Assembly: GCF_026130545.1 (NCBI RefSeq)
Contig: NZ_JAMOIM010000028.1
Span: 1-61,186 of the forward strand
Direction: 5' to 3'
From: Lichenifustis flavocetrariae
GTDB taxonomy: Bacteria; Pseudomonadota; Alphaproteobacteria; Rhizobiales; Beijerinckiaceae
DNA length: 61,186 nucleotides
In this document: positions 1-61,186 of the stretch, piece after piece
How the letters are laid out: every line of letters starts with the position of its first letter
How positions within the stretch are numbered: the first letter of the stretch is position 1
Notes under the pieces: generated by a model
Seen by the model: only the letters and a program-made list of their open reading frames with translations
Database searches by the model: none
What the model was told of the DNA's origin: nothing
Made by a program: the position numbers and the translations under genes

Positions 1-86
1 CCTTCTTACAACTGGCGTCTATTCGACTCATGCTGCGAAAGCTCTGCCAGAAAAAGATATGACTTCGGACAGACTCTAAGGAGATC

Positions 87-440
87 TTGCCGAAGGAATG
101 CCCACCGTCGGAAGCGATCGTGCCCAACAAAATGACAGTGATTCGCGCTCTTCAGGCAGGAACGCCAACCCCAGACGATTTCAAGTCACACGCGGCTCTG
201 GGGAAGCAGAATCACTCGGATTGTTCGCCGTGCAGATGGGCTTCTTGCTCTGTCTTCGTCCCGCCTTCAAGGCTGAGTAAGCTGCCAAAAATAAGAAAAT
301 ATGTCTATTGGGCTTACCTCGCCGTCGATGATCAAACCGGAAAGGTTTTGCCCGGCAAAAAAGGCCACATAGATCTGTGGATGTTTTCGTCGTTCGATCC
401 AATGGCGGCCATCATCGATGTAGTTGAGAGGCCGTCCTGA
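87..440 (+). CDS. hypothetical protein, first gene of an accessory pair
   Basis: A 117-residue protein that I do not recognise. The TTG start is chosen because a clear AAGGAG ribosome-binding site lies at 78-83, just upstream. The middle is rich in cysteine (DCSPCRWASC, about residues 44-53), which could bind metal, but no known motif is complete. No membrane segment or signal peptide is visible. The stop codon overlaps the ATG of the next gene by one base (TGATG), so the two are probably translationally coupled and act together. Function unknown. Confidence 0.6.
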   Translation: MPKECPPSEAIVPNKMTVIRALQAGTPTPDDFKSHAALGKQNHSDCSPCRWASCSVFVPPSRLSKLPKIRKYVYWAYLAVDDQTGKVLPGKKGHIDLWMFSSFDPMAAIIDVVERPS

Positions 441-1537
441 TGGCAGCGCGACAAGATTCAAAATCTGCCAAGTTGATACAAACTCTCGTATTTCACGATG
501 AGCCGCAACTTGCGTTATTCGAAACAGATCAGGGCAGAAAGATGCTCGCCGTCGCGATAGACGACGCTATGTCAGAGAGCAAATTCTTTTGTAGTGAAGT
601 GTTAGATAAGGCATTTAGGGCATACAAGAACGGGCGCGTAGACTTAAATTTTATCTTTAGGTTTTCAACAGGGCGGCGAAACTACACATTTGACTGGTCG
701 GATATCTCTGATAATCTTGAGGTAAATCTCAATCGTGCTTCACAAGCAGAGATTAACAACAAAGAACTTTACCCGGACCGCGGGTTTTTTGAGGAAGATC
801 ATACAGAAGAGTGGATTTCAGGAAAAATCCTGTCTTCGAAAGAACGTTACGTGATAGATGGGAGATGGGAAGCATCTGATTTTTCTCGCTTTTATACGAA
901 AATTGGTGATGTTTATTCTTTCCTGGCAATCGTAGAGGACTTAGAAAACGATAATATAGGTCCAGACGAGAAAAAGAAAATCATTGGTGCCGTTAACGAC
1001 CCATCATGGCGTGGTGGGGGAAGTTACGTGGGATTTTACAATGACCTTGCGAGCCATAGTCAGGACGTGAGGCCCTTGCGTGTTTCCGCAATTCAGTATG
1101 CGTCCCTTGGGCATATAGAGGTTGAGGGTAGAGCATCAGTATTTCGTGAAATTGAAAACGGTATCGATGCTTTTAAAAACAGCGATGGGAAACTCAGGAA
1201 GCTCTATTCGGCGCTCAACCGCACTCTTGAGAGAGAAGGGTTGAAGACTGCATCGAAAGATGCAGACTTCTCAGATTCCGAATTGAAAAAATGGGTTTCG
1301 AAAAATAGTATGGAATTCGCATGTGAAATGAAAATCTCTGATGCGGGCAGAGTGTTAGATGCCTGCCAAAGCAATGTACTAATTTTTACGAAGATCATTA
1401 TGTCTTATTACAGGCGTCTAAGAGATCTAAATGATTTCCAGAGAGAGGGTAGGTTATCAGTCAATTCGCCACTCGCTGCCAGTACGCCTTCCACGTCCGC
1501 GACACCGGATGCTGCAAGACCGCCTCCGTCGCCATGA
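440..1537 (+). CDS. hypothetical AT-rich gene with a GC-rich foreign tail
   Basis: A 365-residue protein of unknown function, coupled to the preceding gene by a one-base overlap. It is charged and predicted soluble, with many Asp, Glu, Lys and aromatic residues, and has no motif I can name. Its base composition is much richer in A and T than every neighbour, a sign of recent transfer. The last 25 or so residues (SVNSPLAASTPSTSATPD and the following Pro-rich end) differ in character. They lie over the antisense strand of an IS remnant, so the natural C-terminus may have been lost near base 1455 and replaced by read-through. Confidence 0.7.
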   Translation: MAARQDSKSAKLIQTLVFHDEPQLALFETDQGRKMLAVAIDDAMSESKFFCSEVLDKAFRAYKNGRVDLNFIFRFSTGRRNYTFDWSDISDNLEVNLNRASQAEINNKELYPDRGFFEEDHTEEWISGKILSSKERYVIDGRWEASDFSRFYTKIGDVYSFLAIVEDLENDNIGPDEKKKIIGAVNDPSWRGGGSYVGFYNDLASHSQDVRPLRVSAIQYASLGHIEVEGRASVFREIENGIDAFKNSDGKLRKLYSALNRTLEREGLKTASKDADFSDSELKKWVSKNSMEFACEMKISDAGRVLDACQSNVLIFTKIIMSYYRRLRDLNDFQREGRLSVNSPLAASTPSTSATPDAARPPPSP

Positions 1538-1640
1538 GATACTGCTGCCCATTGGACACGCGACGGTTGTCTTCCCGCCACGCCATCTCACTGCTGCAAG
1601 CTTGGAGGTAGGGGCCGGCGATGTGGATGCCGGTCTTGGA
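1461..1640 (-). pseudogene. C-terminal remnant of a transposase (possibly IS1595/ISXO2 type)
   Basis: The minus strand encodes about 59 residues containing SSEMAWREDNRRVSNGQQY and ending in SRTWKAYWQR before a stop. The MAWRE-N-RR-NG pattern with a terminal W-YWQR resembles my memory of C-terminal ends of ISXO2-like transposases. The rest of the enzyme is absent, and the fragment overlaps the 3' end of the gene on the other strand. The family name is a recollection, not a search result. Confidence 0.4.
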
Positions 1641-1869
1641 CCTGCAACCCGACCGCAGCCGTTCACTCCGGGTCCCTCTGCAGCCGCACGCCAATCCCAC
1701 CTGGATCAAAGACAACACCAGCCGCCTCGCAAACTGCCTGGATGTTGGCAGCTTGAGCGATAGTGATGGGCGGCGTGCTGTCGGTGTTCTCGGCGCGCTG
1801 TAGGGTGGAGAGCTGCAGCTTTGCGCGCACACACAGCTTGCTGGCATCCATAATTACCTCCGCAGGGGA

Positions 1870-1889
1870 CCGTCGCCTTTAGACGACGG
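1870..1889 (+). repeat. left-end subterminal hairpin of the IS
   Basis: CCGTCG pairs with CGACGG around an 8-base loop, 12 bases inside the left boundary. In IS200/IS605 elements TnpA recognises such imperfect hairpins on one DNA strand. Confidence 0.65.
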
Positions 1890-1949
1890 GGGAATGCGGC
1901 CTCGCGACCGGGTTGACGTTATAAGGATGGCTACCGTATATTTACTCGC

Positions 1950-2345
1950 ATGACGCGATACCGGCGCAATGCGGGCGCAACATTCAGCCTCAAGTTCCAC
2001 ATTGTGTGGTGCCCGAAGTACCGCAGGCCAGTGCTCGTGCCGCCGTTTGATGCGAGGCTGAAGGAGATCATCGCCGAGGTTGCGGCCGAAGCAGACATGA
2101 TCATCCACGCGCTCGAAGTTATGCCCGATCACGTGCACCTGTTCGTCGAGGCCGACGCGACGCTTGCCGTGGCCGAGATTGTCAACCGCTTCAAGGGCAG
2201 GTCCTCCCGCCTGATGCGGGCCGAGTTCCCTGCTCTCAAATCCAAACTGCCGACGCTTTGGAGCCGAAGTTATTATGCGGGTAGTGTCGGCAATGTCAGC
2301 GCCGAGGCAGTCAAGGCGTATATAGCCGCCCAGAAGGGCGCCTGA
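1950..2345 (+). CDS. tnpA: IS200/IS605 transposase TnpA (Y1 HUH)
   Basis: A 131-residue single-strand transposase of the Y1_Tnp family that cuts and rejoins the element ends as a dimer. The HUH metal-binding motif is His61-Val62-His63 in MPDHVHLFVE. The likely catalytic tyrosine is Tyr124 in AEAVKAYIAAQ near the C-terminus. The N-terminal FHIVWCPKYRRPVL is characteristic of the family. Length is normal and no frameshift is visible. It lies three bases upstream of tnpB and probably shares its transcript. Confidence 0.95.
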   Translation: MTRYRRNAGATFSLKFHIVWCPKYRRPVLVPPFDARLKEIIAEVAAEADMIIHALEVMPDHVHLFVEADATLAVAEIVNRFKGRSSRLMRAEFPALKSKLPTLWSRSYYAGSVGNVSAEAVKAYIAAQKGA

Positions 2346-2348
2346 GGC

Positions 2349-3467
2349 ATGCCGCTGCGCTCCTACAAGTTCCGCATCAGACCGAACCGGGCGCAATCCC
2401 TCGCACTCGACGCGATGCTTCGAGACTTCTGCGGCCTGTACAACGCCTGCTTGCAACAGCGTATCGAAGCCTACGAAAGGCGTCGCGTCAGCTTGCGCTA
2501 TAGCAACCAAGCCTCCGAACTCAAGGCTTGCCGTACCGATGACCCGGATGGGCTCGGGCGCTGGTCCTTCTCCGCCCTTCAGCAGGTCTTGCGGCGGGTT
2601 GACCAGACCTATGCAGCGTTCTTCAAGCGCAAGCGCGGCTTCCCGAGGTTTCGCGCCTCGGCCCGCTATCACGCCGCAACGTTCCGCGTCGGCGACGGAA
2701 TGACGATTAAGAAGGATCGCCGCATCGGCATCGTCGGAATTCCGGGTGCGATTAAGGTGCGCTGGCACCGCGATATGCTAAAGGGCGCCAAGCTTGGAAC
2801 CGGCATTTTGACCCGTCAGAACGGCAAGTGGTTCGTCGTCTTCTCCGTCGAAGCCGGATTTGCCGAAGCTTGCGGCACCGGGGATATCGGCATTGACTTC
2901 GGCCTCAACAGCCTGATCGCAACGAGCGACGGCGAGACCGTCGAGGCGCCACGCTTCGCCCGTAAGGCGCAGGCAGCACAACGTCGCAGGCAACGGGCGC
3001 TCGCGCGATGCAAGCGCGGATCGAAAAGAAGGCTGAAGGCCAAACATCGCTTGGCTGTCGGTTCCGCTAAGATTGCGAACCAACGCCGCGACTTCGCCCA
3101 TAAGCTCTCGCGATCCCTCGTCAATCGCTACAAACGGATAGCCTTCGAAGATCTCAATCTGACCGGGCTCAAGCGAGGCATGCTCGCCCGGTCGATCCAC
3201 GACGCCGCATGGAGCCAAATTGTCCAGTTCACCCAGTATAAGGCTGAAAGTGCCGATACCGAGGTGAAGATGGTCGATCCGCGCGGCACATCGCAAACCT
3301 GCCCGATGTGCGGAATCATCCAGGCCAAGACGCTCAAGATCCGGGTCCACCGCTGCGAATGCGGCGCTGTTCTTGATCGTGATGTCGCGGCTGGCATGAT
3401 CGTCAAGCAAAGGGCTTTTGGGCCGGGACACGGCCTTCGGACGCCAAGCCAGCGGGTTGCCGCATAG
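2349..3467 (+). CDS. tnpB: TnpB RNA-guided nuclease of IS605 type
   Basis: A 372-residue TnpB of the OrfB_IS605 family, the ancestor group of Cas12 enzymes; TnpB proteins cut DNA guided by an RNA from the element's right end and help keep the element in place. The split RuvC site appears complete: Asp183 in GIDFG, Glu267 in AFEDLN and an Asp at 343/345 in LDRDVAAG. A zinc finger is formed by Cys318, Cys321, Cys336 and Cys338. The N-terminal REC/wedge part starts with the usual SYKFRIRPN. No inactivating change is visible. Confidence 0.94.
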   Translation: MPLRSYKFRIRPNRAQSLALDAMLRDFCGLYNACLQQRIEAYERRRVSLRYSNQASELKACRTDDPDGLGRWSFSALQQVLRRVDQTYAAFFKRKRGFPRFRASARYHAATFRVGDGMTIKKDRRIGIVGIPGAIKVRWHRDMLKGAKLGTGILTRQNGKWFVVFSVEAGFAEACGTGDIGIDFGLNSLIATSDGETVEAPRFARKAQAAQRRRQRALARCKRGSKRRLKAKHRLAVGSAKIANQRRDFAHKLSRSLVNRYKRIAFEDLNLTGLKRGMLARSIHDAAWSQIVQFTQYKAESADTEVKMVDPRGTSQTCPMCGIIQAKTLKIRVHRCECGAVLDRDVAAGMIVKQRAFGPGHGLRTPSQRVAA

Positions 3468-3509
3468 CTTGTCCGAGAAGCCGCCTGCTTCAGCGGGCGG
3501 AGTTGTCAC
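3330..3509 (+). ncRNA. predicted omega RNA (reRNA) for TnpB
   Basis: By analogy with characterised IS605 systems, the guide RNA scaffold should span the 3' end of tnpB and the right end of the element, with its last bases at 3509 and the guide read from the flank. The terminal hairpin at 3481-3500 supports this. The 5' boundary given here is a rough guess; no promoter was identified. Confidence 0.4.
3481..3500 (+). repeat. right-end subterminal hairpin of the IS
   Basis: CCGCCTGC pairs with GCGGGCGG (one G-T wobble) around a TTCA loop, nine bases before the right boundary. It is the expected TnpA recognition hairpin and would also be the 3'-terminal hairpin of the TnpB guide RNA. Confidence 0.7.
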
Positions 3510-3580
3510 TCCCAAGAGCTTCCGAGCTTCACGGATCTGCCGGCCGGTGATCATTTCAACTTCGAACTCAGCCGACGACT

Positions 3581-3634
3581 TTTGAGGTTGGCGGGGTCGT
3601 TCTTCGGGACGGCTGGCGCATCACGTTCATGGCG
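3581..3634 (-). pseudogene. duplicated tail of the ribbon-helix-helix gene
   Basis: This stretch is clearly related to 4884-4938, the 3' end of the regulator gene at 4855-5241. Both begin TTTGAGGTTGGCG, and ATCACGTTCATGGCG closes both. On the minus strand it reads AMNVMRQ, matching AAMNVMRK of the intact copy. Only the tail survives, fused next to the XRE gene start on one side and to the end of the gene at 3627 on the other. Confidence 0.6.
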
Positions 3635-3935
3635 CCGTGAAAACCTGCTGGCCACCGTAGGCCGTGAACGAGCTCAGCACCTTTTCGATCATGCCATCTT
3701 TGGCCTCGACCGAAACCCGGAGTTTGCCGGCGAGTGCGGGGTGCGGCTCGGTGCCGGCCTTGTCCCCGGCATTCTCATTGTCGCTTCCGGCGACCGCCGT
3801 GCCGGCGCTGTTCTCGGCTGTGACAGGCACGATTGAAATCGCGCTCGGATCGATCCCGTGTTCTTGAGCGAGATGCTCGACCGTCATTTCGGACTCTCGG
3901 CGTGTTTCAAATTCGGCGGCCAGTGTCTTCGGCAT
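3627..3935 (-). CDS. conserved small protein of unknown function
   Basis: A 102-residue acidic protein starting MPKTLAAEFETRRESEMTVE. It is predicted soluble, with an alpha/beta-like pattern of two segments (FETRRESEMTVEHLAQEHG and LRVSVEAKDGMIEKVLSSF) that could be a ferredoxin-like fold. I recall similar uncharacterised proteins in Methylobacterium and Bradyrhizobium. The ATG at 3935 is preferred over an upstream one because the conserved-looking part begins there. The last residues overlap the duplicated regulator tail, so the C-terminus may be altered. Confidence 0.65.
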   Translation of the reverse strand: MPKTLAAEFETRRESEMTVEHLAQEHGIDPSAISIVPVTAENSAGTAVAGSDNENAGDKAGTEPHPALAGKLRVSVEAKDGMIEKVLSSFTAYGGQQVFTAP

Positions 3936-4040
3936 GTGAGGCTCCCTGGTGCCCGTAAGAGGCGGGCTCCCGCCGTCAACATCGTGCATGACCGGCTGTT
4001 CCCACCAGGTCCGCCGATAGACGTCTGCGTTTGATCAGCA

Positions 4041-4256
4041 TCACGACCTCCGCTGTTCCCGCCGCGCACGTCTGACCTCGGTCGCGATCCGGTCGGACTC
4101 CTCCTTGGCTAAGCGCAAGGCGCGCAGCTTGGCCATCTTCTCGGCCTCGGCATCCCTGGAGGCTTCTTGGAGCTGCTGGCTCACATTGGGCACTTCTCGC
4201 TTGAACAGCGCTTCGGCTCTGGCTTTCGCCGCAGTCTTGTCAGGTGCTGCCGTCAT
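4041..4256 (-). CDS. small charged helical protein
   Basis: A 71-residue protein, almost entirely charged helix (AEALFKREVPNVSQQLQEAS, then EAEKMAKLRALRLAKEESDR), probably a coiled coil, with an Arg-rich end. No known domain. Similar short proteins occur in Rhizobiales genomes as I recall them. It lies alone between two other small minus-strand genes. Function unknown. Confidence 0.5.
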   Translation of the reverse strand: MTAAPDKTAAKARAEALFKREVPNVSQQLQEASRDAEAEKMAKLRALRLAKEESDRIATEVRRARREQRRS

Positions 4257-4510
4257 TCTCGTGTTCGCTCATTTCCGCCCACTTTTCTAAGCTACACCCA
4301 GGCAACTGCGAGAGCACTCGATCGTTACAGAGCAACCGGTCGGAGATCATGCGATCGTCGGCGCAGCGGTCAAGCCTCGACGATGAAACATCCTGCCCGC
4401 GCCCGTGCGCCGCTCCGCCAAACTCGTGCGGTCGTTACGAGCACTTTTCATCGCCGCAACACCCTGGAGTGCTCAGTCTGGCTCGGCCGTGTGCTGGATG
4501 GGTCAGGCGG

Positions 4511-4732
4511 TCATGGCTGGCGCGGATTTCTCGGCCAAACCACCTTGTTTCCGCGGCTCAGCCGATAATGCCAGTCTGCCCGGCGGGTTTTCAGTGCGTC
4601 CTCTTCGGTCAGATATCTGCCAACATCCGACACCCACCGACCCTCGAGATCTACCCTGGTAAGGAGGTACGGCGGAAGCTTCTCCCCGTCATCCGGTACG
4701 GGGATGCCCGAGTCTTCCTCAATGGCGGTCAT
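4511..4732 (-). CDS. small hypothetical protein
   Basis: A 73-residue protein with no motif I recognise. An AGAGG ribosome-binding site lies four bases before the ATG, which supports the start. The middle segment YLLTRVDLEGRWVSDVGRYL looks like a beta-rich fold, and the rest is basic. It belongs to the same minus-strand series of small genes as its neighbours, with long gaps between them. Confidence 0.45.
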   Translation of the reverse strand: MTAIEEDSGIPVPDDGEKLPPYLLTRVDLEGRWVSDVGRYLTEEDALKTRRADWHYRLSRGNKVVWPRNPRQP

Positions 4733-4854
4733 CGGCCTCTAATCCTTTGTGCAACAACTGTCTAACCGCCTCTGCCCTGAAGGTCGCGGGTCAGGCTGAC
4801 GGGCGATCCACGCGTCGAGCGCTCTTAGGATAGGCTGTACGATGCGGCCGATGA

Positions 4855-5241
4855 TCACTTCCGCTTCGGCCTCGGTTGGCGGCCTTTGAGGTTGGCGAGG
4901 TCGTTCTCCGCCAGGGCTTTCCGCATCACGTTCATGGCGGCCTCCGGGCTTGGTTCATCAGCATCGGGAATGGTGGCGATCTTGTCTTCGAGCGCCTCGA
5001 TCTGAGTGGAGATGGCGGGCGCCACGTTCGCCGGCGGAATCAGGCCTTCATGGACAAGCCGGTCTTCCAAAATCTTCCGAATCATCTCAGAGCGCGAGGG
5101 TTTGGGATCTGGCTGACGGTCGGAGTAGGCATCGAGTCCGGCAACAATCTCATCAGTAAGTCTGGATGTGACTGCGGGGCCTCGCCCTGTCGCAGGACGA
5201 CCGCGTCCTTTTTTCTGGTGTACCTTTATTGACGTGTCCAT
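4855..5241 (-). CDS. ribbon-helix-helix DNA-binding regulator
   Basis: A 128-residue protein starting MDTSIKVHQKKGRGRPATGR, followed by a short beta strand (VTSRLTDEIVAGLDAY) and a helix pair (SRSEMIRKILEDRL, about residues 50-63) typical of RHH/CopG-like dimers that bind DNA. The C-terminal half is an acidic to basic tail ending QPRPKRK. No Shine-Dalgarno sequence precedes the ATG, so the mRNA may be leaderless. The start codon lies at the centre of an inverted repeat, which suggests self-repression. A broken copy of its tail lies at 3581-3634. Confidence 0.75.
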   Translation of the reverse strand: MDTSIKVHQKKGRGRPATGRGPAVTSRLTDEIVAGLDAYSDRQPDPKPSRSEMIRKILEDRLVHEGLIPPANVAPAISTQIEALEDKIATIPDADEPSPEAAMNVMRKALAENDLANLKGRQPRPKRK

Positions 5242-5260
5242 GATAAAGGTGTACCAGAAA
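5212..5260. promoter_or_regulatory. inverted repeat around the RHH start codon, probable operator
   Basis: Two 18-base arms (5212-5229 and 5243-5260) are inverted copies with 16 of 18 bases matching, separated by 13 bases. Each arm holds GGTGTACC, so the sites can also be read as two direct copies of an 8-base half-palindrome. The regulator's ATG (5239-5241) lies in the spacer. The likely use is autoregulation and possibly control of the rightward genes beginning at 5332. Confidence 0.6.
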
Positions 5261-5331
5261 GGCGGGCCGGGCGAAAGGGTGCAACCTTCCGATCCAGCCC
5301 TGACCACACCGAAACTTCTTGGAGTCTCGCC

Positions 5332-5595
5332 ATGGCTGCTCCCGCCAATAGCACACCTATGCCTGACGGTCCGCCACTTGGCGCCGTCGGCCGCATCCCT
5401 TGCCGAGTGGATCTCGAAAGCGAGTTCCTGGCCCTCAGCGCTCTCCGGGACCGCACCACGGCCCGGCTCTATGAGCTGCTCGACATCCTGAAGCCGCCAT
5501 GCCCGGTCCGGCCGACGGTCGCCCATCCGCCGCGATCCGGCCTTGTCCAGGCTGCGCCCCGCGTGCTCCTGTTCAAGGGAGGGCGCGATGCTTGA
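5332..5595 (+). CDS. small hypothetical protein, cassette gene 1
   Basis: An 87-residue protein without a recognised domain. TTGGAG upstream of the ATG supports the start. A central helix (ESEFLALSALRDRTTARLYE) is the only clear structural element. It overlaps the next gene by eight bases, making it the first of three coupled small genes. Unknown function; the layout resembles phage- or island-borne cargo. Confidence 0.5.
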   Translation: MAAPANSTPMPDGPPLGAVGRIPCRVDLESEFLALSALRDRTTARLYELLDILKPPCPVRPTVAHPPRSGLVQAAPRVLLFKGGRDA

Positions 5596-5938
5596 GCGAC
5601 GCGGATTCCTGCGCGCGCTGGCCGCGCTTCCGCTCGTCGGCGGCGGCGTAAAGCTGATCGGCGAGCCGACAGCCGCCGCGGTGCCCGTCACCGAAGGGTT
5701 GATGCTGAAATACGCGACGTTCCTCGCTCACGAGCATAGGGAAGCGATGTTCCAATACATGCGGATGACAGCGGCGAGCGATCGGGATCGAGATAGGACC
5801 ACGCGGCGCCTCGTGCCGATGGAGTGGTATCCAGAGGACGACCAGATCCATGGCCTCCTGCAGACTGTGGAGCCCGCCAAGCGAGCTGCGATCATCCTCA
5901 GCGCTGCGGGAGTTCCTTTTCGGAGTGCCGCGGCATGA
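5588..5938 (+). CDS. small protein with a Tat-like N-terminus, cassette gene 2
   Basis: A 116-residue protein. The ATG at 5588 gives MLERRGFLRALAALPLVGGG, an RRGFLR twin-arginine motif followed by a hydrophobic stretch, so export by the Tat route or inner-membrane anchoring is likely. The mature part has no cofactor-binding motif that I can see. It overlaps the previous gene by eight bases and the next by four (ATGA). Function unknown. Confidence 0.6.
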   Translation: MLERRGFLRALAALPLVGGGVKLIGEPTAAAVPVTEGLMLKYATFLAHEHREAMFQYMRMTAASDRDRDRTTRRLVPMEWYPEDDQIHGLLQTVEPAKRAAIILSAAGVPFRSAAA

Positions 5939-6171
5939 ACGCGAAAGCCGCCGTGGCCGCGCTCATCGAATATGAAGACGACGTGCGGAGTGTTCCGTCG
6001 GAACTTGCGGCCCTCAGCGCGCTGATGCGGCTTGCGGCGCTGTCCGGTGACCCACTGGATGCGGTCGAGCTAAGAGGGGTGGACGAACTCCTCAGCTTGG
6101 TGGCTTGTCAAGCGCGCAACGCCGAGAAGGCCTTCGACTGCGCGTTCGAAGCATTGCGCGACATCCGCTGA
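5935..6171 (+). CDS. small hypothetical protein, cassette gene 3
   Basis: A 78-residue all-helical protein starting MNAKAAVAALIEYEDDVRSV. It is coupled by an ATGA overlap to the exported protein upstream. No known domain. A terminator-like hairpin follows ten bases after the stop, which closes this three-gene unit. Confidence 0.5.
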   Translation: MNAKAAVAALIEYEDDVRSVPSELAALSALMRLAALSGDPLDAVELRGVDELLSLVACQARNAEKAFDCAFEALRDIR

Positions 6172-6180
6172 CATCCCTGG

Positions 6181-6212
6181 CCCGGCCTGCACGCGCAGCG
6201 CCGGGTTCTTCT
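6181..6212 (+). terminator. Rho-independent terminator of the small-gene cassette
   Basis: CCCGGC (6181-6186) pairs with GCCGGG (6200-6205), followed directly by TTCTTCTT. It lies between the end of the rightward cassette and the end of the leftward small gene, so it could serve both. Confidence 0.55.
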
Positions 6213-6220
6213 TGGGTGGG

Positions 6221-6349
6221 CTACTTGCCCTTCTTCGCACCCTTCCGCTGAGCCAGATCGGAAGCCGCCACTTCCTTCTCTTTCTTGCTCGATTTCGGAT
6301 CGCGCAAGATCTTGCTGGCGTCAGACGCAGCCTTCTTACCGGTCGGCAT
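6221..6349 (-). CDS. 42-residue basic conserved protein
   Basis: A lysine-rich small protein, MPTGKKAASDASKILRD near the start, then AASDLAQRKGAKKGK at the end. I recall very similar short proteins across alphaproteobacteria (MPTGKKAAS-ASKLL type) without assigned function. GGGG lies about six bases before the ATG. Its high charge suggests nucleic-acid or ribosome association, but that is a guess. It lies directly downstream of the tRNA gene on the same strand. Confidence 0.7.
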   Translation of the reverse strand: MPTGKKAASDASKILRDPKSSKKEKEVAASDLAQRKGAKKGK

Positions 6350-6430
6350 TTACGTTCCCCTCTCGCTGACATTGTGCTGACACGCACAAGCTACGGAAAA
6401 GACAACCTAACCCTAAGTCTTTGAATATAT

Positions 6431-6506
6431 TGGTGGAGCTGAGCGGAATCGAACCGCTGGCCTCTGCAGTGCGATTGCAGCGCTCTCCCATCTGAGCTAC
6501 AGCCCC
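6431..6506 (-). tRNA. tRNA-Ala (anticodon CGC)
   Basis: The minus strand folds as a standard 76-base tRNA with encoded CCA. The acceptor stem GGGGCTG/CAGCTCC contains the G3:U70 wobble that identifies alanine tRNA. The anticodon stem CTGCA/TGCAG encloses loop ATCGCAC, giving anticodon CGC for GCG codons. The T loop is GTTCGATTC. Its 3' end faces the accessory region at 1-6430, but I found no repeated tRNA end that would prove integration here. Confidence 0.96.
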
Positions 6507-6718
6507 ATGCGTCGCTGTTTAGGGCGGCGGTGTTCGGCTGTCAACGTGGCCCCCGAGACCGGACAACTCGACGGTCCAGCCTGCCCCGTAGCTTCAACAA
6601 CTTCATCCCGTCCGGCAAGGCCCCACGATCACCATGCCGCCGATTGCATCGAAGATGTGTCGCGGCGTCCACCCCTCTCGCCCTTGAGGTCGCAAGGCTT
6701 CTCGATCGCCTCGCTTGA

Positions 6719-7636
6719 TCACCCCATTCTTTGCATGTTGTCCCCACCGGTCCTGTCAGATGTCGCGACTGGTGCTCCCGCGAGGAGCAGGGCGCCATCC
6801 AGCGCATCGAGAAGAGGCGGGCTGAGCCGCATACGTGTGTCCTCCGGCAAGTGCGGACCAAGAGCCGACGCGAGGCCGCCGACGAGCGACACCCTTGGCG
6901 CCCCGCGCTGCACCAGGGCCGTAGCGAGCTCCGCAATCGCACGACCCGCTTCGACGGCAATTGCGAGTGCGGCGGCGTCGCCGATCGCGGCCGCAGCGAG
7001 AATCTGTGGCGCAAAGGCTGCGAATTCCGCCGATGTGGCTTGACGTCCCCAAGCGATCACTGCGACCGGGTCGTCTGCAAACCTCGACAAGAGATCGCTG
7101 AGCAAGGCTGTCCTTGGTTCCATCCCGTCCAAGGCCCGGAGTGCCCGTCGCCATGCTTGCCGGCCCACTACGGCGCCTGATCCGTCATCGCCCAGCAGAA
7201 ACCCACGGCCACCGAAATTCGTGTCGCTTCCATTCAAGCGCAAAACGGCCCCGCTGCCAGTGCCGGCGATCACGATCCCTCCGTCGGCTCCCGCGTGCGC
7301 CCCCAAACACGCGATGACGGCATCATTGGTGACCGCAAGGCGACCAAAGGCATGTTGCAGACGTGTCGCTACGCGTGTCGCAACCGCCGGCGAAGACACG
7401 CCCGCAAGTCCGATGCCGGCATGGCACTGCGCCGAGGGGCCGAGGGAGCTGCACGCAACCTCAACTGTCCGCTCGATGACCGCGAGGGCGTTTTCAAAAT
7501 CGAGATAGACGTTGGCAGATCCGCCTTCAGCGCTGGAAACCAGATGGCCGGCCCCATCGACGACCCTCACCCGGCACCGAGATCCACCCCCGTCGATACC
7601 GACATACAGCGAGCCACTGGCACAAGATCCGGGCAT
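6719..7636 (-). CDS. BadF/BadG-type ATPase, probable N-acetylglucosamine kinase
   Basis: A 305-residue protein of the ASKHA superfamily, BcrAD/BadF/BadG group, which includes eukaryotic-type GlcNAc kinases and bacterial amino-sugar kinases. The phosphate-binding loop is YVGIDGGGSRCRVRV near residue 12, adenosine-site motifs are VIAGTGSGAVLRL and FLLGDDGSGA, and VSLVGGLAS lies near the end. The ATG at 7636 is preferred over one 57 bases upstream because AGGTGAGG precedes it at a good distance. The gene stands alone, so the substrate is uncertain; amino-sugar recycling is the best guess. Confidence 0.8.
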   Translation of the reverse strand: MPGSCASGSLYVGIDGGGSRCRVRVVDGAGHLVSSAEGGSANVYLDFENALAVIERTVEVACSSLGPSAQCHAGIGLAGVSSPAVATRVATRLQHAFGRLAVTNDAVIACLGAHAGADGGIVIAGTGSGAVLRLNGSDTNFGGRGFLLGDDGSGAVVGRQAWRRALRALDGMEPRTALLSDLLSRFADDPVAVIAWGRQATSAEFAAFAPQILAAAAIGDAAALAIAVEAGRAIAELATALVQRGAPRVSLVGGLASALGPHLPEDTRMRLSPPLLDALDGALLLAGAPVATSDRTGGDNMQRMG

Positions 7637-7738
7637 GCCCGCCTCACCTAGTTTGAAAGGTGTTGCCTGGGCCAGCACAGCCGAGTCGATCATCCGCTGC
7701 CATGCGTCATCGAACTGACTGTCGTCGTTGGAACCTTC

Positions 7739-7984
7739 TCAGGTTCCGACCGCGTCAGACACGCATTTTTTTGTGAAGCTGGTCCGAGCGGCGCCCGCGA
7801 GCTTTTTACCGGTTGCTGTCGTGTCGCAGGTTGCACCTGCATCCTTCTGGCACTTGGTCATGAAGCTGGTCAGCGCTGCCCCGGCCAATTTCTTGGCGCT
7901 CGCGCGGGAGGTGCAAGTGTCGTCCGCCTGAGCGCAAGTCACACTAGCCGCGAAGGCGCCTGCAATTACGATGAAGCGGAGCAT
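7739..7984 (-). CDS. PsiF-repeat-like secreted small protein
   Basis: An 81-residue protein with an N-terminal signal peptide (MLRFIVIAGAFAASVTCAQA) and two copies of a KKLAGAA-TSF--KC--DA repeat. This resembles the PsiF repeat family of phosphate-starvation proteins, normally two repeats of about 30 residues with a cysteine. Four cysteines in the mature protein could form two disulfides in the periplasm. Role unknown. No Pho box was identified upstream. Confidence 0.75.
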   Translation of the reverse strand: MLRFIVIAGAFAASVTCAQADDTCTSRASAKKLAGAALTSFMTKCQKDAGATCDTTATGKKLAGAARTSFTKKCVSDAVGT

Positions 7985-8131
7985 CTCATTCCCCAGTTAG
8001 CCTAGTAGGTTAAGTGTAGCGCAGAGGCACAGGACCCGCAACGCGGTCAGAGGCAGCCTGGCAATTCGGACAGTGGGCTCAGTGGAAAACCGCCTGGGAC
8101 CGGCAATGATGCCGAGGATCAGGAGACCGAG

Positions 8132-8496
8132 TGACGAAGCGAGCACGACGGACGGATAGCCCGGCCTTCAAGGCGAAGGTGGTGTTGGCGGCGATCAGGA
8201 CGAGACGACGTTGGCCGAATCGGCGCAGCTTATGAGATCCACGCGAACCAGATCGCGGCGTGGAAGGCTCAGTTGGCCGAAGGGGCAGCCGAGATCTTTG
8301 GATCTGGTCCGGCCGGGACGCCTGCGGCACCGGCGGTGGACCTGAAGGTTCTGCACGCCAGGATCGGCGAGATGACGCTGGAGAACGATTTTTTGTCTGG
8401 TGCGCTCGGCAAGGCCGACCTTCTGAGCGCCCAGCGATGATCGACCGCCGTCATGGCTTGGCATTGTCTTCGTTGGACAGCCAAAAGTACTAATCT
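8132..8496 (+). pseudogene. IS3-family transposase remnant (OrfA plus start of OrfB)
   Basis: The region reads as a broken OrfA. It begins VTKRARRTDSPAFKAKV, loses frame near 8200, and then continues HANQIAAWKAQLAEGAAEIF and DLKVLHARIGEMTLENDFLS in another frame. Immediately after lies MIDRRHGL, the usual start of OrfB, which then ends. The helix-turn-helix and leucine-zipper parts are recognisable, but the catalytic domain is missing, so the element is dead. Confidence 0.8.
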
Positions 8497-8540
8497 TTGG
8501 CCTCGGGTGGGCCGTTTCAGTTGCTCAACTGTTCTACCTG

Positions 8541-8825
8541 GTGCCTCGGGTCTACCTCGAGGTGCTGCGGGATTTTCGTATGATCACGATCTTGACAGCG
8601 TCCAGCGCGGTCGCCGGGATCTGGATCGTCACTGTTCTGCTGCTGACGGTCGCGGCAGTCTTCTCCCTCTTGGGCAACTTCGTCTCGGAATCCGTGGTCC
8701 TCGTTTGGTGCTGGGTCGCTGTCAGTCGGGCGGAGGCAATTCAGCTGAAGCGCGTCGGACACGTGGTTCTCCGAGATGCAAAAAAGGAATCGCGCGCGTT
8801 CGATGCGCCCGGCCGAACCGTGTAA
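8541..8825 (+). CDS. hypothetical membrane protein, possibly 5'-truncated
   Basis: A 94-residue reading frame with a GTG start and two hydrophobic segments (MITILTASSAVAGIWIVTVL and TVAAVFSLLGNFVSESVVLV) followed by a basic tail. The frame stays open and hydrophobic upstream into the IS3 remnant (VLIFGLGWAVSVAQLFYLV, with no good start codon). The original gene may therefore have lost its beginning when the IS inserted. No homologue recognised. Confidence 0.35.
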   Translation: MPRVYLEVLRDFRMITILTASSAVAGIWIVTVLLLTVAAVFSLLGNFVSESVVLVWCWVAVSRAEAIQLKRVGHVVLRDAKKESRAFDAPGRTV

Positions 8826-8988
8826 AGCTATCAGGGCGGCAAAGCGGTCGAGGGGTTGGGATCATTGGACGACACTCACGCCCGCCTCGTTCCAGTGGAG
8901 AAGCACGGCTCTTTCTCGACTGCTCAGCCGCGAGAGCGTAACCAAAGTCCCTCAGCAGCGAACTTGTGCGTGCACCCGGAGGTTCACT

Positions 8989-9864
8989 GTGGAGATGCAT
9001 CAGGTCCGCTATTTTCTAGCGGTTGCGAACCACCTTAATTTCACACGAGCCGCGGATGCTCTGTGCGTTGCGCAGCCCTCGCTCACGCGGGCCATTCAGA
9101 AGCTGGAGGCTGAGCTTCAGGGCCCTCTGTTCCGGCGAGAGCGAGCCAACACCCACCTCACAGAACTCGGGCAGGTGATGCTGCCGTATCTTCAGGCCGC
9201 GTTCGATGCCGCCGAGGCAGCCAAACGCCAGGCGCGCATCGTGCAGAAGCGGGAGGCGGGATCGTTGAGCTTGGGTGTCTGCGCCGGGATCGATGCGAGA
9301 GGGCCGGCCGAGCTCGTTTTCGACATCATCCGCAATATGGAAAATGTCGAAGTCTCCGTTGAGATCGCAGAACCGGAGGCCATCGAGCGGCGTCTAATAG
9401 GCGGTGACTTCGACGCGGCGCTCATGGCGCCCGTCTCAGACTTGCGCGAACGCTTCGATCTGCATGTCATTCACGATGACGCAATGGTGGTCGCCTTCGC
9501 GAACGGCCACGACTTCGCGAGACACGACCGTGTCGAACTCGAGGCGCTCGACGGCGAGCCGCTCATCGAACGCACGGACTGCCACTTTGAAAAGGCTCTT
9601 GCGGCGATCATGCACCAGCGCGGCGTCACGCGGATCGTCCGACATAACAGCAACGATCCCTGCTGGACTGCTGAATTCGTACGCAGTGGCCTGGGCTGCG
9701 CAATCATGCCGGCGGCCATGGCCGCGAGCCATTCGCTCCAATTTCGGGTTCTCGACGGATTGACCTTGCGGCACGCCACGATGCTCGCGACTGTGCGGGG
9801 ACGGCGATATTCCACCGCTTTGGCGGCCCTGATGCAGTCGATCCGGCAGAGGTCGCGATCCTGA
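8989..9864 (+). CDS. LysR-family transcriptional regulator
   Basis: A 291-residue LysR regulator. The winged HTH is clear at residues 1-65 (VRYFLAVANHLNFTRAADAL, VAQPSLTRAIQKLEAEL, LFRRER), followed by a periplasmic-binding-like effector domain. The GTG at 8989 is chosen because GGAGG lies six bases upstream and the family often begins MEMHQVRYFLA. The gene ends one base before the convergent peroxiredoxin gene, so it may respond to oxidative or thiol stress. That link is only positional. Confidence 0.88.
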   Translation: MEMHQVRYFLAVANHLNFTRAADALCVAQPSLTRAIQKLEAELQGPLFRRERANTHLTELGQVMLPYLQAAFDAAEAAKRQARIVQKREAGSLSLGVCAGIDARGPAELVFDIIRNMENVEVSVEIAEPEAIERRLIGGDFDAALMAPVSDLRERFDLHVIHDDAMVVAFANGHDFARHDRVELEALDGEPLIERTDCHFEKALAAIMHQRGVTRIVRHNSNDPCWTAEFVRSGLGCAIMPAAMAASHSLQFRVLDGLTLRHATMLATVRGRRYSTALAALMQSIRQRSRS

Positions 9865-10512
9865 TCAACACGACAATCGCCCTCGTTGCAGTTCCTCGAC
9901 CAGGATTTTCGGGTCGAGCCTGCGCGTGAAATCCGACTCGAGATATGAGAGCGAGATGACACCATTGGCGCCAACGATGAAATCGGCGGGGATCGGCAGG
10001 AGCCACGACCCCGTGCTCAATTCCCGCGAGAGATCGAACTGCCTGGCCAAGTAAAACATTCGGAGGCTTTCTGGCACCAGATAGACGAGGCCGTATTGTA
10101 GAGCGACTCCAAGCATCGGATCCCGTAGCAGGTAGGCCGACGGTCCTAGTGTGGCGACTTCGCCGATCAGCTTTGCGCTCGCAGGCTCGGGAGAAACCAA
10201 CACCAGGCTGGCGCCAAGCCGGGCCATGTCGGGCTGGCTAGCCAGCAGAGCATCGAGTTCGGCACGGCAGAACGAGCACCACTCGCCACGGAAGAAGCTC
10301 ATGACGATGGGGCCGTCTCGCAAAAGCTCCGAGAGTACGACGACACGGCCATCGGCGGTCGACAGGGCGAAGTCGGGCGCCCGATCGCCAACCCGCTTCG
10401 CTCTCGCCGGCACACCCCAGAGCTCAAGTTGCCTGGCGGCGTCGGCGATCTGGTCGAGATAGGCAGGCTCGGCCGATGCACGCCTTGCACAGAGTTCAGC
10501 TTGCAAAGACAT
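9865..10512 (-). CDS. AhpC/TSA-type peroxiredoxin-like protein
   Basis: A 215-residue thioredoxin-fold protein. VGDRAPDFALSTADGRVV starts the domain, and the redox site is the CxxC in FFRGEWCSFC, in the place where peroxiredoxins have their peroxidatic cysteine. Such proteins reduce peroxides or act as thiol oxidoreductases in the cytoplasm; no signal peptide is present. The first 50 residues are a helical extension. The ATG at 10512 begins MSLQAELCARR; an upstream extension is possible but looks unlike coding sequence. Confidence 0.82.
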   Translation of the reverse strand: MSLQAELCARRASAEPAYLDQIADAARQLELWGVPARAKRVGDRAPDFALSTADGRVVVLSELLRDGPIVMSFFRGEWCSFCRAELDALLASQPDMARLGASLVLVSPEPASAKLIGEVATLGPSAYLLRDPMLGVALQYGLVYLVPESLRMFYLARQFDLSRELSTGSWLLPIPADFIVGANGVISLSYLESDFTRRLDPKILVEELQRGRLSC

Positions 10513-10838
10513 AACCGCGCCCTCTGGGTCTCGAACCGCTGTGATCAACGACGCCCGCCCCCAGTGGCAAAGCCGGGTGTACCCAACGAAGGCCGATGGA
10601 GGAAGACGGACGGCGTGAGCGCCTCTCAGGGCAAACCGAATCCGGTCCTCGACCGTACAAATCTGATCCGGCAATCACGGATCACGCGAAGCACGTTCGA
10701 TGCAGTGCGCGCGTAGCTACGTCAAGACATGAAAACCATAGCTTTTAGGCATTTCCAATCCTTGGTGGGATGCCGTGAGGTTGGGTTCCGCAGGCTGCTG
10801 TTCGCGCCGGTCTCCGGTCCTGCATCCTCCGAGGTTAA
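10513..10838. other. intergenic region with divergent promoters
   Basis: This 326-base gap separates the leftward peroxiredoxin gene from the rightward seven-gene operon. Short open frames exist on both strands but lack ribosome-binding sites and recognisable protein character. It must contain the promoters for both units; I see no clear operator or terminator. Confidence 0.5.
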
Positions 10839-11552
10839 ATGTCGTCCACTCAGCGCGCCCTTCTTCACCCACGATCCCAGCGACTTCATCCCTGGCCTTT
10901 GCGGATCATGCATTGGACCAATGCCGTCGCGGTGCTGATGATGATCGCCAGCGGTTGGCGGATCTGGAACAACGATCCGATCTTCCCCGCGATCGAGTTT
11001 CCCGTCACCTGGACGCTCGGCGGCGAACCGGCCCTCACCTATCGGCTGCATGGCGATGCCGGGTTCGGCAATGCCTTGCTCTGGCACTTCGCCTTCATGT
11101 GGCTCCTTGTCCTCAACGGCCTCGCTTACCTGGCCTATGGGGTTGTGACGGGTCGCTTCCGCCGCATGCTTTGGCCGATCCGGCCAGCGGACTTGGTTGC
11201 GACTATCAAGGACGCATTGCGGTTCAAGCTCGGGCATGACGACGTCACCATGTACAACGCCGTTCAGAAGGTTCTGTACGTCGGGGTGATGGCCGCGCTC
11301 GTGGTGATCGTCGCGGCGGGACTCGCGATCTGGAAGCCCGTGCAACTGCATTGGCTCACCGCGCTCTTCGGCGGCTTCCAGGGCGCACGCCTCGTGCATT
11401 TCCTGGCCATGAGCGCAATCGTGGCATTTCTCGTCGTCCATGTCGCGCTGGCGCTGCTCGTGCCTCGCACGCTGTTGGCAATGGTGACCGGCGGACCCAG
11501 TGTCCCGGCGAGGCGCTTGCCGGCCTCCCTGCACACCGTTCCGGGAGAATGA
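10839..11552 (+). CDS. cytochrome b561-type membrane subunit
   Basis: A 237-residue integral membrane protein with four main hydrophobic segments and paired histidines (LRIMHWTNAVAVL, TYRLHGDAGFGN, WHFAFMWLLVLNG, VHFLAMSAIVAFLVVHVALA) typical of di-haem cytochrome b561/hydrogenase b-type subunits. These pass electrons between quinone and a partner enzyme. The partner is evidently the molybdoenzyme that starts four bases after its stop. It is the first gene of the seven-gene operon. Confidence 0.85.
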   Translation: MSSTQRALLHPRSQRLHPWPLRIMHWTNAVAVLMMIASGWRIWNNDPIFPAIEFPVTWTLGGEPALTYRLHGDAGFGNALLWHFAFMWLLVLNGLAYLAYGVVTGRFRRMLWPIRPADLVATIKDALRFKLGHDDVTMYNAVQKVLYVGVMAALVVIVAAGLAIWKPVQLHWLTALFGGFQGARLVHFLAMSAIVAFLVVHVALALLVPRTLLAMVTGGPSVPARRLPASLHTVPGE

Positions 11553-11555
11553 CCG

Positions 11556-12347
11556 GTGAGTGACGCTCCCCGCTTCGCATCGATGTTCAAGCCAGCCGGG
11601 GGTGTCGATCAGACGATCCTTTCCGAGCAGGCCCATCTTGTCGCTTCCATCAATCGGCGCGGCCTCTTGCGCGGCGCCGTCAGCCTGGGGGCGCTGACCA
11701 TGCTGACCGGCTGCGATGTGTCCAACGACGAGCAGGTCCGCGGAGTGCTGAAGCGCGTCTCCGCCTGGAACGACCGCGTCCAGACCACCCTGTTCGACCC
11801 CAACAAGCTCGCGCCAACCTATTCGGAGGCCGAGGTCCTCAAGCCGCCGCGCTATAACGCCTACTATCCTATCGACAAGGTCAAGCCGGTCGACCGGACC
11901 GTATGGCGGTTGGAACTGACGGGGCTCGTGTCGGACAAGCGCCCGTGGAACGTCTCTCAGTTCGCGGCCATGCCGCAGGAAGAATGGATCATCCGGCACG
12001 TTTGCGTGGAGGGGTGGGACTACGTCGGTCAATGGTCGGGCGTGAATCTTCGGGTGTTCCTCGAAAAGATCGGCGCCGATACGACCGCCGCCTATGTGAA
12101 CTTCCGCTGCGCCGATGGCTACACCTCGTCCATCGACATGCCGACGGCGCTGCATCCGCAGACCATCCTGGCGACCAAATATGCCCGCGAGACCCTGGCC
12201 GATCCATTCGGCGCGCCGCTGCGGCTGCGGACGGCGACCAAGCTCGGATTCAAAAATCCGAAATGGATCACCGGGCTGGAGGTCAGCAACACCCGTGGCG
12301 GCGGCTATTGGGAGGACCGGGGCTACAATTGGTTCTCGGGGCTCTGA
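11556..12347 (+). CDS. sulfite-oxidase-fold molybdopterin oxidoreductase
   Basis: A 263-residue protein of the SUOX/MsrP-like family. Cys150 in RHVCVEGWDYVGQWSG is the expected molybdenum ligand. The N-terminus carries NRRGLLRG followed by a hydrophobic stretch ending LTGC, suggesting Tat export, possibly with lipid attachment at the cysteine. With the cytochrome b561 it should form a membrane-bound periplasmic oxidoreductase. The substrate is unknown; the location in an operon of glycosyltransferases hints at an unusual metabolite. The GTG start is preceded by GGGAG. Confidence 0.88.
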   Translation: MSDAPRFASMFKPAGGVDQTILSEQAHLVASINRRGLLRGAVSLGALTMLTGCDVSNDEQVRGVLKRVSAWNDRVQTTLFDPNKLAPTYSEAEVLKPPRYNAYYPIDKVKPVDRTVWRLELTGLVSDKRPWNVSQFAAMPQEEWIIRHVCVEGWDYVGQWSGVNLRVFLEKIGADTTAAYVNFRCADGYTSSIDMPTALHPQTILATKYARETLADPFGAPLRLRTATKLGFKNPKWITGLEVSNTRGGGYWEDRGYNWFSGL

Positions 12348-13165
12348 TGCTCGCATCGTCGTTCTCCGAGACGAGCCCCCGAGGCAGGTCATGCGGCATC
12401 GCCGTGATGGCCAAGGCATCCGCCCCTGGCCGCACAAAAACGCGCTTGGTGCCGCCGCTGACGTTCGAGGAAGCCGCGGACTTCAACACCGCCTTCCTGC
12501 GCGACATGGCCGCGAAGATGCTTCTTGCCGCCCGGCAGTGTCCAATCGCCCCCTTCATGGCTTTCGGACCGCCAGGGTCCGAACCGTTCTTCCGCGACAT
12601 TCTCCCGACTGGCGTGGGTCTCATCGAGTCCTGGCTGCCAAACTTCGGCCAATGCCTGTTTCGGGCGATTTCCGCCCTGCTGGACTTGGGGCATGGTTCG
12701 GCTTGCGTGCTCAATGCCGACAGTCCGACCTTGCCGGTCGGCTACCTCGTCGAGGCGGCGCGCGTCCTGGATGAGCCAGCAGACCGAATGGTCCTCGGCC
12801 CTTCGACCGATGGAGGCTACTACCTGCTGGGGGTCAAGCAAGCGCATCGGCGTTTGTTCGAGGACGTGGACTGGAGCACGGAGTACGTCGCCGCGCAGAC
12901 GCTCGATCGAGCCTCCGAGATCGGTCTTCCCGTACACTTGTTGCCGACCTGGTACGACGTCGATGATGCGGCCAGCCTTGATTTGGCTTTGAGGGACCTG
13001 ACGGCTGGAGGGGACGCTGCAAACATGCCGGCGGGGCGACCGAGCGCGACGCTCGCCTTGATGCGACGGCTCGGTGGGCAACACTTGGCGGATCGCCTTG
13101 GCCTGGTTCAGTCGGAACCTACCTTCTCGCCTTCGGCCCCTGCGTTGAGCGGGGCGCGGGTTTGA
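12347..13165 (+). CDS. DUF2064 glycosyltransferase-like protein (TIGR04282 type)
   Basis: A 272-residue GT-A-fold protein. AVMAKASAPGRTKTRLVPPL matches the start of the TIGR04282 family, named for its association with radical SAM and arsenosugar genes. VLNADSPTLP supplies the DxD-like nucleotide-sugar site, and GPSTDGGYYLLG is the second family motif. Start and upstream stop overlap by one base (TGATG). It probably transfers a sugar or nucleotide onto the operon's product. Confidence 0.85.
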   Translation: MLASSFSETSPRGRSCGIAVMAKASAPGRTKTRLVPPLTFEEAADFNTAFLRDMAAKMLLAARQCPIAPFMAFGPPGSEPFFRDILPTGVGLIESWLPNFGQCLFRAISALLDLGHGSACVLNADSPTLPVGYLVEAARVLDEPADRMVLGPSTDGGYYLLGVKQAHRRLFEDVDWSTEYVAAQTLDRASEIGLPVHLLPTWYDVDDAASLDLALRDLTAGGDAANMPAGRPSATLALMRRLGGQHLADRLGLVQSEPTFSPSAPALSGARV

Positions 13166-14502
13166 GTTCGGAAGCAACGTCGGGTGGTTGGTCACCTACG
13201 GCCCCCATCTGCATGCCTGCGCTGGTTCGGTCGCCAGGAGTGGTTGCCGCTTTGGGCCTGGCGATGCTTGTTCTGGAAGGTTCCGCGTTGGCGGCACAGA
13301 GCTTCGATGCGCTGCACGCCAATCTCGTTTTCACCCTAGCAGAGGGCGTGGCCTATATCGCGGCGGTTGCGCTGCTTCTGCGAGGTGCCCCGGTCTCATT
13401 GCCCGTTGTCCTGGCACTGGCGTTGGCGTTCCGGCTGATGGTGCTGTTCGCCGCGCCGTTCCACTCCACAGATATTTACCGGTACGTCTGGGACGGGAAA
13501 GTCCAGGGCGCGGGGATCAACCCCTATCTGCATGTCCCGAACGACCCGGCGCTCGCGGCGCTGCGCGATGCCGCCATATGGCCTCGCATCAACCGGGCGG
13601 ATTACGCTCCCACTATCTATCCACCTATGGCGCAGGCGCTCTTCTTCATGGTTACGCGCGTCAGCGCGTCCGTGACGGGAATGAAGCTCGCGCTCGTGGC
13701 TCTGGAAGGGGTCACGGCCTGGGCGATCCTGCGCCTGCTCGACATGGCCGGCCTGCCGCGCTCGCGCCTCCTTGTCTATGCGTGGAGCCCCTTGGTGATC
13801 TGGGAGGTGGCGGGAGCAGGTCATGTCGATGCCGCCATGACCGCCTTCGTGGCCTTTGCGGTTCTGGCGCGTGTGCGGGACCGCGATGGTTTCGCGGGAC
13901 TCGCACTCGGCGCCGCGGTGCTGATCAAGTTCCTGCCGATTGTGATTTTGCCCGCCGTCTGGCGACGGTGGAACTGGACTTTGCCGGCCGCCGTCGTGGC
14001 CATGCTGGTGATCGGCTACCTGCCGTATCTCGGCGCGGGCTGGAAGGTGCTGGGGTTTCTTCCGAGCTATGCTGGCGAAGAGGGCTTGCGTGACGGAACG
14101 GGCTTCTGGATCGCACGGCTTGTCGGCCGCCTTACGGGGAGGCCGATCCCGCCGATCCTTTTCGTCTGCGCCACCGGCCTCGTCATGGGTGTGCTGGCCA
14201 TTGCCATCACCGTGAAGATCGATGAGCGGGCACGTCCGATCGTCGGTTCGCTGGTTCTTGCCGCCGCCGGCATGGTCGCCCTTTCGCCGGTTTATCCGTG
14301 GTATTTTGTCTGGCTCGTGCCGTTCCTCTGCTTTGTGCCGAGCCCGCCGCTCCTCTGGCTGACCGCCGGCGGCGCGTTGCTCTACTGGGACGATGCCAGG
14401 ACTGTGCCGTGGATGCGCGATGTCCTTTTCGGCGGCGCGGGTGTTCTCGCCGCCGCCATGCTGGTGGGCCGCTTCGCTCCCACTCGATCAGGAAGCCGAT
14501 GA
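13162..14502 (+). CDS. GT-C type polyprenyl-linked glycosyltransferase (GT87/DUF2029-like)
   Basis: A 446-residue polytopic membrane protein with about ten hydrophobic segments. The loop STDIYRYVWDGKVQGAGINP contains the D-Y-YxWDG motif common in GT-C mannosyltransferase-like enzymes that use polyprenyl-phosphate sugars on the periplasmic side. VYPWYFVWLVPF near the C-terminus is also typical. A TTG start overlaps the preceding stop by four bases. It likely adds a sugar from a lipid carrier that the GT2 gene in the operon could make. Confidence 0.8.
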   Translation: MSSEATSGGWSPTAPICMPALVRSPGVVAALGLAMLVLEGSALAAQSFDALHANLVFTLAEGVAYIAAVALLLRGAPVSLPVVLALALAFRLMVLFAAPFHSTDIYRYVWDGKVQGAGINPYLHVPNDPALAALRDAAIWPRINRADYAPTIYPPMAQALFFMVTRVSASVTGMKLALVALEGVTAWAILRLLDMAGLPRSRLLVYAWSPLVIWEVAGAGHVDAAMTAFVAFAVLARVRDRDGFAGLALGAAVLIKFLPIVILPAVWRRWNWTLPAAVVAMLVIGYLPYLGAGWKVLGFLPSYAGEEGLRDGTGFWIARLVGRLTGRPIPPILFVCATGLVMGVLAIAITVKIDERARPIVGSLVLAAAGMVALSPVYPWYFVWLVPFLCFVPSPPLLWLTAGGALLYWDDARTVPWMRDVLFGGAGVLAAAMLVGRFAPTRSGSR

Positions 14503-15578
14503 CCCACGTCACGACCGCAACACGAACGGACCTGAACCCGCGTCGCTACCACGAGTCCGCGCCCGCGTTCCCGGTCGCGCGGGCCGAGCAGCCGCCGGTC
14601 TGCCTCTATCTGGAGACGACCAACCGCTGCAACTTGCTCTGCACCACATGTCCCCGCACCTACGTCGAACTCGAACCTCCCGCCGATATGAGTTGGGAGC
14701 TGTTCACCTCCATCGTCGACCAAGTGCCGGAGGCGAGGCGTGCCGTGCTGCACGGCGTGGGCGAGCCCATGCTGGTCAAGAACCTGGCCCGCATGGTGCG
14801 CTATCTCAAGGATCGCGGGACCTACGTCCTGTTCAACACCAACGGCACACTGTTGAACGACAGGAACGGCCGCGCGATGATCGACGCGGGCCTCGACGAA
14901 TTGCGGGTGTCGCTCGACGCCTCGACGCGGGAATCCTACCTCGCGGTTCGCGGCAAGGACTACTTCCATCGCATCCTCCGCAACGTGCGTGCCTTCCGCA
15001 CGCTGCAGGAGCGGGAGGGCCACACCAACCCGCGCGTCTCGGCCTGGTTGACCGGGCTGAAGGAGACCTTGCCGGAACTGCCAGCCTTCGTGCGAGTGGC
15101 GGCGGACCTTGGCGTCAAGGAAGTCTATCTCCAGCGCCTCGTCTATTTCGACGAGGCCATCGGTCACGCGCGGCCCGACCAAGCGCTTTACGAAAAGATG
15201 TCCCGCGAAGATGCAGCGTTCCTGGCCGAGGCGGAAGCGACGGCGGAGAGTCTCGGAGTCACCTTTTCGGCATCCGGGGCGGCCTCCGAGCCGGGCATGA
15301 GCCTGAAGCGCGAGGAGAAGGGCGCGGGCCGGAGTCCGTGGTCGATGTGCCGTCGACCCTGGACGGTCATGTATTTCACCGCAAACGGGCGGGCCCTGCC
15401 GTGCTGCATCGCGCCTTTCGCGCAGCGCGGCTACGAGCACTACACACTAGGCGACGCCACTCAGAGCAGCCTGCGCGACATCTGGAATGGCGAGGCCTAC
15501 ACCGACTTTCGCAAGGCCTTGCTGTCCGACATGCCGCCATCCGCCTGTGCAGGGTGTGGCATGCGCTGGAGCCTCTGA
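14499..15578 (+). CDS. radical SAM/SPASM protein
   Basis: A 359-residue radical SAM enzyme. The 4Fe-4S-binding CxxxCxxC is Cys44, Cys48 and Cys51 in TTNRCNLLCTTC. GVGEPM and NTNGTLL match the SAM-binding motifs. The C-terminal cysteines (WSMCRRPW, ALPCCIAPF, CAGCGMRW) form a SPASM or twitch cluster region. Such enzymes perform radical chemistry on peptides, sugars or lipids. It overlaps the previous gene by four bases. No precursor-peptide gene is seen nearby. Confidence 0.9.
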   Translation: MTHVTTATRTDLNPRRYHESAPAFPVARAEQPPVCLYLETTNRCNLLCTTCPRTYVELEPPADMSWELFTSIVDQVPEARRAVLHGVGEPMLVKNLARMVRYLKDRGTYVLFNTNGTLLNDRNGRAMIDAGLDELRVSLDASTRESYLAVRGKDYFHRILRNVRAFRTLQEREGHTNPRVSAWLTGLKETLPELPAFVRVAADLGVKEVYLQRLVYFDEAIGHARPDQALYEKMSREDAAFLAEAEATAESLGVTFSASGAASEPGMSLKREEKGAGRSPWSMCRRPWTVMYFTANGRALPCCIAPFAQRGYEHYTLGDATQSSLRDIWNGEAYTDFRKALLSDMPPSACAGCGMRWSL

Positions 15579-15579
15579 G

Positions 15580-16308
15580 ATGATTGGCGCGCTTCGGGTC
15601 GCTCTGGTCGTTCCCACCCTCGACGAGGCCGATGCGATCGGCGTGGCCCTTGCCCGGGTTCCCCGTGATCTCGTCGATCGCATCATCGTCGCGGACGGCG
15701 GCAGCCGGGACCAGACGGTCGAACGCGCTCTCGTTGCAGGTGCCGAGGTTCTCGCCGTCGGGCGCGGTTACGGGCGGGCCTGCCGGGATGGTGCGAGCGC
15801 GGCGGCCGATTGCGACATCATCGTATTCATGGATGGGGACGGCGCCGACAGGCCCGAGGTTCTGCTGGCGCTGATTGGTCCGATCGCCGAAGGCCAGCAG
15901 GATTTCGTGATCGGTTCGCGCACACGCGGATCACGCGAGCCCGGCAGCATGGCGCCGCATCAGGTCTGGGCCGGCCACGTCGTGGGATGGCTGCTCGGGC
16001 TGTGGTCGGGTGTCCGCTACTCGGACATGGGAGCGTTCCGTGCGATCCGCCGCGACGCGCTCATCGGGTTGCGCATGCGCGAGATGGGTTTCGGATGGAA
16101 CGTCGAGATGCAGATGCGAGCGGCGCGCGCGAGCCTGCGCATCCTTGAAGTGCCGGTCCCCTATGGTGTCCGGGCGGGCGGGCGCTCCAAGGTCGCTGGC
16201 TCGATGAGCGGGACGGTCCGGGCCGGTCTGCGTATCGCCGCCACGGTCGCGAGGGTCGCTCGTGAGCCCGCCTCCGCACACGCCAAGCATGAGGAACAGC
16301 CAACGTGA
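15580..16308 (+). CDS. family 2 glycosyltransferase (dolichol/polyprenyl-phosphate type)
   Basis: A 242-residue GT2 enzyme. VALVVPTLDEADAIGVAL opens the nucleotide-binding fold, DGGSRDQT follows, and VFMDGDGADRP carries the metal-binding DxD. A C-terminal stretch resembling DPM1-type enzymes (YSDMGAFRAIRRDAL, GFGWNVEMQMRA) suggests the acceptor is polyprenyl phosphate. It starts one base after the radical SAM stop codon and could supply the lipid-linked sugar for the GT-C enzyme in the same operon. Confidence 0.86.
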   Translation: MIGALRVALVVPTLDEADAIGVALARVPRDLVDRIIVADGGSRDQTVERALVAGAEVLAVGRGYGRACRDGASAAADCDIIVFMDGDGADRPEVLLALIGPIAEGQQDFVIGSRTRGSREPGSMAPHQVWAGHVVGWLLGLWSGVRYSDMGAFRAIRRDALIGLRMREMGFGWNVEMQMRAARASLRILEVPVPYGVRAGGRSKVAGSMSGTVRAGLRIAATVARVAREPASAHAKHEEQPT

Positions 16309-17162
16309 AACGCGTGCTCGCCGTGCAGAACTTGATCGGGTCCCCGCGCATGCCAGAGGGCTCTCCCCTGTTGGCCCGTGACGACCATGCTGCGCCGTCC
16401 GTGTTTCGCCCCGAGAACATGCTGCGGGAGGCGAGGCGGCAGAAAGGCCTGCGACTAGGATACGTTCCCCCCGTCTGCATTCTCGACCCCGACGGCGATA
16501 TCGTCCGTCACGTTCGCGGGCTCCACCACGCGACTCGCTCGACACATTGGGCCTGCTACCACACTGACATGTGGGAGTGGCAGGACACGGTAGGGGACTT
16601 GGGCATCGTCGGCAGCGCCGTGGGCGGCTCATTCGCGGTCTTGGTCGCCGAGCAATTGTTCGCCTCTGGTTGCGAGCTTCTGATCAGCATCGCGTCTGCG
16701 GGCAAAATCGCGCTGGACCTGGAAGCATCGACCTATGTTCTGGTCGACCGTGCCCTTCGCGACGAGGGAACCAGCCATCATTACCTCCCGGAGGCGCCGT
16801 TCGTGGAGACCGACCCGCATCTTCTCGGCCTGGCCGACGCCGCCTTGAGAATGGCCGGCCACCGCGTCGCTCGTGGGTCCACCTGGACCACGGACGCACC
16901 CTTCCGCGAAACCCGCGACACGATCGTGGCGCGGCGCGGCCAAGGGATCCTGACGGTCGAGATGGAAGCCGCTTCTCTGCTGGCCTTCGGCCGTGCCTGC
17001 GAGCGTCCGGTGTTGTGTCTGGCACATGTCACCAACCAGCTTGGCTGCGTCGACGGCGATTTCGAGAAGGGAGAATTCAACGGCGCAGCCCGTTCGTTGA
17101 GCATCGCCCGGACGATGGCCGAGGCCTGCCGCGAAACGGTGAGGGAAAGACGGTCCGCGTGA
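16305..17162 (+). CDS. nucleoside phosphorylase-family protein
   Basis: A 285-residue protein of the PNP/UDP phosphorylase superfamily. GSAVGGSFAVLVAEQL, LLISIASAGKI and TVEMEAASLLAFGRA correspond to the phosphate-, base- and ribose-binding segments. These enzymes split nucleosides with phosphate, or hydrolyse them. The GTG start overlaps the GT2 stop by four bases, making this the last operon gene. Alongside a radical SAM enzyme it recalls HpnG in hopanoid synthesis, which removes adenine from a 5'-deoxyadenosyl adduct. That role is an inference. Confidence 0.85.
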   Translation: MKRVLAVQNLIGSPRMPEGSPLLARDDHAAPSVFRPENMLREARRQKGLRLGYVPPVCILDPDGDIVRHVRGLHHATRSTHWACYHTDMWEWQDTVGDLGIVGSAVGGSFAVLVAEQLFASGCELLISIASAGKIALDLEASTYVLVDRALRDEGTSHHYLPEAPFVETDPHLLGLADAALRMAGHRVARGSTWTTDAPFRETRDTIVARRGQGILTVEMEAASLLAFGRACERPVLCLAHVTNQLGCVDGDFEKGEFNGAARSLSIARTMAEACRETVRERRSA

Positions 17163-17339
17163 TGCCAATGGTCTGAAGGGCTTGAGAGCGTCGGACGCGG
17201 CTTCCAGAATCCGATCTATTAAAGTCGTTGCTTGGGTCCGCCCCCATCATGCCCGGTCGGATCTTGCAGGCTTGGCGTCTCAATGATCTCCCTGAGAGGA
17301 TGCTAGTCTCGGCTCGCGGCGAACGCGAGGCGAACGCAA

Positions 17340-18518
17340 TCAGGTCAGCGGCATGCGGAAGACAAACCGCGTCTCCTCGGGCGTCGAGTCGGCACTCAGG
17401 GCGCCACCGTGGGCCTTGGCAATCTGGGTCGCGATATAGAGCCCGAGCCCCAGCCCCTGCTGGCTGGGCTTCATCGCGCCGCGTTCAAACGGTTCGAAGA
17501 GGCGTTCGAGGGCGGCGGGCGGTATCTGTTCGCCGGCGTTGCTGACGCAGATCACAAGTATTCCATTCTTGGCGATTGCGGTGACATGCACGGGGCTTTC
17601 AGCCGCCCCATGGGTCAGGGCATTGGCCACCAGGTTCGAGACCAGTTGCGACAGCCGGCTGCCGTCGCAGTCGACGGGACCGTCCAGACCGAGTTCCGTT
17701 TGGATCAGGCGATCCGGTTGGCTCGACTGAAGTTCGCTCACGACTTGGCCGATGAGAGAGGCCACATCCCATTTGGCGCGAGTGAGCGTCAGCCCGGTGC
17801 CAAGACGGCCTCTTGCAAAATCCATCACGTTGTCGATCAGCCCCGCCATGCGGGCGATGCTCGACTGGACCATCGGAACGATCTTCGCCGCCCTGTCGTT
17901 GAGCGGCGTCTTGGCGATCAATTCGACACCACCGCCGATCGCCGCGAGCGGATTGCGCAAATCATGGCCCAAGACGGCAATGAATTGCTCACGCAATTCG
18001 GACGTGCGTCTCTCGTCAAGGAGGATGGCCGCGCTCGCGGTCAAATTGAGGTGGGCCTGCAACTGAAAGCCGATCATCTCAGCATACAGCGTGAACATGC
18101 CAATCGTCGCTGGCGTGTTGAGGCGGATCGGCTTGGCGTCGATGCCGCAAAGTGTTCCGAAAAACGTGCCATCCGGCAGGGTGATTGGCACGGAAATATA
18201 GCTTTGGAAGCCATACATGGCCGGAGTCGGGTGATTGCAGAATTCGGGATCATCCACGACATTGTCGATGACCACCAGCTTCCTGGTCTGCCGGATGTCG
18301 TTGCAGATCGTCGTGTCGAGCTTCAATTCACCGCCCGGCTGAAGGCCGAACTCGATGGTGTCGCGAACGCCGCAAGCGATCCAGCTATCCTCGGTGACGC
18401 GCGCAACCGCGGCGAATCCGAGACCCGTCGTCAAACAAACGACATCAAGGATCGTCGGGATCGCCTTGATGCGGCTGACCAACTCGATATCGGCATTGAA
18501 TTTCTCATCGGGCTCCAT
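17340..18518 (-). CDS. GAF-domain sensor histidine kinase
   Basis: A 392-residue soluble kinase. Residues 20-165 form a GAF domain (YISVPITLPDGTFFGTLCGI). The phosphoacceptor is His185 in FIAVLGHDLRNPLAAI. The ATP-binding domain has the N box SNLVANALTHGA and the glycine lid QGLGLGLYIATQIAKAHGG. No membrane segment is seen, so it senses a cytoplasmic signal. No response regulator is adjacent; it is convergent with the phosphorylase operon and divergent from the chemosensory operon. Confidence 0.88.
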   Translation of the reverse strand: MEPDEKFNADIELVSRIKAIPTILDVVCLTTGLGFAAVARVTEDSWIACGVRDTIEFGLQPGGELKLDTTICNDIRQTRKLVVIDNVVDDPEFCNHPTPAMYGFQSYISVPITLPDGTFFGTLCGIDAKPIRLNTPATIGMFTLYAEMIGFQLQAHLNLTASAAILLDERRTSELREQFIAVLGHDLRNPLAAIGGGVELIAKTPLNDRAAKIVPMVQSSIARMAGLIDNVMDFARGRLGTGLTLTRAKWDVASLIGQVVSELQSSQPDRLIQTELGLDGPVDCDGSRLSQLVSNLVANALTHGAAESPVHVTAIAKNGILVICVSNAGEQIPPAALERLFEPFERGAMKPSQQGLGLGLYIATQIAKAHGGALSADSTPEETRFVFRMPLT

Positions 18519-19209
18519 AATGGCCCTGCTTTAACATGGTCTACAACCAAGTCCCAAAGACTTTCGCGGTTTCCAGATGGAAGAATAGATAACCTCCAGT
18601 CAACACTAGGCTCATTGAAGGAAAGCTGCACCGTGGCAATGTCTGAGTATAGGGCTTTTGCGGTCGACGACGTGGTTCATTCTTGTGCCGATACCCGAAG
18701 TCTGGACACGAACAGTGGAGTCTGAAAAGGCTCGCGAAATGCGAAGCATCGTAGGGCCAGAGGTAAAAATAACGCCGGGAATTTACTACGAGAAGATCTA
18801 CAGATCTATCGTTGAACTGCCGGCTGCTCTAATGCCCGAATTCGACGCAACACCAAGAAAAGAGCCCGCCAGGCCCAACGCTGCCTTTGCAGGCGACCGA
18901 TGTGAGCCTTCCTTGCCGCTATTGCGCAGGAGAAGTTGATTGTCGACTCATCACAGCAACCAGTTCGAACTGCACCACGGACGACGCCAGTCAGGTCGGT
19001 CCAATTGCGCGCGTCTGCCGTGCCAAGCACATACGCTACCCGGGAAGTCTACGCTCGACACGCTATAGGTTACTAGGGGAACACAAACAGTTTACATTAA
19101 ATTTACAATTTGAGCAGAGTGTCACGTCGTCGCAGATGGCCATCATATGCTGATGTCATCCAGCGCACATCCTCTTTTTTGTTGAGTTTGCTAGCCCTTA
19201 AGGCAGCAA
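18519..19209. other. long intergenic region upstream of the chemosensory operon
   Basis: This 691-base region is less GC-rich than its surroundings, especially 18740-18800 and 19080-19120 (AAATTTACAATTTG). Short open frames exist but none has a convincing start or protein character. It should contain the divergent promoters of the GAF kinase and the chemosensory operon. The last 30 bases before 19210 carry no strong ribosome-binding site. Confidence 0.5.
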
Positions 19210-21147
19210 ATGGAGCCAACTCCAATGGCACTTGTGAAAAAGGCAGCTCTGGCGTCCACCTCCGGCCGCACTTCGCCAGATGTGGCGATCGGGCGGCTCT
19301 CCCGATTGGCGGACGAAAATCGGAAGACGGTTCGAACGCATGCCCGCCAGCAAAAGGCGGCCGAGCGGATCGCCTCTGCGACGGCGCAGCTTGCCAGCGG
19401 CATCAGCGAATCCTCCTCGGCGGCCGAGGAATTGCGCAAGGCTATGGAATTGATCGCGGCGGGCGCCGAGGAAGCCTCGGCGGCGTCTGAGGAATCGCGC
19501 CGCGCCGTTACGGCCATCACGGCGACCCTGGCGCAAGCCAAGACGACTGCCGACACTTCCAAGCAGAAGTCGGACGCACTGCGGGTTCTGGTCGGCGATT
19601 TGTCGAAGCAGATGGCCTCGAGCATCACGAGCATCGGAACGGCCGCCGATCGGCAGACCAATTCCGTGACCATGATCCTCGAACTCGAGCGCCAGGCGGC
19701 GAGCATTGGCGACATCGTGCGTGCGGTCGGCCGGATCGCCGATCAAACGAACCTCCTCGCCCTGAATGCCGCCATCGAAGCGGCTCGCGCTGGTCAGCAC
19801 GGGAAGGGATTCGCGGTGGTGGCCGACGAGGTGCGCACTCTGGCAGAGACATCGGAGAAGAGCGCCCGGGAAATCCAAGAACTCATTGGAAAAATCCAAA
19901 CAGACGTAAAGGTGATCGCCGAGGGCATCAATGTTTCGGCCGAGTCGGCGCGCTCGGAGGTGATCAAAGGCAGGACGATCTCGACCCAGCTGGATTCGGT
20001 TCGCGGGTCGATGGCCGAAATCCTCAAGGGCGCAGAAGACATCCTCAAATATTCGATCGAGAGCGAGAAAGCCGCGACCGAGGCCCAGAAAGGATCAGAG
20101 ACCATCGCGGCAGCCGCCGAAGAGCAGTCGGCGGCCTGCGAAGAAGCGCTGAAGACAGTCGACCAGCAGACGACCGCGCTGTCGCAGAGCGATCAGGCCT
20201 CCAACGAGCTTTCGGCCTTGGCCGAGGACCTCAAGAACGCGACAGACGTTGGCAAGAGTGCCGAGGGCGTTGCTTCGGCGGCGGAAGAACTGTCCTCGGC
20301 AGTCGAGGAAATCAACCGCTCCGCCACAGAGATCATGACGGCACTCGATCAGATCAACCGTGGCGCCCAGCAGCAGTCAGCAGGGGCTCAACAGTCGGCC
20401 ACCTCGGTGGCGCAGATGGAGCGCGGCGCTACCGTCACCCAGCAACGCGCAAAAGACGCCCTGGAGCGCGGCGAGATCATCACCAAGCAGATCACCGAGA
20501 GCAGCGCGGGCGTCGATCAACTCATCGCGGGCGTGTCGCAGTCTTTGGAGGAAACCAACAAGACCCGCGATCAGGTCAACGCGCTGGAGCAGGTCAGCCG
20601 AAAGATCGACAAGATCGTCGATGCGATCTCGACGGTGGCGATCCAGACCAACATGCTGGCCGTCAACGGCTCCATCGAAGCCGCCCGCGCCGGTGAATTC
20701 GGCAAGGGCTTCATGGTCGTCTCGACCGATATCCGCAATCTAGCGCGCGATTCCTCGGAGAACGCCGAGCGGATCAAGGACCTCGTCAAGGCGATCCAGG
20801 ACCAGATCGTCGTCGTGCGTCGCGATCTCGACGAGATCTCGGTGGCGGCGGCCTCCGAAGTCGAGAAGAACAAGCTCATCACCAACAATCTCGTGCTGGT
20901 ACAGGACGATCTTGCTTTGGTCGTGACCGGCAACCAGGAACTCCTGATCGGCACCGAGCAGATCGTGCAGATGCTGAACGAGGCCAAGAAGGGGGTCGAA
21001 CAGATCACGGCCGCGGCCCAGCAGGCTGCGACCGCCTCCGGCCAGGCGCAACAGGCCGCGAAGGAGCAGGGCAAGGGCGCGGAGGAGCTGGCGGCGGCCA
21101 TCGAAGAGATCGCCTCGCTGGCCGACGAACTCCAGAGCCAGAGCTAA
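19210..21147 (+). CDS. soluble chemoreceptor-like protein with two signalling tips
   Basis: A 645-residue all-helical protein with no membrane segment or sensor domain. It contains two MCP hairpin tips. The first is near residues 176-213 ([20 protein letters not shown], then [12 protein letters not shown]). The second is near 476-515 ([20 protein letters not shown], then [12 protein letters not shown]). Glu/Gln-rich heptads on both sides could be methylation sites. Normal MCPs have one tip that binds CheA and CheW. It heads the operon and likely forms a cytoplasmic array with the triple-CheW protein that follows. Confidence 0.88.
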
Positions 21148-21171
21148 GCCCGTCCTTCAGGAGACGTCATC

Positions 21172-22764
21172 ATGTCCAGCACAATGGAGGCGGTGCTCGA
21201 GCGCGACGCCGCGAGCGACCCCTCGGAGGCGGGTGCCGGACCCGGGTCTCGGGCCGAAATCCAGACAACGCGTCAGTTCGTCACCTTTCACATGGAGAAT
21301 GAGACTTTCGCGGTTCCGCTGACCGACGTGCAGGAGATCATCCGCCTGCCCGCCATGGTGGAGGTTCCGATGGCGGCCGCAAGCCTCGAAGGGCTCGCCA
21401 ACCTGCGCGGATCGGTGCTCCCGATCCTCAACCTTCGGCGCATCTTCCAGATGCCGGATGTGGTCCATGACGACTCGACCCGCGTGGTCGTGCTCAACAA
21501 CGGCAAGCCTGTTGGCTTCGTCGTGGATCGGATGGCGCGTGTCGTGACGGCTGAGCCGCGCGAGATCGAGAGCATCGACGGGATCCGCGCGACGGTCGAC
21601 ACCGATCTCCTGGAAGGGATCATCAAGCGCGCCCAGGCGATGATCATGATCCTCAGCACGTCCAAACTGGCCGTCGAGATGGGCCAATTGGGGACGCGCG
21701 GACCAGGCAAGGCCGGGCACGACAGCGGGACTGGCGTCGTTGACGCAAAGGCCGAAGCAGCTGATTCGGACGAGATCCAACTGGTCTCGTTCGAACTCGA
21801 TCGCCAGGAATATGCGCTGCCGATCGAAAGCGTGCAGGAGATCGTCCAGGTTCCGGAAACGATCAACTCAATCCCCAACGCACAGGGTCACGTGCTCGGG
21901 GTCATGAACCTGCGCAATCGCCTGCTGCCGCTCGTGAGCCTTCGCTCGATGTTCGGTCTGCCTTCGACTGCGGTCGGGGAGCAGAGCCGGATCGTGGTCG
22001 TGGCACATTCGGTCGACGGTCAGGTTCAGGCTGTCGGCCTCGTCACCGACACTGTCAAGGAGGTGCTGCGGATCCCGCGTTCGATCGTCGATCCCTTGCC
22101 CAATCTGCTCTCGTCGGGGTCAGGCCAGCGCGAAATCGAGAACATCTGCCGGATGGACGGCGGAAAGCGGCTCGTCTCGATCCTGCTGCCCGACCGCCTC
22201 TTCCTCAACAGTGCCATTCGCGACGCGATCGGTGGGATGGCCGAAACCGATGGGCAGAGCGACATGAAGGCCGAGGCGGAGATAGTCGCCGACCGCATCG
22301 ATGACGAGGAGCAATTCGTCGTCTTCCGGGTCGCGGAGGAAGAATACGGCGTGCCGATCGACGCCGTACAGGAAATCGTGCGTATTCCCGATCAGTTGAC
22401 CCGCGTTCCGAAGTCTCCCGCCTTCGTCGAAGGCGTGGTCAACCTTCGTGGCGCGGTGCTGCCGGTCATCGATCAGCGGCGGCGCTTTTCGCTGCCCGAC
22501 GTCGAGCGCAACGACCGGCAGCGCATCATGGTCTTCATGGTGCATGGGGTCCGCACGGGTTTCATCGTGGATTCGGTGTCCGAAGTGTTGAAGATCGCGC
22601 GGTCGCAGATCTCCGAAGCGCCAGATGTCGCCGTCAACGACGGAAGTGCTGTGGCCCGCGTCGCCAATATCGTCAACCTGAAGCGCATGATCCTGATGCT
22701 CGACGTCGAGCGATTACTGACGAAGTCGGAAACCAATGCTCTGAAAAAAGCGCGGCCAACCTGA
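21172..22764 (+). CDS. cheW: triple CheW-domain adaptor
   Basis: A 530-residue protein made of three consecutive CheW domains, at about residues 34-165, 200-340 and 372-515. Each repeats the pattern VPL-DVQEI-R-P followed by GLANLRGSVLPILNLR, GVMNLRNRLLPLVSLR or GVVNLRGAVLPVIDQR. CheW links chemoreceptors to CheA; a triple form could bridge several receptors or rings. It lies 24 bases after the double-tip receptor and before CheB. It has no other domain. Confidence 0.92.
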   Translation: MSSTMEAVLERDAASDPSEAGAGPGSRAEIQTTRQFVTFHMENETFAVPLTDVQEIIRLPAMVEVPMAAASLEGLANLRGSVLPILNLRRIFQMPDVVHDDSTRVVVLNNGKPVGFVVDRMARVVTAEPREIESIDGIRATVDTDLLEGIIKRAQAMIMILSTSKLAVEMGQLGTRGPGKAGHDSGTGVVDAKAEAADSDEIQLVSFELDRQEYALPIESVQEIVQVPETINSIPNAQGHVLGVMNLRNRLLPLVSLRSMFGLPSTAVGEQSRIVVVAHSVDGQVQAVGLVTDTVKEVLRIPRSIVDPLPNLLSSGSGQREIENICRMDGGKRLVSILLPDRLFLNSAIRDAIGGMAETDGQSDMKAEAEIVADRIDDEEQFVVFRVAEEEYGVPIDAVQEIVRIPDQLTRVPKSPAFVEGVVNLRGAVLPVIDQRRRFSLPDVERNDRQRIMVFMVHGVRTGFIVDSVSEVLKIARSQISEAPDVAVNDGSAVARVANIVNLKRMILMLDVERLLTKSETNALKKARPT

Positions 22765-22778
22765 CGTCTGAAGACGTT

Positions 22779-22809
22779 CGGCGACCCGGGACCTCGTCCT
22801 GGGTCGCCG
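22779..22809 (+). terminator. strong hairpin between cheW and cheB
   Basis: CGGCGACCC (22779-22787) pairs perfectly with GGGTCGCCG (22801-22809), and a run of five T follows 15 bases later. It may reduce transcription into cheB and the rest of the operon, or stabilise the upstream mRNA. It is not a canonical terminator because the T-run is displaced. Confidence 0.4.
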
Positions 22810-22860
22810 CATTGCGGACACATCCTTTTTCGACGTCTGCAAACCGCACCGGAGAGCATC

Positions 22861-23913
22861 ATGGTCAAGCTTCTGATCGTCGACGATTCCGCGCTGATGC
22901 GGAAGTGTCTGCGTGACATCTTCGAGGGGGCAGGGGGGTTCGAAGTGATCACGGCCCGCAACGGCCGCGACGCGCTGGCACAGGTTGCGCAGCACAATCC
23001 GGACGTGGTCACGCTCGACATCAACATGCCGGAGATGGACGGATTGACCTGCCTCTCCGAAATCATGACCACGGCCCCCCGCCCGGTCGTCATGGTGTCG
23101 TCCATCACGGCCAAAGGCGCGCAGGTGACCTTGGAGGCGCTCGAACTCGGCGCTGTGGACTATGTTGAGAAACCGGGCGGCACGGTGTCGTTGAATATCG
23201 ACAGCGTGCGCAAGGAACTGTTGGTGAAGATCGAGGCCGCGGCCCGGGCCAAGCCGCGTCGGACACGTGGCCTCGTCCAACGGGTCCGCGCAGTTTCCGA
23301 GAAGCAACCCAAGGTGCGCCCCGCCCCGTCGAACGACGCCGTGTCAGGGATCGTCATCATCGGCGTATCGACCGGCGGGCCCCGGACCTTGGAAGATGTA
23401 TTGCCGGAACTGCCAGCCGATTTTCCGTGGGCCGTCGTGGTCGCGCAGCACATGCCGGGCGCCTTCACGGCGTCCTTCGCGTCGCGGCTCGACAAGATCT
23501 GTCAGATGACGGTCGTCGAGGTGGCCGGCCCGCTGCCGTTGCGGCGCGGCCACATCTACATCGGCCGAGGCAATGCCGATGTAATCATCGACACGCGCCT
23601 CGGCCGCACCATCGTCAATTCCGTGCGCGAGGACAGCACGTTCCTTTGGCATCCGAGCGTCGAGCGGCTGGTGAGGTCCGCCATGCGGGCAACGGAGCCG
23701 GGCCGGCTTGTCTCCGTGCAGCTCACCGGCATGGGCAACGATGGCGCCGAGGCGATGACAGCCCTGCGCAAGGCTGGTGGCCGCACCATCGCCGAGCATG
23801 AATCGACGGCTATCGTCAACGGTATGCCGGCCGAACTGATCCGGCTTGGCGGAGCCGACACCATCCTTCCATCCGACAAGATTGCGGAACGACTGACTTC
23901 CTGGATCATGTGA
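22861..23913 (+). CDS. cheB: chemoreceptor methylesterase CheB
   Basis: A 350-residue CheB: receiver domain at 1-125 with phosphoacceptor Asp53 (TLDINMPEMDGL), a linker, then the methylesterase domain at 160-350. The catalytic triad is Ser170 (GVSTGGP), His197 (AQHMPG) and Asp294 (GMGNDGAEAM). It demethylates or deamidates receptor glutamates when phosphorylated by CheA. It acts opposite the CheR encoded two genes downstream, so this array should be adaptable. Confidence 0.95.
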   Translation: MVKLLIVDDSALMRKCLRDIFEGAGGFEVITARNGRDALAQVAQHNPDVVTLDINMPEMDGLTCLSEIMTTAPRPVVMVSSITAKGAQVTLEALELGAVDYVEKPGGTVSLNIDSVRKELLVKIEAAARAKPRRTRGLVQRVRAVSEKQPKVRPAPSNDAVSGIVIIGVSTGGPRTLEDVLPELPADFPWAVVVAQHMPGAFTASFASRLDKICQMTVVEVAGPLPLRRGHIYIGRGNADVIIDTRLGRTIVNSVREDSTFLWHPSVERLVRSAMRATEPGRLVSVQLTGMGNDGAEAMTALRKAGGRTIAEHESTAIVNGMPAELIRLGGADTILPSDKIAERLTSWIM

Positions 23914-23920
23914 GACATCC

Positions 23921-24535
23921 ATGCCGCTGATCAAAGCTTCGAACGTCTCGGCCCGGAAGAAAGCGCAGCCAGTCGCGACGATCGACCGGCTGGCTATCGC
24001 TCGTGATCTCGAAAGCCTCGACGTCGACACCCGCATCGCGGCCATCCGGCTCGCCGCACGCTTCGGCGAGGCGGAGCTTCTCACCCGACACTTGGCGGCG
24101 GAAACCGACCCGGTTCTGCGCGAGACCCTGCTGACAAGTCTCGTGCGGATCGGCGGTGTCAGGGCTGCCCGCCCCCTGATTGCCTTGCTGGCCACCGATG
24201 ACGCCTCTCTGCGCAATGCCGTGATCGAGACGTTGCAGAGCATGGGCGAAGAAGTACTACCCGAGATCGAGGCGCAACTTGAAAACCAGGATTCCGATCT
24301 GCGCATCTACGCGGTGAACATGCTTCTCTCGTTTCGTAGTCCGCGCGTACCGGATATCGCGCTGCGGGTCATCGCGCAGGATCCGCATGTCAATGTCTGC
24401 GCCGCGGCCGTCGATGTCCTGGCGGAAGTGGGACGGCCCGAGATGGTGGAGGCGTTGCAGGCCGCCGCCGCCCGTTTCTCCGACCAGCCCTTCCTGTCGT
24501 TCGCGGTTCGCGCGGCCGCCAAGCGGATTGGATAG
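23921..24535 (+). CDS. HEAT-repeat protein of the chemosensory operon
   Basis: A 204-residue all-helical protein with at least four HEAT-like repeats (RIAAIRLAARFGEAELLTRH, VLRETLLTSLVRIGGVRAAR, LRNAVIETLQSMGEEVLPEI, VNVCAAAVDVLAEVGRPEMV). Such repeats form protein-binding scaffolds. It is inserted between cheB and cheR with only a few bases on either side, so it probably regulates or localises the adaptation enzymes. No catalytic motif. Confidence 0.8.
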   Translation: MPLIKASNVSARKKAQPVATIDRLAIARDLESLDVDTRIAAIRLAARFGEAELLTRHLAAETDPVLRETLLTSLVRIGGVRAARPLIALLATDDASLRNAVIETLQSMGEEVLPEIEAQLENQDSDLRIYAVNMLLSFRSPRVPDIALRVIAQDPHVNVCAAAVDVLAEVGRPEMVEALQAAAARFSDQPFLSFAVRAAAKRIG

Positions 24536-24538
24536 ACT

Positions 24539-25396
24539 GTGGCTGTCCCCTCGCAGAACGTGAGCATCCCACCGATCTCGGACGAAGACTTCTTGAAATT
24601 CAGGGAGTATTTTTACCGCAAGACAGGAATCATGTTCCAGGACAACAAGCGGTATTTTGTCGACAAGCGTATCCAGAGCCAAATGGAAAGCGGCGGTTTC
24701 AGGAACTTTCGGCAGTATTTCGACCGGGTTTGCTTTCAGTCCGACGGCGTCGAGCTGCAGGCTCTCGTCAACGCCATGACGGTCAACGAGACCTACTTCT
24801 ACCGCGAAGAATACCAGCTCAAATGCCTCGTCCAGTCCATTCTCCCCGAGGTCGTGAAAAACATGCATTCCGGTGAGACCATCAAGATCTGGTCGATGCC
24901 GTGTTCGACCGGCGAGGAGCCCTATTCAATCGCCTTCTATCTTCTCGAACACTGGTCGCGTGTCGATGACTTCAACATCGAGATCGTCGCATCGGATATC
25001 GACACCGAAGTCCTGCGGAAAGCCAAACTCGGCCTCTACGCCGATCGCGCCGTCCAATATGTCTCGCAAGAGACAGTCGGCAAATATATGACGATGACCC
25101 GAGACGGCAAATTCCAAGTCATCGACGACCTGCGCAAATCCATCAAATTCACGCAGACGAATATCATCGACGCGATCGAGGATCGATTCTACAGGGGCTT
25201 CGATGTCGTCTTTTGCAGAAATCTCCTGATCTACTTCGACGATCTGTCACGTCGGGAGGCGGCTGAAGCCATTTTCACCGCCTTGAGCCCGGGCGGTTTC
25301 GTCTGCCTCGGTCATTCCGAATCCATGAGCCGCATCTCGTCTCTCTTCGAGCTTCGAAAGTTTCCCGAAGCGATCGTCTATCAGAAGCCTGCCTAA
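24539..25396 (+). CDS. cheR: chemoreceptor methyltransferase CheR
   Basis: A 285-residue CheR. The N-terminal helical domain (FLKFREYFYRKTGIMFQDNK) is followed by the signature TVNETYFYRE. The SAM-binding fold carries SMPCSTGEEPYSIA and VASDIDTEVL, and FDVVFCRNLLIYFD is the usual late motif. It transfers methyl groups from SAM to receptor glutamates. The GTG start lies a few bases after the HEAT gene stop. Confidence 0.95.
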   Translation: MAVPSQNVSIPPISDEDFLKFREYFYRKTGIMFQDNKRYFVDKRIQSQMESGGFRNFRQYFDRVCFQSDGVELQALVNAMTVNETYFYREEYQLKCLVQSILPEVVKNMHSGETIKIWSMPCSTGEEPYSIAFYLLEHWSRVDDFNIEIVASDIDTEVLRKAKLGLYADRAVQYVSQETVGKYMTMTRDGKFQVIDDLRKSIKFTQTNIIDAIEDRFYRGFDVVFCRNLLIYFDDLSRREAAEAIFTALSPGGFVCLGHSESMSRISSLFELRKFPEAIVYQKPA

Positions 25397-25398
25397 TC

Positions 25399-25803
25399 AT
25401 GAATAGGACTCAGATGCCGCACGTCCTGATCATCGACGATTCAAGTACGACGCGACTCTATTATCGCGAAATCCTGGAAGAGGCAGGCTTTGTCGTCGAT
25501 GAGGCGATCAACGGCATCGAAGGATTGGAAAAGGCCATGAACCGGAGCTTCGACATCTTTCTGGTCGATCTGAACATGCCGAAAATGGATGGCTATACCT
25601 TCCTGGGTCAGATCCGTCGGACCGTCGAATTGGAGGCTGTTCCCGCCATCATGATCTCGACCCAAGCACGCGAGGCCGATCAGGTCAAAGCTTACGCGGC
25701 GGGTGCCAATCTCTACATGATTAAACCTGTTCACGCCGCCGATCTCACCACCCGAAGCCGGCTGATCACCGGCCAAGGGGCCTCGCCCCGGATGGCGTCA
25801 TGA
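25399..25803 (+). CDS. single-domain response regulator (CheY-like)
   Basis: A 134-residue receiver with no output domain. DDSSTTRLYY gives the acidic pocket, FLVDLNMPKMDGY contains the phosphoacceptor Asp, and the Thr/Lys switch pair is in ISTQAREA and MIKPVH. It starts just after cheR and overlaps cheA by four bases, so CheA is its obvious donor. It could act on a motor or as a phosphate sink; this cluster contains three such proteins. Confidence 0.9.
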   Translation: MNRTQMPHVLIIDDSSTTRLYYREILEEAGFVVDEAINGIEGLEKAMNRSFDIFLVDLNMPKMDGYTFLGQIRRTVELEAVPAIMISTQAREADQVKAYAAGANLYMIKPVHAADLTTRSRLITGQGASPRMAS

Positions 25804-28418
25804 ACCCGCTTCTCGCCCAGTTTATTCCCGAGGCCCGCGACCTCCTGGAACAAGCCGGTAACGGCATGCTCGCGCTCGAGCGCGACGCGGGATCGCAGAG
25901 CGTCATCAACGACGTGTTCCGCGCCGTCCACACATTGAAAGGCTCCTCGGGCCTGTTCGACGTTGGCCCGTTGACGCGCCTCGTCCACGCTGCCGAGGAC
26001 CTGCTCGGCGAGGTTCGCACCGGCGAGATCCCTCTCAATTCCGATATCGTCGATCGTCTGCTCGACAGTCTCGATCTTGTCGGCCGCTGGATCGACGCGC
26101 TCGAGACGCGGGAAGCGCTGCCGAGCGATGCCGAAGCCACGATGACCGAGCGGGTCAAGGTGCTGCGCAGTTGGCTCGCCGAGCCGTCAACAGCCGGTCT
26201 CGACAGGGCGACTGCGCCCATGACGTCGGTCGTCACCGAGGTGCCGGACTGGCTCGACCGGTTTCCCGAAGCCGATCGGATGACGGCCTTCAAGGCGCTG
26301 TCGCGCCCACGGCTTCTCGCGTGGTCCTTCGAGCCGGATGAGGATTGCTTCTTCCGGGGCGACGATCCGGTCGCCATGCTGCGTCACGCGCCGGGCATTC
26401 TCACGCTTCGAGCTGGCCCGCGCGCGCCATTTCCCACCTTCGACAGCATGGACCCGCTGTCCTGCCTGCTGCGGTTCGAGGTCTTGAGCGACACGACACG
26501 CGCCGAACTCGACGAGCATATGCGCTACGTCATCGAGCGTGTTGATATCCGGGAGATCGCAAGTGCCGATCTGGCGTCGCCGGTCGGCAAAGCGGCGGGT
26601 GGGCCGGTGTTCGGCGACTTTGGCAGGCTCGCGCGCCAGCACCTGGCGGGTGGCGACCGCACGGCCCTTGAACGTGCCGTGTCGACACTGCTGACCATGA
26701 TCGCGCCTGCCAGCTTCCAGGCTTCGGCCTTGCGGTGGGTGCAGGCTCATCTGTCTTGCCACGGACTGGACAGGCGTGGCGATCTCGAGCGCTTGATCGC
26801 GGCCGTCGAGACCGGTGTTCTTCCGCCGCGAAGCGAACATCCGGCGGCGACGTCATCCGCCGCCGAGCCGGCGCCATCGCCCACGGAAGGCGAAGCCGCG
26901 CTCCACGATACGGCCCGGACGATCGCGGCCGAGCAGATCAAGGTTCTCAAGACACCGGCTGATCCAGCCCTTGCCCAAGGACGCCTCGAAGCGGTCGCCA
27001 CCGTGCTGAAGAATTTGGCCGACGCCCTCGGCGACAGTCACATGGCGGCCGAGTTGCCCAACGCCGTTACCGCCTTCCGTCAAACCGGCGATCTCGGACC
27101 CCTGCAGGCCCTGGTCGAGACGTTGGGAGAACAACGACCCGAAATTCCGCCGCCAGACCGGATCGCGCCATCTGCCGCCGAGCCGATACCAGCGAGCAGC
27201 AAGCCCGGGGCGGCGGTCGACGAGCACGGCGACGTCAAGGCCTTGCCGCGTGTGCTCCGCGTCGATCAGTCCAAGATCGACTCGATCATGAATCTCGTCG
27301 CCGAACTGATCGTCGCGAAGAACGGGCTCTCCTATCTGGCGACCCGGGCCGAACAGGTGCACGGATCACGTGTCGTGGCCCGTGAAATCAAAGATCAATT
27401 CGCCGTCATCGACCGGATCACCCAGGGACTTCAGGTCGGTGTCATGGCGGTGCGCATGATGCCGGTGAGCCAGGTGTTCCAGAGGTTTCCCCGGCTCGTA
27501 CGCGACATCTCCCGAAAGCTCGGCAAGAAGATCGAGCTTGTGATCGAGGGCGAAGACACGGAAGCCGACAAGAACGTGCTTGAAAGCCTGGCCGATCCGC
27601 TGATCCACATGGTCCGCAACAGTCTCGACCATGGAATCGAGACGCCGGACGAGCGAAAAGCGGCTGGCAAGCCTGAACAGGGCGTGTTGAAGATCGTGGC
27701 GCGGCAGGAAAACGACTTTGTCGTGATCGAGGTCAGCGACGACGGCAAGGGCATCGATCCCCTTCGTGTAAAGGCGAAGGCGCTGAAACTCGGTTTGATC
27801 TCACCCGAACGTGCCGAGCAGATGAATGATGGCGAGGCCATCAATCTCGTCTTCGACGCCGGCCTCTCGACCAAGGAGGAAGTATCGGATCTGTCCGGCC
27901 GGGGGGTCGGAATGGATGTCGTACGCTCGGCCGTCATCAAGGCGGGAGGCGAGGTCTCGCTCCGCTCCACTCTCGGGGCCGGGACGCTCGTCACCGTTCG
28001 CCTTCCCCTGACGATGGCGGTCACCCGCATCGTGACCATCGAATGCCGCGGCCGAATCTTCGGCATTCCGATGGACCACGTCGTTGAAACTGTGCGGGTC
28101 AAACGCGAACACATCCATCGCATCAAGGCGATGGAGACCTTCGTGCTGCGCGACACGATCATTCCGATCGCGCGGTTGGCGCGCGCACTTCGCTTGCCCG
28201 AAGTCGCGAGCGACGCCCAACGCGACGAAGAGGCCGTCATGGTCGTCAAGGTCGGCCGCGAGCGGGTCGGCATGGTGGTCGATGGCTTTCGCGAGCGGCT
28301 GGAGGTCATCGTCAAACCGCTCGAAGGCGTGCTGGAAGGGCTACCGGGTTTTTCGGGAACCGCTCTGCTGGGTGACGGGCAGGTCCTTCTCGTCCTCGAT
28401 CTTCAGGAGATGCTTTGA
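25800..28418 (+). CDS. cheA: chemotaxis histidine kinase CheA
   Basis: An 872-residue CheA. The phosphoacceptor in the N-terminal Hpt domain is His44 (RAVHTLKGSSG). A long variable middle region (about 130-480) replaces a standard P2 domain. P3 dimerisation begins at VLRVDQSKIDSIMNLVAELI near 482, the kinase N box is MVRNSLDHGIE near 604, then come DDGKGID and SGRGVGMDVV, with a CheW-like P5 at the end. No receiver domain is attached. It should phosphorylate CheB and the single-domain regulators of the operon. Confidence 0.95.
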   Translation: MNPLLAQFIPEARDLLEQAGNGMLALERDAGSQSVINDVFRAVHTLKGSSGLFDVGPLTRLVHAAEDLLGEVRTGEIPLNSDIVDRLLDSLDLVGRWIDALETREALPSDAEATMTERVKVLRSWLAEPSTAGLDRATAPMTSVVTEVPDWLDRFPEADRMTAFKALSRPRLLAWSFEPDEDCFFRGDDPVAMLRHAPGILTLRAGPRAPFPTFDSMDPLSCLLRFEVLSDTTRAELDEHMRYVIERVDIREIASADLASPVGKAAGGPVFGDFGRLARQHLAGGDRTALERAVSTLLTMIAPASFQASALRWVQAHLSCHGLDRRGDLERLIAAVETGVLPPRSEHPAATSSAAEPAPSPTEGEAALHDTARTIAAEQIKVLKTPADPALAQGRLEAVATVLKNLADALGDSHMAAELPNAVTAFRQTGDLGPLQALVETLGEQRPEIPPPDRIAPSAAEPIPASSKPGAAVDEHGDVKALPRVLRVDQSKIDSIMNLVAELIVAKNGLSYLATRAEQVHGSRVVAREIKDQFAVIDRITQGLQVGVMAVRMMPVSQVFQRFPRLVRDISRKLGKKIELVIEGEDTEADKNVLESLADPLIHMVRNSLDHGIETPDERKAAGKPEQGVLKIVARQENDFVVIEVSDDGKGIDPLRVKAKALKLGLISPERAEQMNDGEAINLVFDAGLSTKEEVSDLSGRGVGMDVVRSAVIKAGGEVSLRSTLGAGTLVTVRLPLTMAVTRIVTIECRGRIFGIPMDHVVETVRVKREHIHRIKAMETFVLRDTIIPIARLARALRLPEVASDAQRDEEAVMVVKVGRERVGMVVDGFRERLEVIVKPLEGVLEGLPGFSGTALLGDGQVLLVLDLQEML

Positions 28419-28654
28419 TGCCGATCCGCACGGAAGACTCGCTGATCGCCCTCGATGGTCATTGCACCATCGAAGAGGCGGAAGCGTTGTTCGAGATTCT
28501 GCGCGGCATCGAAGAGCCGGTTTTCGACCTCGCGGCGACCAATACGCTGCACACCGCAATCGTGCAGTTGATCATGGCCTCGTCGGGTGTGGTTCGAAAC
28601 ATTCCCGATGACCCGGTTCTCGCGGCCTGCTTTCACAACCGTCGCGCGGCTTAG
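28415..28654 (+). CDS. small STAS-like protein
   Basis: A 79-residue protein coupled to cheA by a four-base overlap. LIALDGHCTIEEAEALFEIL and VFDLAATNTLHTAIVQLIMA resemble short STAS/MlaB-like domains in chemosensory clusters, with Leu-His-Thr in the place of the usual phosphorylated Ser/Thr region. STAS proteins take part in partner switching, so it may be a physical link between CheA and the Rsb-like module encoded downstream. That link is inferred. Confidence 0.65.
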   Translation: MMPIRTEDSLIALDGHCTIEEAEALFEILRGIEEPVFDLAATNTLHTAIVQLIMASSGVVRNIPDDPVLAACFHNRRAA

Positions 28655-28663
28655 GGTAACACC

Positions 28664-29422
28664 ATGCCGACGCAAGTCATCGCCATCGCCAACTGCAAGG
28701 GAGGAACCGGCAAAACGACGACGACGGTCAATCTTGCGGCCGAAATGGCGCATCGGGGACGCCGTGTTTTGCTCGTCGATCTGGATGCGCAAGGGCACGC
28801 GGGCCTCGGCTTCGGCGTCTTCGCCGACCAGGATGAGGCGACCGCGCATCAGGTCTTTCGCCGATCGGGTGTAAGCGTCGTGGGAGCGATCCGGCGCAGC
28901 GCCACGGTTGGGCTCGACATCCTGCCTGCCGATCCGACATTCAGAAATCACGGCATGGCCAATGATCCCCGTCGCCTTGCCCAAGCGCTAACGGACCTTG
29001 GTGATCGCTACGACACGATCCTCATCGACACGCCCCCCTCGGCCGATCTGCCGCTCGTCGCCGCTCTGGCGGCCGCGCATTGCGTCCTCGTCCCCAGTCA
29101 GCTGACACATCTGGCCCATCACGGTCTTGTTCAGTTTTCGCGGCTCTTCTTCAATGTCGCGACCGGGCTCAATCCTCTCTTAAACGCGTTCGCAATCGTT
29201 CCCGTCCAGGTCGACATGCGGATGCACCTCCAACAGAAAATCTTAGCGAAATTACTGCAAGATTTCGGGCCGGAGAGGATCTTTCGTGGTATTCGGACCG
29301 ATGTCGCGCTTGCCGAGGCTTTTGGAGCTGGATGTCCCGTCCGAAACTATCGCCCGACAACGCGGGGAGCCCGTGATTACAACCTTCTCGCAGATGACGT
29401 ATCTGGTTTTTGGACCCACTAG
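28664..29422 (+). CDS. ParA-like ATPase of the chemosensory cluster
   Basis: A 252-residue deviant-Walker ATPase: NCKGGTGKTTTTVNLA holds the Walker A with signature lysine, VLLVDLDAQGHAGLG is the A' motif, and ILIDTPPSADLP is Walker B. Relatives (ParC, PpfA) position chemoreceptor arrays and secure their inheritance. Its location between cheA and cheY indicates the same role rather than plasmid partition; there is no ParB gene or parS-like repeat nearby. Confidence 0.88.
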   Translation: MPTQVIAIANCKGGTGKTTTTVNLAAEMAHRGRRVLLVDLDAQGHAGLGFGVFADQDEATAHQVFRRSGVSVVGAIRRSATVGLDILPADPTFRNHGMANDPRRLAQALTDLGDRYDTILIDTPPSADLPLVAALAAAHCVLVPSQLTHLAHHGLVQFSRLFFNVATGLNPLLNAFAIVPVQVDMRMHLQQKILAKLLQDFGPERIFRGIRTDVALAEAFGAGCPVRNYRPTTRGARDYNLLADDVSGFWTH

Positions 29423-29449
29423 CCACCGATCGGGGCTGGAGACATCGAG

Positions 29450-29821
29450 ATGAAACCTGTTCTACTTGTCGATGATTCGCCGACCATGCTGTCCAGTATG
29501 TCGAGCATCCTGAAGAAAGCGGGCTTCGCGTGCGAAACCGCGGGAACCGGTGAGGCAGCGCTAAGCAAAGTGAGCGGCGGGTTGTCACCTTGTCTCGTGA
29601 TCACGGATTATCACATGCCTGGCATGCATGGTGTCGATCTGATCGGCAAGCTGCGCAAGCTGGCGCCAACCCGCTTCGTGCCCATGCTGGTGCTCACGAC
29701 CGAATCCCAGCCCGAGAAGCGTGGCGCCGCCAAGGCCGCAGGTGCCACGGGCTGGCTCGTGAAACCCGTCGATCCGGCGGCTTTGCTTCAGGTTGTCAAG
29801 CAGTTGGTGCCGGGCGCATGA
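29450..29821 (+). CDS. cheY: single-domain response regulator (CheY-like)
   Basis: A 123-residue Che[16 protein letters not shown] forms the acidic pocket, [15 protein letters not shown] carries the phosphoacceptor Asp, LTTESQ the switch Thr, and WLVKPVDP the conserved Lys. The TTES-QPEKR pattern is close to canonical motor-binding CheY. It ends by overlapping the start of the second receptor gene by four bases. Confidence 0.92.
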
Positions 29822-31221
29822 CCAGCGTCGCCGTGTCGGTGCGCGCAGCCTCTACGTCCGACGCATACGACGACGTCGACGGCCCTGCCGCGGCTGCATC
29901 GACGTCGTCGCACGACATGAGAAGGACTGTGTTCAAGGCTTTGATCAGGGTCGGTGTTGCTGCGGTAGCGGTCATGGCGGATCTTGGCCTGCACCGGGTT
30001 CTCCCCGGTGCCTTGACCGCGCTTGCGCCTGTAACGGCATTTGCCTTCGGGATGGCCGCTCATTGGCTGACAGGGGCGCAGCGGCAGGGTGCGGGGAGCG
30101 GTGCCGAACCCGCATCGCGCCCCGATCGGGCTGCGGCTGAACCGGAAATGGTCGGAGCCGAACGTTCCGGTGTCACGTTGGTGGAGGCGAACGAACGCGA
30201 CGGCCGTAACGATGTCATTGCATTTCCGGGCCGCCGATCGACCCCAGAGATGGACCGTGCCGTCCAGGAACTCGACCAGTATAGCGCGTTCACCGACATT
30301 CTGGCCAAGCAGTTGAAATCCGTCACCGATGTGAGCGAAGAGGCGGCGGGAACCATTCTCAGCAATTTAACCGGGGTCGACGAGAAGGTCAGTGACCTGC
30401 TGACCTTCATCCAGACATCTGGGTCGAGCGACCAGGTGACGCAAGTCATTTCCGAGATCGAAAGCCAGATGCAGGGCTGCCGCGAGCTCCTGGATCGATT
30501 TGCCATTCGCCAAAGGGACGACGCACAGGAGAGCCAAAGGCAGCGTTCACAACTCGGTGCCGACACGCGCAGTGTGCTCGATGCGCTCGATGGTGTGAAC
30601 CGCATAGCCCGCCAGACGACCATGCTGTCGCTCAACGTGTCGATTGAAGCTGCGCGGGCTGGCGAAGCCGGGCGGGGCTTTTCGGTGATCGCGGTCGAAA
30701 TCCGCAAACTGGCCTCCGAAGTCCAGGCGATTTCAAACGATGTTCACAGTCGCGTTGAAGCCTTGATGCAGTCGGTCACCGTCGATCTCAGTCTTCAGAC
30801 CCAGAATCGCGAAGAGGCGGGGCACAACGCCATTGCAAATATCGCTCAAACGCTCAGCGCCCTGACCGACAACCTCATGACCCTGGTGGCGCATCAGCGT
30901 GACATTCTCCAGAAGGTCGAGATCGAGAACGAGGCGATTGCCAAGCCGCTGATGGATATGATGGGCAGCATCCAGTTCCAGGACATCATCCGCCAGCAGT
31001 TGGAACAATTGAGCCGCATGGCGACCCAGGTCGGCGAGCATCTGGCCGCTGTCTCCGCCATGCTCGGCTCCGCCAAGACCGACATGGACGACGAGATGCT
31101 GTCGGACAAACTCGATCAGATGTTCAACGGCTACGTGATGGCCGGTCAGCGCGAAACCCATATGGCCGCACGCGGCCAAGCCGTCACCCAAGACACGGCC
31201 GCACGCATTGAGCTCTTCTAG
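29818..31221 (+). CDS. membrane-anchored chemoreceptor-like protein
   Basis: A 467-residue receptor with two adjacent membrane segments (about 42-58 and 65-86) and almost no periplasmic loop, so it cannot carry a normal periplasmic sensor. The signalling tip is near 264-300 ([18 protein letters not shown], then [15 protein letters not shown]). The helical bundle before and after is shorter than in typical receptors. It probably anchors the array to the membrane or senses within the cytoplasm or bilayer. Start chosen at the ATG that overlaps the cheY stop. Confidence 0.85.
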
Positions 31222-31242
31222 CCTACGATCAGGATATCTGTG

Positions 31243-31641
31243 ATGGCAGCCGTATTGCTGATCGAAGACGTGGCCGTCGTGCGGACGACCTTGATGAAGT
31301 TCCTGGAGCGAGGTGGCCACGCGGTGACCGTCTGCGAGGGAAGCCATGAGGCGTGGAGGCTTCTGAACCAGCAACGCTTCGACGCGGTGGTGACCGACAT
31401 CTGGATGAAGGACGGCGACGGCCTCGATTTGATTGGCCGCATCCGTGCCAGAGGTGATACGACTCCGATCGTCGTGATCACGGGTGGCGATCCGCGATCA
31501 CCCCAATCGACCTCTGTCGATGCGGCCATCCGGGCGGGGGCAAATCAGGCCCTGATGAAACCCGTGACCAAGACGCTGCTGTTGGACACGGTGACCGCGT
31601 GTCTCCAATCTCCGGGGAAAGAGAATGACGGACAAGCCTGA
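31243..31641 (+). CDS. single-domain response regulator
   Basis: A 132-residue receiver: [33 protein letters not shown] with the phosphoacceptor Asp, [10 protein letters not shown] and ALMKPVTK. No output domain. AGGAT precedes the ATG; a GTG one codon upstream is also possible. It lies exactly between the chemosensory and Rsb-like halves and overlaps the RsbR-like gene by 17 bases, so it could receive phosphate either from CheA or from the terminal kinase. Confidence 0.88.
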
Positions 31642-32485
31642 GGCCAAGGGCCCGATGGTTCTCGGTGAACGCCGCGACGACATTGCCAAGTCCTGGATCC
31701 AGAAGATCCTCGCGGTCGCGACCGAGAGCGGCAGTTCAGCGCTGACGGTAACGATGCTTAAGGCTGAGGCCCTCGAACTCCTCAATGCCTTCTGTCGGTT
31801 CGTGAGTGTCGCCGGCTACGATATCGAGTCCCGTCACTTCGCACCTGTGGCGGAACTCGCGGCGCGGATCAGCGCCAATCATGCGCGCGAGGGGCTGACC
31901 CCGACCGAGACAGCCGTCTTCGTGCTGTCGTTCAAGGATGCGCTCCTGCCCGTGATGATTGAGGCCTTCGGCGACGATCCGCGGGGGCTTCTCGATGAAC
32001 TGGCGAGCATCAATCGCGTGGTGGATTACCTGTCCATCGAGACCTTCGCGGCTTTCTCGCGGACGCGGGAACAGACGATCGAGCGTCAGAGCCGGGCCAT
32101 TCTGGAACTGTCGACACCGATTCTCCAGGTCTGGCAGGACGTCATCCTGATGCCGCTCGTCGGTGTGATCGATACGATGCGGGCCCAGCAAGTGATGGAA
32201 AATCTACTGAACGCCATCGTCCGGGAACGTGCGCTCGTCGCCATTCTGGACGTCTCGGGAGTGCCCATCATCGACACAAGCGTGGCGCTCCATCTCACAA
32301 AGACCGTCAGCGCCGCCAGCATGCTCGGTGCGCAGGTGGTGCTCACCGGAATCAGCCCCGATGCGGCACAGACTCTGGTCAAGCTCGACGTCGACTTCTC
32401 CAATATCCGAACGAAGGGGACGCTCCGGGCGGGCCTTTCGGAAGCTCTGCGTCTTGTCGGTCAAAGCATCGAGGCGAGGCTCTAG
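31625..32485 (+). CDS. RsbR-like stressosome protein
   Basis: A 286-residue protein with a helical N-terminal sensory part (about 15-165) and a C-terminal STAS domain. The STAS region shows [20 protein letters not shown] and [20 protein letters not shown], matching RsbR including the two threonines phosphorylated by RsbT (in IIDTSV and, near the end, in RTKGTL). RsbR and RsbS form the large stressosome core that sequesters RsbT. It is followed ten bases later by an RsbS-like gene. Confidence 0.88.
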
Positions 32486-32494
32486 AGTTCTGCC

Positions 32495-32887
32495 ATGCGC
32501 ATCCCCATACTCAGGCTCGGCCGAATTCTTCTGACATCGGTTCAGACCGATCTGACCGATGACGACGCTGGGCAATTGCAGGCTGAAGTCCTTCAGCTCT
32601 TTCACAGAGATGTTGCCGACGGGCTGGTTCTCGACATCTCGGGTCTGGATGTTGTCGACTCCTACATGGCCCGCCTCCTGAACGAGACAGCCCGCATGGT
32701 TCGCATGATGGGGGGCGAGGTGGTGCTCACCGGCATGCATCCGATGGTGGCCTTGACCCTGGTCGAAATGGGACAGGAGATCATCGGCATCCAGACGGCC
32801 ATCGATCTCGAAGCCGGAGTGGCACGGCTTCGAGAGGTCATCCACGCCCGCGACAAGCGAACAACACAGGGTCGCACGACACCGTAA
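32495..32887 (+). CDS. RsbS-like STAS protein
   Basis: A 130-residue single STAS domain. LVLDISGLDVVDSYMARLL contains the serine that RsbT phosphorylates in RsbS, and GGEVVLTGMHPMVALTLVEM matches the second family segment. RsbS holds RsbT inactive until stress. The short C-terminal tail is basic. Gene order RsbR-RsbS-RsbT is the same as in Bacillus and in stressosome clusters of other phyla. Confidence 0.9.
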   Translation: MRIPILRLGRILLTSVQTDLTDDDAGQLQAEVLQLFHRDVADGLVLDISGLDVVDSYMARLLNETARMVRMMGGEVVLTGMHPMVALTLVEMGQEIIGIQTAIDLEAGVARLREVIHARDKRTTQGRTTP

Positions 32888-32896
32888 AACAAGGTC

Positions 32897-33349
32897 ATGC
32901 ATCATGCCGCCCAGCGCCACGAACCGAAAACATCGACCGTGAGCGACCGCGTGGACGCGATCGTCACCATCAAGGAGCAGACCGATATCCTCCATGCCCG
33001 GAGCGCGGGGCGTGAGGTCGCGCGCCAATTGGGCTTCGGCACCGTGGATCAGACACGGCTGGCCACGGCGATTTCGGAGATGGCCCGAAATGCGCTCAAC
33101 TATGGCAAGGGCGGTACCTGCACCATCGTAACCGAGAAGGGCCAAGATGGCCGCTTGACGATCCGCGTCCTCGTCGAGGACCATGGTCCCGGCATCGCCG
33201 ATGTCGCGCTCGCTTTGAAGCCCGGTTTCTCTAGCGGCGGTGGGCTCGGCCAAGGTTTGCCAGCCGTGCGCCGTTTGATGGACCATCTTGAGATCGACAG
33301 TCAGCCTGGCCGCACGACAGTCGTCGCGACCATGAGTCGTCGTCCGTGA
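32897..33349 (+). CDS. RsbT-like serine kinase
   Basis: A 150-residue HATPase_c switch kinase. The N box is AISEMARNALNYGKGG, the G1 box VEDHGPGIAD, and the lid FSSGGGLGQGLPAVRRLMD. RsbT phosphorylates RsbR and RsbS and, once released, activates a protein carrying the RsbU N-terminal domain. The ATG at 32897 has AAGG upstream; a GTG 42 bases later (SDRVDAIVTIK) would give the more usual length. Confidence 0.88.
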   Translation: MHHAAQRHEPKTSTVSDRVDAIVTIKEQTDILHARSAGREVARQLGFGTVDQTRLATAISEMARNALNYGKGGTCTIVTEKGQDGRLTIRVLVEDHGPGIADVALALKPGFSSGGGLGQGLPAVRRLMDHLEIDSQPGRTTVVATMSRRP

Positions 33350-33756
33350 GCGATGCGATGGATGTCACCGTCGCGGTCTTCGACGAAATGGATATTGCCC
33401 AGATCAGGATTGCGGCGCGCGACATGGCCAATCAACTGGGTTTTTCGAGTGCCAAGGCGTATCGGGTCGCCACGGCTGTCTCGGAGCTTGCCAACAATCT
33501 GCATGGCCATGCCTTGCCTGGCGGTACAATCCGTGTGACGCGGGTCAACAGGGCCGACCAGATCGGGATCGAGGTCGTGTCGCAGGACAGTGGACCCGGC
33601 ATCCCCGATATCGCCCTGGCGATGCGGGACGGCTATTCGACCAACCGGGGTCTGGGCGGCGGTCTTCCCGGCACGCGGCGGTTGATGGACGATTTTTCGA
33701 TCGAGTCGCAGGCCGGGGTCGGAACGAGGATCGTGGCGCGGATCTGGCGCCCATGA
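33346..33756 (+). CDS. second RsbT-like ATPase
   Basis: A 136-residue HATPase_c protein similar in layout to its upstream neighbour: AVSELANNLHGHALPGG, SQDSGPGIPDIALAMRDGY and NRGLGGGLPGTRRLMDDF. In the N box the residues around Asn differ (NNLHGHA against RNALNYG), so specificity or activity may have diverged. A GTG start overlaps the first kinase stop by four bases, and its own stop overlaps the phosphatase start. Tandem copies are frequent in non-Bacillus Rsb operons. Confidence 0.85.
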   Translation: MSDAMDVTVAVFDEMDIAQIRIAARDMANQLGFSSAKAYRVATAVSELANNLHGHALPGGTIRVTRVNRADQIGIEVVSQDSGPGIPDIALAMRDGYSTNRGLGGGLPGTRRLMDDFSIESQAGVGTRIVARIWRP

Positions 33757-34337
33757 TGTTTCACGGTCTGCGGCACTCACTGGATGCGAGCGCGCCGTGC
33801 GGCGACGCTTTCCTGTGCTGGCGGGAGGGGCCGCTCTGGACGATCTGTCTCGTCGATGGCCTGGGTCATGGTGCCGAGGCGGCGCTTGCCGCGGAGGCGG
33901 CGCTGACCGAAGCCGCGCGATGGAAGGCCCTCTCACCTGGCGATATCCTCAGTCGGGTCGACGACGCCATTCATGGCAGCCGCGGGGCAGCGATGAGTGT
34001 GGTGCGGATCGATGAGGCTCGCCGCACGCTGGAGCATGCCGGCGTGGGCAACATCCGCGTCGCCCTATTTGGCGACAAGACCCTTCGGCTCGATGGTAGA
34101 GCCGGGATCGTTGGTAACGGCTTCAAGCCCGGAGCATGGCCGTCACTGGGATGGCGCGACGGTGACGTTCTCGTTCTCTGGAGCGATGGGTTGGACCCCT
34201 ATCTGAAGCTTGACCGGCTTAGCCTTCGCCTGAAAGGCAATCCCGAAGCGCTCGCCGAAAGGTTGATCGATCAATTCTCCACCCGACGGGACGATTCTTG
34301 CATCGTCTGTTGCCTGCTCGGAGAGGCATTGGGGTGA
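33753..34337 (+). CDS. RsbX/SpoIIE-like PP2C phosphatase
   Basis: A 194-residue single-domain PPM phosphatase. Metal-binding aspartates are visible in APCGDAFLCW, LVDGLGHGAEA, LWSDGLDPYL and RRDDSCIVC. Its size and position after RsbT match RsbX, which dephosphorylates RsbR and RsbS to reset the stressosome. It overlaps genes on both sides by one to four bases. Confidence 0.88.
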   Translation: MMFHGLRHSLDASAPCGDAFLCWREGPLWTICLVDGLGHGAEAALAAEAALTEAARWKALSPGDILSRVDDAIHGSRGAAMSVVRIDEARRTLEHAGVGNIRVALFGDKTLRLDGRAGIVGNGFKPGAWPSLGWRDGDVLVLWSDGLDPYLKLDRLSLRLKGNPEALAERLIDQFSTRRDDSCIVCCLLGEALG

Positions 34338-35359
34338 TGGAGCGCTATGTCGGGCTCGTTCGGGCCTATGTGCGTGACGGCGACGAATCGAGCCTATTGG
34401 CGATCGGCGATCTACGCGACACGTTGCTGGCCCAAAACGTTCCCATGGAAGAGGTCGTCAATCTGCACGAGCAGGCCATGATGTCGCTCAAAGATCAGAT
34501 GTCGCAGGGTCGTTTCGACGAAATCATCACCAGGACTTCGACATGCCTCGCTGAACTCGTTATTGCCTATTCGTTCGCCGACCAGAAGAAAAAAGTGGTC
34601 CGGGAGCGTAGTCAGCGGGTCGAGCAGGATCGACAACGTCTCGAAGCGCTCGGGCAGATGGCCGGTGGTATCGCGCACGAGTTCAACAATCTGCTGCAAC
34701 CCATTATGGGCATGGCCGAGTTGGGTTTGGACGAAGCCGAACCCGGTAGCGAGCAGTCCGAGCGCTTGACGACGATCTTCGATTGCGCGAGCCAAGCGGC
34801 GATCATCGTGCGTGGCGTTCTGTCGACCGCCCGCAAGCAGGGTGCTGAGCCCAACCTGTGGCCTCTCGCGCCTCTCGTCGCGAAAACCGTGCAGTTTTTG
34901 TCAGCCATCATGCCGAGCGAGATCACGCTCGAGCTCGTCGTCGATTGTGGCGAGGAGCAAGTATTGTGCGACGAATCCGAACTGGGGCAGGTGCTCCTGA
35001 ACCTCATCCGGAACGCTAGCGATGCAATGGCGGGCAGTGGCGTGGTTCGCATCCGGCTCGAAAAAAAGCCGGGGCAGGGGAGCGTCGAAGGGTCGAGTGG
35101 GTTCCCCGCAAGCGATGTGCTGCGGCTCTCAGTGTCCGATGCCGGCGCCGGCATGCCGGCTGATGTGGCGGCGCGGGCCGGCCAGCCCTTCTTCACGACC
35201 AAGAGCCCCGGCCATGGCACCGGCCATGGCCTCGCCATCGTTCTGTCAATCGTCCACGGCTGGCATGGTGATTTGCAGATCGATACCGCGCCTGGTCAGG
35301 GCACACGGGTCTCGATCACGCTTCCAATCATCGAGAATGCCGCGTCCGCCGTTGCTTGA
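34337..35359 (+). CDS. histidine kinase with RsbU-like N-terminal domain
   Basis: A 340-residue kinase. Residues 1-80 (YVRDGDESSLLAIGDLRDTL, NVPMEEVVNLHEQAM) look like the RsbU_N fold that binds RsbT. A helical linker leads to the phosphoacceptor His114 in GGIAHEFNNLLQPIMGM, then the ATPase domain with LLNLIRNASDAMAG, SVSDAGAGMP and GHGTGHGLAIV. There is no membrane segment. In Bacillus this N-terminus is joined to a PP2C phosphatase; here it is joined to a histidine kinase, so RsbT release would feed a phosphorelay. It is the last operon gene. Confidence 0.85.
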   Translation: MERYVGLVRAYVRDGDESSLLAIGDLRDTLLAQNVPMEEVVNLHEQAMMSLKDQMSQGRFDEIITRTSTCLAELVIAYSFADQKKKVVRERSQRVEQDRQRLEALGQMAGGIAHEFNNLLQPIMGMAELGLDEAEPGSEQSERLTTIFDCASQAAIIVRGVLSTARKQGAEPNLWPLAPLVAKTVQFLSAIMPSEITLELVVDCGEEQVLCDESELGQVLLNLIRNASDAMAGSGVVRIRLEKKPGQGSVEGSSGFPASDVLRLSVSDAGAGMPADVAARAGQPFFTTKSPGHGTGHGLAIVLSIVHGWHGDLQIDTAPGQGTRVSITLPIIENAASAVA

Positions 35360-35387
35360 CGCCGTTGAGGCAGGCTAACGCGCGTCG

Positions 35388-35403
35388 GCGGCTATGGGTA
35401 GCC
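35388..35403. terminator. hairpin after the chemosensory-stressosome operon
   Basis: CGGCTA pairs perfectly with TAGCCG around TGGG, and weaker GC pairing continues outward. No T-run follows, so it is only a possible terminator or mRNA-stabilising stem. Confidence 0.3.
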
Positions 35404-35463
35404 GTCCGGCGCGGTGTTGGTGGATTGCCTCATCTTCGACCTATGGAGTGTCAGACACAGAGT

Positions 35464-35514
35464 TTGACACGCAGTGAAAAAACGTATTCTCTTACTTGAG
35501 AAAACGTTTTCTCA
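35464..35514 (+). promoter_or_regulatory. promoter and two LacI-type operators
   Basis: A perfect TTGACA -35 box lies at 35464-35469. Two palindromes follow: TGAAAAAACGTATTCTCT at 35475-35492 and the perfect 18-base palindrome TGAGAAAACGTTTTCTCA at 35497-35514, with centres 22 bases apart (two helical turns). The first covers the expected -10 region. The AACGTT core is usual for LacI/GalR regulators, so the gene starting at 35531 is very likely self-repressing, and may repress the downstream transport genes as well. Confidence 0.85.
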
Positions 35515-35530
35515 TCGATGAAGAGACATT

Positions 35531-36577
35531 GTGGGCAAACTCGAGGCATACGTTCGAAAGGGGGAAAGGGTCACGATCCGTGATGTTGCGCTAGGGGCCG
35601 GCGTGTCCGTCGCAACGGCGTCCAAAGCGCTCAACGAACAAGGCCGGATGACCGTCGAGACGCGAGAGCGGGTGCAAAGAGTTGCTCAGCGGCTGGGGTT
35701 TCGACCGAATGCCATGGCGCGGGCTCTCGTGGCGCAACGGTCCTTCACACTGGGATTGCTGACCAACGACACCTATGGGCGTTTCACGCTCCCCGTTGTC
35801 GCCGGGTTGTCGGCCGCAATGGCGGATCGGGGAGTCTCTGTCTTTCTCTGCGCGGTCGAGGACGATCCGGAGCGGGTGCGGCTCAATCTCAACGCGATGG
35901 AGGACAAGCGCGTCGACGGGCTGGTCATCGCCGGCAAGCGGATCGACAGGGCCCTGCCCATTGCGTTGCCGCCGCAGCGCATGCCGGTTGTCTACGTGAA
36001 TGCGGCATGTCCCCCGCAAGGTGTGGGGTTCGTGCCTGATGATGACGGGGGTGCCTATGCGGCCGTCACTCATCTCCTCGGGCTTGGACGGCGACGGGTC
36101 ACCCATGTCTCCGGGCCACGCGACTTCGAGGCTGTCGGATTGCGCGAGCAAGGATGGCGGCGTGCGCTGGACGAGGCCGGCTTGCCTGTGCCGAAGGCGG
36201 CGCTGTTCGGCAGCTGGTCGGAGGGTTTCGGCTACGAGACCGGTCACGCCCTGATGCGCACGCCCCGCGCGGCAGACCGGCCGGACGCGGTCTTCTGCGG
36301 CAACGACCAGATCGCACGGGGGCTGATCGACGCGCTGATGCATTTGGGAGTCCGCGTGCCCGACGATGTCGCCGTCGTCGGCTTCGACAATTGGGAGATC
36401 TTCGCCCAGGCGACGCGGCCGCCGCTGACCACGGTGGACATGGAACTGAAGGAACTCGGCAGCCAGGCCGGCCTGACCCTGCTGGACATGATCGACGGGA
36501 AACCCGTCACCGAAGGGCTTCAACGGCGCCCGTGCCGGCTCGCCGTGAGACAATCCTGCGGGGGCCAAGCGCGTTAG
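35531..36577 (+). CDS. LacI-family transcriptional regulator
   Basis: A 348-residue LacI/GalR regulator. The HTH VTIRDVALGAGVSVATASKA and hinge helix (RVQRVAQRLGFRPNAMARAL) occupy residues 14-64, followed by a sugar-binding domain (VDGLVIAGKRI, VPDDVAVVGFDNWEIFAQAT, PPLTTVDMELKELG). The GTG start is used because no better in-frame start fits the HTH. It probably senses an arabinose-containing sugar, judged from the GH127 enzyme in the same cluster. Confidence 0.92.
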   Translation: MGKLEAYVRKGERVTIRDVALGAGVSVATASKALNEQGRMTVETRERVQRVAQRLGFRPNAMARALVAQRSFTLGLLTNDTYGRFTLPVVAGLSAAMADRGVSVFLCAVEDDPERVRLNLNAMEDKRVDGLVIAGKRIDRALPIALPPQRMPVVYVNAACPPQGVGFVPDDDGGAYAAVTHLLGLGRRRVTHVSGPRDFEAVGLREQGWRRALDEAGLPVPKAALFGSWSEGFGYETGHALMRTPRAADRPDAVFCGNDQIARGLIDALMHLGVRVPDDVAVVGFDNWEIFAQATRPPLTTVDMELKELGSQAGLTLLDMIDGKPVTEGLQRRPCRLAVRQSCGGQAR

Positions 36578-36674
36578 TCCGGCCCCCGAGTCAATCGCCC
36601 GACCACAAGGGTGAGCGCAATAACAGCGATGATCGAAGGCCCGGGACCCATGGGCCTCAAGGGGAGGATGAGTG

Positions 36675-37919
36675 ATGAAGAAGTGGCTTTGCGGTGTAGG
36701 TGGTGTTCTGGCCGCGCTCGTGGCGGGTGCGGCTCAGGCTGAGACGATCACCATGTGGGCTCGGTCGGACGACTCGACCTTCATGCCCAAGCTGGTGGAC
36801 GCGTTCAACAAGAGTCAGAGCCTCCATAAGGTCGAACTGCAGATCGTTCCGGTGAACGAGCTTGTCCAAAAATATGCGGTGGCGGCGGCCGGCGGCTCAG
36901 CGCCCGACGCGCTGTCGCTCGACCTCATCTACACGCCGGCCTTCGCGGCCGCCGGGCAGCTCAAAGACCTCACCGACATCGCCAAATCCATGCCCTATTT
37001 TGAGGCGCTGTCGAAGGCGCATCTGTCGGTTGGTACCTACCAGGACCACATCTACGGGATGCCGTTCTCGGCGGACGGTTCCGTGCTGATCTGGAACAAG
37101 AAGCTGTTCAAGGCCGCGGGGCTCGACCCGGACAAAGGTCCGACGACCTGGGCTGAGATCCGCCACGATGCCGAAAAGGTCAATGCGCTTGGTGGCGGCG
37201 TCCGAGGCTTCTATTTTTCCGGCAATTGCGGCGGCTGCAACATCTTCACCTTCACGCCTCTGATCTGGGCTTCGGGTGGTGATATCTTCGCCGACAACGG
37301 CCGGAAGGCGACGCTCGACACCCCCCAGATGCGGGACGCGATCGCTTTCTATCAGGAGATGGTGAAAGGCGGCCTCGTGCCGGCGGGCGCGCAGACCGAC
37401 ACGGGTGCTAACTTCTTCGCCGCCTTCGCGACCGGCAAGATCGGCCTGACCCCCTCAGGCTCCTTCGCGATCGGAGCGCTGAACAGCCAGTTCCACGATC
37501 TCGACTACGGCGTGACCTACCTGCCCGGTAAGGATGGCGGATGGTCGTCCTTCGCCGGTGGTGACAATTTCGTGGTCTCGAAGTCGACCACCAAGATGGA
37601 GGCCGTCAAAGCCTTCCTGGCCTACGCCTATTCGCTCGATGGCCAGACGCTGTTGGCCCACAACGGCTCACTTCCGGTGCGCCAGGACATCGCCAAAGAG
37701 GCCCTCAAGGGTCTCGACACCCGCTACCTCGTCGCAGCCGACGCGATGGCGCATGGCCGCACGCCCTATTCCACCGTGTTCAACGACCTGATCAACTCGG
37801 CCAACGGGCCCTGGAACACCATGCTCAACAAGGCCTTTTTCGGCGACCCCGACACCATCGCGCCGACGGTGCGCAACGCACAGGACGCGATGCAGTCGAT
37901 CATCGACACCGCGCCCTGA
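36675..37919 (+). CDS. sugar ABC transporter substrate-binding protein
   Basis: A 414-residue family 1 solute-binding protein with signal peptide MKKWLCGVGGVLAALVAGAA and cleavage near AQA-ETITMWARSDD. The mature part has two-lobe motifs such as YGMPFSADGSVLIWNKKLF and FATGKIGLTPSGSFAIGAL. GGAGG lies seven bases before the ATG. It delivers sugar to the permeases encoded next. It starts 97 bases after the LacI gene and could be transcribed together with it. Confidence 0.93.
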   Translation: MKKWLCGVGGVLAALVAGAAQAETITMWARSDDSTFMPKLVDAFNKSQSLHKVELQIVPVNELVQKYAVAAAGGSAPDALSLDLIYTPAFAAAGQLKDLTDIAKSMPYFEALSKAHLSVGTYQDHIYGMPFSADGSVLIWNKKLFKAAGLDPDKGPTTWAEIRHDAEKVNALGGGVRGFYFSGNCGGCNIFTFTPLIWASGGDIFADNGRKATLDTPQMRDAIAFYQEMVKGGLVPAGAQTDTGANFFAAFATGKIGLTPSGSFAIGALNSQFHDLDYGVTYLPGKDGGWSSFAGGDNFVVSKSTTKMEAVKAFLAYAYSLDGQTLLAHNGSLPVRQDIAKEALKGLDTRYLVAADAMAHGRTPYSTVFNDLINSANGPWNTMLNKAFFGDPDTIAPTVRNAQDAMQSIIDTAP

Positions 37920-37983
37920 CAGGTGCTCAGCGGCGATCGACGTGTCGCTTGCTGACGAGCTGCACTTGGGAAAGGCAAAGCTC

Positions 37984-38916
37984 ATGTCCATCACTCTCAA
38001 GAGCGAGGCCGACGTCCGCTCAGTCGGCGTTCCCCGTCGACGGCGCAGGCGGCACGACTTGGCCGCTCTCCTCTACGTCGCGCCGGCGATCATGTTCGTT
38101 CTCGTCTTCTTCCTGCTGCCGCTGGGCATGACAGTGTGGATGTCGCTGCACAATTGGCCGCTGATCGGCCGACCACGCTGGATCGGCTTCGCCAACTACA
38201 ACGCGCTGTGGCGAGATCACGGTTTCTGGAACGCGCTCGCCTTCACGGGCCGCTATACGGTGGCGGCGACGATCGGGCTCCTGGCGGTCGGTCTCGCCTT
38301 GGCGCTGTTCGTCGAAAAGCCGCGTCCGCTGGTGGGGCTCTACCGTACGGTCTTCTTCCTGCCGGTGGTCATCGGTTTTGCCTCGGCAAGCCTTCTCTGG
38401 GCCTGGCTTTCGAGCGTCGATGCGGGCCTGTTCTCGCCGCTCGCCGAGCAGCTCGGCCTGACGAACGGGCGGATCAACCTGCTCGCGACCTTCGACCCCG
38501 CCTTCTGGTCGGTCACCGTGATGGTGATCTGGAAGATGGCGGGGTTCTATATGATCATCCTGATGAGTGGCCTGCAGGCCATCCCGGCCGACTATCACGA
38601 GGCTGCCCGGATTGACGGGGCGAATTTCTGGCAACGCTTCCGTTTCATCACCCTGCCGCTGATCCGGCGCCCGCTGGCCCTTGCCTCGATCCTCTGCGTC
38701 TCGGGTTCCATGCTGGCGTTCGACCAGTTCTACATCATCCTGGCCGGTGGGCCTCAAAACCAGACGATCACAGCCGTCTACTGGATCTTCAATCAGTCCT
38801 TCGTGTCGTTCCGTCTGGGCTATGGGTCCGCGCTCTCCGTCGTGCTACTCGGCATCCTCATGGTCCTGAGTGCGCTGCAATTGCGCCTCTTCGGTGATCG
38901 CGAGCCGCCTCGATGA
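37984..38916 (+). CDS. sugar ABC permease, MalF/UgpA type
   Basis: A 310-residue inner-membrane permease with six hydrophobic segments. The EAA loop is ADYHEAARIDGANFWQRFRF, which docks with the ATPase. The ATG at 37984 gives a normal arginine-rich cytoplasmic N-terminus. Its stop overlaps the second permease start by four bases. Confidence 0.92.
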   Translation: MSITLKSEADVRSVGVPRRRRRRHDLAALLYVAPAIMFVLVFFLLPLGMTVWMSLHNWPLIGRPRWIGFANYNALWRDHGFWNALAFTGRYTVAATIGLLAVGLALALFVEKPRPLVGLYRTVFFLPVVIGFASASLLWAWLSSVDAGLFSPLAEQLGLTNGRINLLATFDPAFWSVTVMVIWKMAGFYMIILMSGLQAIPADYHEAARIDGANFWQRFRFITLPLIRRPLALASILCVSGSMLAFDQFYIILAGGPQNQTITAVYWIFNQSFVSFRLGYGSALSVVLLGILMVLSALQLRLFGDREPPR

Positions 38917-39797
38917 CCCTCGCGAACGAGATCATTCTTCCGTCGCGCGCGGGGTGGCGCCCGCGCTTCGGGCTGCATCGCGTGCTGTTCCACGTTGCGG
39001 CCGTCCTGGTCGCACTCTTGTTCCTCGCGCCGATCGCGGTTGTCGTCCTCGCCTCGTTCCGCCCGTCGTCCGAAGCTGGCCTGCCGCCACTGCCGCCGTG
39101 GCCCACAGGTGGGTTCTCCCTCGACAGCTACGCCCGTCTCGAGGCCTTCGGGGCCGGCATCCTCCACCACGCCGGGAACAGCCTGTTCGTCGCCCTTGGC
39201 ACGGCAGCGATCACCGTGGTGGTGTCGCTGCTGGCTGGCTACGGCTTCTCGCGTTTCCACTTTCCGCTCAAGGGCACGCTGTTCGTGCTGATCCTCGCCA
39301 CGATGATGATCCCGTTCCAGTCGATCCTGACGCCGCTGTTCCTAATCCTGGCCCGCCTTGGTCTGCAGAACACGCTCACGGGCCTCATCCTGATCTATGT
39401 CACGCTCCAGCTGCCGTTCTCGGTCTTCATGATGCGCAACGCCTTCGATACGGTCCCCAAGGAGATCGAGGAGGCGGCGCGGCTCGATGGAGCGACGGGT
39501 CTTCGGCTGCTCGCGCACATCATGAGCCCGATCGTGTTCCCCGGCATGGTGTCGGTCGGTCTGTTCGCCTTCCTGAATGCCTGGAACGAGTTCCTGGCTG
39601 CGCTGGTGCTGCTGACGGATCAGGACAAGTTCACGCTTCCGGTCCTGATGACGGCCGTCCGCTCGGGCCACTACGGCTCTGTGGATTGGGGTGCGGTGCA
39701 GGCCGGCGTCACCGTGATGATGATCCCCTGTCTCCTGCTCTTCCTCCTCCTTCAGCGCTACTACATCCGCGGCCTCACGGCCGGTTCGGTGAAGTGA
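38913..39797 (+). CDS. sugar ABC permease, MalG/UgpE type
   Basis: A 294-residue permease with six hydrophobic segments and the EAA loop KEIEEAARLDGATGLRLLAH. It pairs with the upstream permease to form the channel. No ATPase gene follows, so the transporter must use a shared MsmK/UgpC-like ATPase encoded elsewhere. The GH127 gene starts 35 bases downstream. Confidence 0.92.
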   Translation: MTLANEIILPSRAGWRPRFGLHRVLFHVAAVLVALLFLAPIAVVVLASFRPSSEAGLPPLPPWPTGGFSLDSYARLEAFGAGILHHAGNSLFVALGTAAITVVVSLLAGYGFSRFHFPLKGTLFVLILATMMIPFQSILTPLFLILARLGLQNTLTGLILIYVTLQLPFSVFMMRNAFDTVPKEIEEAARLDGATGLRLLAHIMSPIVFPGMVSVGLFAFLNAWNEFLAALVLLTDQDKFTLPVLMTAVRSGHYGSVDWGAVQAGVTVMMIPCLLLFLLLQRYYIRGLTAGSVK

Positions 39798-39831
39798 CGC
39801 GCGTCCCTCCAAGCCTCAAGGAACGATCGCG

Positions 39832-41772
39832 GTGAACCAATACCAATCCGCTTCCACCGCGACCCCGGCGCAGGCCAAGTTCCGCCCGCCGACGGTAGAT
39901 CAGGTTCGCGTCGAGGGCTTCTTCGGCACACGGATCGATACGATCGCCACCGTCACGGCCCACACGCTGCTGGACCGGTGCGAGCAGGCCGGCATGCTGG
40001 ACCAAGTCGATCCCGACCGGCCGAACCCGGGGCTCCGCATCCCGTTCCAGGCTGGCAACGCCACGGTGTCGACGCAGATGTTCTGGGACTCGGACTTCGG
40101 CAAGAGCATCGAGACGGCCGCCTATGCGCTGTTTCGCAAACCGGATCCGGTGCTTGAAGCCCGTGTTGACGCAATCGTGGAGGCCTATGCGCGGCTGCAG
40201 GACGACGACGGCTACCTGAACTCCTGGTATCAGCGGATCGAGCCGGGCAAGCGCTGGTCAAACCTGCGCGATTGTCATGAACTCTATGACGCCGGCCATC
40301 TGATGGAAAGAGCCGTCGCCTATTTCCATGCGACCGGGAAACGGCGCTTGCTTGATATCATGGCCCGCTACGCCGACCACATCGCCACGGTGTTCGGTCC
40401 GAACCCGGGCCAGCGGCGCGGCTATTGCGGTCATCCCGAGATCGAACTTGCCCTCGTCAAGCTCGGTCGAGCGACCGGAGAGCAGCGCTATCTTGACCTC
40501 GCGCGCTTCTTCATCGACGAGCGCGGTGCCCAGCCCTCCTTCTATGACGCGGAGGCAAGGGCGCGCGGCCAGGACCCGGTAGACTATCACTTCGGCACCT
40601 ACCAATACATGCAGGCGCACGAACCGGTCCGCGAGCAGCGCCACGTGGTGGGCCATGCCGTGCGGGCCGCCTATCTCTATGCCGGGATGGCGGACGTCTC
40701 GACCGAGTTCGGCGACGCCACGCTCAGGCCGGCCCTAGAGGCGCTCTGGGACCATCTCACGCAGAAGAACCTCTACGTAACGGGTGGCTTCGGCCCATCC
40801 GCTCAGAACGAAGGCCTCACCTTCGACTACGACCTACCCAATGAGACCGCCTATGCCGAGACCTGCGCGGCCGTCGCGCTGGTGTTCTGGGCGAGCCGCA
40901 TGCTCGGCCTGGGGGCCGATGGCCGCTATGGCGACGTGATGGAGCGCGCCCTCTACAACGGCGCGCTCGCGGGTCTTTCGCTCGACGGCACCCGCTTCTT
41001 CTACGAAAACCCCCTGGAGAGCCGCGGTGCGCACCACCGTTGGACCTGGCACCGCTGCCCCTGCTGCCCTCCCAACATCGCGCGCCTCGTCGCCTCCGTC
41101 GGCACCTACGCTTACGGCGTCTCGGACGACACGGTCGCGGTCCACCTCTATTGTGAGAGCGTGGCCGATCTGGTGGTCGGCGGTACGGCGCTCCGGTTGC
41201 GGCAAGCCACTCGCTACCCGGCCGAGGGCGAGGTCACGGTGAAGCTCGAGCCGGCAACACCGAGTGACTTCACCCTGTCATTGCGCCTGCCCGGTTGGGC
41301 ACAGTCGGTGACGCTTCGTCTCAACGGCGAGCCCGTCGAGACGTTGGCGCTGACGGCACAAGGATACCTGCATCTGCGGCGGTGCTGGACGGCGGGTGAC
41401 CGTGTCGACTTGTCGTTCGACATGTCGGTTCGCCGGCTCCATGCCAATCCGCGGATCGGCGTCGACCAGGGCCGCGTCGCGCTCATGCGAGGGCCGCTCG
41501 TCTATTGCCTTGAGGGCGCGGACAACGGCAACACACTTAACGCCGTGATCCTGTCGCCGAACAGTTCGTTTCGCTGCGAAGCTGTCGCCGAGCTTGGCGA
41601 TGCAGTGATGTTGGTAACCGAGTCCGTTCGCGAGGTCACAGCCGATCCCCGGGCGCTCTACACTGTCGCTGCCCCAGAGCGGGCGCCCACGGCCACGCGA
41701 GCCGTGCCTTACTATGCCTGGGACAATCGCGCGCCGGGTGAGATGCTGGTGTGGGTGCGGCAGGAGGGGTAA
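39832..41772 (+). CDS. GH127 beta-L-arabinofuranosidase
   Basis: A 646-residue intracellular enzyme of glycoside hydrolase family 127 (formerly DUF1680), which cleaves beta-L-arabinofuranosides such as those on plant hydroxyproline-rich proteins. Glu343 and Cys345 (NETAYAETCAAVAL) and Cys411-Cys412 (RCPCCPPNIARL) line up with the zinc site and cysteine nucleophile known from HypBA1. No signal peptide, so substrates must be imported by the adjacent transporter. GTG start. Confidence 0.92.
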   Translation: MNQYQSASTATPAQAKFRPPTVDQVRVEGFFGTRIDTIATVTAHTLLDRCEQAGMLDQVDPDRPNPGLRIPFQAGNATVSTQMFWDSDFGKSIETAAYALFRKPDPVLEARVDAIVEAYARLQDDDGYLNSWYQRIEPGKRWSNLRDCHELYDAGHLMERAVAYFHATGKRRLLDIMARYADHIATVFGPNPGQRRGYCGHPEIELALVKLGRATGEQRYLDLARFFIDERGAQPSFYDAEARARGQDPVDYHFGTYQYMQAHEPVREQRHVVGHAVRAAYLYAGMADVSTEFGDATLRPALEALWDHLTQKNLYVTGGFGPSAQNEGLTFDYDLPNETAYAETCAAVALVFWASRMLGLGADGRYGDVMERALYNGALAGLSLDGTRFFYENPLESRGAHHRWTWHRCPCCPPNIARLVASVGTYAYGVSDDTVAVHLYCESVADLVVGGTALRLRQATRYPAEGEVTVKLEPATPSDFTLSLRLPGWAQSVTLRLNGEPVETLALTAQGYLHLRRCWTAGDRVDLSFDMSVRRLHANPRIGVDQGRVALMRGPLVYCLEGADNGNTLNAVILSPNSSFRCEAVAELGDAVMLVTESVREVTADPRALYTVAAPERAPTATRAVPYYAWDNRAPGEMLVWVRQEG

Positions 41773-42111
41773 TCCGGCTTGCGCTGGGCTTTGATCCCGG
41801 CGAGACGCGAAGCCGTGTCATCATCCCTTTCGAGGTCTCGGCAATTCGGTGGCAGACCGTGGTCCGACACTGGCAACGCGGTCGTTGTTGGGGGGTCGAG
41901 TGCGCCCCAGGTGACGCGCATCGGCGGCGGAGCAGGGAGGCGCCAGATAGCCCAGCCACTGGCTCACCGGCAGCACCGCATAGGCATTGGTGTAGTAGTT
42001 GAGATTTGATCGGACAAATGGTGTCGTGGGGCTGAAGCGCGAGCCGAGGCTGGATGCGGAGTGGTCGGGGTCAGGACGCATCCGGCCTCGGCGTTTTGCA
42101 GGGACACGACC
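41773..42111. other. intergenic region with an IS-end-like sequence
   Basis: This 339-base gap after the GH127 gene has no convincing gene. The sequence at 41991-42018, starting TGTAGTAGTTGAGATTTGAT, strongly resembles 61110-61138 and lies about 95 bases before a transposase start, so it is probably the left terminus of the IS481-like element whose first codons follow. Confidence 0.5.
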
Positions 42112-42201
42112 ATGACGAAAGATCAGAACGTCATCCGGGCGAAAGTCGGCCTTTTGGAATTGGCCGAGCAGCTCGGCAATATGAGTCAGGCGTGCAAGAT
42201 G
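42112..42201 (+). pseudogene. N-terminal stub of an IS481-like transposase
   Basis: About 30 residues (MTKDQNVIRAKVGLLELAEQ, then LGNMSQACKM) match the helix-turn-helix start I know from IS481-type transposases of this kind, which continue MGYSRDSFYRF. Here the frame changes immediately after CKM, and unrelated IS3-type sequence follows. Only the first tenth of the gene remains. Confidence 0.65.
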
Positions 42202-42237
42202 CTGTACCGGCCGGATAGTGAGACACCGAATTTGATC

Positions 42238-42561
42238 CTAAGCGGCGATTGTCGCGGGTGAAAGCAGGTGCTGTCGGACGGCTGCGGGCGTGCGGTGGCC
42301 GAGGCGAGCGATCAGCCAGGTCGTGTTGTAGGTCTCCTTGAAGGCCGGCAGAGCGCGACGCAGGTTCTCGACGGTGTCGAAGGTATGAACCCAGAGCAGG
42401 TTCTCCTTGAGCGTGCGGATGAAGCGCTCGGCGCAGCCGTTGCCCTCCGGCGCCCGCACGAAGGCGGGCAAACTTTTGGCCCCGAGGAAGACGATCTCGT
42501 CCTGGAAGACGGCGGACATGTATTGGCTACCGTGATCGTGCCCGCATCGAGCGCCGGTTTC
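42238..42561 (-). pseudogene. C-terminal fragment of an IS3-type OrfB transposase
   Basis: The minus strand encodes about 107 residues of an rve integrase domain end: CGHDHGSQYMSAVFQDEI, FVRAPEGNGCAERFIRTLKE with the catalytic Glu, and FKETYNTTWLIARLGHRTP. The upstream two thirds, including the first catalytic Asp, are missing. The fragment abuts the IS481-like stub, so two elements recombined or inserted into each other here. Confidence 0.8.
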
Positions 42562-42578
42562 GTCGTATTCTGTTCCAT

Positions 42579-42639
42579 GGCGTAATCTCCCCGGCGTGGA
42601 CGCGCCGAGTCAGGGGTTGGACAACCTGGAGATTACGCC
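42579..42639. repeat. 12-base perfect inverted repeat beside the IS fragment
   Basis: GGCGTAATCTCC at 42579-42590 is exactly inverted at 42628-42639, with 37 bases between. It may be a terminus or internal stem of one of the degraded IS elements. Confidence 0.5.
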
Positions 42640-43176
42640 GCCTTCAAATTTCAACCACTCTCGCGACAGCACCCCTTAAGCTCCTATGAGGTCACATCCC
42701 GCTCGACCGGCAGGTGCTGCATGGACAGCCGACAGATCACCTCGACGACACGGGGTCAGTCTCATTCGGGGTCAGACCATCCAGCCAGCGCCCACACTCT
42801 CACAGTCTCGTTCAACCCTGAGGCGCAGGAACCCTAGACTTATGACTGCGCGGGGCCCAGCGGGCGGGCCGCCTCTCGTCGAGCGGAGATCCTTGATCCA
42901 GCGCAAGGCGCATGGCCCGCGTCAGGTCCTTGATGACCCGAGCGGGTATTTCCGGAGGCGGCATGTGAGAGTCGAAGCATGGCATGCTGAGTCAAACTTA
43001 AGCTTAATTATCAGCGAAGGTAAAGATTTAAGGTCAACGACCGACGACGAGTGCGCCTCCTGCAAACAACATCTTCACTACAATCGGTGTCTCAGCCCGT
43101 TGCGCGAGGTCTTTTAAATTTTCGGAAATGCTTCGGCTCCTAGCGTGCCAGAGTTTTTCTAGCATGACATCATGCT
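42640..43176. other. intergenic region upstream of the Tad genes
   Basis: A 537-base stretch with no supported gene. The first part is GC-rich and looks like IS debris; the part from 42985 to 43130 is AT-rich (AAACTTAAGCTTAATTATC, AAGATTTAAGG) and is the likely promoter region for the pilus-type genes that follow. No clear operator was found. Confidence 0.45.
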
Positions 43177-43752
43177 TTGGAGCCAATCACCCTGCGATCG
43201 ATTGTAGCGCGCCAATTCCGACGTCTGACTGCAGATCACAGCGGCGCGGCAGCTGTGGAATTCGCGTTTGTGTCGCTGATATTCGTCTTGTGCATCCTGC
43301 TGACGCTCTCGATAGGCCTTGTGCTGTTTCTGCAGCAGCAGCTCGACTATGCCACCAGCAAGGCGGCCCGGCAGATCATGAACGGCACCGTGCAGCAGAA
43401 TGCCTATAGCAGCACGGATTTTCGCGCACAGGTCGTCTGCTCCTACCTCCCGGCGATCTTTTCCTGCAGCGATGTCATCGTGAACGTGCAGACCGTCACA
43501 GAGGGTATCAATCCGGGTGGTTACTACGCCTTTCTCAATAGCGACACGACGGGACTTGTCATTCCCCAATTATCTAATGGTTCGACTCAGTACAATGTCG
43601 GAACGCAAGGGTCGTATGAGTACCTGCAAGTCATCTATCCGATCACGTTCCTGCCGTCCGTCGTCACGGCTCTGCTAACCAGTCACACCTACAATGGGTC
43701 TCCTGCCTATCTGGCAATGGCGACGGCAGCCTTCCGGAACGAGCAATATTGA
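43177..43752 (+). CDS. TadE-like pseudopilin
   Basis: A 191-residue protein with the TadE start: a short basic N-terminus, then SGAAAVEFAFVSLIFVLCIL, a prepilin-like cleavage region with the glutamate that follows it, and one hydrophobic helix. TadE and TadF are minor pseudopilins of Flp/Tad pili. The remainder is a secreted domain with two cysteines (VVCSYLPAIFSC). A TTG start fits best. No other Tad machinery is in the window. Confidence 0.8.
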   Translation: MEPITLRSIVARQFRRLTADHSGAAAVEFAFVSLIFVLCILLTLSIGLVLFLQQQLDYATSKAARQIMNGTVQQNAYSSTDFRAQVVCSYLPAIFSCSDVIVNVQTVTEGINPGGYYAFLNSDTTGLVIPQLSNGSTQYNVGTQGSYEYLQVIYPITFLPSVVTALLTSHTYNGSPAYLAMATAAFRNEQY

Positions 43753-44453
43753 TGCGCGCGCGGCCACTCCGCCAATTCCAGCGGTCGGCCGCCGGTGTGG
43801 CCGCGATCGAATTCGCGATGATATTCCCTCTGCTCTTGGTGCTTCTTCTCGCCGGAGGCCAAGTCATTCTCTACGTCGACGCCGCGCGCAAGGTGCAACG
43901 CGTCGCGACATCGGTGAGCGAGATGCTGTCGCAAGCAGCGCCGGGGTCGAGTTCAGCCACGACCGCGACCGTCAACACGACCGACCTCAACTTCAGCTAC
44001 GATGCCGCCACTGTCATTTTTCCTTATGTGCTGGGTGATGCGGCGCGGCGCAATCTGACGTGGCGTCAAGCCATCACGGTCAGTATGGCGGGTATCGCTT
44101 TCACGAAGTTGAGTTCCGCCTGCGATGGCGCCGACGACAAGAGCACCTGCTACGCCGCGACCGTGAAGTGGACCAGCACCGGCACCTCATCGGCAAGCTA
44201 TCGGCCATGCCTTCCGCAACAGGTGCCGGTGGACAATGCCGCCCCCTACAACCGTCTCAACCTGCCCAGCTCGCTCTACGGGCCAGGCTTCATCATCGCT
44301 GTCGACGTATCGTTCACGTTCAACCCCACCTTCGGGGATGGACTGATCAGTCCGGTCACGATCATCAGATCGGCTTTCGTGCAGCCACGCTACGCCACGG
44401 AAATCGACTTCGACACGACCAACAGCGACGGGATTGCCTCGATATGCAGTTGA
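43752..44453 (+). CDS. second TadE/TadF-like pseudopilin
   Basis: A 233-residue protein: SAAGVAAIEFAMIFPLLLVL near residues 12-31 is the TadE-type membrane helix with conserved Glu, followed by YVDAARKVQRVATSVSEML and a secreted domain with cysteines. It overlaps the upstream gene by one base (ATG start at TTGATG) and the next gene by ten bases, so the three are coupled and probably act together at the cell surface. Confidence 0.8.
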   Translation: MRARPLRQFQRSAAGVAAIEFAMIFPLLLVLLLAGGQVILYVDAARKVQRVATSVSEMLSQAAPGSSSATTATVNTTDLNFSYDAATVIFPYVLGDAARRNLTWRQAITVSMAGIAFTKLSSACDGADDKSTCYAATVKWTSTGTSSASYRPCLPQQVPVDNAAPYNRLNLPSSLYGPGFIIAVDVSFTFNPTFGDGLISPVTIIRSAFVQPRYATEIDFDTTNSDGIASICS

Positions 44454-45961
44454 AAGACGAAATTCGCGTCTTCGCATGGCGATCCCGGACGTTTTGGCGC
44501 GAGCTCCGTGGCAACGTGAGCATCTTGTTTGCCCTCAGCCTTGTTCCGATGATCGGGGTGGTGGGACTCGGCGTCGACTATGGCATCGCGCTCAGTACCA
44601 AGTCCAAGCTCGACAGCGCGGCCGACGCGGCTGCCCTTGCAGCTGTGGCGACGGCAAAAGCCTATGTGGCCGATAATGCGTCGGATAATAACGTCACCGC
44701 CGACGCCATCGCGGCTGGCCTCGACCGAGCCAAGCGGGCCTTTGCGGTCAATGCCGCTGGCTTGAAGCTTGCCACCGCTCCCACGCCGGCCATCACCCTG
44801 ACTCGCACCGGGCAGACTTTCGCCTCGAATGTTTCCTACAGTTCGGTGACTTCGGCCCAGTTTGGGCGCATGTTCGGCACGCCGACGCTGAACGTGGCCG
44901 GCACTTCGGCTGCACGGGCCGACGTACCCAGCTACCTCGATTTCTATCTCTTCGTAGACGAATCCGGTTCCATGGGCATCCCGACCGCGGCTGCCGACCA
45001 GACAACCCTTGCCAACGTGAACGGCGGCTGTCAGTTCGCGTGCCATTTCTCCGACCCCAAGCTGGCCACGGAGAGCGCTGGCAATTGGGGCTACAACATT
45101 GCCACGACCGGCTACACCAAAAAGAAGGCGAGCAACGGCACCTATGTCAACGACCAGCAAGTGCTGACGACGCCGATCCAGCTGCGATCCGGCGCAGTCA
45201 ATAATGCAATCTGTCAGTTGCTGACCCGGGCTGCCTCACCCGCCGTCGCGAACCAGTACCGGGTTGGTATCTACCCGTTCATCAATCAGGTTGCGACTTT
45301 AGCGGCTCTGACGACCAACATCCCATCGCTTCAATCCACGGCCGATTGCTCCTCCAGCCCGCCGATGGCGCTGACCTCTCTCCTGGATCCGGGCGTCACG
45401 CAATTCTACTCTGGGAATGACCCGACGACCGGGACCGGCAGTGGCGGAACCCATTTCGAATCTGCCTTGCCGGGGATGCAGGCAATGGTGTCGCCCGTCG
45501 GCGATGGGTCTTCGGCTGTCAATCCCAAGCCGTTCGTGTTTCTGATTACGGATGGCATGGACAACGGACAGCATTATTCGTCAAAATCTGGCTCGTCTTA
45601 CCGCTACGTGGGGGATCCCAACACTCTTTTCACGAGCTACGTTGGTAGTAACGGCAAGGCCGTAACTTCTGGTTTCGATGGATCTTCCCCGCAAATATTC
45701 AACTCTAATTATTGTTCTCAGTTGAAGTCAGCCGGCATTACACTTTCAATCCTATATATTCCCTACGTGACGCTGGCGGTGGGTACCAAAAATCAAGCGG
45801 AAACCATCACTGTCGACAATCTTATTCCCGGTGTTTCCAGTAACCTTCAGGCCTGTGCAAGCTCAGGGTTCTTCTACACGGCCAGTTCGGCATCTGACAT
45901 CACCGCCGCGCTTTCCGCCATGTTCAATCAAGCGGTCCAGGTCGCACATTTGAGCAAATGA
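44444..45961 (+). CDS. TadG-like protein with von Willebrand A domain
   Basis: A 505-residue protein. The N-terminus has a TadG-type membrane helix (NVSILFALSLVPMIGVVGLG, then KLDSAADAAALAAVATA). The vWA metal-ion site is FLFVDESGSMG near residue 167, and VFLITDGMD follows in the same fold. TadG-type proteins anchor or present a vWA domain outside the inner membrane and are linked to Flp pilus assembly or adhesion. Its last third has fewer G and C than the first. Confidence 0.85.
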   Translation: MQLKDEIRVFAWRSRTFWRELRGNVSILFALSLVPMIGVVGLGVDYGIALSTKSKLDSAADAAALAAVATAKAYVADNASDNNVTADAIAAGLDRAKRAFAVNAAGLKLATAPTPAITLTRTGQTFASNVSYSSVTSAQFGRMFGTPTLNVAGTSAARADVPSYLDFYLFVDESGSMGIPTAAADQTTLANVNGGCQFACHFSDPKLATESAGNWGYNIATTGYTKKKASNGTYVNDQQVLTTPIQLRSGAVNNAICQLLTRAASPAVANQYRVGIYPFINQVATLAALTTNIPSLQSTADCSSSPPMALTSLLDPGVTQFYSGNDPTTGTGSGGTHFESALPGMQAMVSPVGDGSSAVNPKPFVFLITDGMDNGQHYSSKSGSSYRYVGDPNTLFTSYVGSNGKAVTSGFDGSSPQIFNSNYCSQLKSAGITLSILYIPYVTLAVGTKNQAETITVDNLIPGVSSNLQACASSGFFYTASSASDITAALSAMFNQAVQVAHLSK

Positions 45962-46051
45962 CAGCCGTAGGCTCAAAGAAAGGTTAGGCTAAGCCGTTGC
46001 GGGTTTAACCTCGACCAATCTCGTCCATGACCCCTCAGCGTGCCCTAAAGA

Positions 46052-46576
46052 TCATCCCCCAGCCTCGACAAGATGCTCTTGATGTTGTGGGAGGTCATCC
46101 GTGATGATGAACCACCTCGCCTTGGAGCCGACGAAGATGTGAGCAGTTGGGCGGATACTTGGTTCGTCGATGAGCGTTCCCATTGCCACATGGACAAATG
46201 CGCCATCGCGAACAACCGCAAAGAGCAGTGAGCCACAGACCTTGCATCGCTCGTCATGCCAATCCGGAGTGCCGAAGATCAAGATATCGTCCTCTCCTGT
46301 TACGACGCGCAGTTTGGCGCGCTCGATCCCGGCAAGAGGCTTGAAAGCCGCGCCGGTTGCGCGGCGGCAGAGCGAGCAATGGCAATTTACGGCGTAAACG
46401 AACTCGTCCGTCACCTCGTAGGTGACTGCACCGCACTGGCATGATCCGATCAATGTGCGGTCCGGTTTCTCTGTGGCCAAGGACGAGGTTCCTTCTGCTG
46501 TCTTGAAGGTAATACCGATCGAGGACGATGTCTGGACCTTGGGCGAGGTGCCGCCTTCGGCATCAGGTGGAAGCAC
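46052..46576 (-). CDS. GFA/CENP-V family protein
   Basis: A 174-residue zinc-binding protein of the glutathione-dependent formaldehyde-activating (GFA) family: LIGSCQCGAVTYEV, VNCHCSLCRRATGAAFKPLA and DERCKVCGSLLF give the two zinc sites. GFA was described as catalysing formation of S-hydroxymethylglutathione, though many members have other or unknown roles. The first 40 residues are an atypical extension, so the true start could be farther in. Single gene. Confidence 0.88.
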   Translation of the reverse strand: MLPPDAEGGTSPKVQTSSSIGITFKTAEGTSSLATEKPDRTLIGSCQCGAVTYEVTDEFVYAVNCHCSLCRRATGAAFKPLAGIERAKLRVVTGEDDILIFGTPDWHDERCKVCGSLLFAVVRDGAFVHVAMGTLIDEPSIRPTAHIFVGSKARWFIITDDLPQHQEHLVEAGG

Positions 46577-46711
46577 GTTTGCGGAGCCGCCACCCTTGGG
46601 TGATCATCGATAGCTGATGCTTCTCCCAAGTGGCCCTCGATTTTCGCCAGGCAACGGTTAGACGGGCTCCTGCCACGATGGCTGCGGTGCACGACCGCCG
46701 ATAGTGGGCGG

Positions 46712-47329
46712 CTATGACGAGTCTTTTATGGCTTTGAGGCGCATGTTTTCGGCTTCGAGGGTGGCGATCCGCTCTTCCAGTCGGGCGATGGCTGATGCGA
46801 CGTCGGCGGCATCGAACTTCTGTGGGATATGCTGGGGGCAATTGCTGTCCCATGCATCGACCTTGAACAGGATCGCCTGTTCGGCCCGCGCACGATAACC
46901 CGGTGGAATCAGTCGCGCCAGCAACTCCGGATCATCCGCCACGACCCGGGCTCGGCCCCAAAGTTTGATGCGCCGCCGGTGAGCGTAATCCATCAGGAAC
47001 AGGAAGGCGCGGTCGTTCTCGGCTAGGTTGCCAGTTGTGATATACTGGCGATTTCCCGAGAAGTCGGCAAAGCCGATCGTATGCTCGTCAATTGGGCGAA
47101 TGAAGCCACTCGGCCCGCCGCGATGCTGTGCATAGGGCTGGCCAGCCGCAGTCGCGGTTGCCAGATATGCGGTCTCGACCTGGGCGAGAAAACCCGTCAA
47201 TGTCTCGTCGATGACGGTATGGAAACCGCCGTTCGATTCCAGTCGCGCGTAAGCGGATCGCGAGCCTCGGGCTGTCTGAATAGCCTTGACCGCCGGTGTG
47301 AAGGCGACGTCGCTGCTCACCGGCGTCAT
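46712..47329 (-). CDS. pyridoxamine-phosphate-oxidase-like flavoprotein
   Basis: A 205-residue protein of the PNPOx-like split-barrel fold. TAYLATATAAGQPYAQHRGG and IGFADFSGNRQYITTGNLAE are the FMN-binding segments, and RIKLWGRARVV a later strand. It ends in a coiled coil (LEERIATLEAENMRLKAI). Family members reduce or oxidise small molecules. The ATG at 47329 starts MTPVSSDVAFTPAVKAIQ, which is closer to relatives than the longer alternative. Confidence 0.8.
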   Translation of the reverse strand: MTPVSSDVAFTPAVKAIQTARGSRSAYARLESNGGFHTVIDETLTGFLAQVETAYLATATAAGQPYAQHRGGPSGFIRPIDEHTIGFADFSGNRQYITTGNLAENDRAFLFLMDYAHRRRIKLWGRARVVADDPELLARLIPPGYRARAEQAILFKVDAWDSNCPQHIPQKFDAADVASAIARLEERIATLEAENMRLKAIKDSS

Positions 47330-47502
47330 GACACAGCCCCAGCCAAAGCCAGCACCACCGCAAGGCCAACACTCAGTTGGCAGAAGCACCGAACCTCCTT
47401 CGTCGCACCTGTACCGAGGTAACTTGTTGTCATTGGAGCCTCCTGCCTTCGCAATCGTGCGCCTGGACCGCCGCCCGGATCGGACGAGGCGCCAGCGACC
47501 GA

Positions 47503-48363
47503 TCAGCCTACGTGGTCGCCAAGAAATTGGCGGATCGTCGCACCGATCTCAGAAGCATGGGTTTCGAGCGCGAAGTGGCCCGTCTCGAAGAAACGAACGT
47601 CGGCCGAGGGAATGTCGCGCCTGAAGGCCTCCGCACCGGCCGGAACGAAAAACGGATCGTTCCTGCCCCAAACGGCGAGGAGGGGCGGCTGGTGTGCACG
47701 GAAATAGGCCTGGAAGATCCCGTAGGCCTCAAGGTTCGATGCATAGTCGAGTAACAGGTCGAGTTGAATGTCATCGTTACCGGGCCGCGCCAGATACGCA
47801 TCGTCGAGGGTCCATCCATCGGGTGAGACCAGACTCGGATCAGCGACACCATGCGTGTATTGGAACAGCGTCGTCTCCGGGGTGAGCAGGGTTCGGAGGG
47901 CGTTACGATTCTCGTCCGTCGGTTCCTCCCAGTACGCCCGCATCGGATTGAATGCCGCCGAAATCCCGTCCAGATAAGCATTGCCGTTTTGGGTGATAAT
48001 CGCGGTGATCCGCTCCGGATGCCTGGCCGCGATGCGCAAGCCGATCGGCGCCCCATAGTCGAAGATATAGAGCGCGAACGTCTTCAGCCCGGCAATTTCA
48101 GTGAAACGGTCGATGACTCCGGCAATAGTGTCAAACCTATAGGCGAATTGTTCGCGCGGCTTGATTTCGGTCTGGCCAAAGCCGGGCAAGTCCGGTGCGA
48201 CAACATGATAGGTGCCGGCGAGTTCCGGAATCAGGTCACGAAACATGTGGCTGGATGTCGGAAACCCGTGCAGCAGCAGGATCGTCGGCCGGCTGCGGTC
48301 GCCCGCTTCGCGGTAGAACACTGCGGTGCCGTTGACATCAACGGTCTTGAAGTGTGTGCTCAT
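47503..48363 (-). CDS. alpha/beta hydrolase (epoxide hydrolase/dehalogenase-like)
   Basis: A 286-residue alpha/beta hydrolase. ILLLHGFPTSSHMFRDLIP gives the oxyanion loop, the nucleophile elbow has Asp102 (YIFDYGAPIGL) rather than Ser, and the base His lies in FFETGHFALETH. An Asp nucleophile points to epoxide hydrolase or haloalkane dehalogenase chemistry. It precedes an AhpD-like gene on the same strand. Cytoplasmic. Confidence 0.88.
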   Translation of the reverse strand: MSTHFKTVDVNGTAVFYREAGDRSRPTILLLHGFPTSSHMFRDLIPELAGTYHVVAPDLPGFGQTEIKPREQFAYRFDTIAGVIDRFTEIAGLKTFALYIFDYGAPIGLRIAARHPERITAIITQNGNAYLDGISAAFNPMRAYWEEPTDENRNALRTLLTPETTLFQYTHGVADPSLVSPDGWTLDDAYLARPGNDDIQLDLLLDYASNLEAYGIFQAYFRAHQPPLLAVWGRNDPFFVPAGAEAFRRDIPSADVRFFETGHFALETHASEIGATIRQFLGDHVG

Positions 48364-48460
48364 GGTGAAAAATCCTGTTATTTTTAGTCGTGGCGAGGGG
48401 AAGCACTGGTGCTGCCAGGGCAGCCGGAAACTCTGTGATGCAGAAGTTTCCGCGCGACGT

Positions 48461-49012
48461 TCAGGCGGCGTTGCGGGCGTTCACCTTCGGGAAATCGATC
48501 TCGGTCTTCAGCGCTTCGTTCACCATGTTGGTGAACGTGTTCAGCGCGACATGCGCGATGATTTCGAGGATCTGAGCGTCGGTATAGCCTGCCTCACGGA
48601 CCGCCAAGAGTTCGGTTTCCTGGATATGCCCACGTTCGCGTGTCAGCTGGGCGGCAAAATGGACAGCCGCATTGGCCTTTAGATCGTTTGATGCGCCGCT
48701 CCGGTTGGCGGTGATCTCGGCATCATTGAGATGCACCACGTTCTTGGCGAGATAGGTATGCGCCGACAAACAATAGTCGCAGCCATTCACCTCGGCGACG
48801 GCAAGCGCGATCCGCTCACGCGTTGCGGCGGGCAGGGCGCCCTTACCGAGGGCGCCGGACAGGCCGAGGTAGCCCTCGAGAGTCTGCGGGCTGGCGCCGA
48901 TCAACCGGAACATATTGGGTACGACGCCGAGCTGCTTATGGACGGCCTCAAGCGGACCTCGCGACTTCTCGGGTGCATCGGTAATGGTGGCTGGGGTTGG
49001 AATGCGGGACAT
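48461..49012 (-). CDS. AhpD/carboxymuconolactone decarboxylase-family protein
   Basis: A 183-residue protein of the peroxidase-related CMD family. The active-site CxxC and His are Cys78, Cys81 and His85 in EVNGCDYCLSAHTYLAKN. Such proteins are alkylhydroperoxidase-like and act in thiol-based defence. MSRIPTP is the usual start of this group. It is divergent from a LysR gene (121 bases between starts), which is probably its regulator, and may form an operon with the hydrolase downstream. Confidence 0.9.
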   Translation of the reverse strand: MSRIPTPATITDAPEKSRGPLEAVHKQLGVVPNMFRLIGASPQTLEGYLGLSGALGKGALPAATRERIALAVAEVNGCDYCLSAHTYLAKNVVHLNDAEITANRSGASNDLKANAAVHFAAQLTRERGHIQETELLAVREAGYTDAQILEIIAHVALNTFTNMVNEALKTEIDFPKVNARNAA

Positions 49013-49133
49013 TGTGGCGCTCCTGCTTCTGTAATCCGGCCTGCATTGGCCGGTGACAGGAAAATGGACCCGACGCGATTCTTTCGCTATTCCGTCGTTC
49101 AAGGAACCACCCTTCCACATTCCGGTAGGGCCC

Positions 49134-50030
49134 GTGGATCGTTTCGAGGCGATGCGGACGTTGTTGGCGGCAGTGGATGGCGGCAGCCTCTCTGCGGCAT
49201 CTCGCACGCTGCGCGTTCCGTTGGCGACGGTCAGCCGCCGGGTCTCCGATCTGGAGGTGAACCTGAAAACGCAGCTGCTGGTTCGATCCAGTCGGCGTTT
49301 GTCGCTGACCGAAGCCGGCCGCGCCTTCGTGGAAGCCGCCCGTCGGATCTTGGACGATCTCGACAATGCAGAACGTGCGGCGGGTGGTGAATACCGCAGT
49401 CCGCGCGGTCATCTGACCATCACCGCCCCGGTCATGTTCGGCCGGCTCCATGTCGAGCCCGTGGTGCTCGCTTTCCTGAAAGCCTATCCTGACATCACCG
49501 TCCGGCTGGCGCTAGCTGACCATCTGGTCAATCTTGTCGAGGATCATATCGATGTCGCAGTGCGGATCGGGAGGCTTTCCGACAGCAGTATGGTCGCTCA
49601 AAAGCTCGGTGAGATTGCTTGGGTCACCTGCGCAAGCCAGGGCTATCTCCGTGAACGTGGAACACCCGCGACGCCAGCCCAACTCAACCAGCATGATTGC
49701 ATCGCGTTCGAGGGTCTTTATTCTTCGCTTCACTGGATTTTTGCAACGAGGGGTGCGCCCTTGTCGGTGCCGATCCGTCCGCGTCTGTCTGTCAACACCG
49801 CCGATGCCGCGATCAGTGCGGCAATTGCCGGCGCGGGGATCACCCGTGTTTTGTCCTATCAGGTCGCAGCGGCGATCGAGGCCGGGACACTGCAACTCGT
49901 CCTGCGCGAACTTACGCCAGAGCCGCTACCCGTCCATCTGGTCTATACCGCACAGGGGCTCCTACCGCTGAAGCTACGTGCGTTTCTTGATTTTGCAACG
50001 CCGTGGCTCAAGGCGACCCTGAGCATCTGA
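49134..50030 (+). CDS. LysR-family transcriptional regulator
   Basis: A 298-residue LysR regulator: HTH DGGSLSAASRTLRVPLATVS and RRVSDLEVNLKTQLLVRSSR, then an effector domain. The GTG at 49134 starts MDRFEAMRTLLAAV, typical of the group that has divergent redox enzymes. It is placed head to head with the AhpD-like gene. The co-inducer is unknown. Confidence 0.9.
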   Translation: MDRFEAMRTLLAAVDGGSLSAASRTLRVPLATVSRRVSDLEVNLKTQLLVRSSRRLSLTEAGRAFVEAARRILDDLDNAERAAGGEYRSPRGHLTITAPVMFGRLHVEPVVLAFLKAYPDITVRLALADHLVNLVEDHIDVAVRIGRLSDSSMVAQKLGEIAWVTCASQGYLRERGTPATPAQLNQHDCIAFEGLYSSLHWIFATRGAPLSVPIRPRLSVNTADAAISAAIAGAGITRVLSYQVAAAIEAGTLQLVLRELTPEPLPVHLVYTAQGLLPLKLRAFLDFATPWLKATLSI

Positions 50031-50094
50031 GGCTCGAACCGACACTCGCGACCACAACGTCAAAAACGTTCAGGACGTTTGCCGGGTCTGATTT

Positions 50095-50292
50095 TCAGTG
50101 CTCTGCCTCAATGACAAAAACAGCCTTGTCCAAGAGCTTCGCCAGTTCCTTTCGGGCCGTCCGGGCGTCAGCCTCCGTCTTGAAGCCGAATGTGAGCGGA
50201 AAACGAGAGCTTCCGTCTGCGCTCAGCGTGAAGCCATGCCCGTGTTGGTCGGTAGAATGCACCGATTGGATCTGCCCGAGTTTCCCGGTCAT
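50095..50292 (-). CDS. small hypothetical protein
   Basis: A 65-residue protein starting MTGKLGQIQSVHSTDQHGHG. The start is supported by GAGGAAA upstream. The alternation of short strands and a final helix (TEADARTARKELAKLL) suggests a compact alpha/beta fold. I recall similar uncharacterised proteins in Rhizobiales but cannot name a family. Confidence 0.5.
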   Translation of the reverse strand: MTGKLGQIQSVHSTDQHGHGFTLSADGSSRFPLTFGFKTEADARTARKELAKLLDKAVFVIEAEH

Positions 50293-50438
50293 TGTCGTTT
50301 CCTCTATCCCATAGACTTGCACACAATGCGCGAACTGCGGGATGCCACAAGCTGTTTCGGTGATGCGGGGCATTCGGGCCGGTCTTCGCCTGATCAGTTC
50401 GCTAAGCTAGCACTTGGCGTTTCAGCATGCGTCCGGAT

Positions 50439-50753
50439 TTACTCCTCGTCTTCATCCTTGTACTGCCTGATCACCGCCGCGAGTGGGACGGCGTGAACAT
50501 GTTCAAGCTCCGCCATCGCGGCTTCCGTATCGGCGTCGACAATCACGGGAGCGGCGCTGTCGAAGAGTGGACAACATGGAAATTCGAAGCTCTGCCCGTC
50601 AGATTCATCGACCGCTCGGCAGACACGGCGTCGTTCATCATCCGGACCCGTTCGGGTTCGGTTGAGCAGCCGGTCAGCAGGGGTCACGGATAGCGGCACG
50701 CGCCTGTGCCTCCCCTCAGCTCTGGGCACGAGGATCGTGCAGAGCTGGGGCAT
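50439..50753 (-). CDS. uncertain small hypothetical protein
   Basis: A 104-residue reading frame ending AAVIRQYKDEDEE. The C-terminal half (VIVDADTEAAMAELEHVHAV) looks like real protein, while the N-terminal part coincides with a strong inverted repeat and an opposing open frame. The true gene, if any, may start later. Confidence 0.3.
   Translation of the reverse strand: MPQLCTILVPRAEGRHRRVPLSVTPADRLLNRTRTGPDDERRRVCRAVDESDGQSFEFPCCPLFDSAAPVIVDADTEAAMAELEHVHAVPLAAVIRQYKDEDEE
50717..50747. repeat. long inverted repeat
   Basis: CAGCTCTG (50717-50724) pairs with CAGAGCTG (50740-50747), and CACG pairs with CGTG inside, with a 2-base bulge and 5-base loop. There is no T-run on either strand, so it may be a REP-like or regulatory hairpin. 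Confidence 0.5.
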
Positions 50754-51023
50754 GATGGCGAACCTTCATGTTCCGCGCGTGCGAGCTTGGCTCCGAACAG
50801 TTAAACTCTTCTGAGGAGAACACCGAGAAGAAACGGCAGATGAAACCATGATTGATGAGATGTGAATGGTTGCGGCCATCAACCACGCCTCCGGCGAAGG
50901 ATCTCATCTCGAGCGGCCGCAACATGAATGCGGGATAGCGTAGGGGGACAGACCCTGTTCATGCCCGCAGTGTTACCGGTCGGATGAAGCCCGCACATGG
51001 GTGAACCGAACAAAGGACAACCG

Positions 51024-51380
51024 ATGAAATCTTTCGCCCGACTTCTGCTCCCGGCTGCCGCGCTGCTCGGCCTCCTCTCCGATGCAAGCTCCGCATCGGC
51101 GCAAGGTTACTTCGACGACGGACCGCCGCCTCCTCATTTTCGTCATGGCTGGGACGGACCGCCGCCGTGGGAGCGGCGGCATCACCGCCATCACTGGCGG
51201 GACGACGGATTCGAGGGTGGCGATCCGAGGCGGACCGACTTCAATCGCGCGCCCAGAGGAAATGAGCGACGGTTTGGCGACGAGCGAGACAGGAATGGAG
51301 AACGCCGTGGTGGCGGTCAGGAGCGGGGACGAGACGGCGGACGTCCGCGCGGGAACGGCAATTTCGACGACGGAACCTGA
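51024..51380 (+). CDS. secreted Gly/Arg/Asp-rich low-complexity protein
   Basis: A 118-residue protein with signal peptide MKSFARLLLPAAALLGLLSD ending near SASA-QGYF. The mature part is low complexity: Pro/His-rich (GPPPPHFRHGWDGPP, RRHHRHH) then Arg/Gly-rich (RNGERRGGGQERGRDGG). His and Asp could bind metals. AAGGA precedes the start. A terminator follows. No family can be assigned. Confidence 0.65.
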   Translation: MKSFARLLLPAAALLGLLSDASSASAQGYFDDGPPPPHFRHGWDGPPPWERRHHRHHWRDDGFEGGDPRRTDFNRAPRGNERRFGDERDRNGERRGGGQERGRDGGRPRGNGNFDDGT

Positions 51381-51449
51381 CAGATCAGGCCGCATAAGAA
51401 GTTCAGTATACTCCCATTCGCAAATGAGTGTTCTTACACGCTGAAACAA

Positions 51450-51487
51450 TGGTCCGGACAGCGTTGCCCGGACCACATGATCTTTTT
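51450..51487. terminator. Rho-independent terminator, probably bidirectional
   Basis: TGGTCCGG (51450-51457) pairs perfectly with CCGGACCA (51468-51475), followed on the plus strand by a TCTTTTT run at 51481. It lies between the end of the secreted protein gene and the end of a small minus-strand gene. Confidence 0.65.
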
Positions 51488-51621
51488 GGGGGTAGGCATT
51501 GTCCCCGCAGTCTAACAACTGTGGAAGGAAAAGTCGCAGAAGTTTACTTCAGCTCCGACCTTTGAAAAGAGTTATGCGCGCGGTTTAACCCAAGACGTTT
51601 CATGACTTTGTCGGAGGAAAG

Positions 51622-51777
51622 TCACGTGTTTTGGTTCGTCATGCGCTCTTTGGACGCACTTCCCTCCTCACCGACGTTTTTAGCGTCCTTAACCATCCAC
51701 AGCTGATAGGCCGCGACGGCCATTCCGGACAAGAGCGTAAACAGGGTCAGCATTGCAAGCACAGTCGACTTTTCCAT
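51622..51777 (-). CDS. 51-residue single-span membrane protein
   Basis: A small protein with one hydrophobic helix (MEKSTVLAMLTLFTLLSGMA, continuing VAAYQLW) and a polar C-terminal tail (SASKERMTNQNT). The ATG at 51777 has GGAG six bases upstream; an ATG four codons earlier is the alternative. Small single-span proteins like this often regulate a membrane complex, but no partner is evident. Unknown function. Confidence 0.55.
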   Translation of the reverse strand: MEKSTVLAMLTLFTLLSGMAVAAYQLWMVKDAKNVGEEGSASKERMTNQNT

Positions 51778-52241
51778 GAGGAACTCCATTCATCTTAAAC
51801 TTGCTAATCAACCCCCTGATCACTCTGGCGGTTCCTTGGTCGATTACGGATCGTGAACGGTAAAGCCGGAAGCGATGGTGGCCGAGCATGCCGACGAAGC
51901 ATCAGTCATTTTGGTCTTGACCGGCGCTGCAGAGGCCTGCGCCCCAGGGTTGCCTGAGACACCTCGGAAGCGGACGATCTCCGCCGGCTGAACCCGCGCG
52001 GAACGCAGTCTACTAATCCCGGCGCGTCGCAGGGACCGCTTGGTTCAGGCGTGAAACGTCGCTTCTAAGCCCGCTATCGCCCCGCGCTGGGTGGTAAAAC
52101 GATCGTGCTCTCGCGCAAGCCGTGGATCCACCCATGGCCTTTCCGATGCCCGCGGCGCGTCCGAAAATGACGAACACACGTCCGAAAGCGTAAAGCACGT
52201 CCGGCCGCTTTGATGCGTATCTGCGAAGGGAGGAGCACAGA
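51778..52241. other. intergenic region upstream of the carnitine genes
   Basis: A 464-base gap with no supported gene. Close to the carnitine genes it contains CGTCCGAAA twice (near 52150 and 52171) and the related CGTCCGGCCGC near 52200, spaced roughly 22-26 bases apart. These could be regulator-binding sites. AGGGAGGAG lies about ten bases before the start at 52242, a strong ribosome-binding site. Confidence 0.45.
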
Positions 52242-53144
52242 ATGCCGCTCAGAATGAATCGGGACGTGTTTATCACCTGTGCGGTCACCGGCGCGGGCGA
52301 CACCGTGTCCAAATCGAAACACGTTCCGGTCACACCGCAGCAGATTGCCGAATCCGCCATCGATGCAGCCAAGGCCGGCGCGGCGGTGGTTCATTGTCAT
52401 GTCCGCGATCCCGAGACCGGCGCCGGCTGCCGTCGCAATGATCTCTACAGGGAGGTCACCGATCGCATTCGCGCTTCCGAGGTCGATGTCGTGCTCAATC
52501 TGACCGCCGGGATGGGTGGCGATCTTGTCTTCGGAGACGTTGAACGACCGCTTCCGCTCAAGGAAGGCGGCACCGACATGGTGGGCGCGACCGAGCGCGT
52601 GAGCCATGTCGCCGAATGCTTGCCGGAGATCTGCACACTCGATTGCGGCACGATGAACTTCAGCCTGGGCGATTACGTCATGACCAACACGCCAGGCATG
52701 CTGCGCGCCATGGCCAGGCTGATGACGGATCTCGGCGTTCGTCCCGAGATCGAGGCCTTCGACACCGGCCATCTATGGTTCGCGAAACAGCTCGCCGAAG
52801 AAGGGTTGATCGAAGACCCGGTCCTTATCCAACTCTGCATGGGCATTCCTTGGGGCGCGCCGGACGATCTCAACACCTTCATGGCCATGGTGAACAATCT
52901 GCCCGCGAGTTGGACGTTTTCGGCCTTCTCGATCGGCCGCAACGCGATGGCCTATCCGGCGGCGGCCGTACTCGCCGGTGGCAATGTCCGGGTCGGTCTC
53001 GAAGACAATCTCTATGTCGGTAAAGGCCAACTGGCCACGAACGCGCAGCTTGTCGAAAAGGCCGTGCAGGTTGTCGAAGGCATGGGCGGCCGCATCATCG
53101 GGCCGGCCGAGGTCCGCGAAAAACTGAAGCTCACCAAGCGCTGA
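52242..53144 (+). CDS. BKACE enzyme, probable 3-dehydrocarnitine cleavage
   Basis: A 300-residue beta-keto acid cleavage enzyme (DUF849) TIM barrel. His51 and His53 in VVHCHVRDPETG match the zinc ligands of the family. These enzymes use acetyl-CoA to split a beta-keto acid into acetoacetate and a CoA ester. The adjacent carnitine dehydrogenase points to 3-dehydrocarnitine as substrate, with betainyl-CoA as product. The next gene starts 11 bases after the stop. Confidence 0.9.
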   Translation: MPLRMNRDVFITCAVTGAGDTVSKSKHVPVTPQQIAESAIDAAKAGAAVVHCHVRDPETGAGCRRNDLYREVTDRIRASEVDVVLNLTAGMGGDLVFGDVERPLPLKEGGTDMVGATERVSHVAECLPEICTLDCGTMNFSLGDYVMTNTPGMLRAMARLMTDLGVRPEIEAFDTGHLWFAKQLAEEGLIEDPVLIQLCMGIPWGAPDDLNTFMAMVNNLPASWTFSAFSIGRNAMAYPAAAVLAGGNVRVGLEDNLYVGKGQLATNAQLVEKAVQVVEGMGGRIIGPAEVREKLKLTKR

Positions 53145-53154
53145 GGATCACATC

Positions 53155-54645
53155 ATGAGCCTCGTCAAGAAGGCCGCCTGCATCGGCGGCGGCGTCATTG
53201 GTGGCGCATGGGTCGCGCGGTTCGCCCTTGCGGGCATCGACGTGAAGATCTTCGATCCGCACCCGGAAAGCGAACGGATCATCAATGAAGTCATGGCCAA
53301 TGCCGAGCGGGCCTATGCCATGCTGACGATGGCGCCGCTGCCCCCGAAGGGGATGCTGACCTTCTGCGGCAGCCTCGCCGAAGCGGTCGCTGACGCGGAC
53401 TGGGTTCAGGAAAGCGTGCCCGAAAGGCTCGACCTGAAGCGTCGCATTCTCACGGAGATCGATGCCGCTGCACGGGCCGATGCCTTGATCGGTTCTTCGA
53501 CCTCCGGGCTTCTGCCGACCGAGTTACAGGCCCAGATGAAACATCCCGGGCGGATGTTCGTCGCCCACCCCTACAATCCGGTTTATCTGCTGCCCCTCGT
53601 CGAACTGGTGGGCGGCAAGGCAACCTCTGCCGCCACGATCGAGCGCGCCCAGCGAGGAGCCGAACAGATCGGCATGAAAGGTGTGGTCATCGCCAAGGAG
53701 ATCGAGGCCTTCGTGGGCGATCGCCTGCTTGAAGCCTTGTGGCGCGAGGCGCTCTGGCTCGTGCATGACAACATCTGCGACACCGAGACGCTCGATGACG
53801 TCATTCGCTATTCCTTCGGCCTGCGATGGGCCCAGATGGGCTTGTTCGAGACCTATCGCATCGCGGGGGGTGAAGCCGGCATGCGCCATTTCCTGGCGCA
53901 GTTCGGCCCGTGTCTCAAATGGCCATGGACGAAGCTCACGGACGTGGTCGATCTCGACGACGCGCTCGTCGAGAAAATCGGCACTCAATCCGATCGCCAG
54001 GCGGCGGGTCGTTCGATCCGGGAACTCGAACGCATTCGCGACGAAAACCTCGTCGGCATCATGCAGGCCCTGAAGGGCGGCAACGGCGGCAAGGGATGGG
54101 GCGCGGGCAAATTGCTGGCGGATTTCGAGACGAAACTCTGGGCGAACGCGGGCGGAGCCCAGCGGAGTCCTGATCTCTCGGCTCCGCTCAGGCTGGTGAA
54201 CACGAAGGTCAGTGCCGCCTGGGTCGACTACAACGGGCACATGACCGAGCATCGTTATCTGCAGCTGTTCGGCGATACTTCCGATGCGCTTCTGCGCATG
54301 ATCGGCGTCGACTTCACTTATGTCGAGGCCGGGCACAGCTATTACACGGTCGAAACCCATATTCGGCATCTCGGCGAAGCGAAGCTCGGACAGGAGCTCT
54401 TCACGACGGTTCAGATCATCGCGGTCGACGACATTCGCATTCGATATTTTACGAAGATCCACGATGCTGCGTCGGGGAAAGTCCTGGCGACGGCCGAGCA
54501 ACTCATGCTGCATGTCGACTCGAACGCCGGCAAATCCGTCGCCGCGCCCGCAGCAGTCCGATCAAAGCTCGCGGGACTCGCGGACGCGCATGCCAAGCTC
54601 GAGCAACCCGACGGTCTCGGTCGCCATGTCGGACAGAAAAGATAG
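53155..54645 (+). CDS. carnitine 3-dehydrogenase fused to betainyl-CoA thioesterase
   Basis: A 496-residue fusion. Residues 1-330 are a 3-hydroxyacyl-CoA-dehydrogenase-like enzyme with the NAD-binding GGGVIGGAWVARFALAG and a PYNPVYLLPLVELVGG segment. Residues 345-485 are a hot-dog thioesterase (VDYNGHMTEHRYLQLFGD, SYYTVETHIRHL). The first half oxidises L-carnitine to 3-dehydrocarnitine; the second probably hydrolyses betainyl-CoA to glycine betaine. With BKACE this covers carnitine to betaine plus acetoacetate. Confidence 0.92.
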   Translation: MSLVKKAACIGGGVIGGAWVARFALAGIDVKIFDPHPESERIINEVMANAERAYAMLTMAPLPPKGMLTFCGSLAEAVADADWVQESVPERLDLKRRILTEIDAAARADALIGSSTSGLLPTELQAQMKHPGRMFVAHPYNPVYLLPLVELVGGKATSAATIERAQRGAEQIGMKGVVIAKEIEAFVGDRLLEALWREALWLVHDNICDTETLDDVIRYSFGLRWAQMGLFETYRIAGGEAGMRHFLAQFGPCLKWPWTKLTDVVDLDDALVEKIGTQSDRQAAGRSIRELERIRDENLVGIMQALKGGNGGKGWGAGKLLADFETKLWANAGGAQRSPDLSAPLRLVNTKVSAAWVDYNGHMTEHRYLQLFGDTSDALLRMIGVDFTYVEAGHSYYTVETHIRHLGEAKLGQELFTTVQIIAVDDIRIRYFTKIHDAASGKVLATAEQLMLHVDSNAGKSVAAPAAVRSKLAGLADAHAKLEQPDGLGRHVGQKR

Positions 54646-54700
54646 GTGCCATCCCGAAGGGAACGGTGCCAGGATCGATTGATCCCTCGGGGCCGTCTCT

Positions 54701-55081
54701 TCAGCTTGCGCCGCCTCCAAACAAAGCCTCCAAGAGATGCTCGGGCTTGAACGGCTTCTGGACATGTTTGATGTCTGAAAAGCGGGCCGGTATCACATGT
54801 CTGTCATAGCCGGTGACGAAGACGAACATGACGCCGCGGTCCACAAGGGCATCGGCGACCGGATAGACGGGACCATATTCCCCAAGGTTGATGTCGAGAA
54901 CAGCCGCATCAATCCGCGCATTGGTAGAGATCAAGTCGAGCGCTCCTTCAATGGTTGGAACAGGCCCGAGAAGGTCGGCACCCAGGTCGGTAAAGATGCG
55001 GCCGGTCTCCTTGGCAAGAAAGTAATCGTCTTCGACGACTAAAACGCGCCGGCCGGCCAGATGAGGCGAGGAATGTGTCAC
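54701..55081 (-). CDS. single-domain response regulator
   Basis: A 126-residue receiver: VLVVEDDYFLAKETGRIF gives the acidic pocket, Asp63 in AAVLDINLGEYG the phosphoacceptor, and FVTGYDRHVIP plus VQKPFKPEHLLEAL the switch residues. This group (FVTGYD, HVQKPF) usually accompanies HWE kinases in alphaproteobacteria. The GTG start lies nine bases after the kinase stop with AGGA upstream, so it is the kinase's cognate partner. Confidence 0.9.
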   Translation of the reverse strand: MTHSSPHLAGRRVLVVEDDYFLAKETGRIFTDLGADLLGPVPTIEGALDLISTNARIDAAVLDINLGEYGPVYPVADALVDRGVMFVFVTGYDRHVIPARFSDIKHVQKPFKPEHLLEALFGGGAS

Positions 55082-55089
55082 AAGACGTC

Positions 55090-58000
55090 CTAATCTGTGC
55101 GGCCGCCAAGAGGTAGATCGATCGAACATCGCACGACGTCGTCGCCAAGTTCGAAACTTGTCCTTGCGCCGAGTGCGTAGGGTAGAGCACGCTCAATCAG
55201 CTCACGTCCATATCCCCCTTCTCGGAGGGCATCGACGCTCTCACGCGGCTGAACGATACCGTGTTCGACCCAATGCAGTTGCAGTCGTCGCCCACTTACC
55301 GGATCTTCATATGTCGTCCAGCTGACGGTAAGCCGCCCGTGGTCTGTGGCGAGTGCTCCATATTTGGTGGCATTGGTGGCCAACTCGTGCAGGCCGAGAG
55401 CCAATGTCTGAACATTCGCGTTCCGTAGTTGGACTTCGGGTCCCTGCAACTTGATCCTGTGCTCCTGCATTGCAGGGGTCCCCAACGCCTCCAACTCCGT
55501 GCGGACAAGCGTGGCGATCGTGATCCGCTCCTGCTCTGAGTGGGACAGAAGCCCTTGAACACGAGCCAGGGCCTCAAGACGGTTGTTGAACTTCAGGCGA
55601 AATGTCTCAAGGTCCGAGGTCGTATCCATCGTATGCTTCGCAACCGAGCGCACCACCGCGATCAGGTTGCGGGTGCGGTGCTGCAACTCGGCCACCATAA
55701 CGGCCTGGCTTTCCTGCATGGTGCGTAGATCGTCGACATCGGTCGAGGTGCCCAGCCACTCGATAATACGGTTGCCGGGGTCGCGAAGCGGCGTGGCTCG
55801 TGCCTGGAACCACCGATAGCACCCGCGCTTGTGCCACAGGATGCGGCATTCGGCTTCGAAGAGGCCGAGACGTTCCGCGCTTTTCCAAGCCTCCATCACC
55901 TGGGGGCGATCATCCAGATGAATAGAGGCGAGCCAACCTAAGCCCAAGCTCTCATGCTCTGACAAGCCAGTATAGGCCGTCCACTGCGGGCTTGCCCAGG
56001 TCCAATGTCCGACATCCACCGCACGCCACACGAGTTGAGGCACACCCTCGATGAGGATGCGCTGGCGTTCCTCGCTGTCGCGGACGGCGAGCTCGGTGCG
56101 ACGGTGTTGCGTGATGTCTGCCGCCGTGCCGAACCATTCTTGGATCCGGCCCCGATCATCGAGGAGCGGAACGGCTCGCGAATGCGTCCAACCGAGCGTT
56201 CCATCCGCGAGCCGGACCTGGTGCTCCAGGTCGAACACGCCCTTTTTCTGGATCGCCTCCCGGATGATCGCGGTGACGCGGAGCTGGTCAACCGCAGGAA
56301 TATAATGTTCGAGCCAATTCCGATCCGGGCTACCGGTATCACGTAGGACACCTCCACCGGACAATTCCCGCATCTCGGTCCAATCCGGGCTCATGCGGTA
56401 CATGATCTGGGAGCTCGCCTCGACAAGCGCCCGAAGCCGCGCTTCGGAAGCGATCATCTTCCCTTCAGCCTCACGCCGTTGCGTGATGTCGACGAAGGTC
56501 AGCACAGTTCCGTCGACGCGGCCCTCGAGAGTGCGATAGGGCCGCAGTCGCATGATGTACCAGCGGCCGTCGTGGCTGCGGACCTCACGCTCGATCAGCC
56601 TCGCCTCTCCTATCACGTCGCGAACATCGGCTTCGATCGCGTCATAATCGAGCTGATGCGTGAAGTGATTGATGGCCCTGCCAACGTCGTTTGCCGTGAC
56701 ATTGAAGAGGTCGGCGATGGGCGCGGTGAACATCTTGATTCGAAGACGACCGTCAAGAAAGAGCGTGCCGATCTCGGTGGCGGCGGTAAGGTTCTGAAGA
56801 TCGCTATGTGCGACCGAGATACTTTCGAGCTTGCTCTTTAGCTCGGCATTGACGGTCTGGAGTTCCTCGTTGATCGACTGTAGTTCTTCCTTGGAGGTTT
56901 CGAGTTCCTCGGCGGTCGAACGATACTCTTCGTTGATCGACTGAAGTTCCTCGTTGGCGGCACGGAGCTCCTGCACGGACCCTTCGTGACTGCTCCGGCT
57001 CTCGATCAGGGCTTCATGCGAGGCTTTCAGCTCCGCATGAAGATGCCTCACCTCATCCGGCCGGTCTCCGGCCGGTGCTGTGTCCACTTGTGGCAAGGGG
57101 CCGCCGTCGAGAAAAAGAACCAGCGCCTGCGCGGTTCTGCGGCCATCGGATGAAGGCGTCACATAGAGGGCTATGCGCCGCCACTCGCCCTCAAAGTTCA
57201 CCGACGCGGAATGTGTCAAGGTTGCAAGCTTATGATCGAAGGCACGAAGCAACGCGAGCCTAAGATCGAGCCGCAATTCCGGGCGAACGATGCTCGATAG
57301 TTTGTTGGAAAATGCCCCGGCGGAGTGAAGGATGAACCGGCCGGCTTTTGGTGACAAATGAACGATCTCTTGGCGATCGTCGACGAGTGCGCTTGGCGGC
57401 GCCGTGCTCTCGAGTGCCGCCGCGTGGAATGAAGCTGCCAGGGTCCCGGCGTCGAGCCGGGCGACTTGGCCCGTGGCAAGCTGCGCGAACCTGTCGGTTG
57501 GTGGCAGGTTCGGGAGGAGCGGAAGAGATTGCAACGCCTGTGCGCGAGCCTGATAGACCCGGGCTTCGCGGTCGATCGGGACGAAGAGGTCAGGGAGACT
57601 ATCCGCGGTTTCCGCGGTGCCGAGGAACAGGAAGCGATTTGGTTTCAGGCCATAATGGAAGATCGCACAGATCTGCTGTTGCAGAGAACGCTCGATATAG
57701 ATCAACAGGTTACGACACGTCACAAGATCGAGCCGTGAGAAGGGCGGGTCTTTGAGCACGCTGTGCGAGGCGAATAACACCAGATCGCGAACCTCCCTGC
57801 GGATCCGGTAATGCGTGCCTTCGTCGACAAAGAAGCGGCTGAGCCGTTCATCCGATACGTCAGCCTCGATCGAGCGCGGATAGCGACCCTCCCGCGCCGT
57901 GGCAAGCGCGCCTTCGTCCAGGTCGCTCGCGAAGATCTGAATCAGCACATGCGTCTTACGTCGTGCCGCTTCTTCGAGCATGAGAATCGCGATGCTGTAG

Positions 58001-58965
58001 GCTTCTTCGCCTGAGGCGCAACCCACAACCCATGCGCGGATCCCCGTCTCGTCGAGAGTGTCGAACAACGGCGCGATGGCACGCTGTTCCAACGCCTCGA
58101 ACGCCTGATAATCGCGAAAGAACATCGTGACCGAGATCAGCAGGTCTGAGAAAAGCTCCTTTGCCTCCTCAGGTGTGGCCCGGAGGTGGGCATCATATTC
58201 GGTCAGCGTGTCGAACCGGCAGACCTGCATCCTCCGCAGGACGCGCCGCATCACCGTTGCACGTTTGTAATTGGAGAAGTCGTGACCCGTGCGCGTGCGC
58301 AGAAATGCGACGATCCGCCGAAGATCATTCGCGGCCCCGTCCATGTCGAGCGACCGCACCGCTTCCTTGCTGTGCGCGACCTCTGCCAGGCGCTCGACTA
58401 GCCTGACGATCGGGCCGATGAAATCCGCGGCGCCGGTTGCAATCGCATTCTGCGGCATCATCGGGAAGCCGGCCTCGGCCGGTTCCTGGACCATGATAAC
58501 CCCGCCGGCTTCCTTGACCGACCGGACCCCGACCGAACCGTCCGATCCCGCGCCACTCAGGATGACGGCGACGCCATCGCCTCGGGCCGAGGCGATCGAG
58601 CGGAAGAACATGTCGATCGGAGCACGCCGACCGCGTGGCTCGGTGAACGTTCGAGCCGTGACGCTGTCTCCGTCGATGACCAACTCGCGGTCGGGCGGAA
58701 TGACATAGACGCAGTTGGGCCGGAGGTGAGAGTCGCTCTCCACCTGATGGACCGGCATTTTCGTGCAAGCCGACAGGATGGTGTGCAGCGCGCTTGGCTG
58801 GTCTGGGGCGAGATGCAAGATGACCACATAGGCGATCCCGAGATCATCCGGCACCTGGCGGAAAAAGCTCTGAAGTGCCGTGACGCCGCCCGCCGATGCG
58901 CCGATCGCGCAGATCGGAGTGTGGTTTTGCGGGGGGGCTGTCTCGATGCGGGGTTCTTGGGTCAC
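55090..58965 (-). CDS. CheB-CheR-PAS-HWE hybrid sensor kinase
   Basis: A 1291-residue multidomain protein. In order: CheB methylesterase-like (about 18-200, GASAGG near 24), CheR methyltransferase-like (about 215-475, MFFRDYQAFEAL, VGCASGEEAYSIAILMLEE), a long coiled coil (about 630-720, LRAANEELQSINEEY), three PAS domains (about 730-1080) and a C-terminal HWE histidine kinase (ELQHRTRNLIAVVRSVAKHT; LQLHWVEHG). There is no membrane segment. It probably senses a cytoplasmic signal through PAS domains; the CheB and CheR parts may modify it or a partner. It signals to the adjacent regulator. Confidence 0.92.
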   Translation of the reverse strand: MTQEPRIETAPPQNHTPICAIGASAGGVTALQSFFRQVPDDLGIAYVVILHLAPDQPSALHTILSACTKMPVHQVESDSHLRPNCVYVIPPDRELVIDGDSVTARTFTEPRGRRAPIDMFFRSIASARGDGVAVILSGAGSDGSVGVRSVKEAGGVIMVQEPAEAGFPMMPQNAIATGAADFIGPIVRLVERLAEVAHSKEAVRSLDMDGAANDLRRIVAFLRTRTGHDFSNYKRATVMRRVLRRMQVCRFDTLTEYDAHLRATPEEAKELFSDLLISVTMFFRDYQAFEALEQRAIAPLFDTLDETGIRAWVVGCASGEEAYSIAILMLEEAARRKTHVLIQIFASDLDEGALATAREGRYPRSIEADVSDERLSRFFVDEGTHYRIRREVRDLVLFASHSVLKDPPFSRLDLVTCRNLLIYIERSLQQQICAIFHYGLKPNRFLFLGTAETADSLPDLFVPIDREARVYQARAQALQSLPLLPNLPPTDRFAQLATGQVARLDAGTLAASFHAAALESTAPPSALVDDRQEIVHLSPKAGRFILHSAGAFSNKLSSIVRPELRLDLRLALLRAFDHKLATLTHSASVNFEGEWRRIALYVTPSSDGRRTAQALVLFLDGGPLPQVDTAPAGDRPDEVRHLHAELKASHEALIESRSSHEGSVQELRAANEELQSINEEYRSTAEELETSKEELQSINEELQTVNAELKSKLESISVAHSDLQNLTAATEIGTLFLDGRLRIKMFTAPIADLFNVTANDVGRAINHFTHQLDYDAIEADVRDVIGEARLIEREVRSHDGRWYIMRLRPYRTLEGRVDGTVLTFVDITQRREAEGKMIASEARLRALVEASSQIMYRMSPDWTEMRELSGGGVLRDTGSPDRNWLEHYIPAVDQLRVTAIIREAIQKKGVFDLEHQVRLADGTLGWTHSRAVPLLDDRGRIQEWFGTAADITQHRRTELAVRDSEERQRILIEGVPQLVWRAVDVGHWTWASPQWTAYTGLSEHESLGLGWLASIHLDDRPQVMEAWKSAERLGLFEAECRILWHKRGCYRWFQARATPLRDPGNRIIEWLGTSTDVDDLRTMQESQAVMVAELQHRTRNLIAVVRSVAKHTMDTTSDLETFRLKFNNRLEALARVQGLLSHSEQERITIATLVRTELEALGTPAMQEHRIKLQGPEVQLRNANVQTLALGLHELATNATKYGALATDHGRLTVSWTTYEDPVSGRRLQLHWVEHGIVQPRESVDALREGGYGRELIERALPYALGARTSFELGDDVVRCSIDLPLGGRTD

Positions 58966-59099
58966 CCGCTCAATCTAACGGACCCTCCCTCGGAGGTCTC
59001 CTCAAACCATCATCGACTTGGAAGACTGAGTTGCCGGTGCGACGAGCGAACAAGCCGCTTCGTCGCGGGTTGTCGCAGGCAACAGAGGAGCAAACGACG

Positions 59100-59162
59100 A
59101 TGGAACCCATGAAGCCAATGAAACCCATGGAGCCGATGAAACCCATGCAGCCGATGCAGCCG
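59100..59162 (+). repeat. 9-base tandem repeat encoding Met-x-Pro
   Basis: Seven imperfect copies of an ATGRARCCN-type nonamer in tandem. Such units can expand or shrink in frame by slippage, changing the length of the protein's N-terminus. Confidence 0.7.
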
Positions 59163-59414
59163 ATGGCCAAGACCAGCCCATGGTGGCCGCGGGACCTTGG
59201 CGAGCCTTCGAGCACAGGAGGTCAGAACGATCTCTCTTATGCTTTTTTCCCCGACAAGCATCGACTGCTCGTCCGGGAGAATGGAACGACGACGACATAT
59301 GATACCGGCGATCACCAGATCAGCGGTGTGTCACAGCAACAAAGCGGCTCTCGTTCCCTGAGCTTCACCAGTCAGAACGGCACCGTTAACCTCGACGAGC
59401 TGAAGCGGCTCTGA
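59100..59414 (+). CDS. small protein with Met-x-Pro repeats
   Basis: A 104-residue protein. The N-terminus consists of seven tandem Met-x-Pro units (MEPMKPMKPMEP and onward), followed by a compact conserved part: WWPRDLGEPSSTGGQNDLSY, then AFFPDKHRLLVRENG, TYDTGDHQISGVSQQQ and a final FTSQNGTVNLDELKRL. I recall close relatives in Rhizobiales without known function. GAGGAG precedes the ATG. It is divergent from the HWE kinase, so they may be co-regulated. Confidence 0.75.
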   Translation: MEPMKPMKPMEPMKPMQPMQPMAKTSPWWPRDLGEPSSTGGQNDLSYAFFPDKHRLLVRENGTTTTYDTGDHQISGVSQQQSGSRSLSFTSQNGTVNLDELKRL

Positions 59415-59609
59415 GCACGAGGGTAGCCGAGGCGGCGGCTGGACCCGTATCCCGTCAAGTACCGGGGCGGCGGGCGAATTGCCAACAAATGGGGTTCACC
59501 GCCTCTTCGGCACAGCGAGCGGCCGAGACCGCGATCTCCCCGCCTGGTCTCGAGCTGTTTGGAGAGAGATCACCTTGCGACCCGGCGCTTTTCCTGCGCA
59601 GTTTGCACG

Positions 59610-59933
59610 GTGGATCCGACGACGGAGAACAACAACGTGGCTTTCACTTGCACGGTTCCGGCTCGCCCCACGGTTCAGGTGGATGACGAGCGCGTGAGGA
59701 TCACCCGGTGGGACTTCGAGCCCGGAGCCAACACAGGCTGGCATGAACACGGCATGCCCTATTGCGTCGTCATGGTGCTCGGCGGAACTCTGGCGATCCA
59801 TAACGGCGAAGCGGTTACTCACGTGACCCTGGCTGCGGGGGATTCGTACACCCGCCCCAAGGGCATTACGCATGACGTGATGAATGCCTCGGAGCACCCA
59901 ATTGCCTTCGTCGAGGTGGAGATGAAGCGGTAG
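59610..59933 (+). CDS. small cupin-domain protein
   Basis: A 107-residue cupin. The first motif GWHEHGMPYCVVMVLGGTLA carries the metal-binding His pair, and GDSYTRPKGITHDVMN supplies the second-motif His. Small single cupins bind metal and often a sugar or organic acid. The GTG at 59610 is the best-placed start, though no good ribosome-binding site is visible. It stands between the Met-x-Pro gene and IS110 debris. Confidence 0.75.
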   Translation: MDPTTENNNVAFTCTVPARPTVQVDDERVRITRWDFEPGANTGWHEHGMPYCVVMVLGGTLAIHNGEAVTHVTLAAGDSYTRPKGITHDVMNASEHPIAFVEVEMKR

Positions 59934-60012
59934 GGGCGCCGACACGAAAACGCTTGCTATCACCACCGCCACCTTCCACGGCGACCGGAACTATACTGTC
60001 ACCCACTGTCGC

Positions 60013-60627
60013 CTAGAAAGAAACAAGGCAAACCTTTGATCCGGTTGGTATGCAGCCTATGTTCCTTGCCAAGGCGGAGCGCTCGCGCCCGATCCGACGA
60101 CGATCCTCTTCCTCGATCGTCGGTACGCGCAACATCGAGCATACCCGTGGCTCACCACGTATCCACGCCATGAGCGTGCGGACCAGCGTATCACCATCGA
60201 TCCTGTCTGTCTTTGCCCGCCAGTGCCGTCGCGATACCGCAATGGACGCTGCATCGATCACATGGCTGGTGATGCCGACTTCCGAGGCAAGCGCGCGATG
60301 GATCCAGAAGCCATCGAGCCCCGCTTCCTGGATGACGATCACCGGGTAGCGCGCACTCTCGCGGGCCTGCGCTTTGTCACGCAATCCCTCCAGACACGCC
60401 AGCATCGCCAGCAGATCGCCGCCCGGAACCCTTTGACGGGACATCTTCTCGCTGCCCGGTAACAATGAGGTCAACAGCCATGTCGATTTCGACAATTCCA
60501 GTGAAACAAAGATCGCGCCGAGATCAACGCGGAAAGCGGCAGGCGAGACAGGAGCTGCTGACACGGAAGATCCTTTTAGACCCGTTGGTGGTGAAACAAC
60601 TCTGGTATTTCCCAGAACGCAGTCCAA
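60013..60627 (-). pseudogene. IS110-family transposase, 3'-truncated
   Basis: The N-terminal DEDD catalytic domain of an IS110-type transposase: AIFVSLELSKSTWLLTSLLP has the first Asp/Glu region, VIVIQEAGLDGFWIHRALAS and RRHWRAKTDRIDGDTLVRTL follow. After EEEDRRRIGRERSALARN the sequence loses similarity and stops, so the C-terminal serine domain (Transposase_20) is missing. The first 30 residues are probably not native either. The element is inactive. Confidence 0.8.
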
Positions 60628-60738
60628 CGATCATCATGGGATCTTTTTCCTTGGGACAGCCTGACGGCCGCATGATCGCAAAGGTGGACAAGCGCATCGT
60701 CGGCAACGGGCTAGGCGCATATCCCATCCTGATACGCT

Positions 60739-61128
60739 GTGACTGCTTTGCTCGCCTGGAAGTGTCGCATGCGGTCAGAACAGCCAGTTCCGCCAGTGCC
60801 CATGGCCTCGGACCTGACGGACGTTATCTTCGCCCAGATACAGCAACATCTTGAATGCCATGACTTCGAACAGGGGAGGCAATTCCTCCTTCGGGTGCTG
60901 CTGCATCCGCTGCCGGACGGCGCCCGGCCTGCTACGCTCGGGGCGGTCGAGCAACGGCTGAGTGATCGTGACGCCCTCATGCGGGAGATCGAAGCCATCA
61001 CGCCGGAGACGGGAGCGGCCCATCATCGCCTCGGCATGCGGGTGCAATACAGCCTGACCAATTACAGGCTGTCCGACGTGATGACCGGGATGGTGGCCCA
61101 AGCCGTCGCTGTAGTAGTTTGTACTTGA
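60739..61128 (+). CDS. uncertain hypothetical protein
   Basis: A 129-residue reading frame. The middle (LTDVIFAQIQQHLECHDFEQ, EQRLSDRDALMREIEAITPE) looks like a helical protein, but the C-terminus runs into the IS-end-like sequence at 61110, and the opposite strand is also open. It could be a fragment. The stretch 60628-60738 before it holds no supported gene. Confidence 0.3.
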   Translation: MTALLAWKCRMRSEQPVPPVPMASDLTDVIFAQIQQHLECHDFEQGRQFLLRVLLHPLPDGARPATLGAVEQRLSDRDALMREIEAITPETGAAHHRLGMRVQYSLTNYRLSDVMTGMVAQAVAVVVCT

Positions 61129-61186
61129 CCGGACAGACAGCGTCTGGATGTGGTCGGTTTGCACTGCCTGCTGTAATCAGGCGGCG
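61110..61186 (+). mobile_element. possible left end of an IS481-like element
   Basis: TGTAGTAGTTTGTACTTGAC at 61110-61129 and the following CGGACAGAC closely match 41991-42018, which precedes the IS481-like transposase start at 42112. If the layout is the same, a transposase start would lie just beyond the window. Confidence 0.35.

Follow-up and report, generated by a model that had tools for sequence, protein, structure and literature searches.

The analysed window, a stretch of 61,186 nucleotides from Lichenifustis flavocetrariae (contig NZ_JAMOIM010000028.1), carries on its plus strand, between positions 19210 and 35359, 18 consecutive genes whose reading frames are all open (18/18). A chemosensory (che) set of the DosM/triple-CheW kind comes first, followed by RsbR, RsbS, RsbT, a second RsbT and RsbX, and then by a histidine kinase with an RsbU_N domain. 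The domains of the 18 proteins were called by Pfam profile searches, which a preliminary description of the locus had proposed as a check and which back most of its assignments. In the che half these matched MCPsignal (MCP1 and MCP2), three CheW domains in one protein, CheB, HEAT, CheR, three receivers, CheA and a ParA-type ATPase, and in the stressosome half RsbRD_N-STAS, STAS, two HATPase_c_2 domains, SpoIIE/PP2C and RsbU_N-HisKA-HATPase. Frames and domains agree with the original view of a che set running into a stressosome set, as does the spacing of genes said to overlap or to lie a few bases apart, measured at -17 to +96 nt with the kinase start set at 34337 and widest between the triple CheW and CheB. 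Two entries in the part-by-part list fared less well: the last receiver scores as something other than CheY, and the small STAS protein lacks a Pfam match of its own.

The che half opens with MCP1 (19210..21147), a soluble DosM-like receptor with two MCPsignal stretches and EAARAG motifs at 190 and 490 marking two signalling tips, in which a hydrophobicity scan found no strongly hydrophobic window of 19 residues. The triple CheW follows (21172..22764; three CheW stretches, E 2.4e-94), and it is by the double-tip receptor and the concatenated triple CheW that the set is likened to the DosM/F9 type. The wider gene order presumably also matches cluster I of Vibrio cholerae, going by its locus tags. 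Next come CheB (22861..23913), a HEAT-repeat protein (HEAT_2; 23921..24535), CheR (24539..25396), receiver 1 or CheY1 (25399..25803; Response_reg, with CheY as second-best NCBIfam match) and CheA (25800..28418; Hpt, H-kinase_dim, HATPase_c and CheW), whose motif RAVHT(L/I)KG is present in every aligned row that covers it (14 of 16). Beyond a STAS-like small protein (28418..28654) lie a ParA-type ATPase (28664..29422), receiver 2 or CheY2 (29450..29821; Pfam receiver, NCBIfam top match CheY) and MCP2 (29818..31221), an MCPsignal receptor with hydrophobic windows at 38-61 and a CheZ-like tail. In the alignment of 14 of the 23 MCP2 tails, QFQDxxRQ and a C-terminal IELF are invariant; two of four tails match Pfam CheZ weakly, under the cut-off (E 0.002 and 0.015), and the PDB entry of CheZ, 1kmi, is matched weakly as well (E 0.022). 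Viral spike coiled coils also appear in the PDB search with this tail, and were read as chance matches.

The STAS-like protein and CheY2 had been put forward as candidate cross-links between the two halves. Both were dropped because they occur in che loci without a stressosome (hereafter unjoined), in all nine of the tree set. The STAS-like protein yields no Pfam match of its own even at E up to 1; its orthologues, aligned in 20 of 23 rows (L034, L045 and L046 left out), match STAS_2 in 8/20 (E up to 1, best 1.8e-5) and an unrelated SHOCT-like model in another count of 8/20 (best 0.0051). They bear T, S or A at what we take to be the site of the phosphorylated serine of STAS antagonists.

The stressosome half comprises RsbR (31625..32485; RsbRD_N and a C-terminal STAS domain), RsbS (32495..32887; STAS), two RsbT kinases (32897..33349 and 33346..33756; HATPase_c_2), an RsbX-like PP2C phosphatase (33753..34337; SpoIIE) and the RsbU_N histidine kinase (34337..35359). 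Across the 14 loci in which both halves are joined, RsbR T250 and RsbS S56 are kept in all, and the position of RsbR T218 is S in Methylobacterium; going by B. subtilis, T250 and T218 are presumably the phosphorylated residues. The set thus holds an RsbR with C-terminal STAS domain and conserved phospho-residues, the serine of RsbS, RsbT and RsbX, by which it was recognised as a stressosome, and an RsbU_N domain lies on the downstream effector. That effector, the kinase, most likely starts at the ATG at 34337, sharing one base with the RsbX stop, rather than at the TTG at 34298. RsbU_N was found in all 12 kinase N-termini scanned at E up to 0.01 (12 of the 14 kinases; L037 and L045, whose chosen starts lay ahead of a stop, left out), and their profile matches the solved RsbU chains 2j6z, 2j6y, 2j70 and 1w53. 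The kinase is the sole RsbU_N match in the L. flavocetrariae genome, the only one of 14 non-Methylobacterium genomes with the domain. At E up to 0.001 it was detected in 9/111 Methylobacterium genomes, all nine of them joined, through weak and partial matches (profile positions 1-46 of 75) that exceed the Pfam cut-off in 3/111 genomes. At the opposite edge of the stressosome block from the kinase gene stands the gene of receiver 3.

Receiver 3 (31240..31641) is a single-domain receiver by Pfam. Among NCBIfam models it scores best with RssB (L. flavocetrariae copy) or CpdR (two other copies), and the kinase with VirA-like and CckA kinases, at scores that for both proteins fall far under the model cut-offs. 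CheY lies outside the best 25 families for the L. flavocetrariae and L028 copies of receiver 3 and ranks 21st for the G013 copy, unlike CheY1 and CheY2, for which it is among the best two. A single strong match per genome was obtained in all four joined genomes searched. Both receiver 3 and the RsbU_N kinase are present in 14/14 joined loci; within the available flanking DNA, neither was found beyond weak generic matches in the nine unjoined che loci or in the two solo RsbRSTTX loci. These two proteins are the parts tied to the join. The reading frame of receiver 3 overlaps RsbR in 11/14 joined loci, in favour of the composite unit set out below, and its acceptor aspartate is kept in all 14; both features would also suit an array that serves as input to the stressosome, with CheA phosphorylating receiver 3, which would bind the RsbRD_N domain of RsbR and release RsbT, while the terminal kinase acts on targets encoded elsewhere. 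We consider this arrangement unlikely: receiver 3 lacks the likeness to CheY that CheY1 and CheY2 show, and no orthologue was seen in unjoined che loci, so that CheA can do without it.

The join is common to 14 distinct loci, from L. flavocetrariae, Rhodoplanes serenus, Rhodovulum sp. PH10 and 11 Methylobacterium, M. brachiatum and M. mesophilicum among the last; a further locus, L049 of G540, stops after CheB and is not part of this count. Gene order is alike throughout, save for ParA, which is missing from the unit in G013 and M. bullatum, and for parts lying outside the available DNA. In some of the genome searches, scoring was limited to a few candidates from each genome. The L. flavocetrariae genome also holds a che paralogue without a stressosome, which would suit an adjacency arisen there by chance; with 13 further joined loci of conserved order, that explanation was ruled out as vanishingly improbable. 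The related objection that the halves are usually separate stands in part, for both do occur apart in this order while the join itself is conserved: the che half is found alone in the nine unjoined loci of the tree set and in two more on plasmids, while two near-identical loci, in G489 and G490, hold RsbRSTTX on its own. Joined and unjoined loci were found together in one assembly, once.

The two halves differ in their relationships. In the RsbRST tree, joined loci and the two solo loci form one clade (100/100) against five unjoined RsbRST. The che tree, built from 22 of the 23 che loci (M. bullatum L030, with its cheA cut, was left out, and L031 was replaced by L044, the same locus), rejects a single clade of joined loci with p-AU 2.7e-67, for a group chosen after the first tree and with long branches flagged by the tool. 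The che genes compared are 44-74% alike between Rhodoplanes and Methylobacterium and 33-59% between L. flavocetrariae and Rhodoplanes, against similar values for the two pairs from receiver 3 to the kinase (39-60 and 43-65%). By these comparisons of sequence, one junction type is found with two che cores that are deeply split. Since the halves differ in history, the junction would either have formed anew or have stayed in place as the che core changed. MCP2 alone among the che genes compared has its nearer counterpart in joined Rhodoplanes (35%), against 23% for unjoined clade I. A possible joint move of the block from MCP2 to the kinase into the L. flavocetrariae che unit was considered on this ground, but the unrooted trees show no conflict.

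MCP2 and receiver 3 are 18 nt apart in L. flavocetrariae and 36-57 in L028; in the remaining 12 joined loci the distance is 83-196 nt. The longer gap leaves room for a promoter, and transcription may be split at this point in those 12 loci. Promoter-like sites (4 vs 3.5 expected) and terminator-like sites (13 vs 11.6 expected) are no more frequent than by chance. Control by an EcfG-type (alphaproteobacterial) promoter was set aside, as the motif that we took for the scan gave 2 matches vs 1.27 expected in the window; the nearer one lies 1.3 kb 5' of MCP1, within an upstream kinase gene. The wide gaps, together with the separate occurrence of each half, the presence of che units on plasmids and the fitness of receiver 3 and kinase for a self-contained stressosome output, would be expected if a chemosensory module and a stressosome two-component module, in which RsbT acts on the kinase and the kinase on receiver 3, merely travelled together as a signalling island and worked apart. 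Such neighbours without cross-talk are rather improbable in view of one junction that is shared by 14 loci from no fewer than three genera and occurs with both of the deeply split che cores; furthermore, this RsbR type occurs in 13 Methylobacterium genomes, 11 of which have it at the che unit, only 18 nt separate MCP2 from receiver 3 in L. flavocetrariae, and other kinases occupy the slot of the RsbU_N kinase in other che units.

The reading that we favour, and regard as moderately probable, is one composite signalling unit in which an RsbT-activated RsbU_N kinase acts on receiver 3 and so links stressosome and array. It builds on what was directly established, namely gene content, conservation, domains, kept catalytic and phosphorylated residues and the association of receiver 3 and kinase with the join. 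MCP1, triple CheW and CheA would form a cytoplasmic DosM/F9-type array with adaptation by CheR and CheB, served also by CheY1, CheY2 and MCP2 with its CheZ-like tail. For the stressosome, the RsbR/S/T/X cycle and the action of RsbT on RsbU_N are taken over from the known families: RsbR and RsbS would hold RsbT, which on a stimulus would phosphorylate both and leave; freed RsbT would bind the terminal kinase at its RsbU_N domain and switch it on, and RsbX would reset RsbR and RsbS. We infer that the kinase then phosphorylates receiver 3, as the two together resemble a CckA-type hybrid kinase divided into separate proteins, a pairing suggested purely by likeness. Because it is a single-domain receiver, receiver 3 would act by touching another protein or by exchanging phosphate with it, the likeliest partner being the Hpt domain of CheA or the array, and would thereby tie the halves together, the direction of flow being presumed as well. 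A more ambitious version, which we offer tentatively, would make RsbT-activated kinase, receiver 3 and CheA Hpt one phosphorelay, in which F9-type array and stressosome set each other's state and the array class serves stress control, not motility.

Such a conserved unit, Methylobacterium included, offers the array and stressosome fields one concrete partner in a defined kinase and a defined receiver, and a testable idea for the role of a poorly understood array type. Moreover, the joined, unjoined and solo loci provide a natural contrast for clean comparison.

As far as the open literature was searched, no description of the joined unit was found, which bears out the novelty claimed for it, though a link between stressosome and aerotaxis had been proposed earlier. 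That proposal concerned the RsbRST of V. brasiliensis, which has a CheY-like protein as its neighbour (PMC4976288), and was also stated for sigma-B-less bacteria (PMC4260858, citing Marles-Wright 2008). It shares the idea of a stressosome feeding a taxis-type pathway; unlike here, a single CheY-like neighbour is involved, and neither a chemosensory operon nor an RsbU_N kinase is named in the accessible parts of the two papers. The V. cholerae cluster I F9 array likewise has the double-tip receptor DosM, a concatenated triple CheW and CheA; its role is called elusive, and the accessible text mentions no stressosome, unlike the present unit (PMC7534058). In Shewanella oneidensis, che1 with CrsR/CrsA is likewise a che operon containing a stress-tied partner-switching module, yet it is an F7 array with CrsR/CrsA acting on RpoS, and RsbRST and an RsbU_N kinase are not listed in the accessible portion of that report (PMC9855816). 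The Gram-negative RSTX stressosome of the V. vulnificus type also encodes RsbR, RsbS, RsbT and RsbX followed by signalling proteins with a two-component output; its RsbR is a globin (PMC9237108), where the present unit has RsbRD_N, a second RsbT and, ahead of RsbR, a separate receiver that follows a che operon. Eleven downstream types are distinguished there, some alpha-, beta- and gammaproteobacteria having RsbU_N on the proteins downstream, and in the accessible text chemotaxis occurs in two references only (PMC9237108). Most of the paths assigned downstream of Gram-negative stressosomes are proposals (PMC9237108, PMC4976288). Finally, RsbT binds the N-domain and linker of RsbU, and kinases with that domain have been noted in rsbT operons; activation was demonstrated on the phosphatase and only modelled for a kinase, whereas in the unit described here the effector is a kinase (PMC12143880).

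The eighteen plus-strand genes at 19210-35359 stand as the preliminary description had them: the coordinates hold, every frame is open, and Pfam HMM scans recover the domains it claimed. The order is MCP1, a triple CheW (CheW3, as resolved by Pfam), CheB, HEAT, CheR, the receiver CheY1, CheA, a STAS-like protein, ParA, the receiver CheY2, MCP2 (29818-31221) and a third receiver (receiver 3, 31240-31641), then RsbR (31625-32485), RsbS, RsbT1, RsbT2, RsbX and an RsbU_N kinase (34337-35359). Intergenic distances range from -17 to +96 nt, with the kinase start set at the ATG at 34337. A GAF histidine kinase lies upstream on the minus strand (17340-18518), and a LacI-type regulator, an open frame with an annotated match, follows the unit (35531-36577). 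The window corresponds to contig C101 in an assembly of 7.5 Mb and 180 contigs, which carries more che genes on other contigs, C114 among them; its genome belongs to the same family as genus g9, most probably Methylobacterium.

Comparison of neighbourhoods with cheA near rsbR-rsbS-rsbT, as the preliminary description had proposed, found the join at 14 distinct loci. These are the window, the loci of genomes G013, G493 and G503, and ten loci from a scan of a species-genome collection, counted after duplicates were merged (L031 = L044; L030 = L051). The scan used a two-row RsbR alignment and confirmed 11 loci, with the unit present in 10/11, and is biased towards joined loci because its seed RsbRs were joined ones. 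The eleventh, L038 from a Chloroflexaceae MAG, encodes a long protein with an RsbR-like STAS domain at its end, and che genes are absent from its 5.9 kb. A search of relatives matched RsbR in 6/100 genomes; of the five besides the window's genome, che genes precede RsbR only in G013. The remaining four have RsbR, RsbS, several RsbT-like genes, RsbX and histidine-kinase domains nearby, and no match to CheA, CheW or a receptor in the stretches examined around RsbR. The unit was traced from MCP1 to the kinase in the window, G013 (without ParA), L044, G493 and G503; at the other joined loci the stretch examined starts within CheW3. The STAS-like gene of L028 was detected only at a laxer limit, and in M. 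bullatum the unit is visible only from the end of cheA onward, without ParA. Two minus-strand frames of M. bullatum LMG 24788, transposase-like by eye, lie where most of cheA would be expected (L030:75-1426), and the stressosome block downstream of them is intact.

Among 111 genomes of Methylobacterium, the genus of G013, 42 had an RsbR match (E <= 1e-20). The 52 matches split into one group of 13, in 13 genomes, with 47-50% identity and another of 39 with 36-40%. Ten of those 13 genomes have a triple CheW about 10 kb off on the same contig, in G452 the unit is visible from the last part of cheA onward, and G489 and G490 have RsbR to RsbX alone (solo loci L043 and L050). The triple CheW was found in 19/111 genomes (E <= 1e-80), 10 with the 47-50% RsbR and 9 without it. 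In the order sample it occurred in 5/397 genomes and RsbR in 12/397; G013 and the window's genome alone had both. Of 385 genomes in the class sample, 14 matched RsbR, with identity above 47% only in these same two. In these wide searches only a few candidates were scored per genome. These counts therefore describe a unit that is rare and patchy.

Functional residues are well conserved. The RsbR of the unit matches RsbR chains of solved structure, and its T250 and the S56 of RsbS are kept in 14/14 joined loci. At the first RsbR site Methylobacterium has S, where the window and Rhodoplanes types have T. Both RsbT proteins have the N-box asparagine and the GPGI box in every row shown. The histidine of the terminal kinase is kept in 14/14 rows, its N-domain is RsbU_N in 12/12 members scanned, and a profile of that domain picks up RsbU chains of solved structure. 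On the chemosensory side, MCP1 has two signalling tips and zero hydrophobic windows. The C-terminal tail of MCP2 carries QFQDxxRQ and a terminal IELF in 22/23 rows (the exception, G536, represents another kind of receptor), and in 14/14 aligned rows. This tail matches Pfam CheZ weakly in the window (E 0.002) and L028 (E 0.015), with no match in two other tails, and PDB CheZ 1kmi weakly (E 0.022) with FQD and the next Q aligned. In CheZ these residues are catalytic. MCP2 may be a receptor that carries a CheY phosphatase of its own.

Che units without a stressosome locate what is specific to the join. A second unit in the window's assembly (contigs C149 and C170), with 76-97% protein identity to the first, has ParA and lacks receiver 3 and the stressosome; it could stem from another strain, since assembly contamination is 3%. 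It is interrupted where cheA begins, and the two contig ends there (L024 and L025) carry one terminal sequence, inverted, as an insertion element would leave. Eight further unjoined loci come from Methylobacterium (five genomes) and from elsewhere in the order (three genomes), and two more lie on plasmids of Methylobacterium currus (L055) and Methylosinus trichosporium OB3b (L056). All 14 joined loci have both receiver 3 and the RsbU_N kinase. In the nine unjoined loci of the tree set the receiver 3 query reached <=46 bits, against 99-131 in joined loci, and the kinase query <=36 bits, against 188-259; the G361 row is weak by position because its contig stops just past MCP2, and its genome has zero RsbR matches at E <= 1e-20. 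Neither gene was found in the two solo loci. RsbU_N was detected in 9/111 Methylobacterium genomes (E <= 0.001), all joined, three of them above the Pfam cut-off; joined G013 and G452 fell under the genome-wide limit, yet their kinase N-termini match when scanned singly. Among 14 other genomes RsbU_N occurred only in the window's. Receiver 3 gave a single strong match in each of four joined genomes searched, with the runner-up <50 bits.

Other kinases stand behind MCP2 in unjoined units. Of the five Methylobacterium loci in the tree set that lack the join, three have an HWE histidine kinase 30-222 nt after it (G505, G530, G527; the kinases lie at L048:4993-5706, L052:4507-5271 and L054:14086-14979), and the paralogous unit of the window's assembly has a PAS-type kinase frame, its domain judged by eye, 696 nt past MCP2. 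On the Methylosinus plasmid a kinase near the che unit scores 132 bits against the window's terminal kinase, with a PAS domain, not RsbU_N. It belongs to a stretch (L056:7794-11987), divergent from the che unit, of an MCP2-like receptor (41% identical, same tail), an OmpR-type regulator and the PAS kinase; the STAS-like query has no match in L056, where a small unnamed gene occupies that position. Various kinase outputs thus appear to occupy the slot behind MCP2, in line with the stressosome block being one of them.

The two halves have different histories. Joined and solo loci form one clade (100/100) in the RsbRST tree, and joined and unjoined loci are intermixed in the che tree, where the window groups with unjoined clade I, and clade II holds the remaining joined loci along with two that are unjoined. 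A single che clade of joined loci is rejected (p-AU 2.7e-67, for a group defined after the first tree was viewed and with long branches flagged by the tool), and gene-by-gene identities of the halves likewise disagree. Either a joined ancestor had its che core swapped later and losses occurred in other lineages, or attachment of the stressosome block took place more than once, at one and the same position; either history speaks for a selected association of the halves.

Receiver 3 and the RsbU_N kinase would form a split kinase-receiver pair flanking the RsbR-RsbX genes. The best scores of receiver 3, all below model cut-offs, were RssB, FixJ, TorS and others for the window copy and CpdR for those of G013 and L028; CheY1 and CheY2 had CheY among their best two families, also below cut-offs. 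By these comparisons receiver 3 is not CheY-like. The terminal kinase scores highest with VirA-like and CckA kinases. RsbT binds the RsbU_N domain and activates through it (PMC9237108, PMC12143880). Because the kinase carries this domain, RsbT is expected to act on it; the kinase would then phosphorylate receiver 3, which would signal to the array. Signalling in the opposite direction, from the array to RsbR via receiver 3, is a possible alternative.

Within open PMC papers no description of a chemosensory-stressosome unit was found, in agreement with the preliminary description, which knew of none. A link between stressosome and aerotaxis is proposed for V. brasiliensis from a CheY-like neighbour (PMC4976288), and put forward generally, citing Marles-Wright 2008, in PMC4260858. 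The chemosensory half resembles V. cholerae cluster I / F9, for which DosM (VC1403), a triple CheW (VC1402) and CheA (VC1397) are reported and the role is termed elusive (PMC7534058); the likeness is one of make-up, in the MCP1 tips and triple CheW. Among che operons that include a partner switch, the closest precedent is che1 of S. oneidensis, with CrsR and CrsA (PMC9855816).
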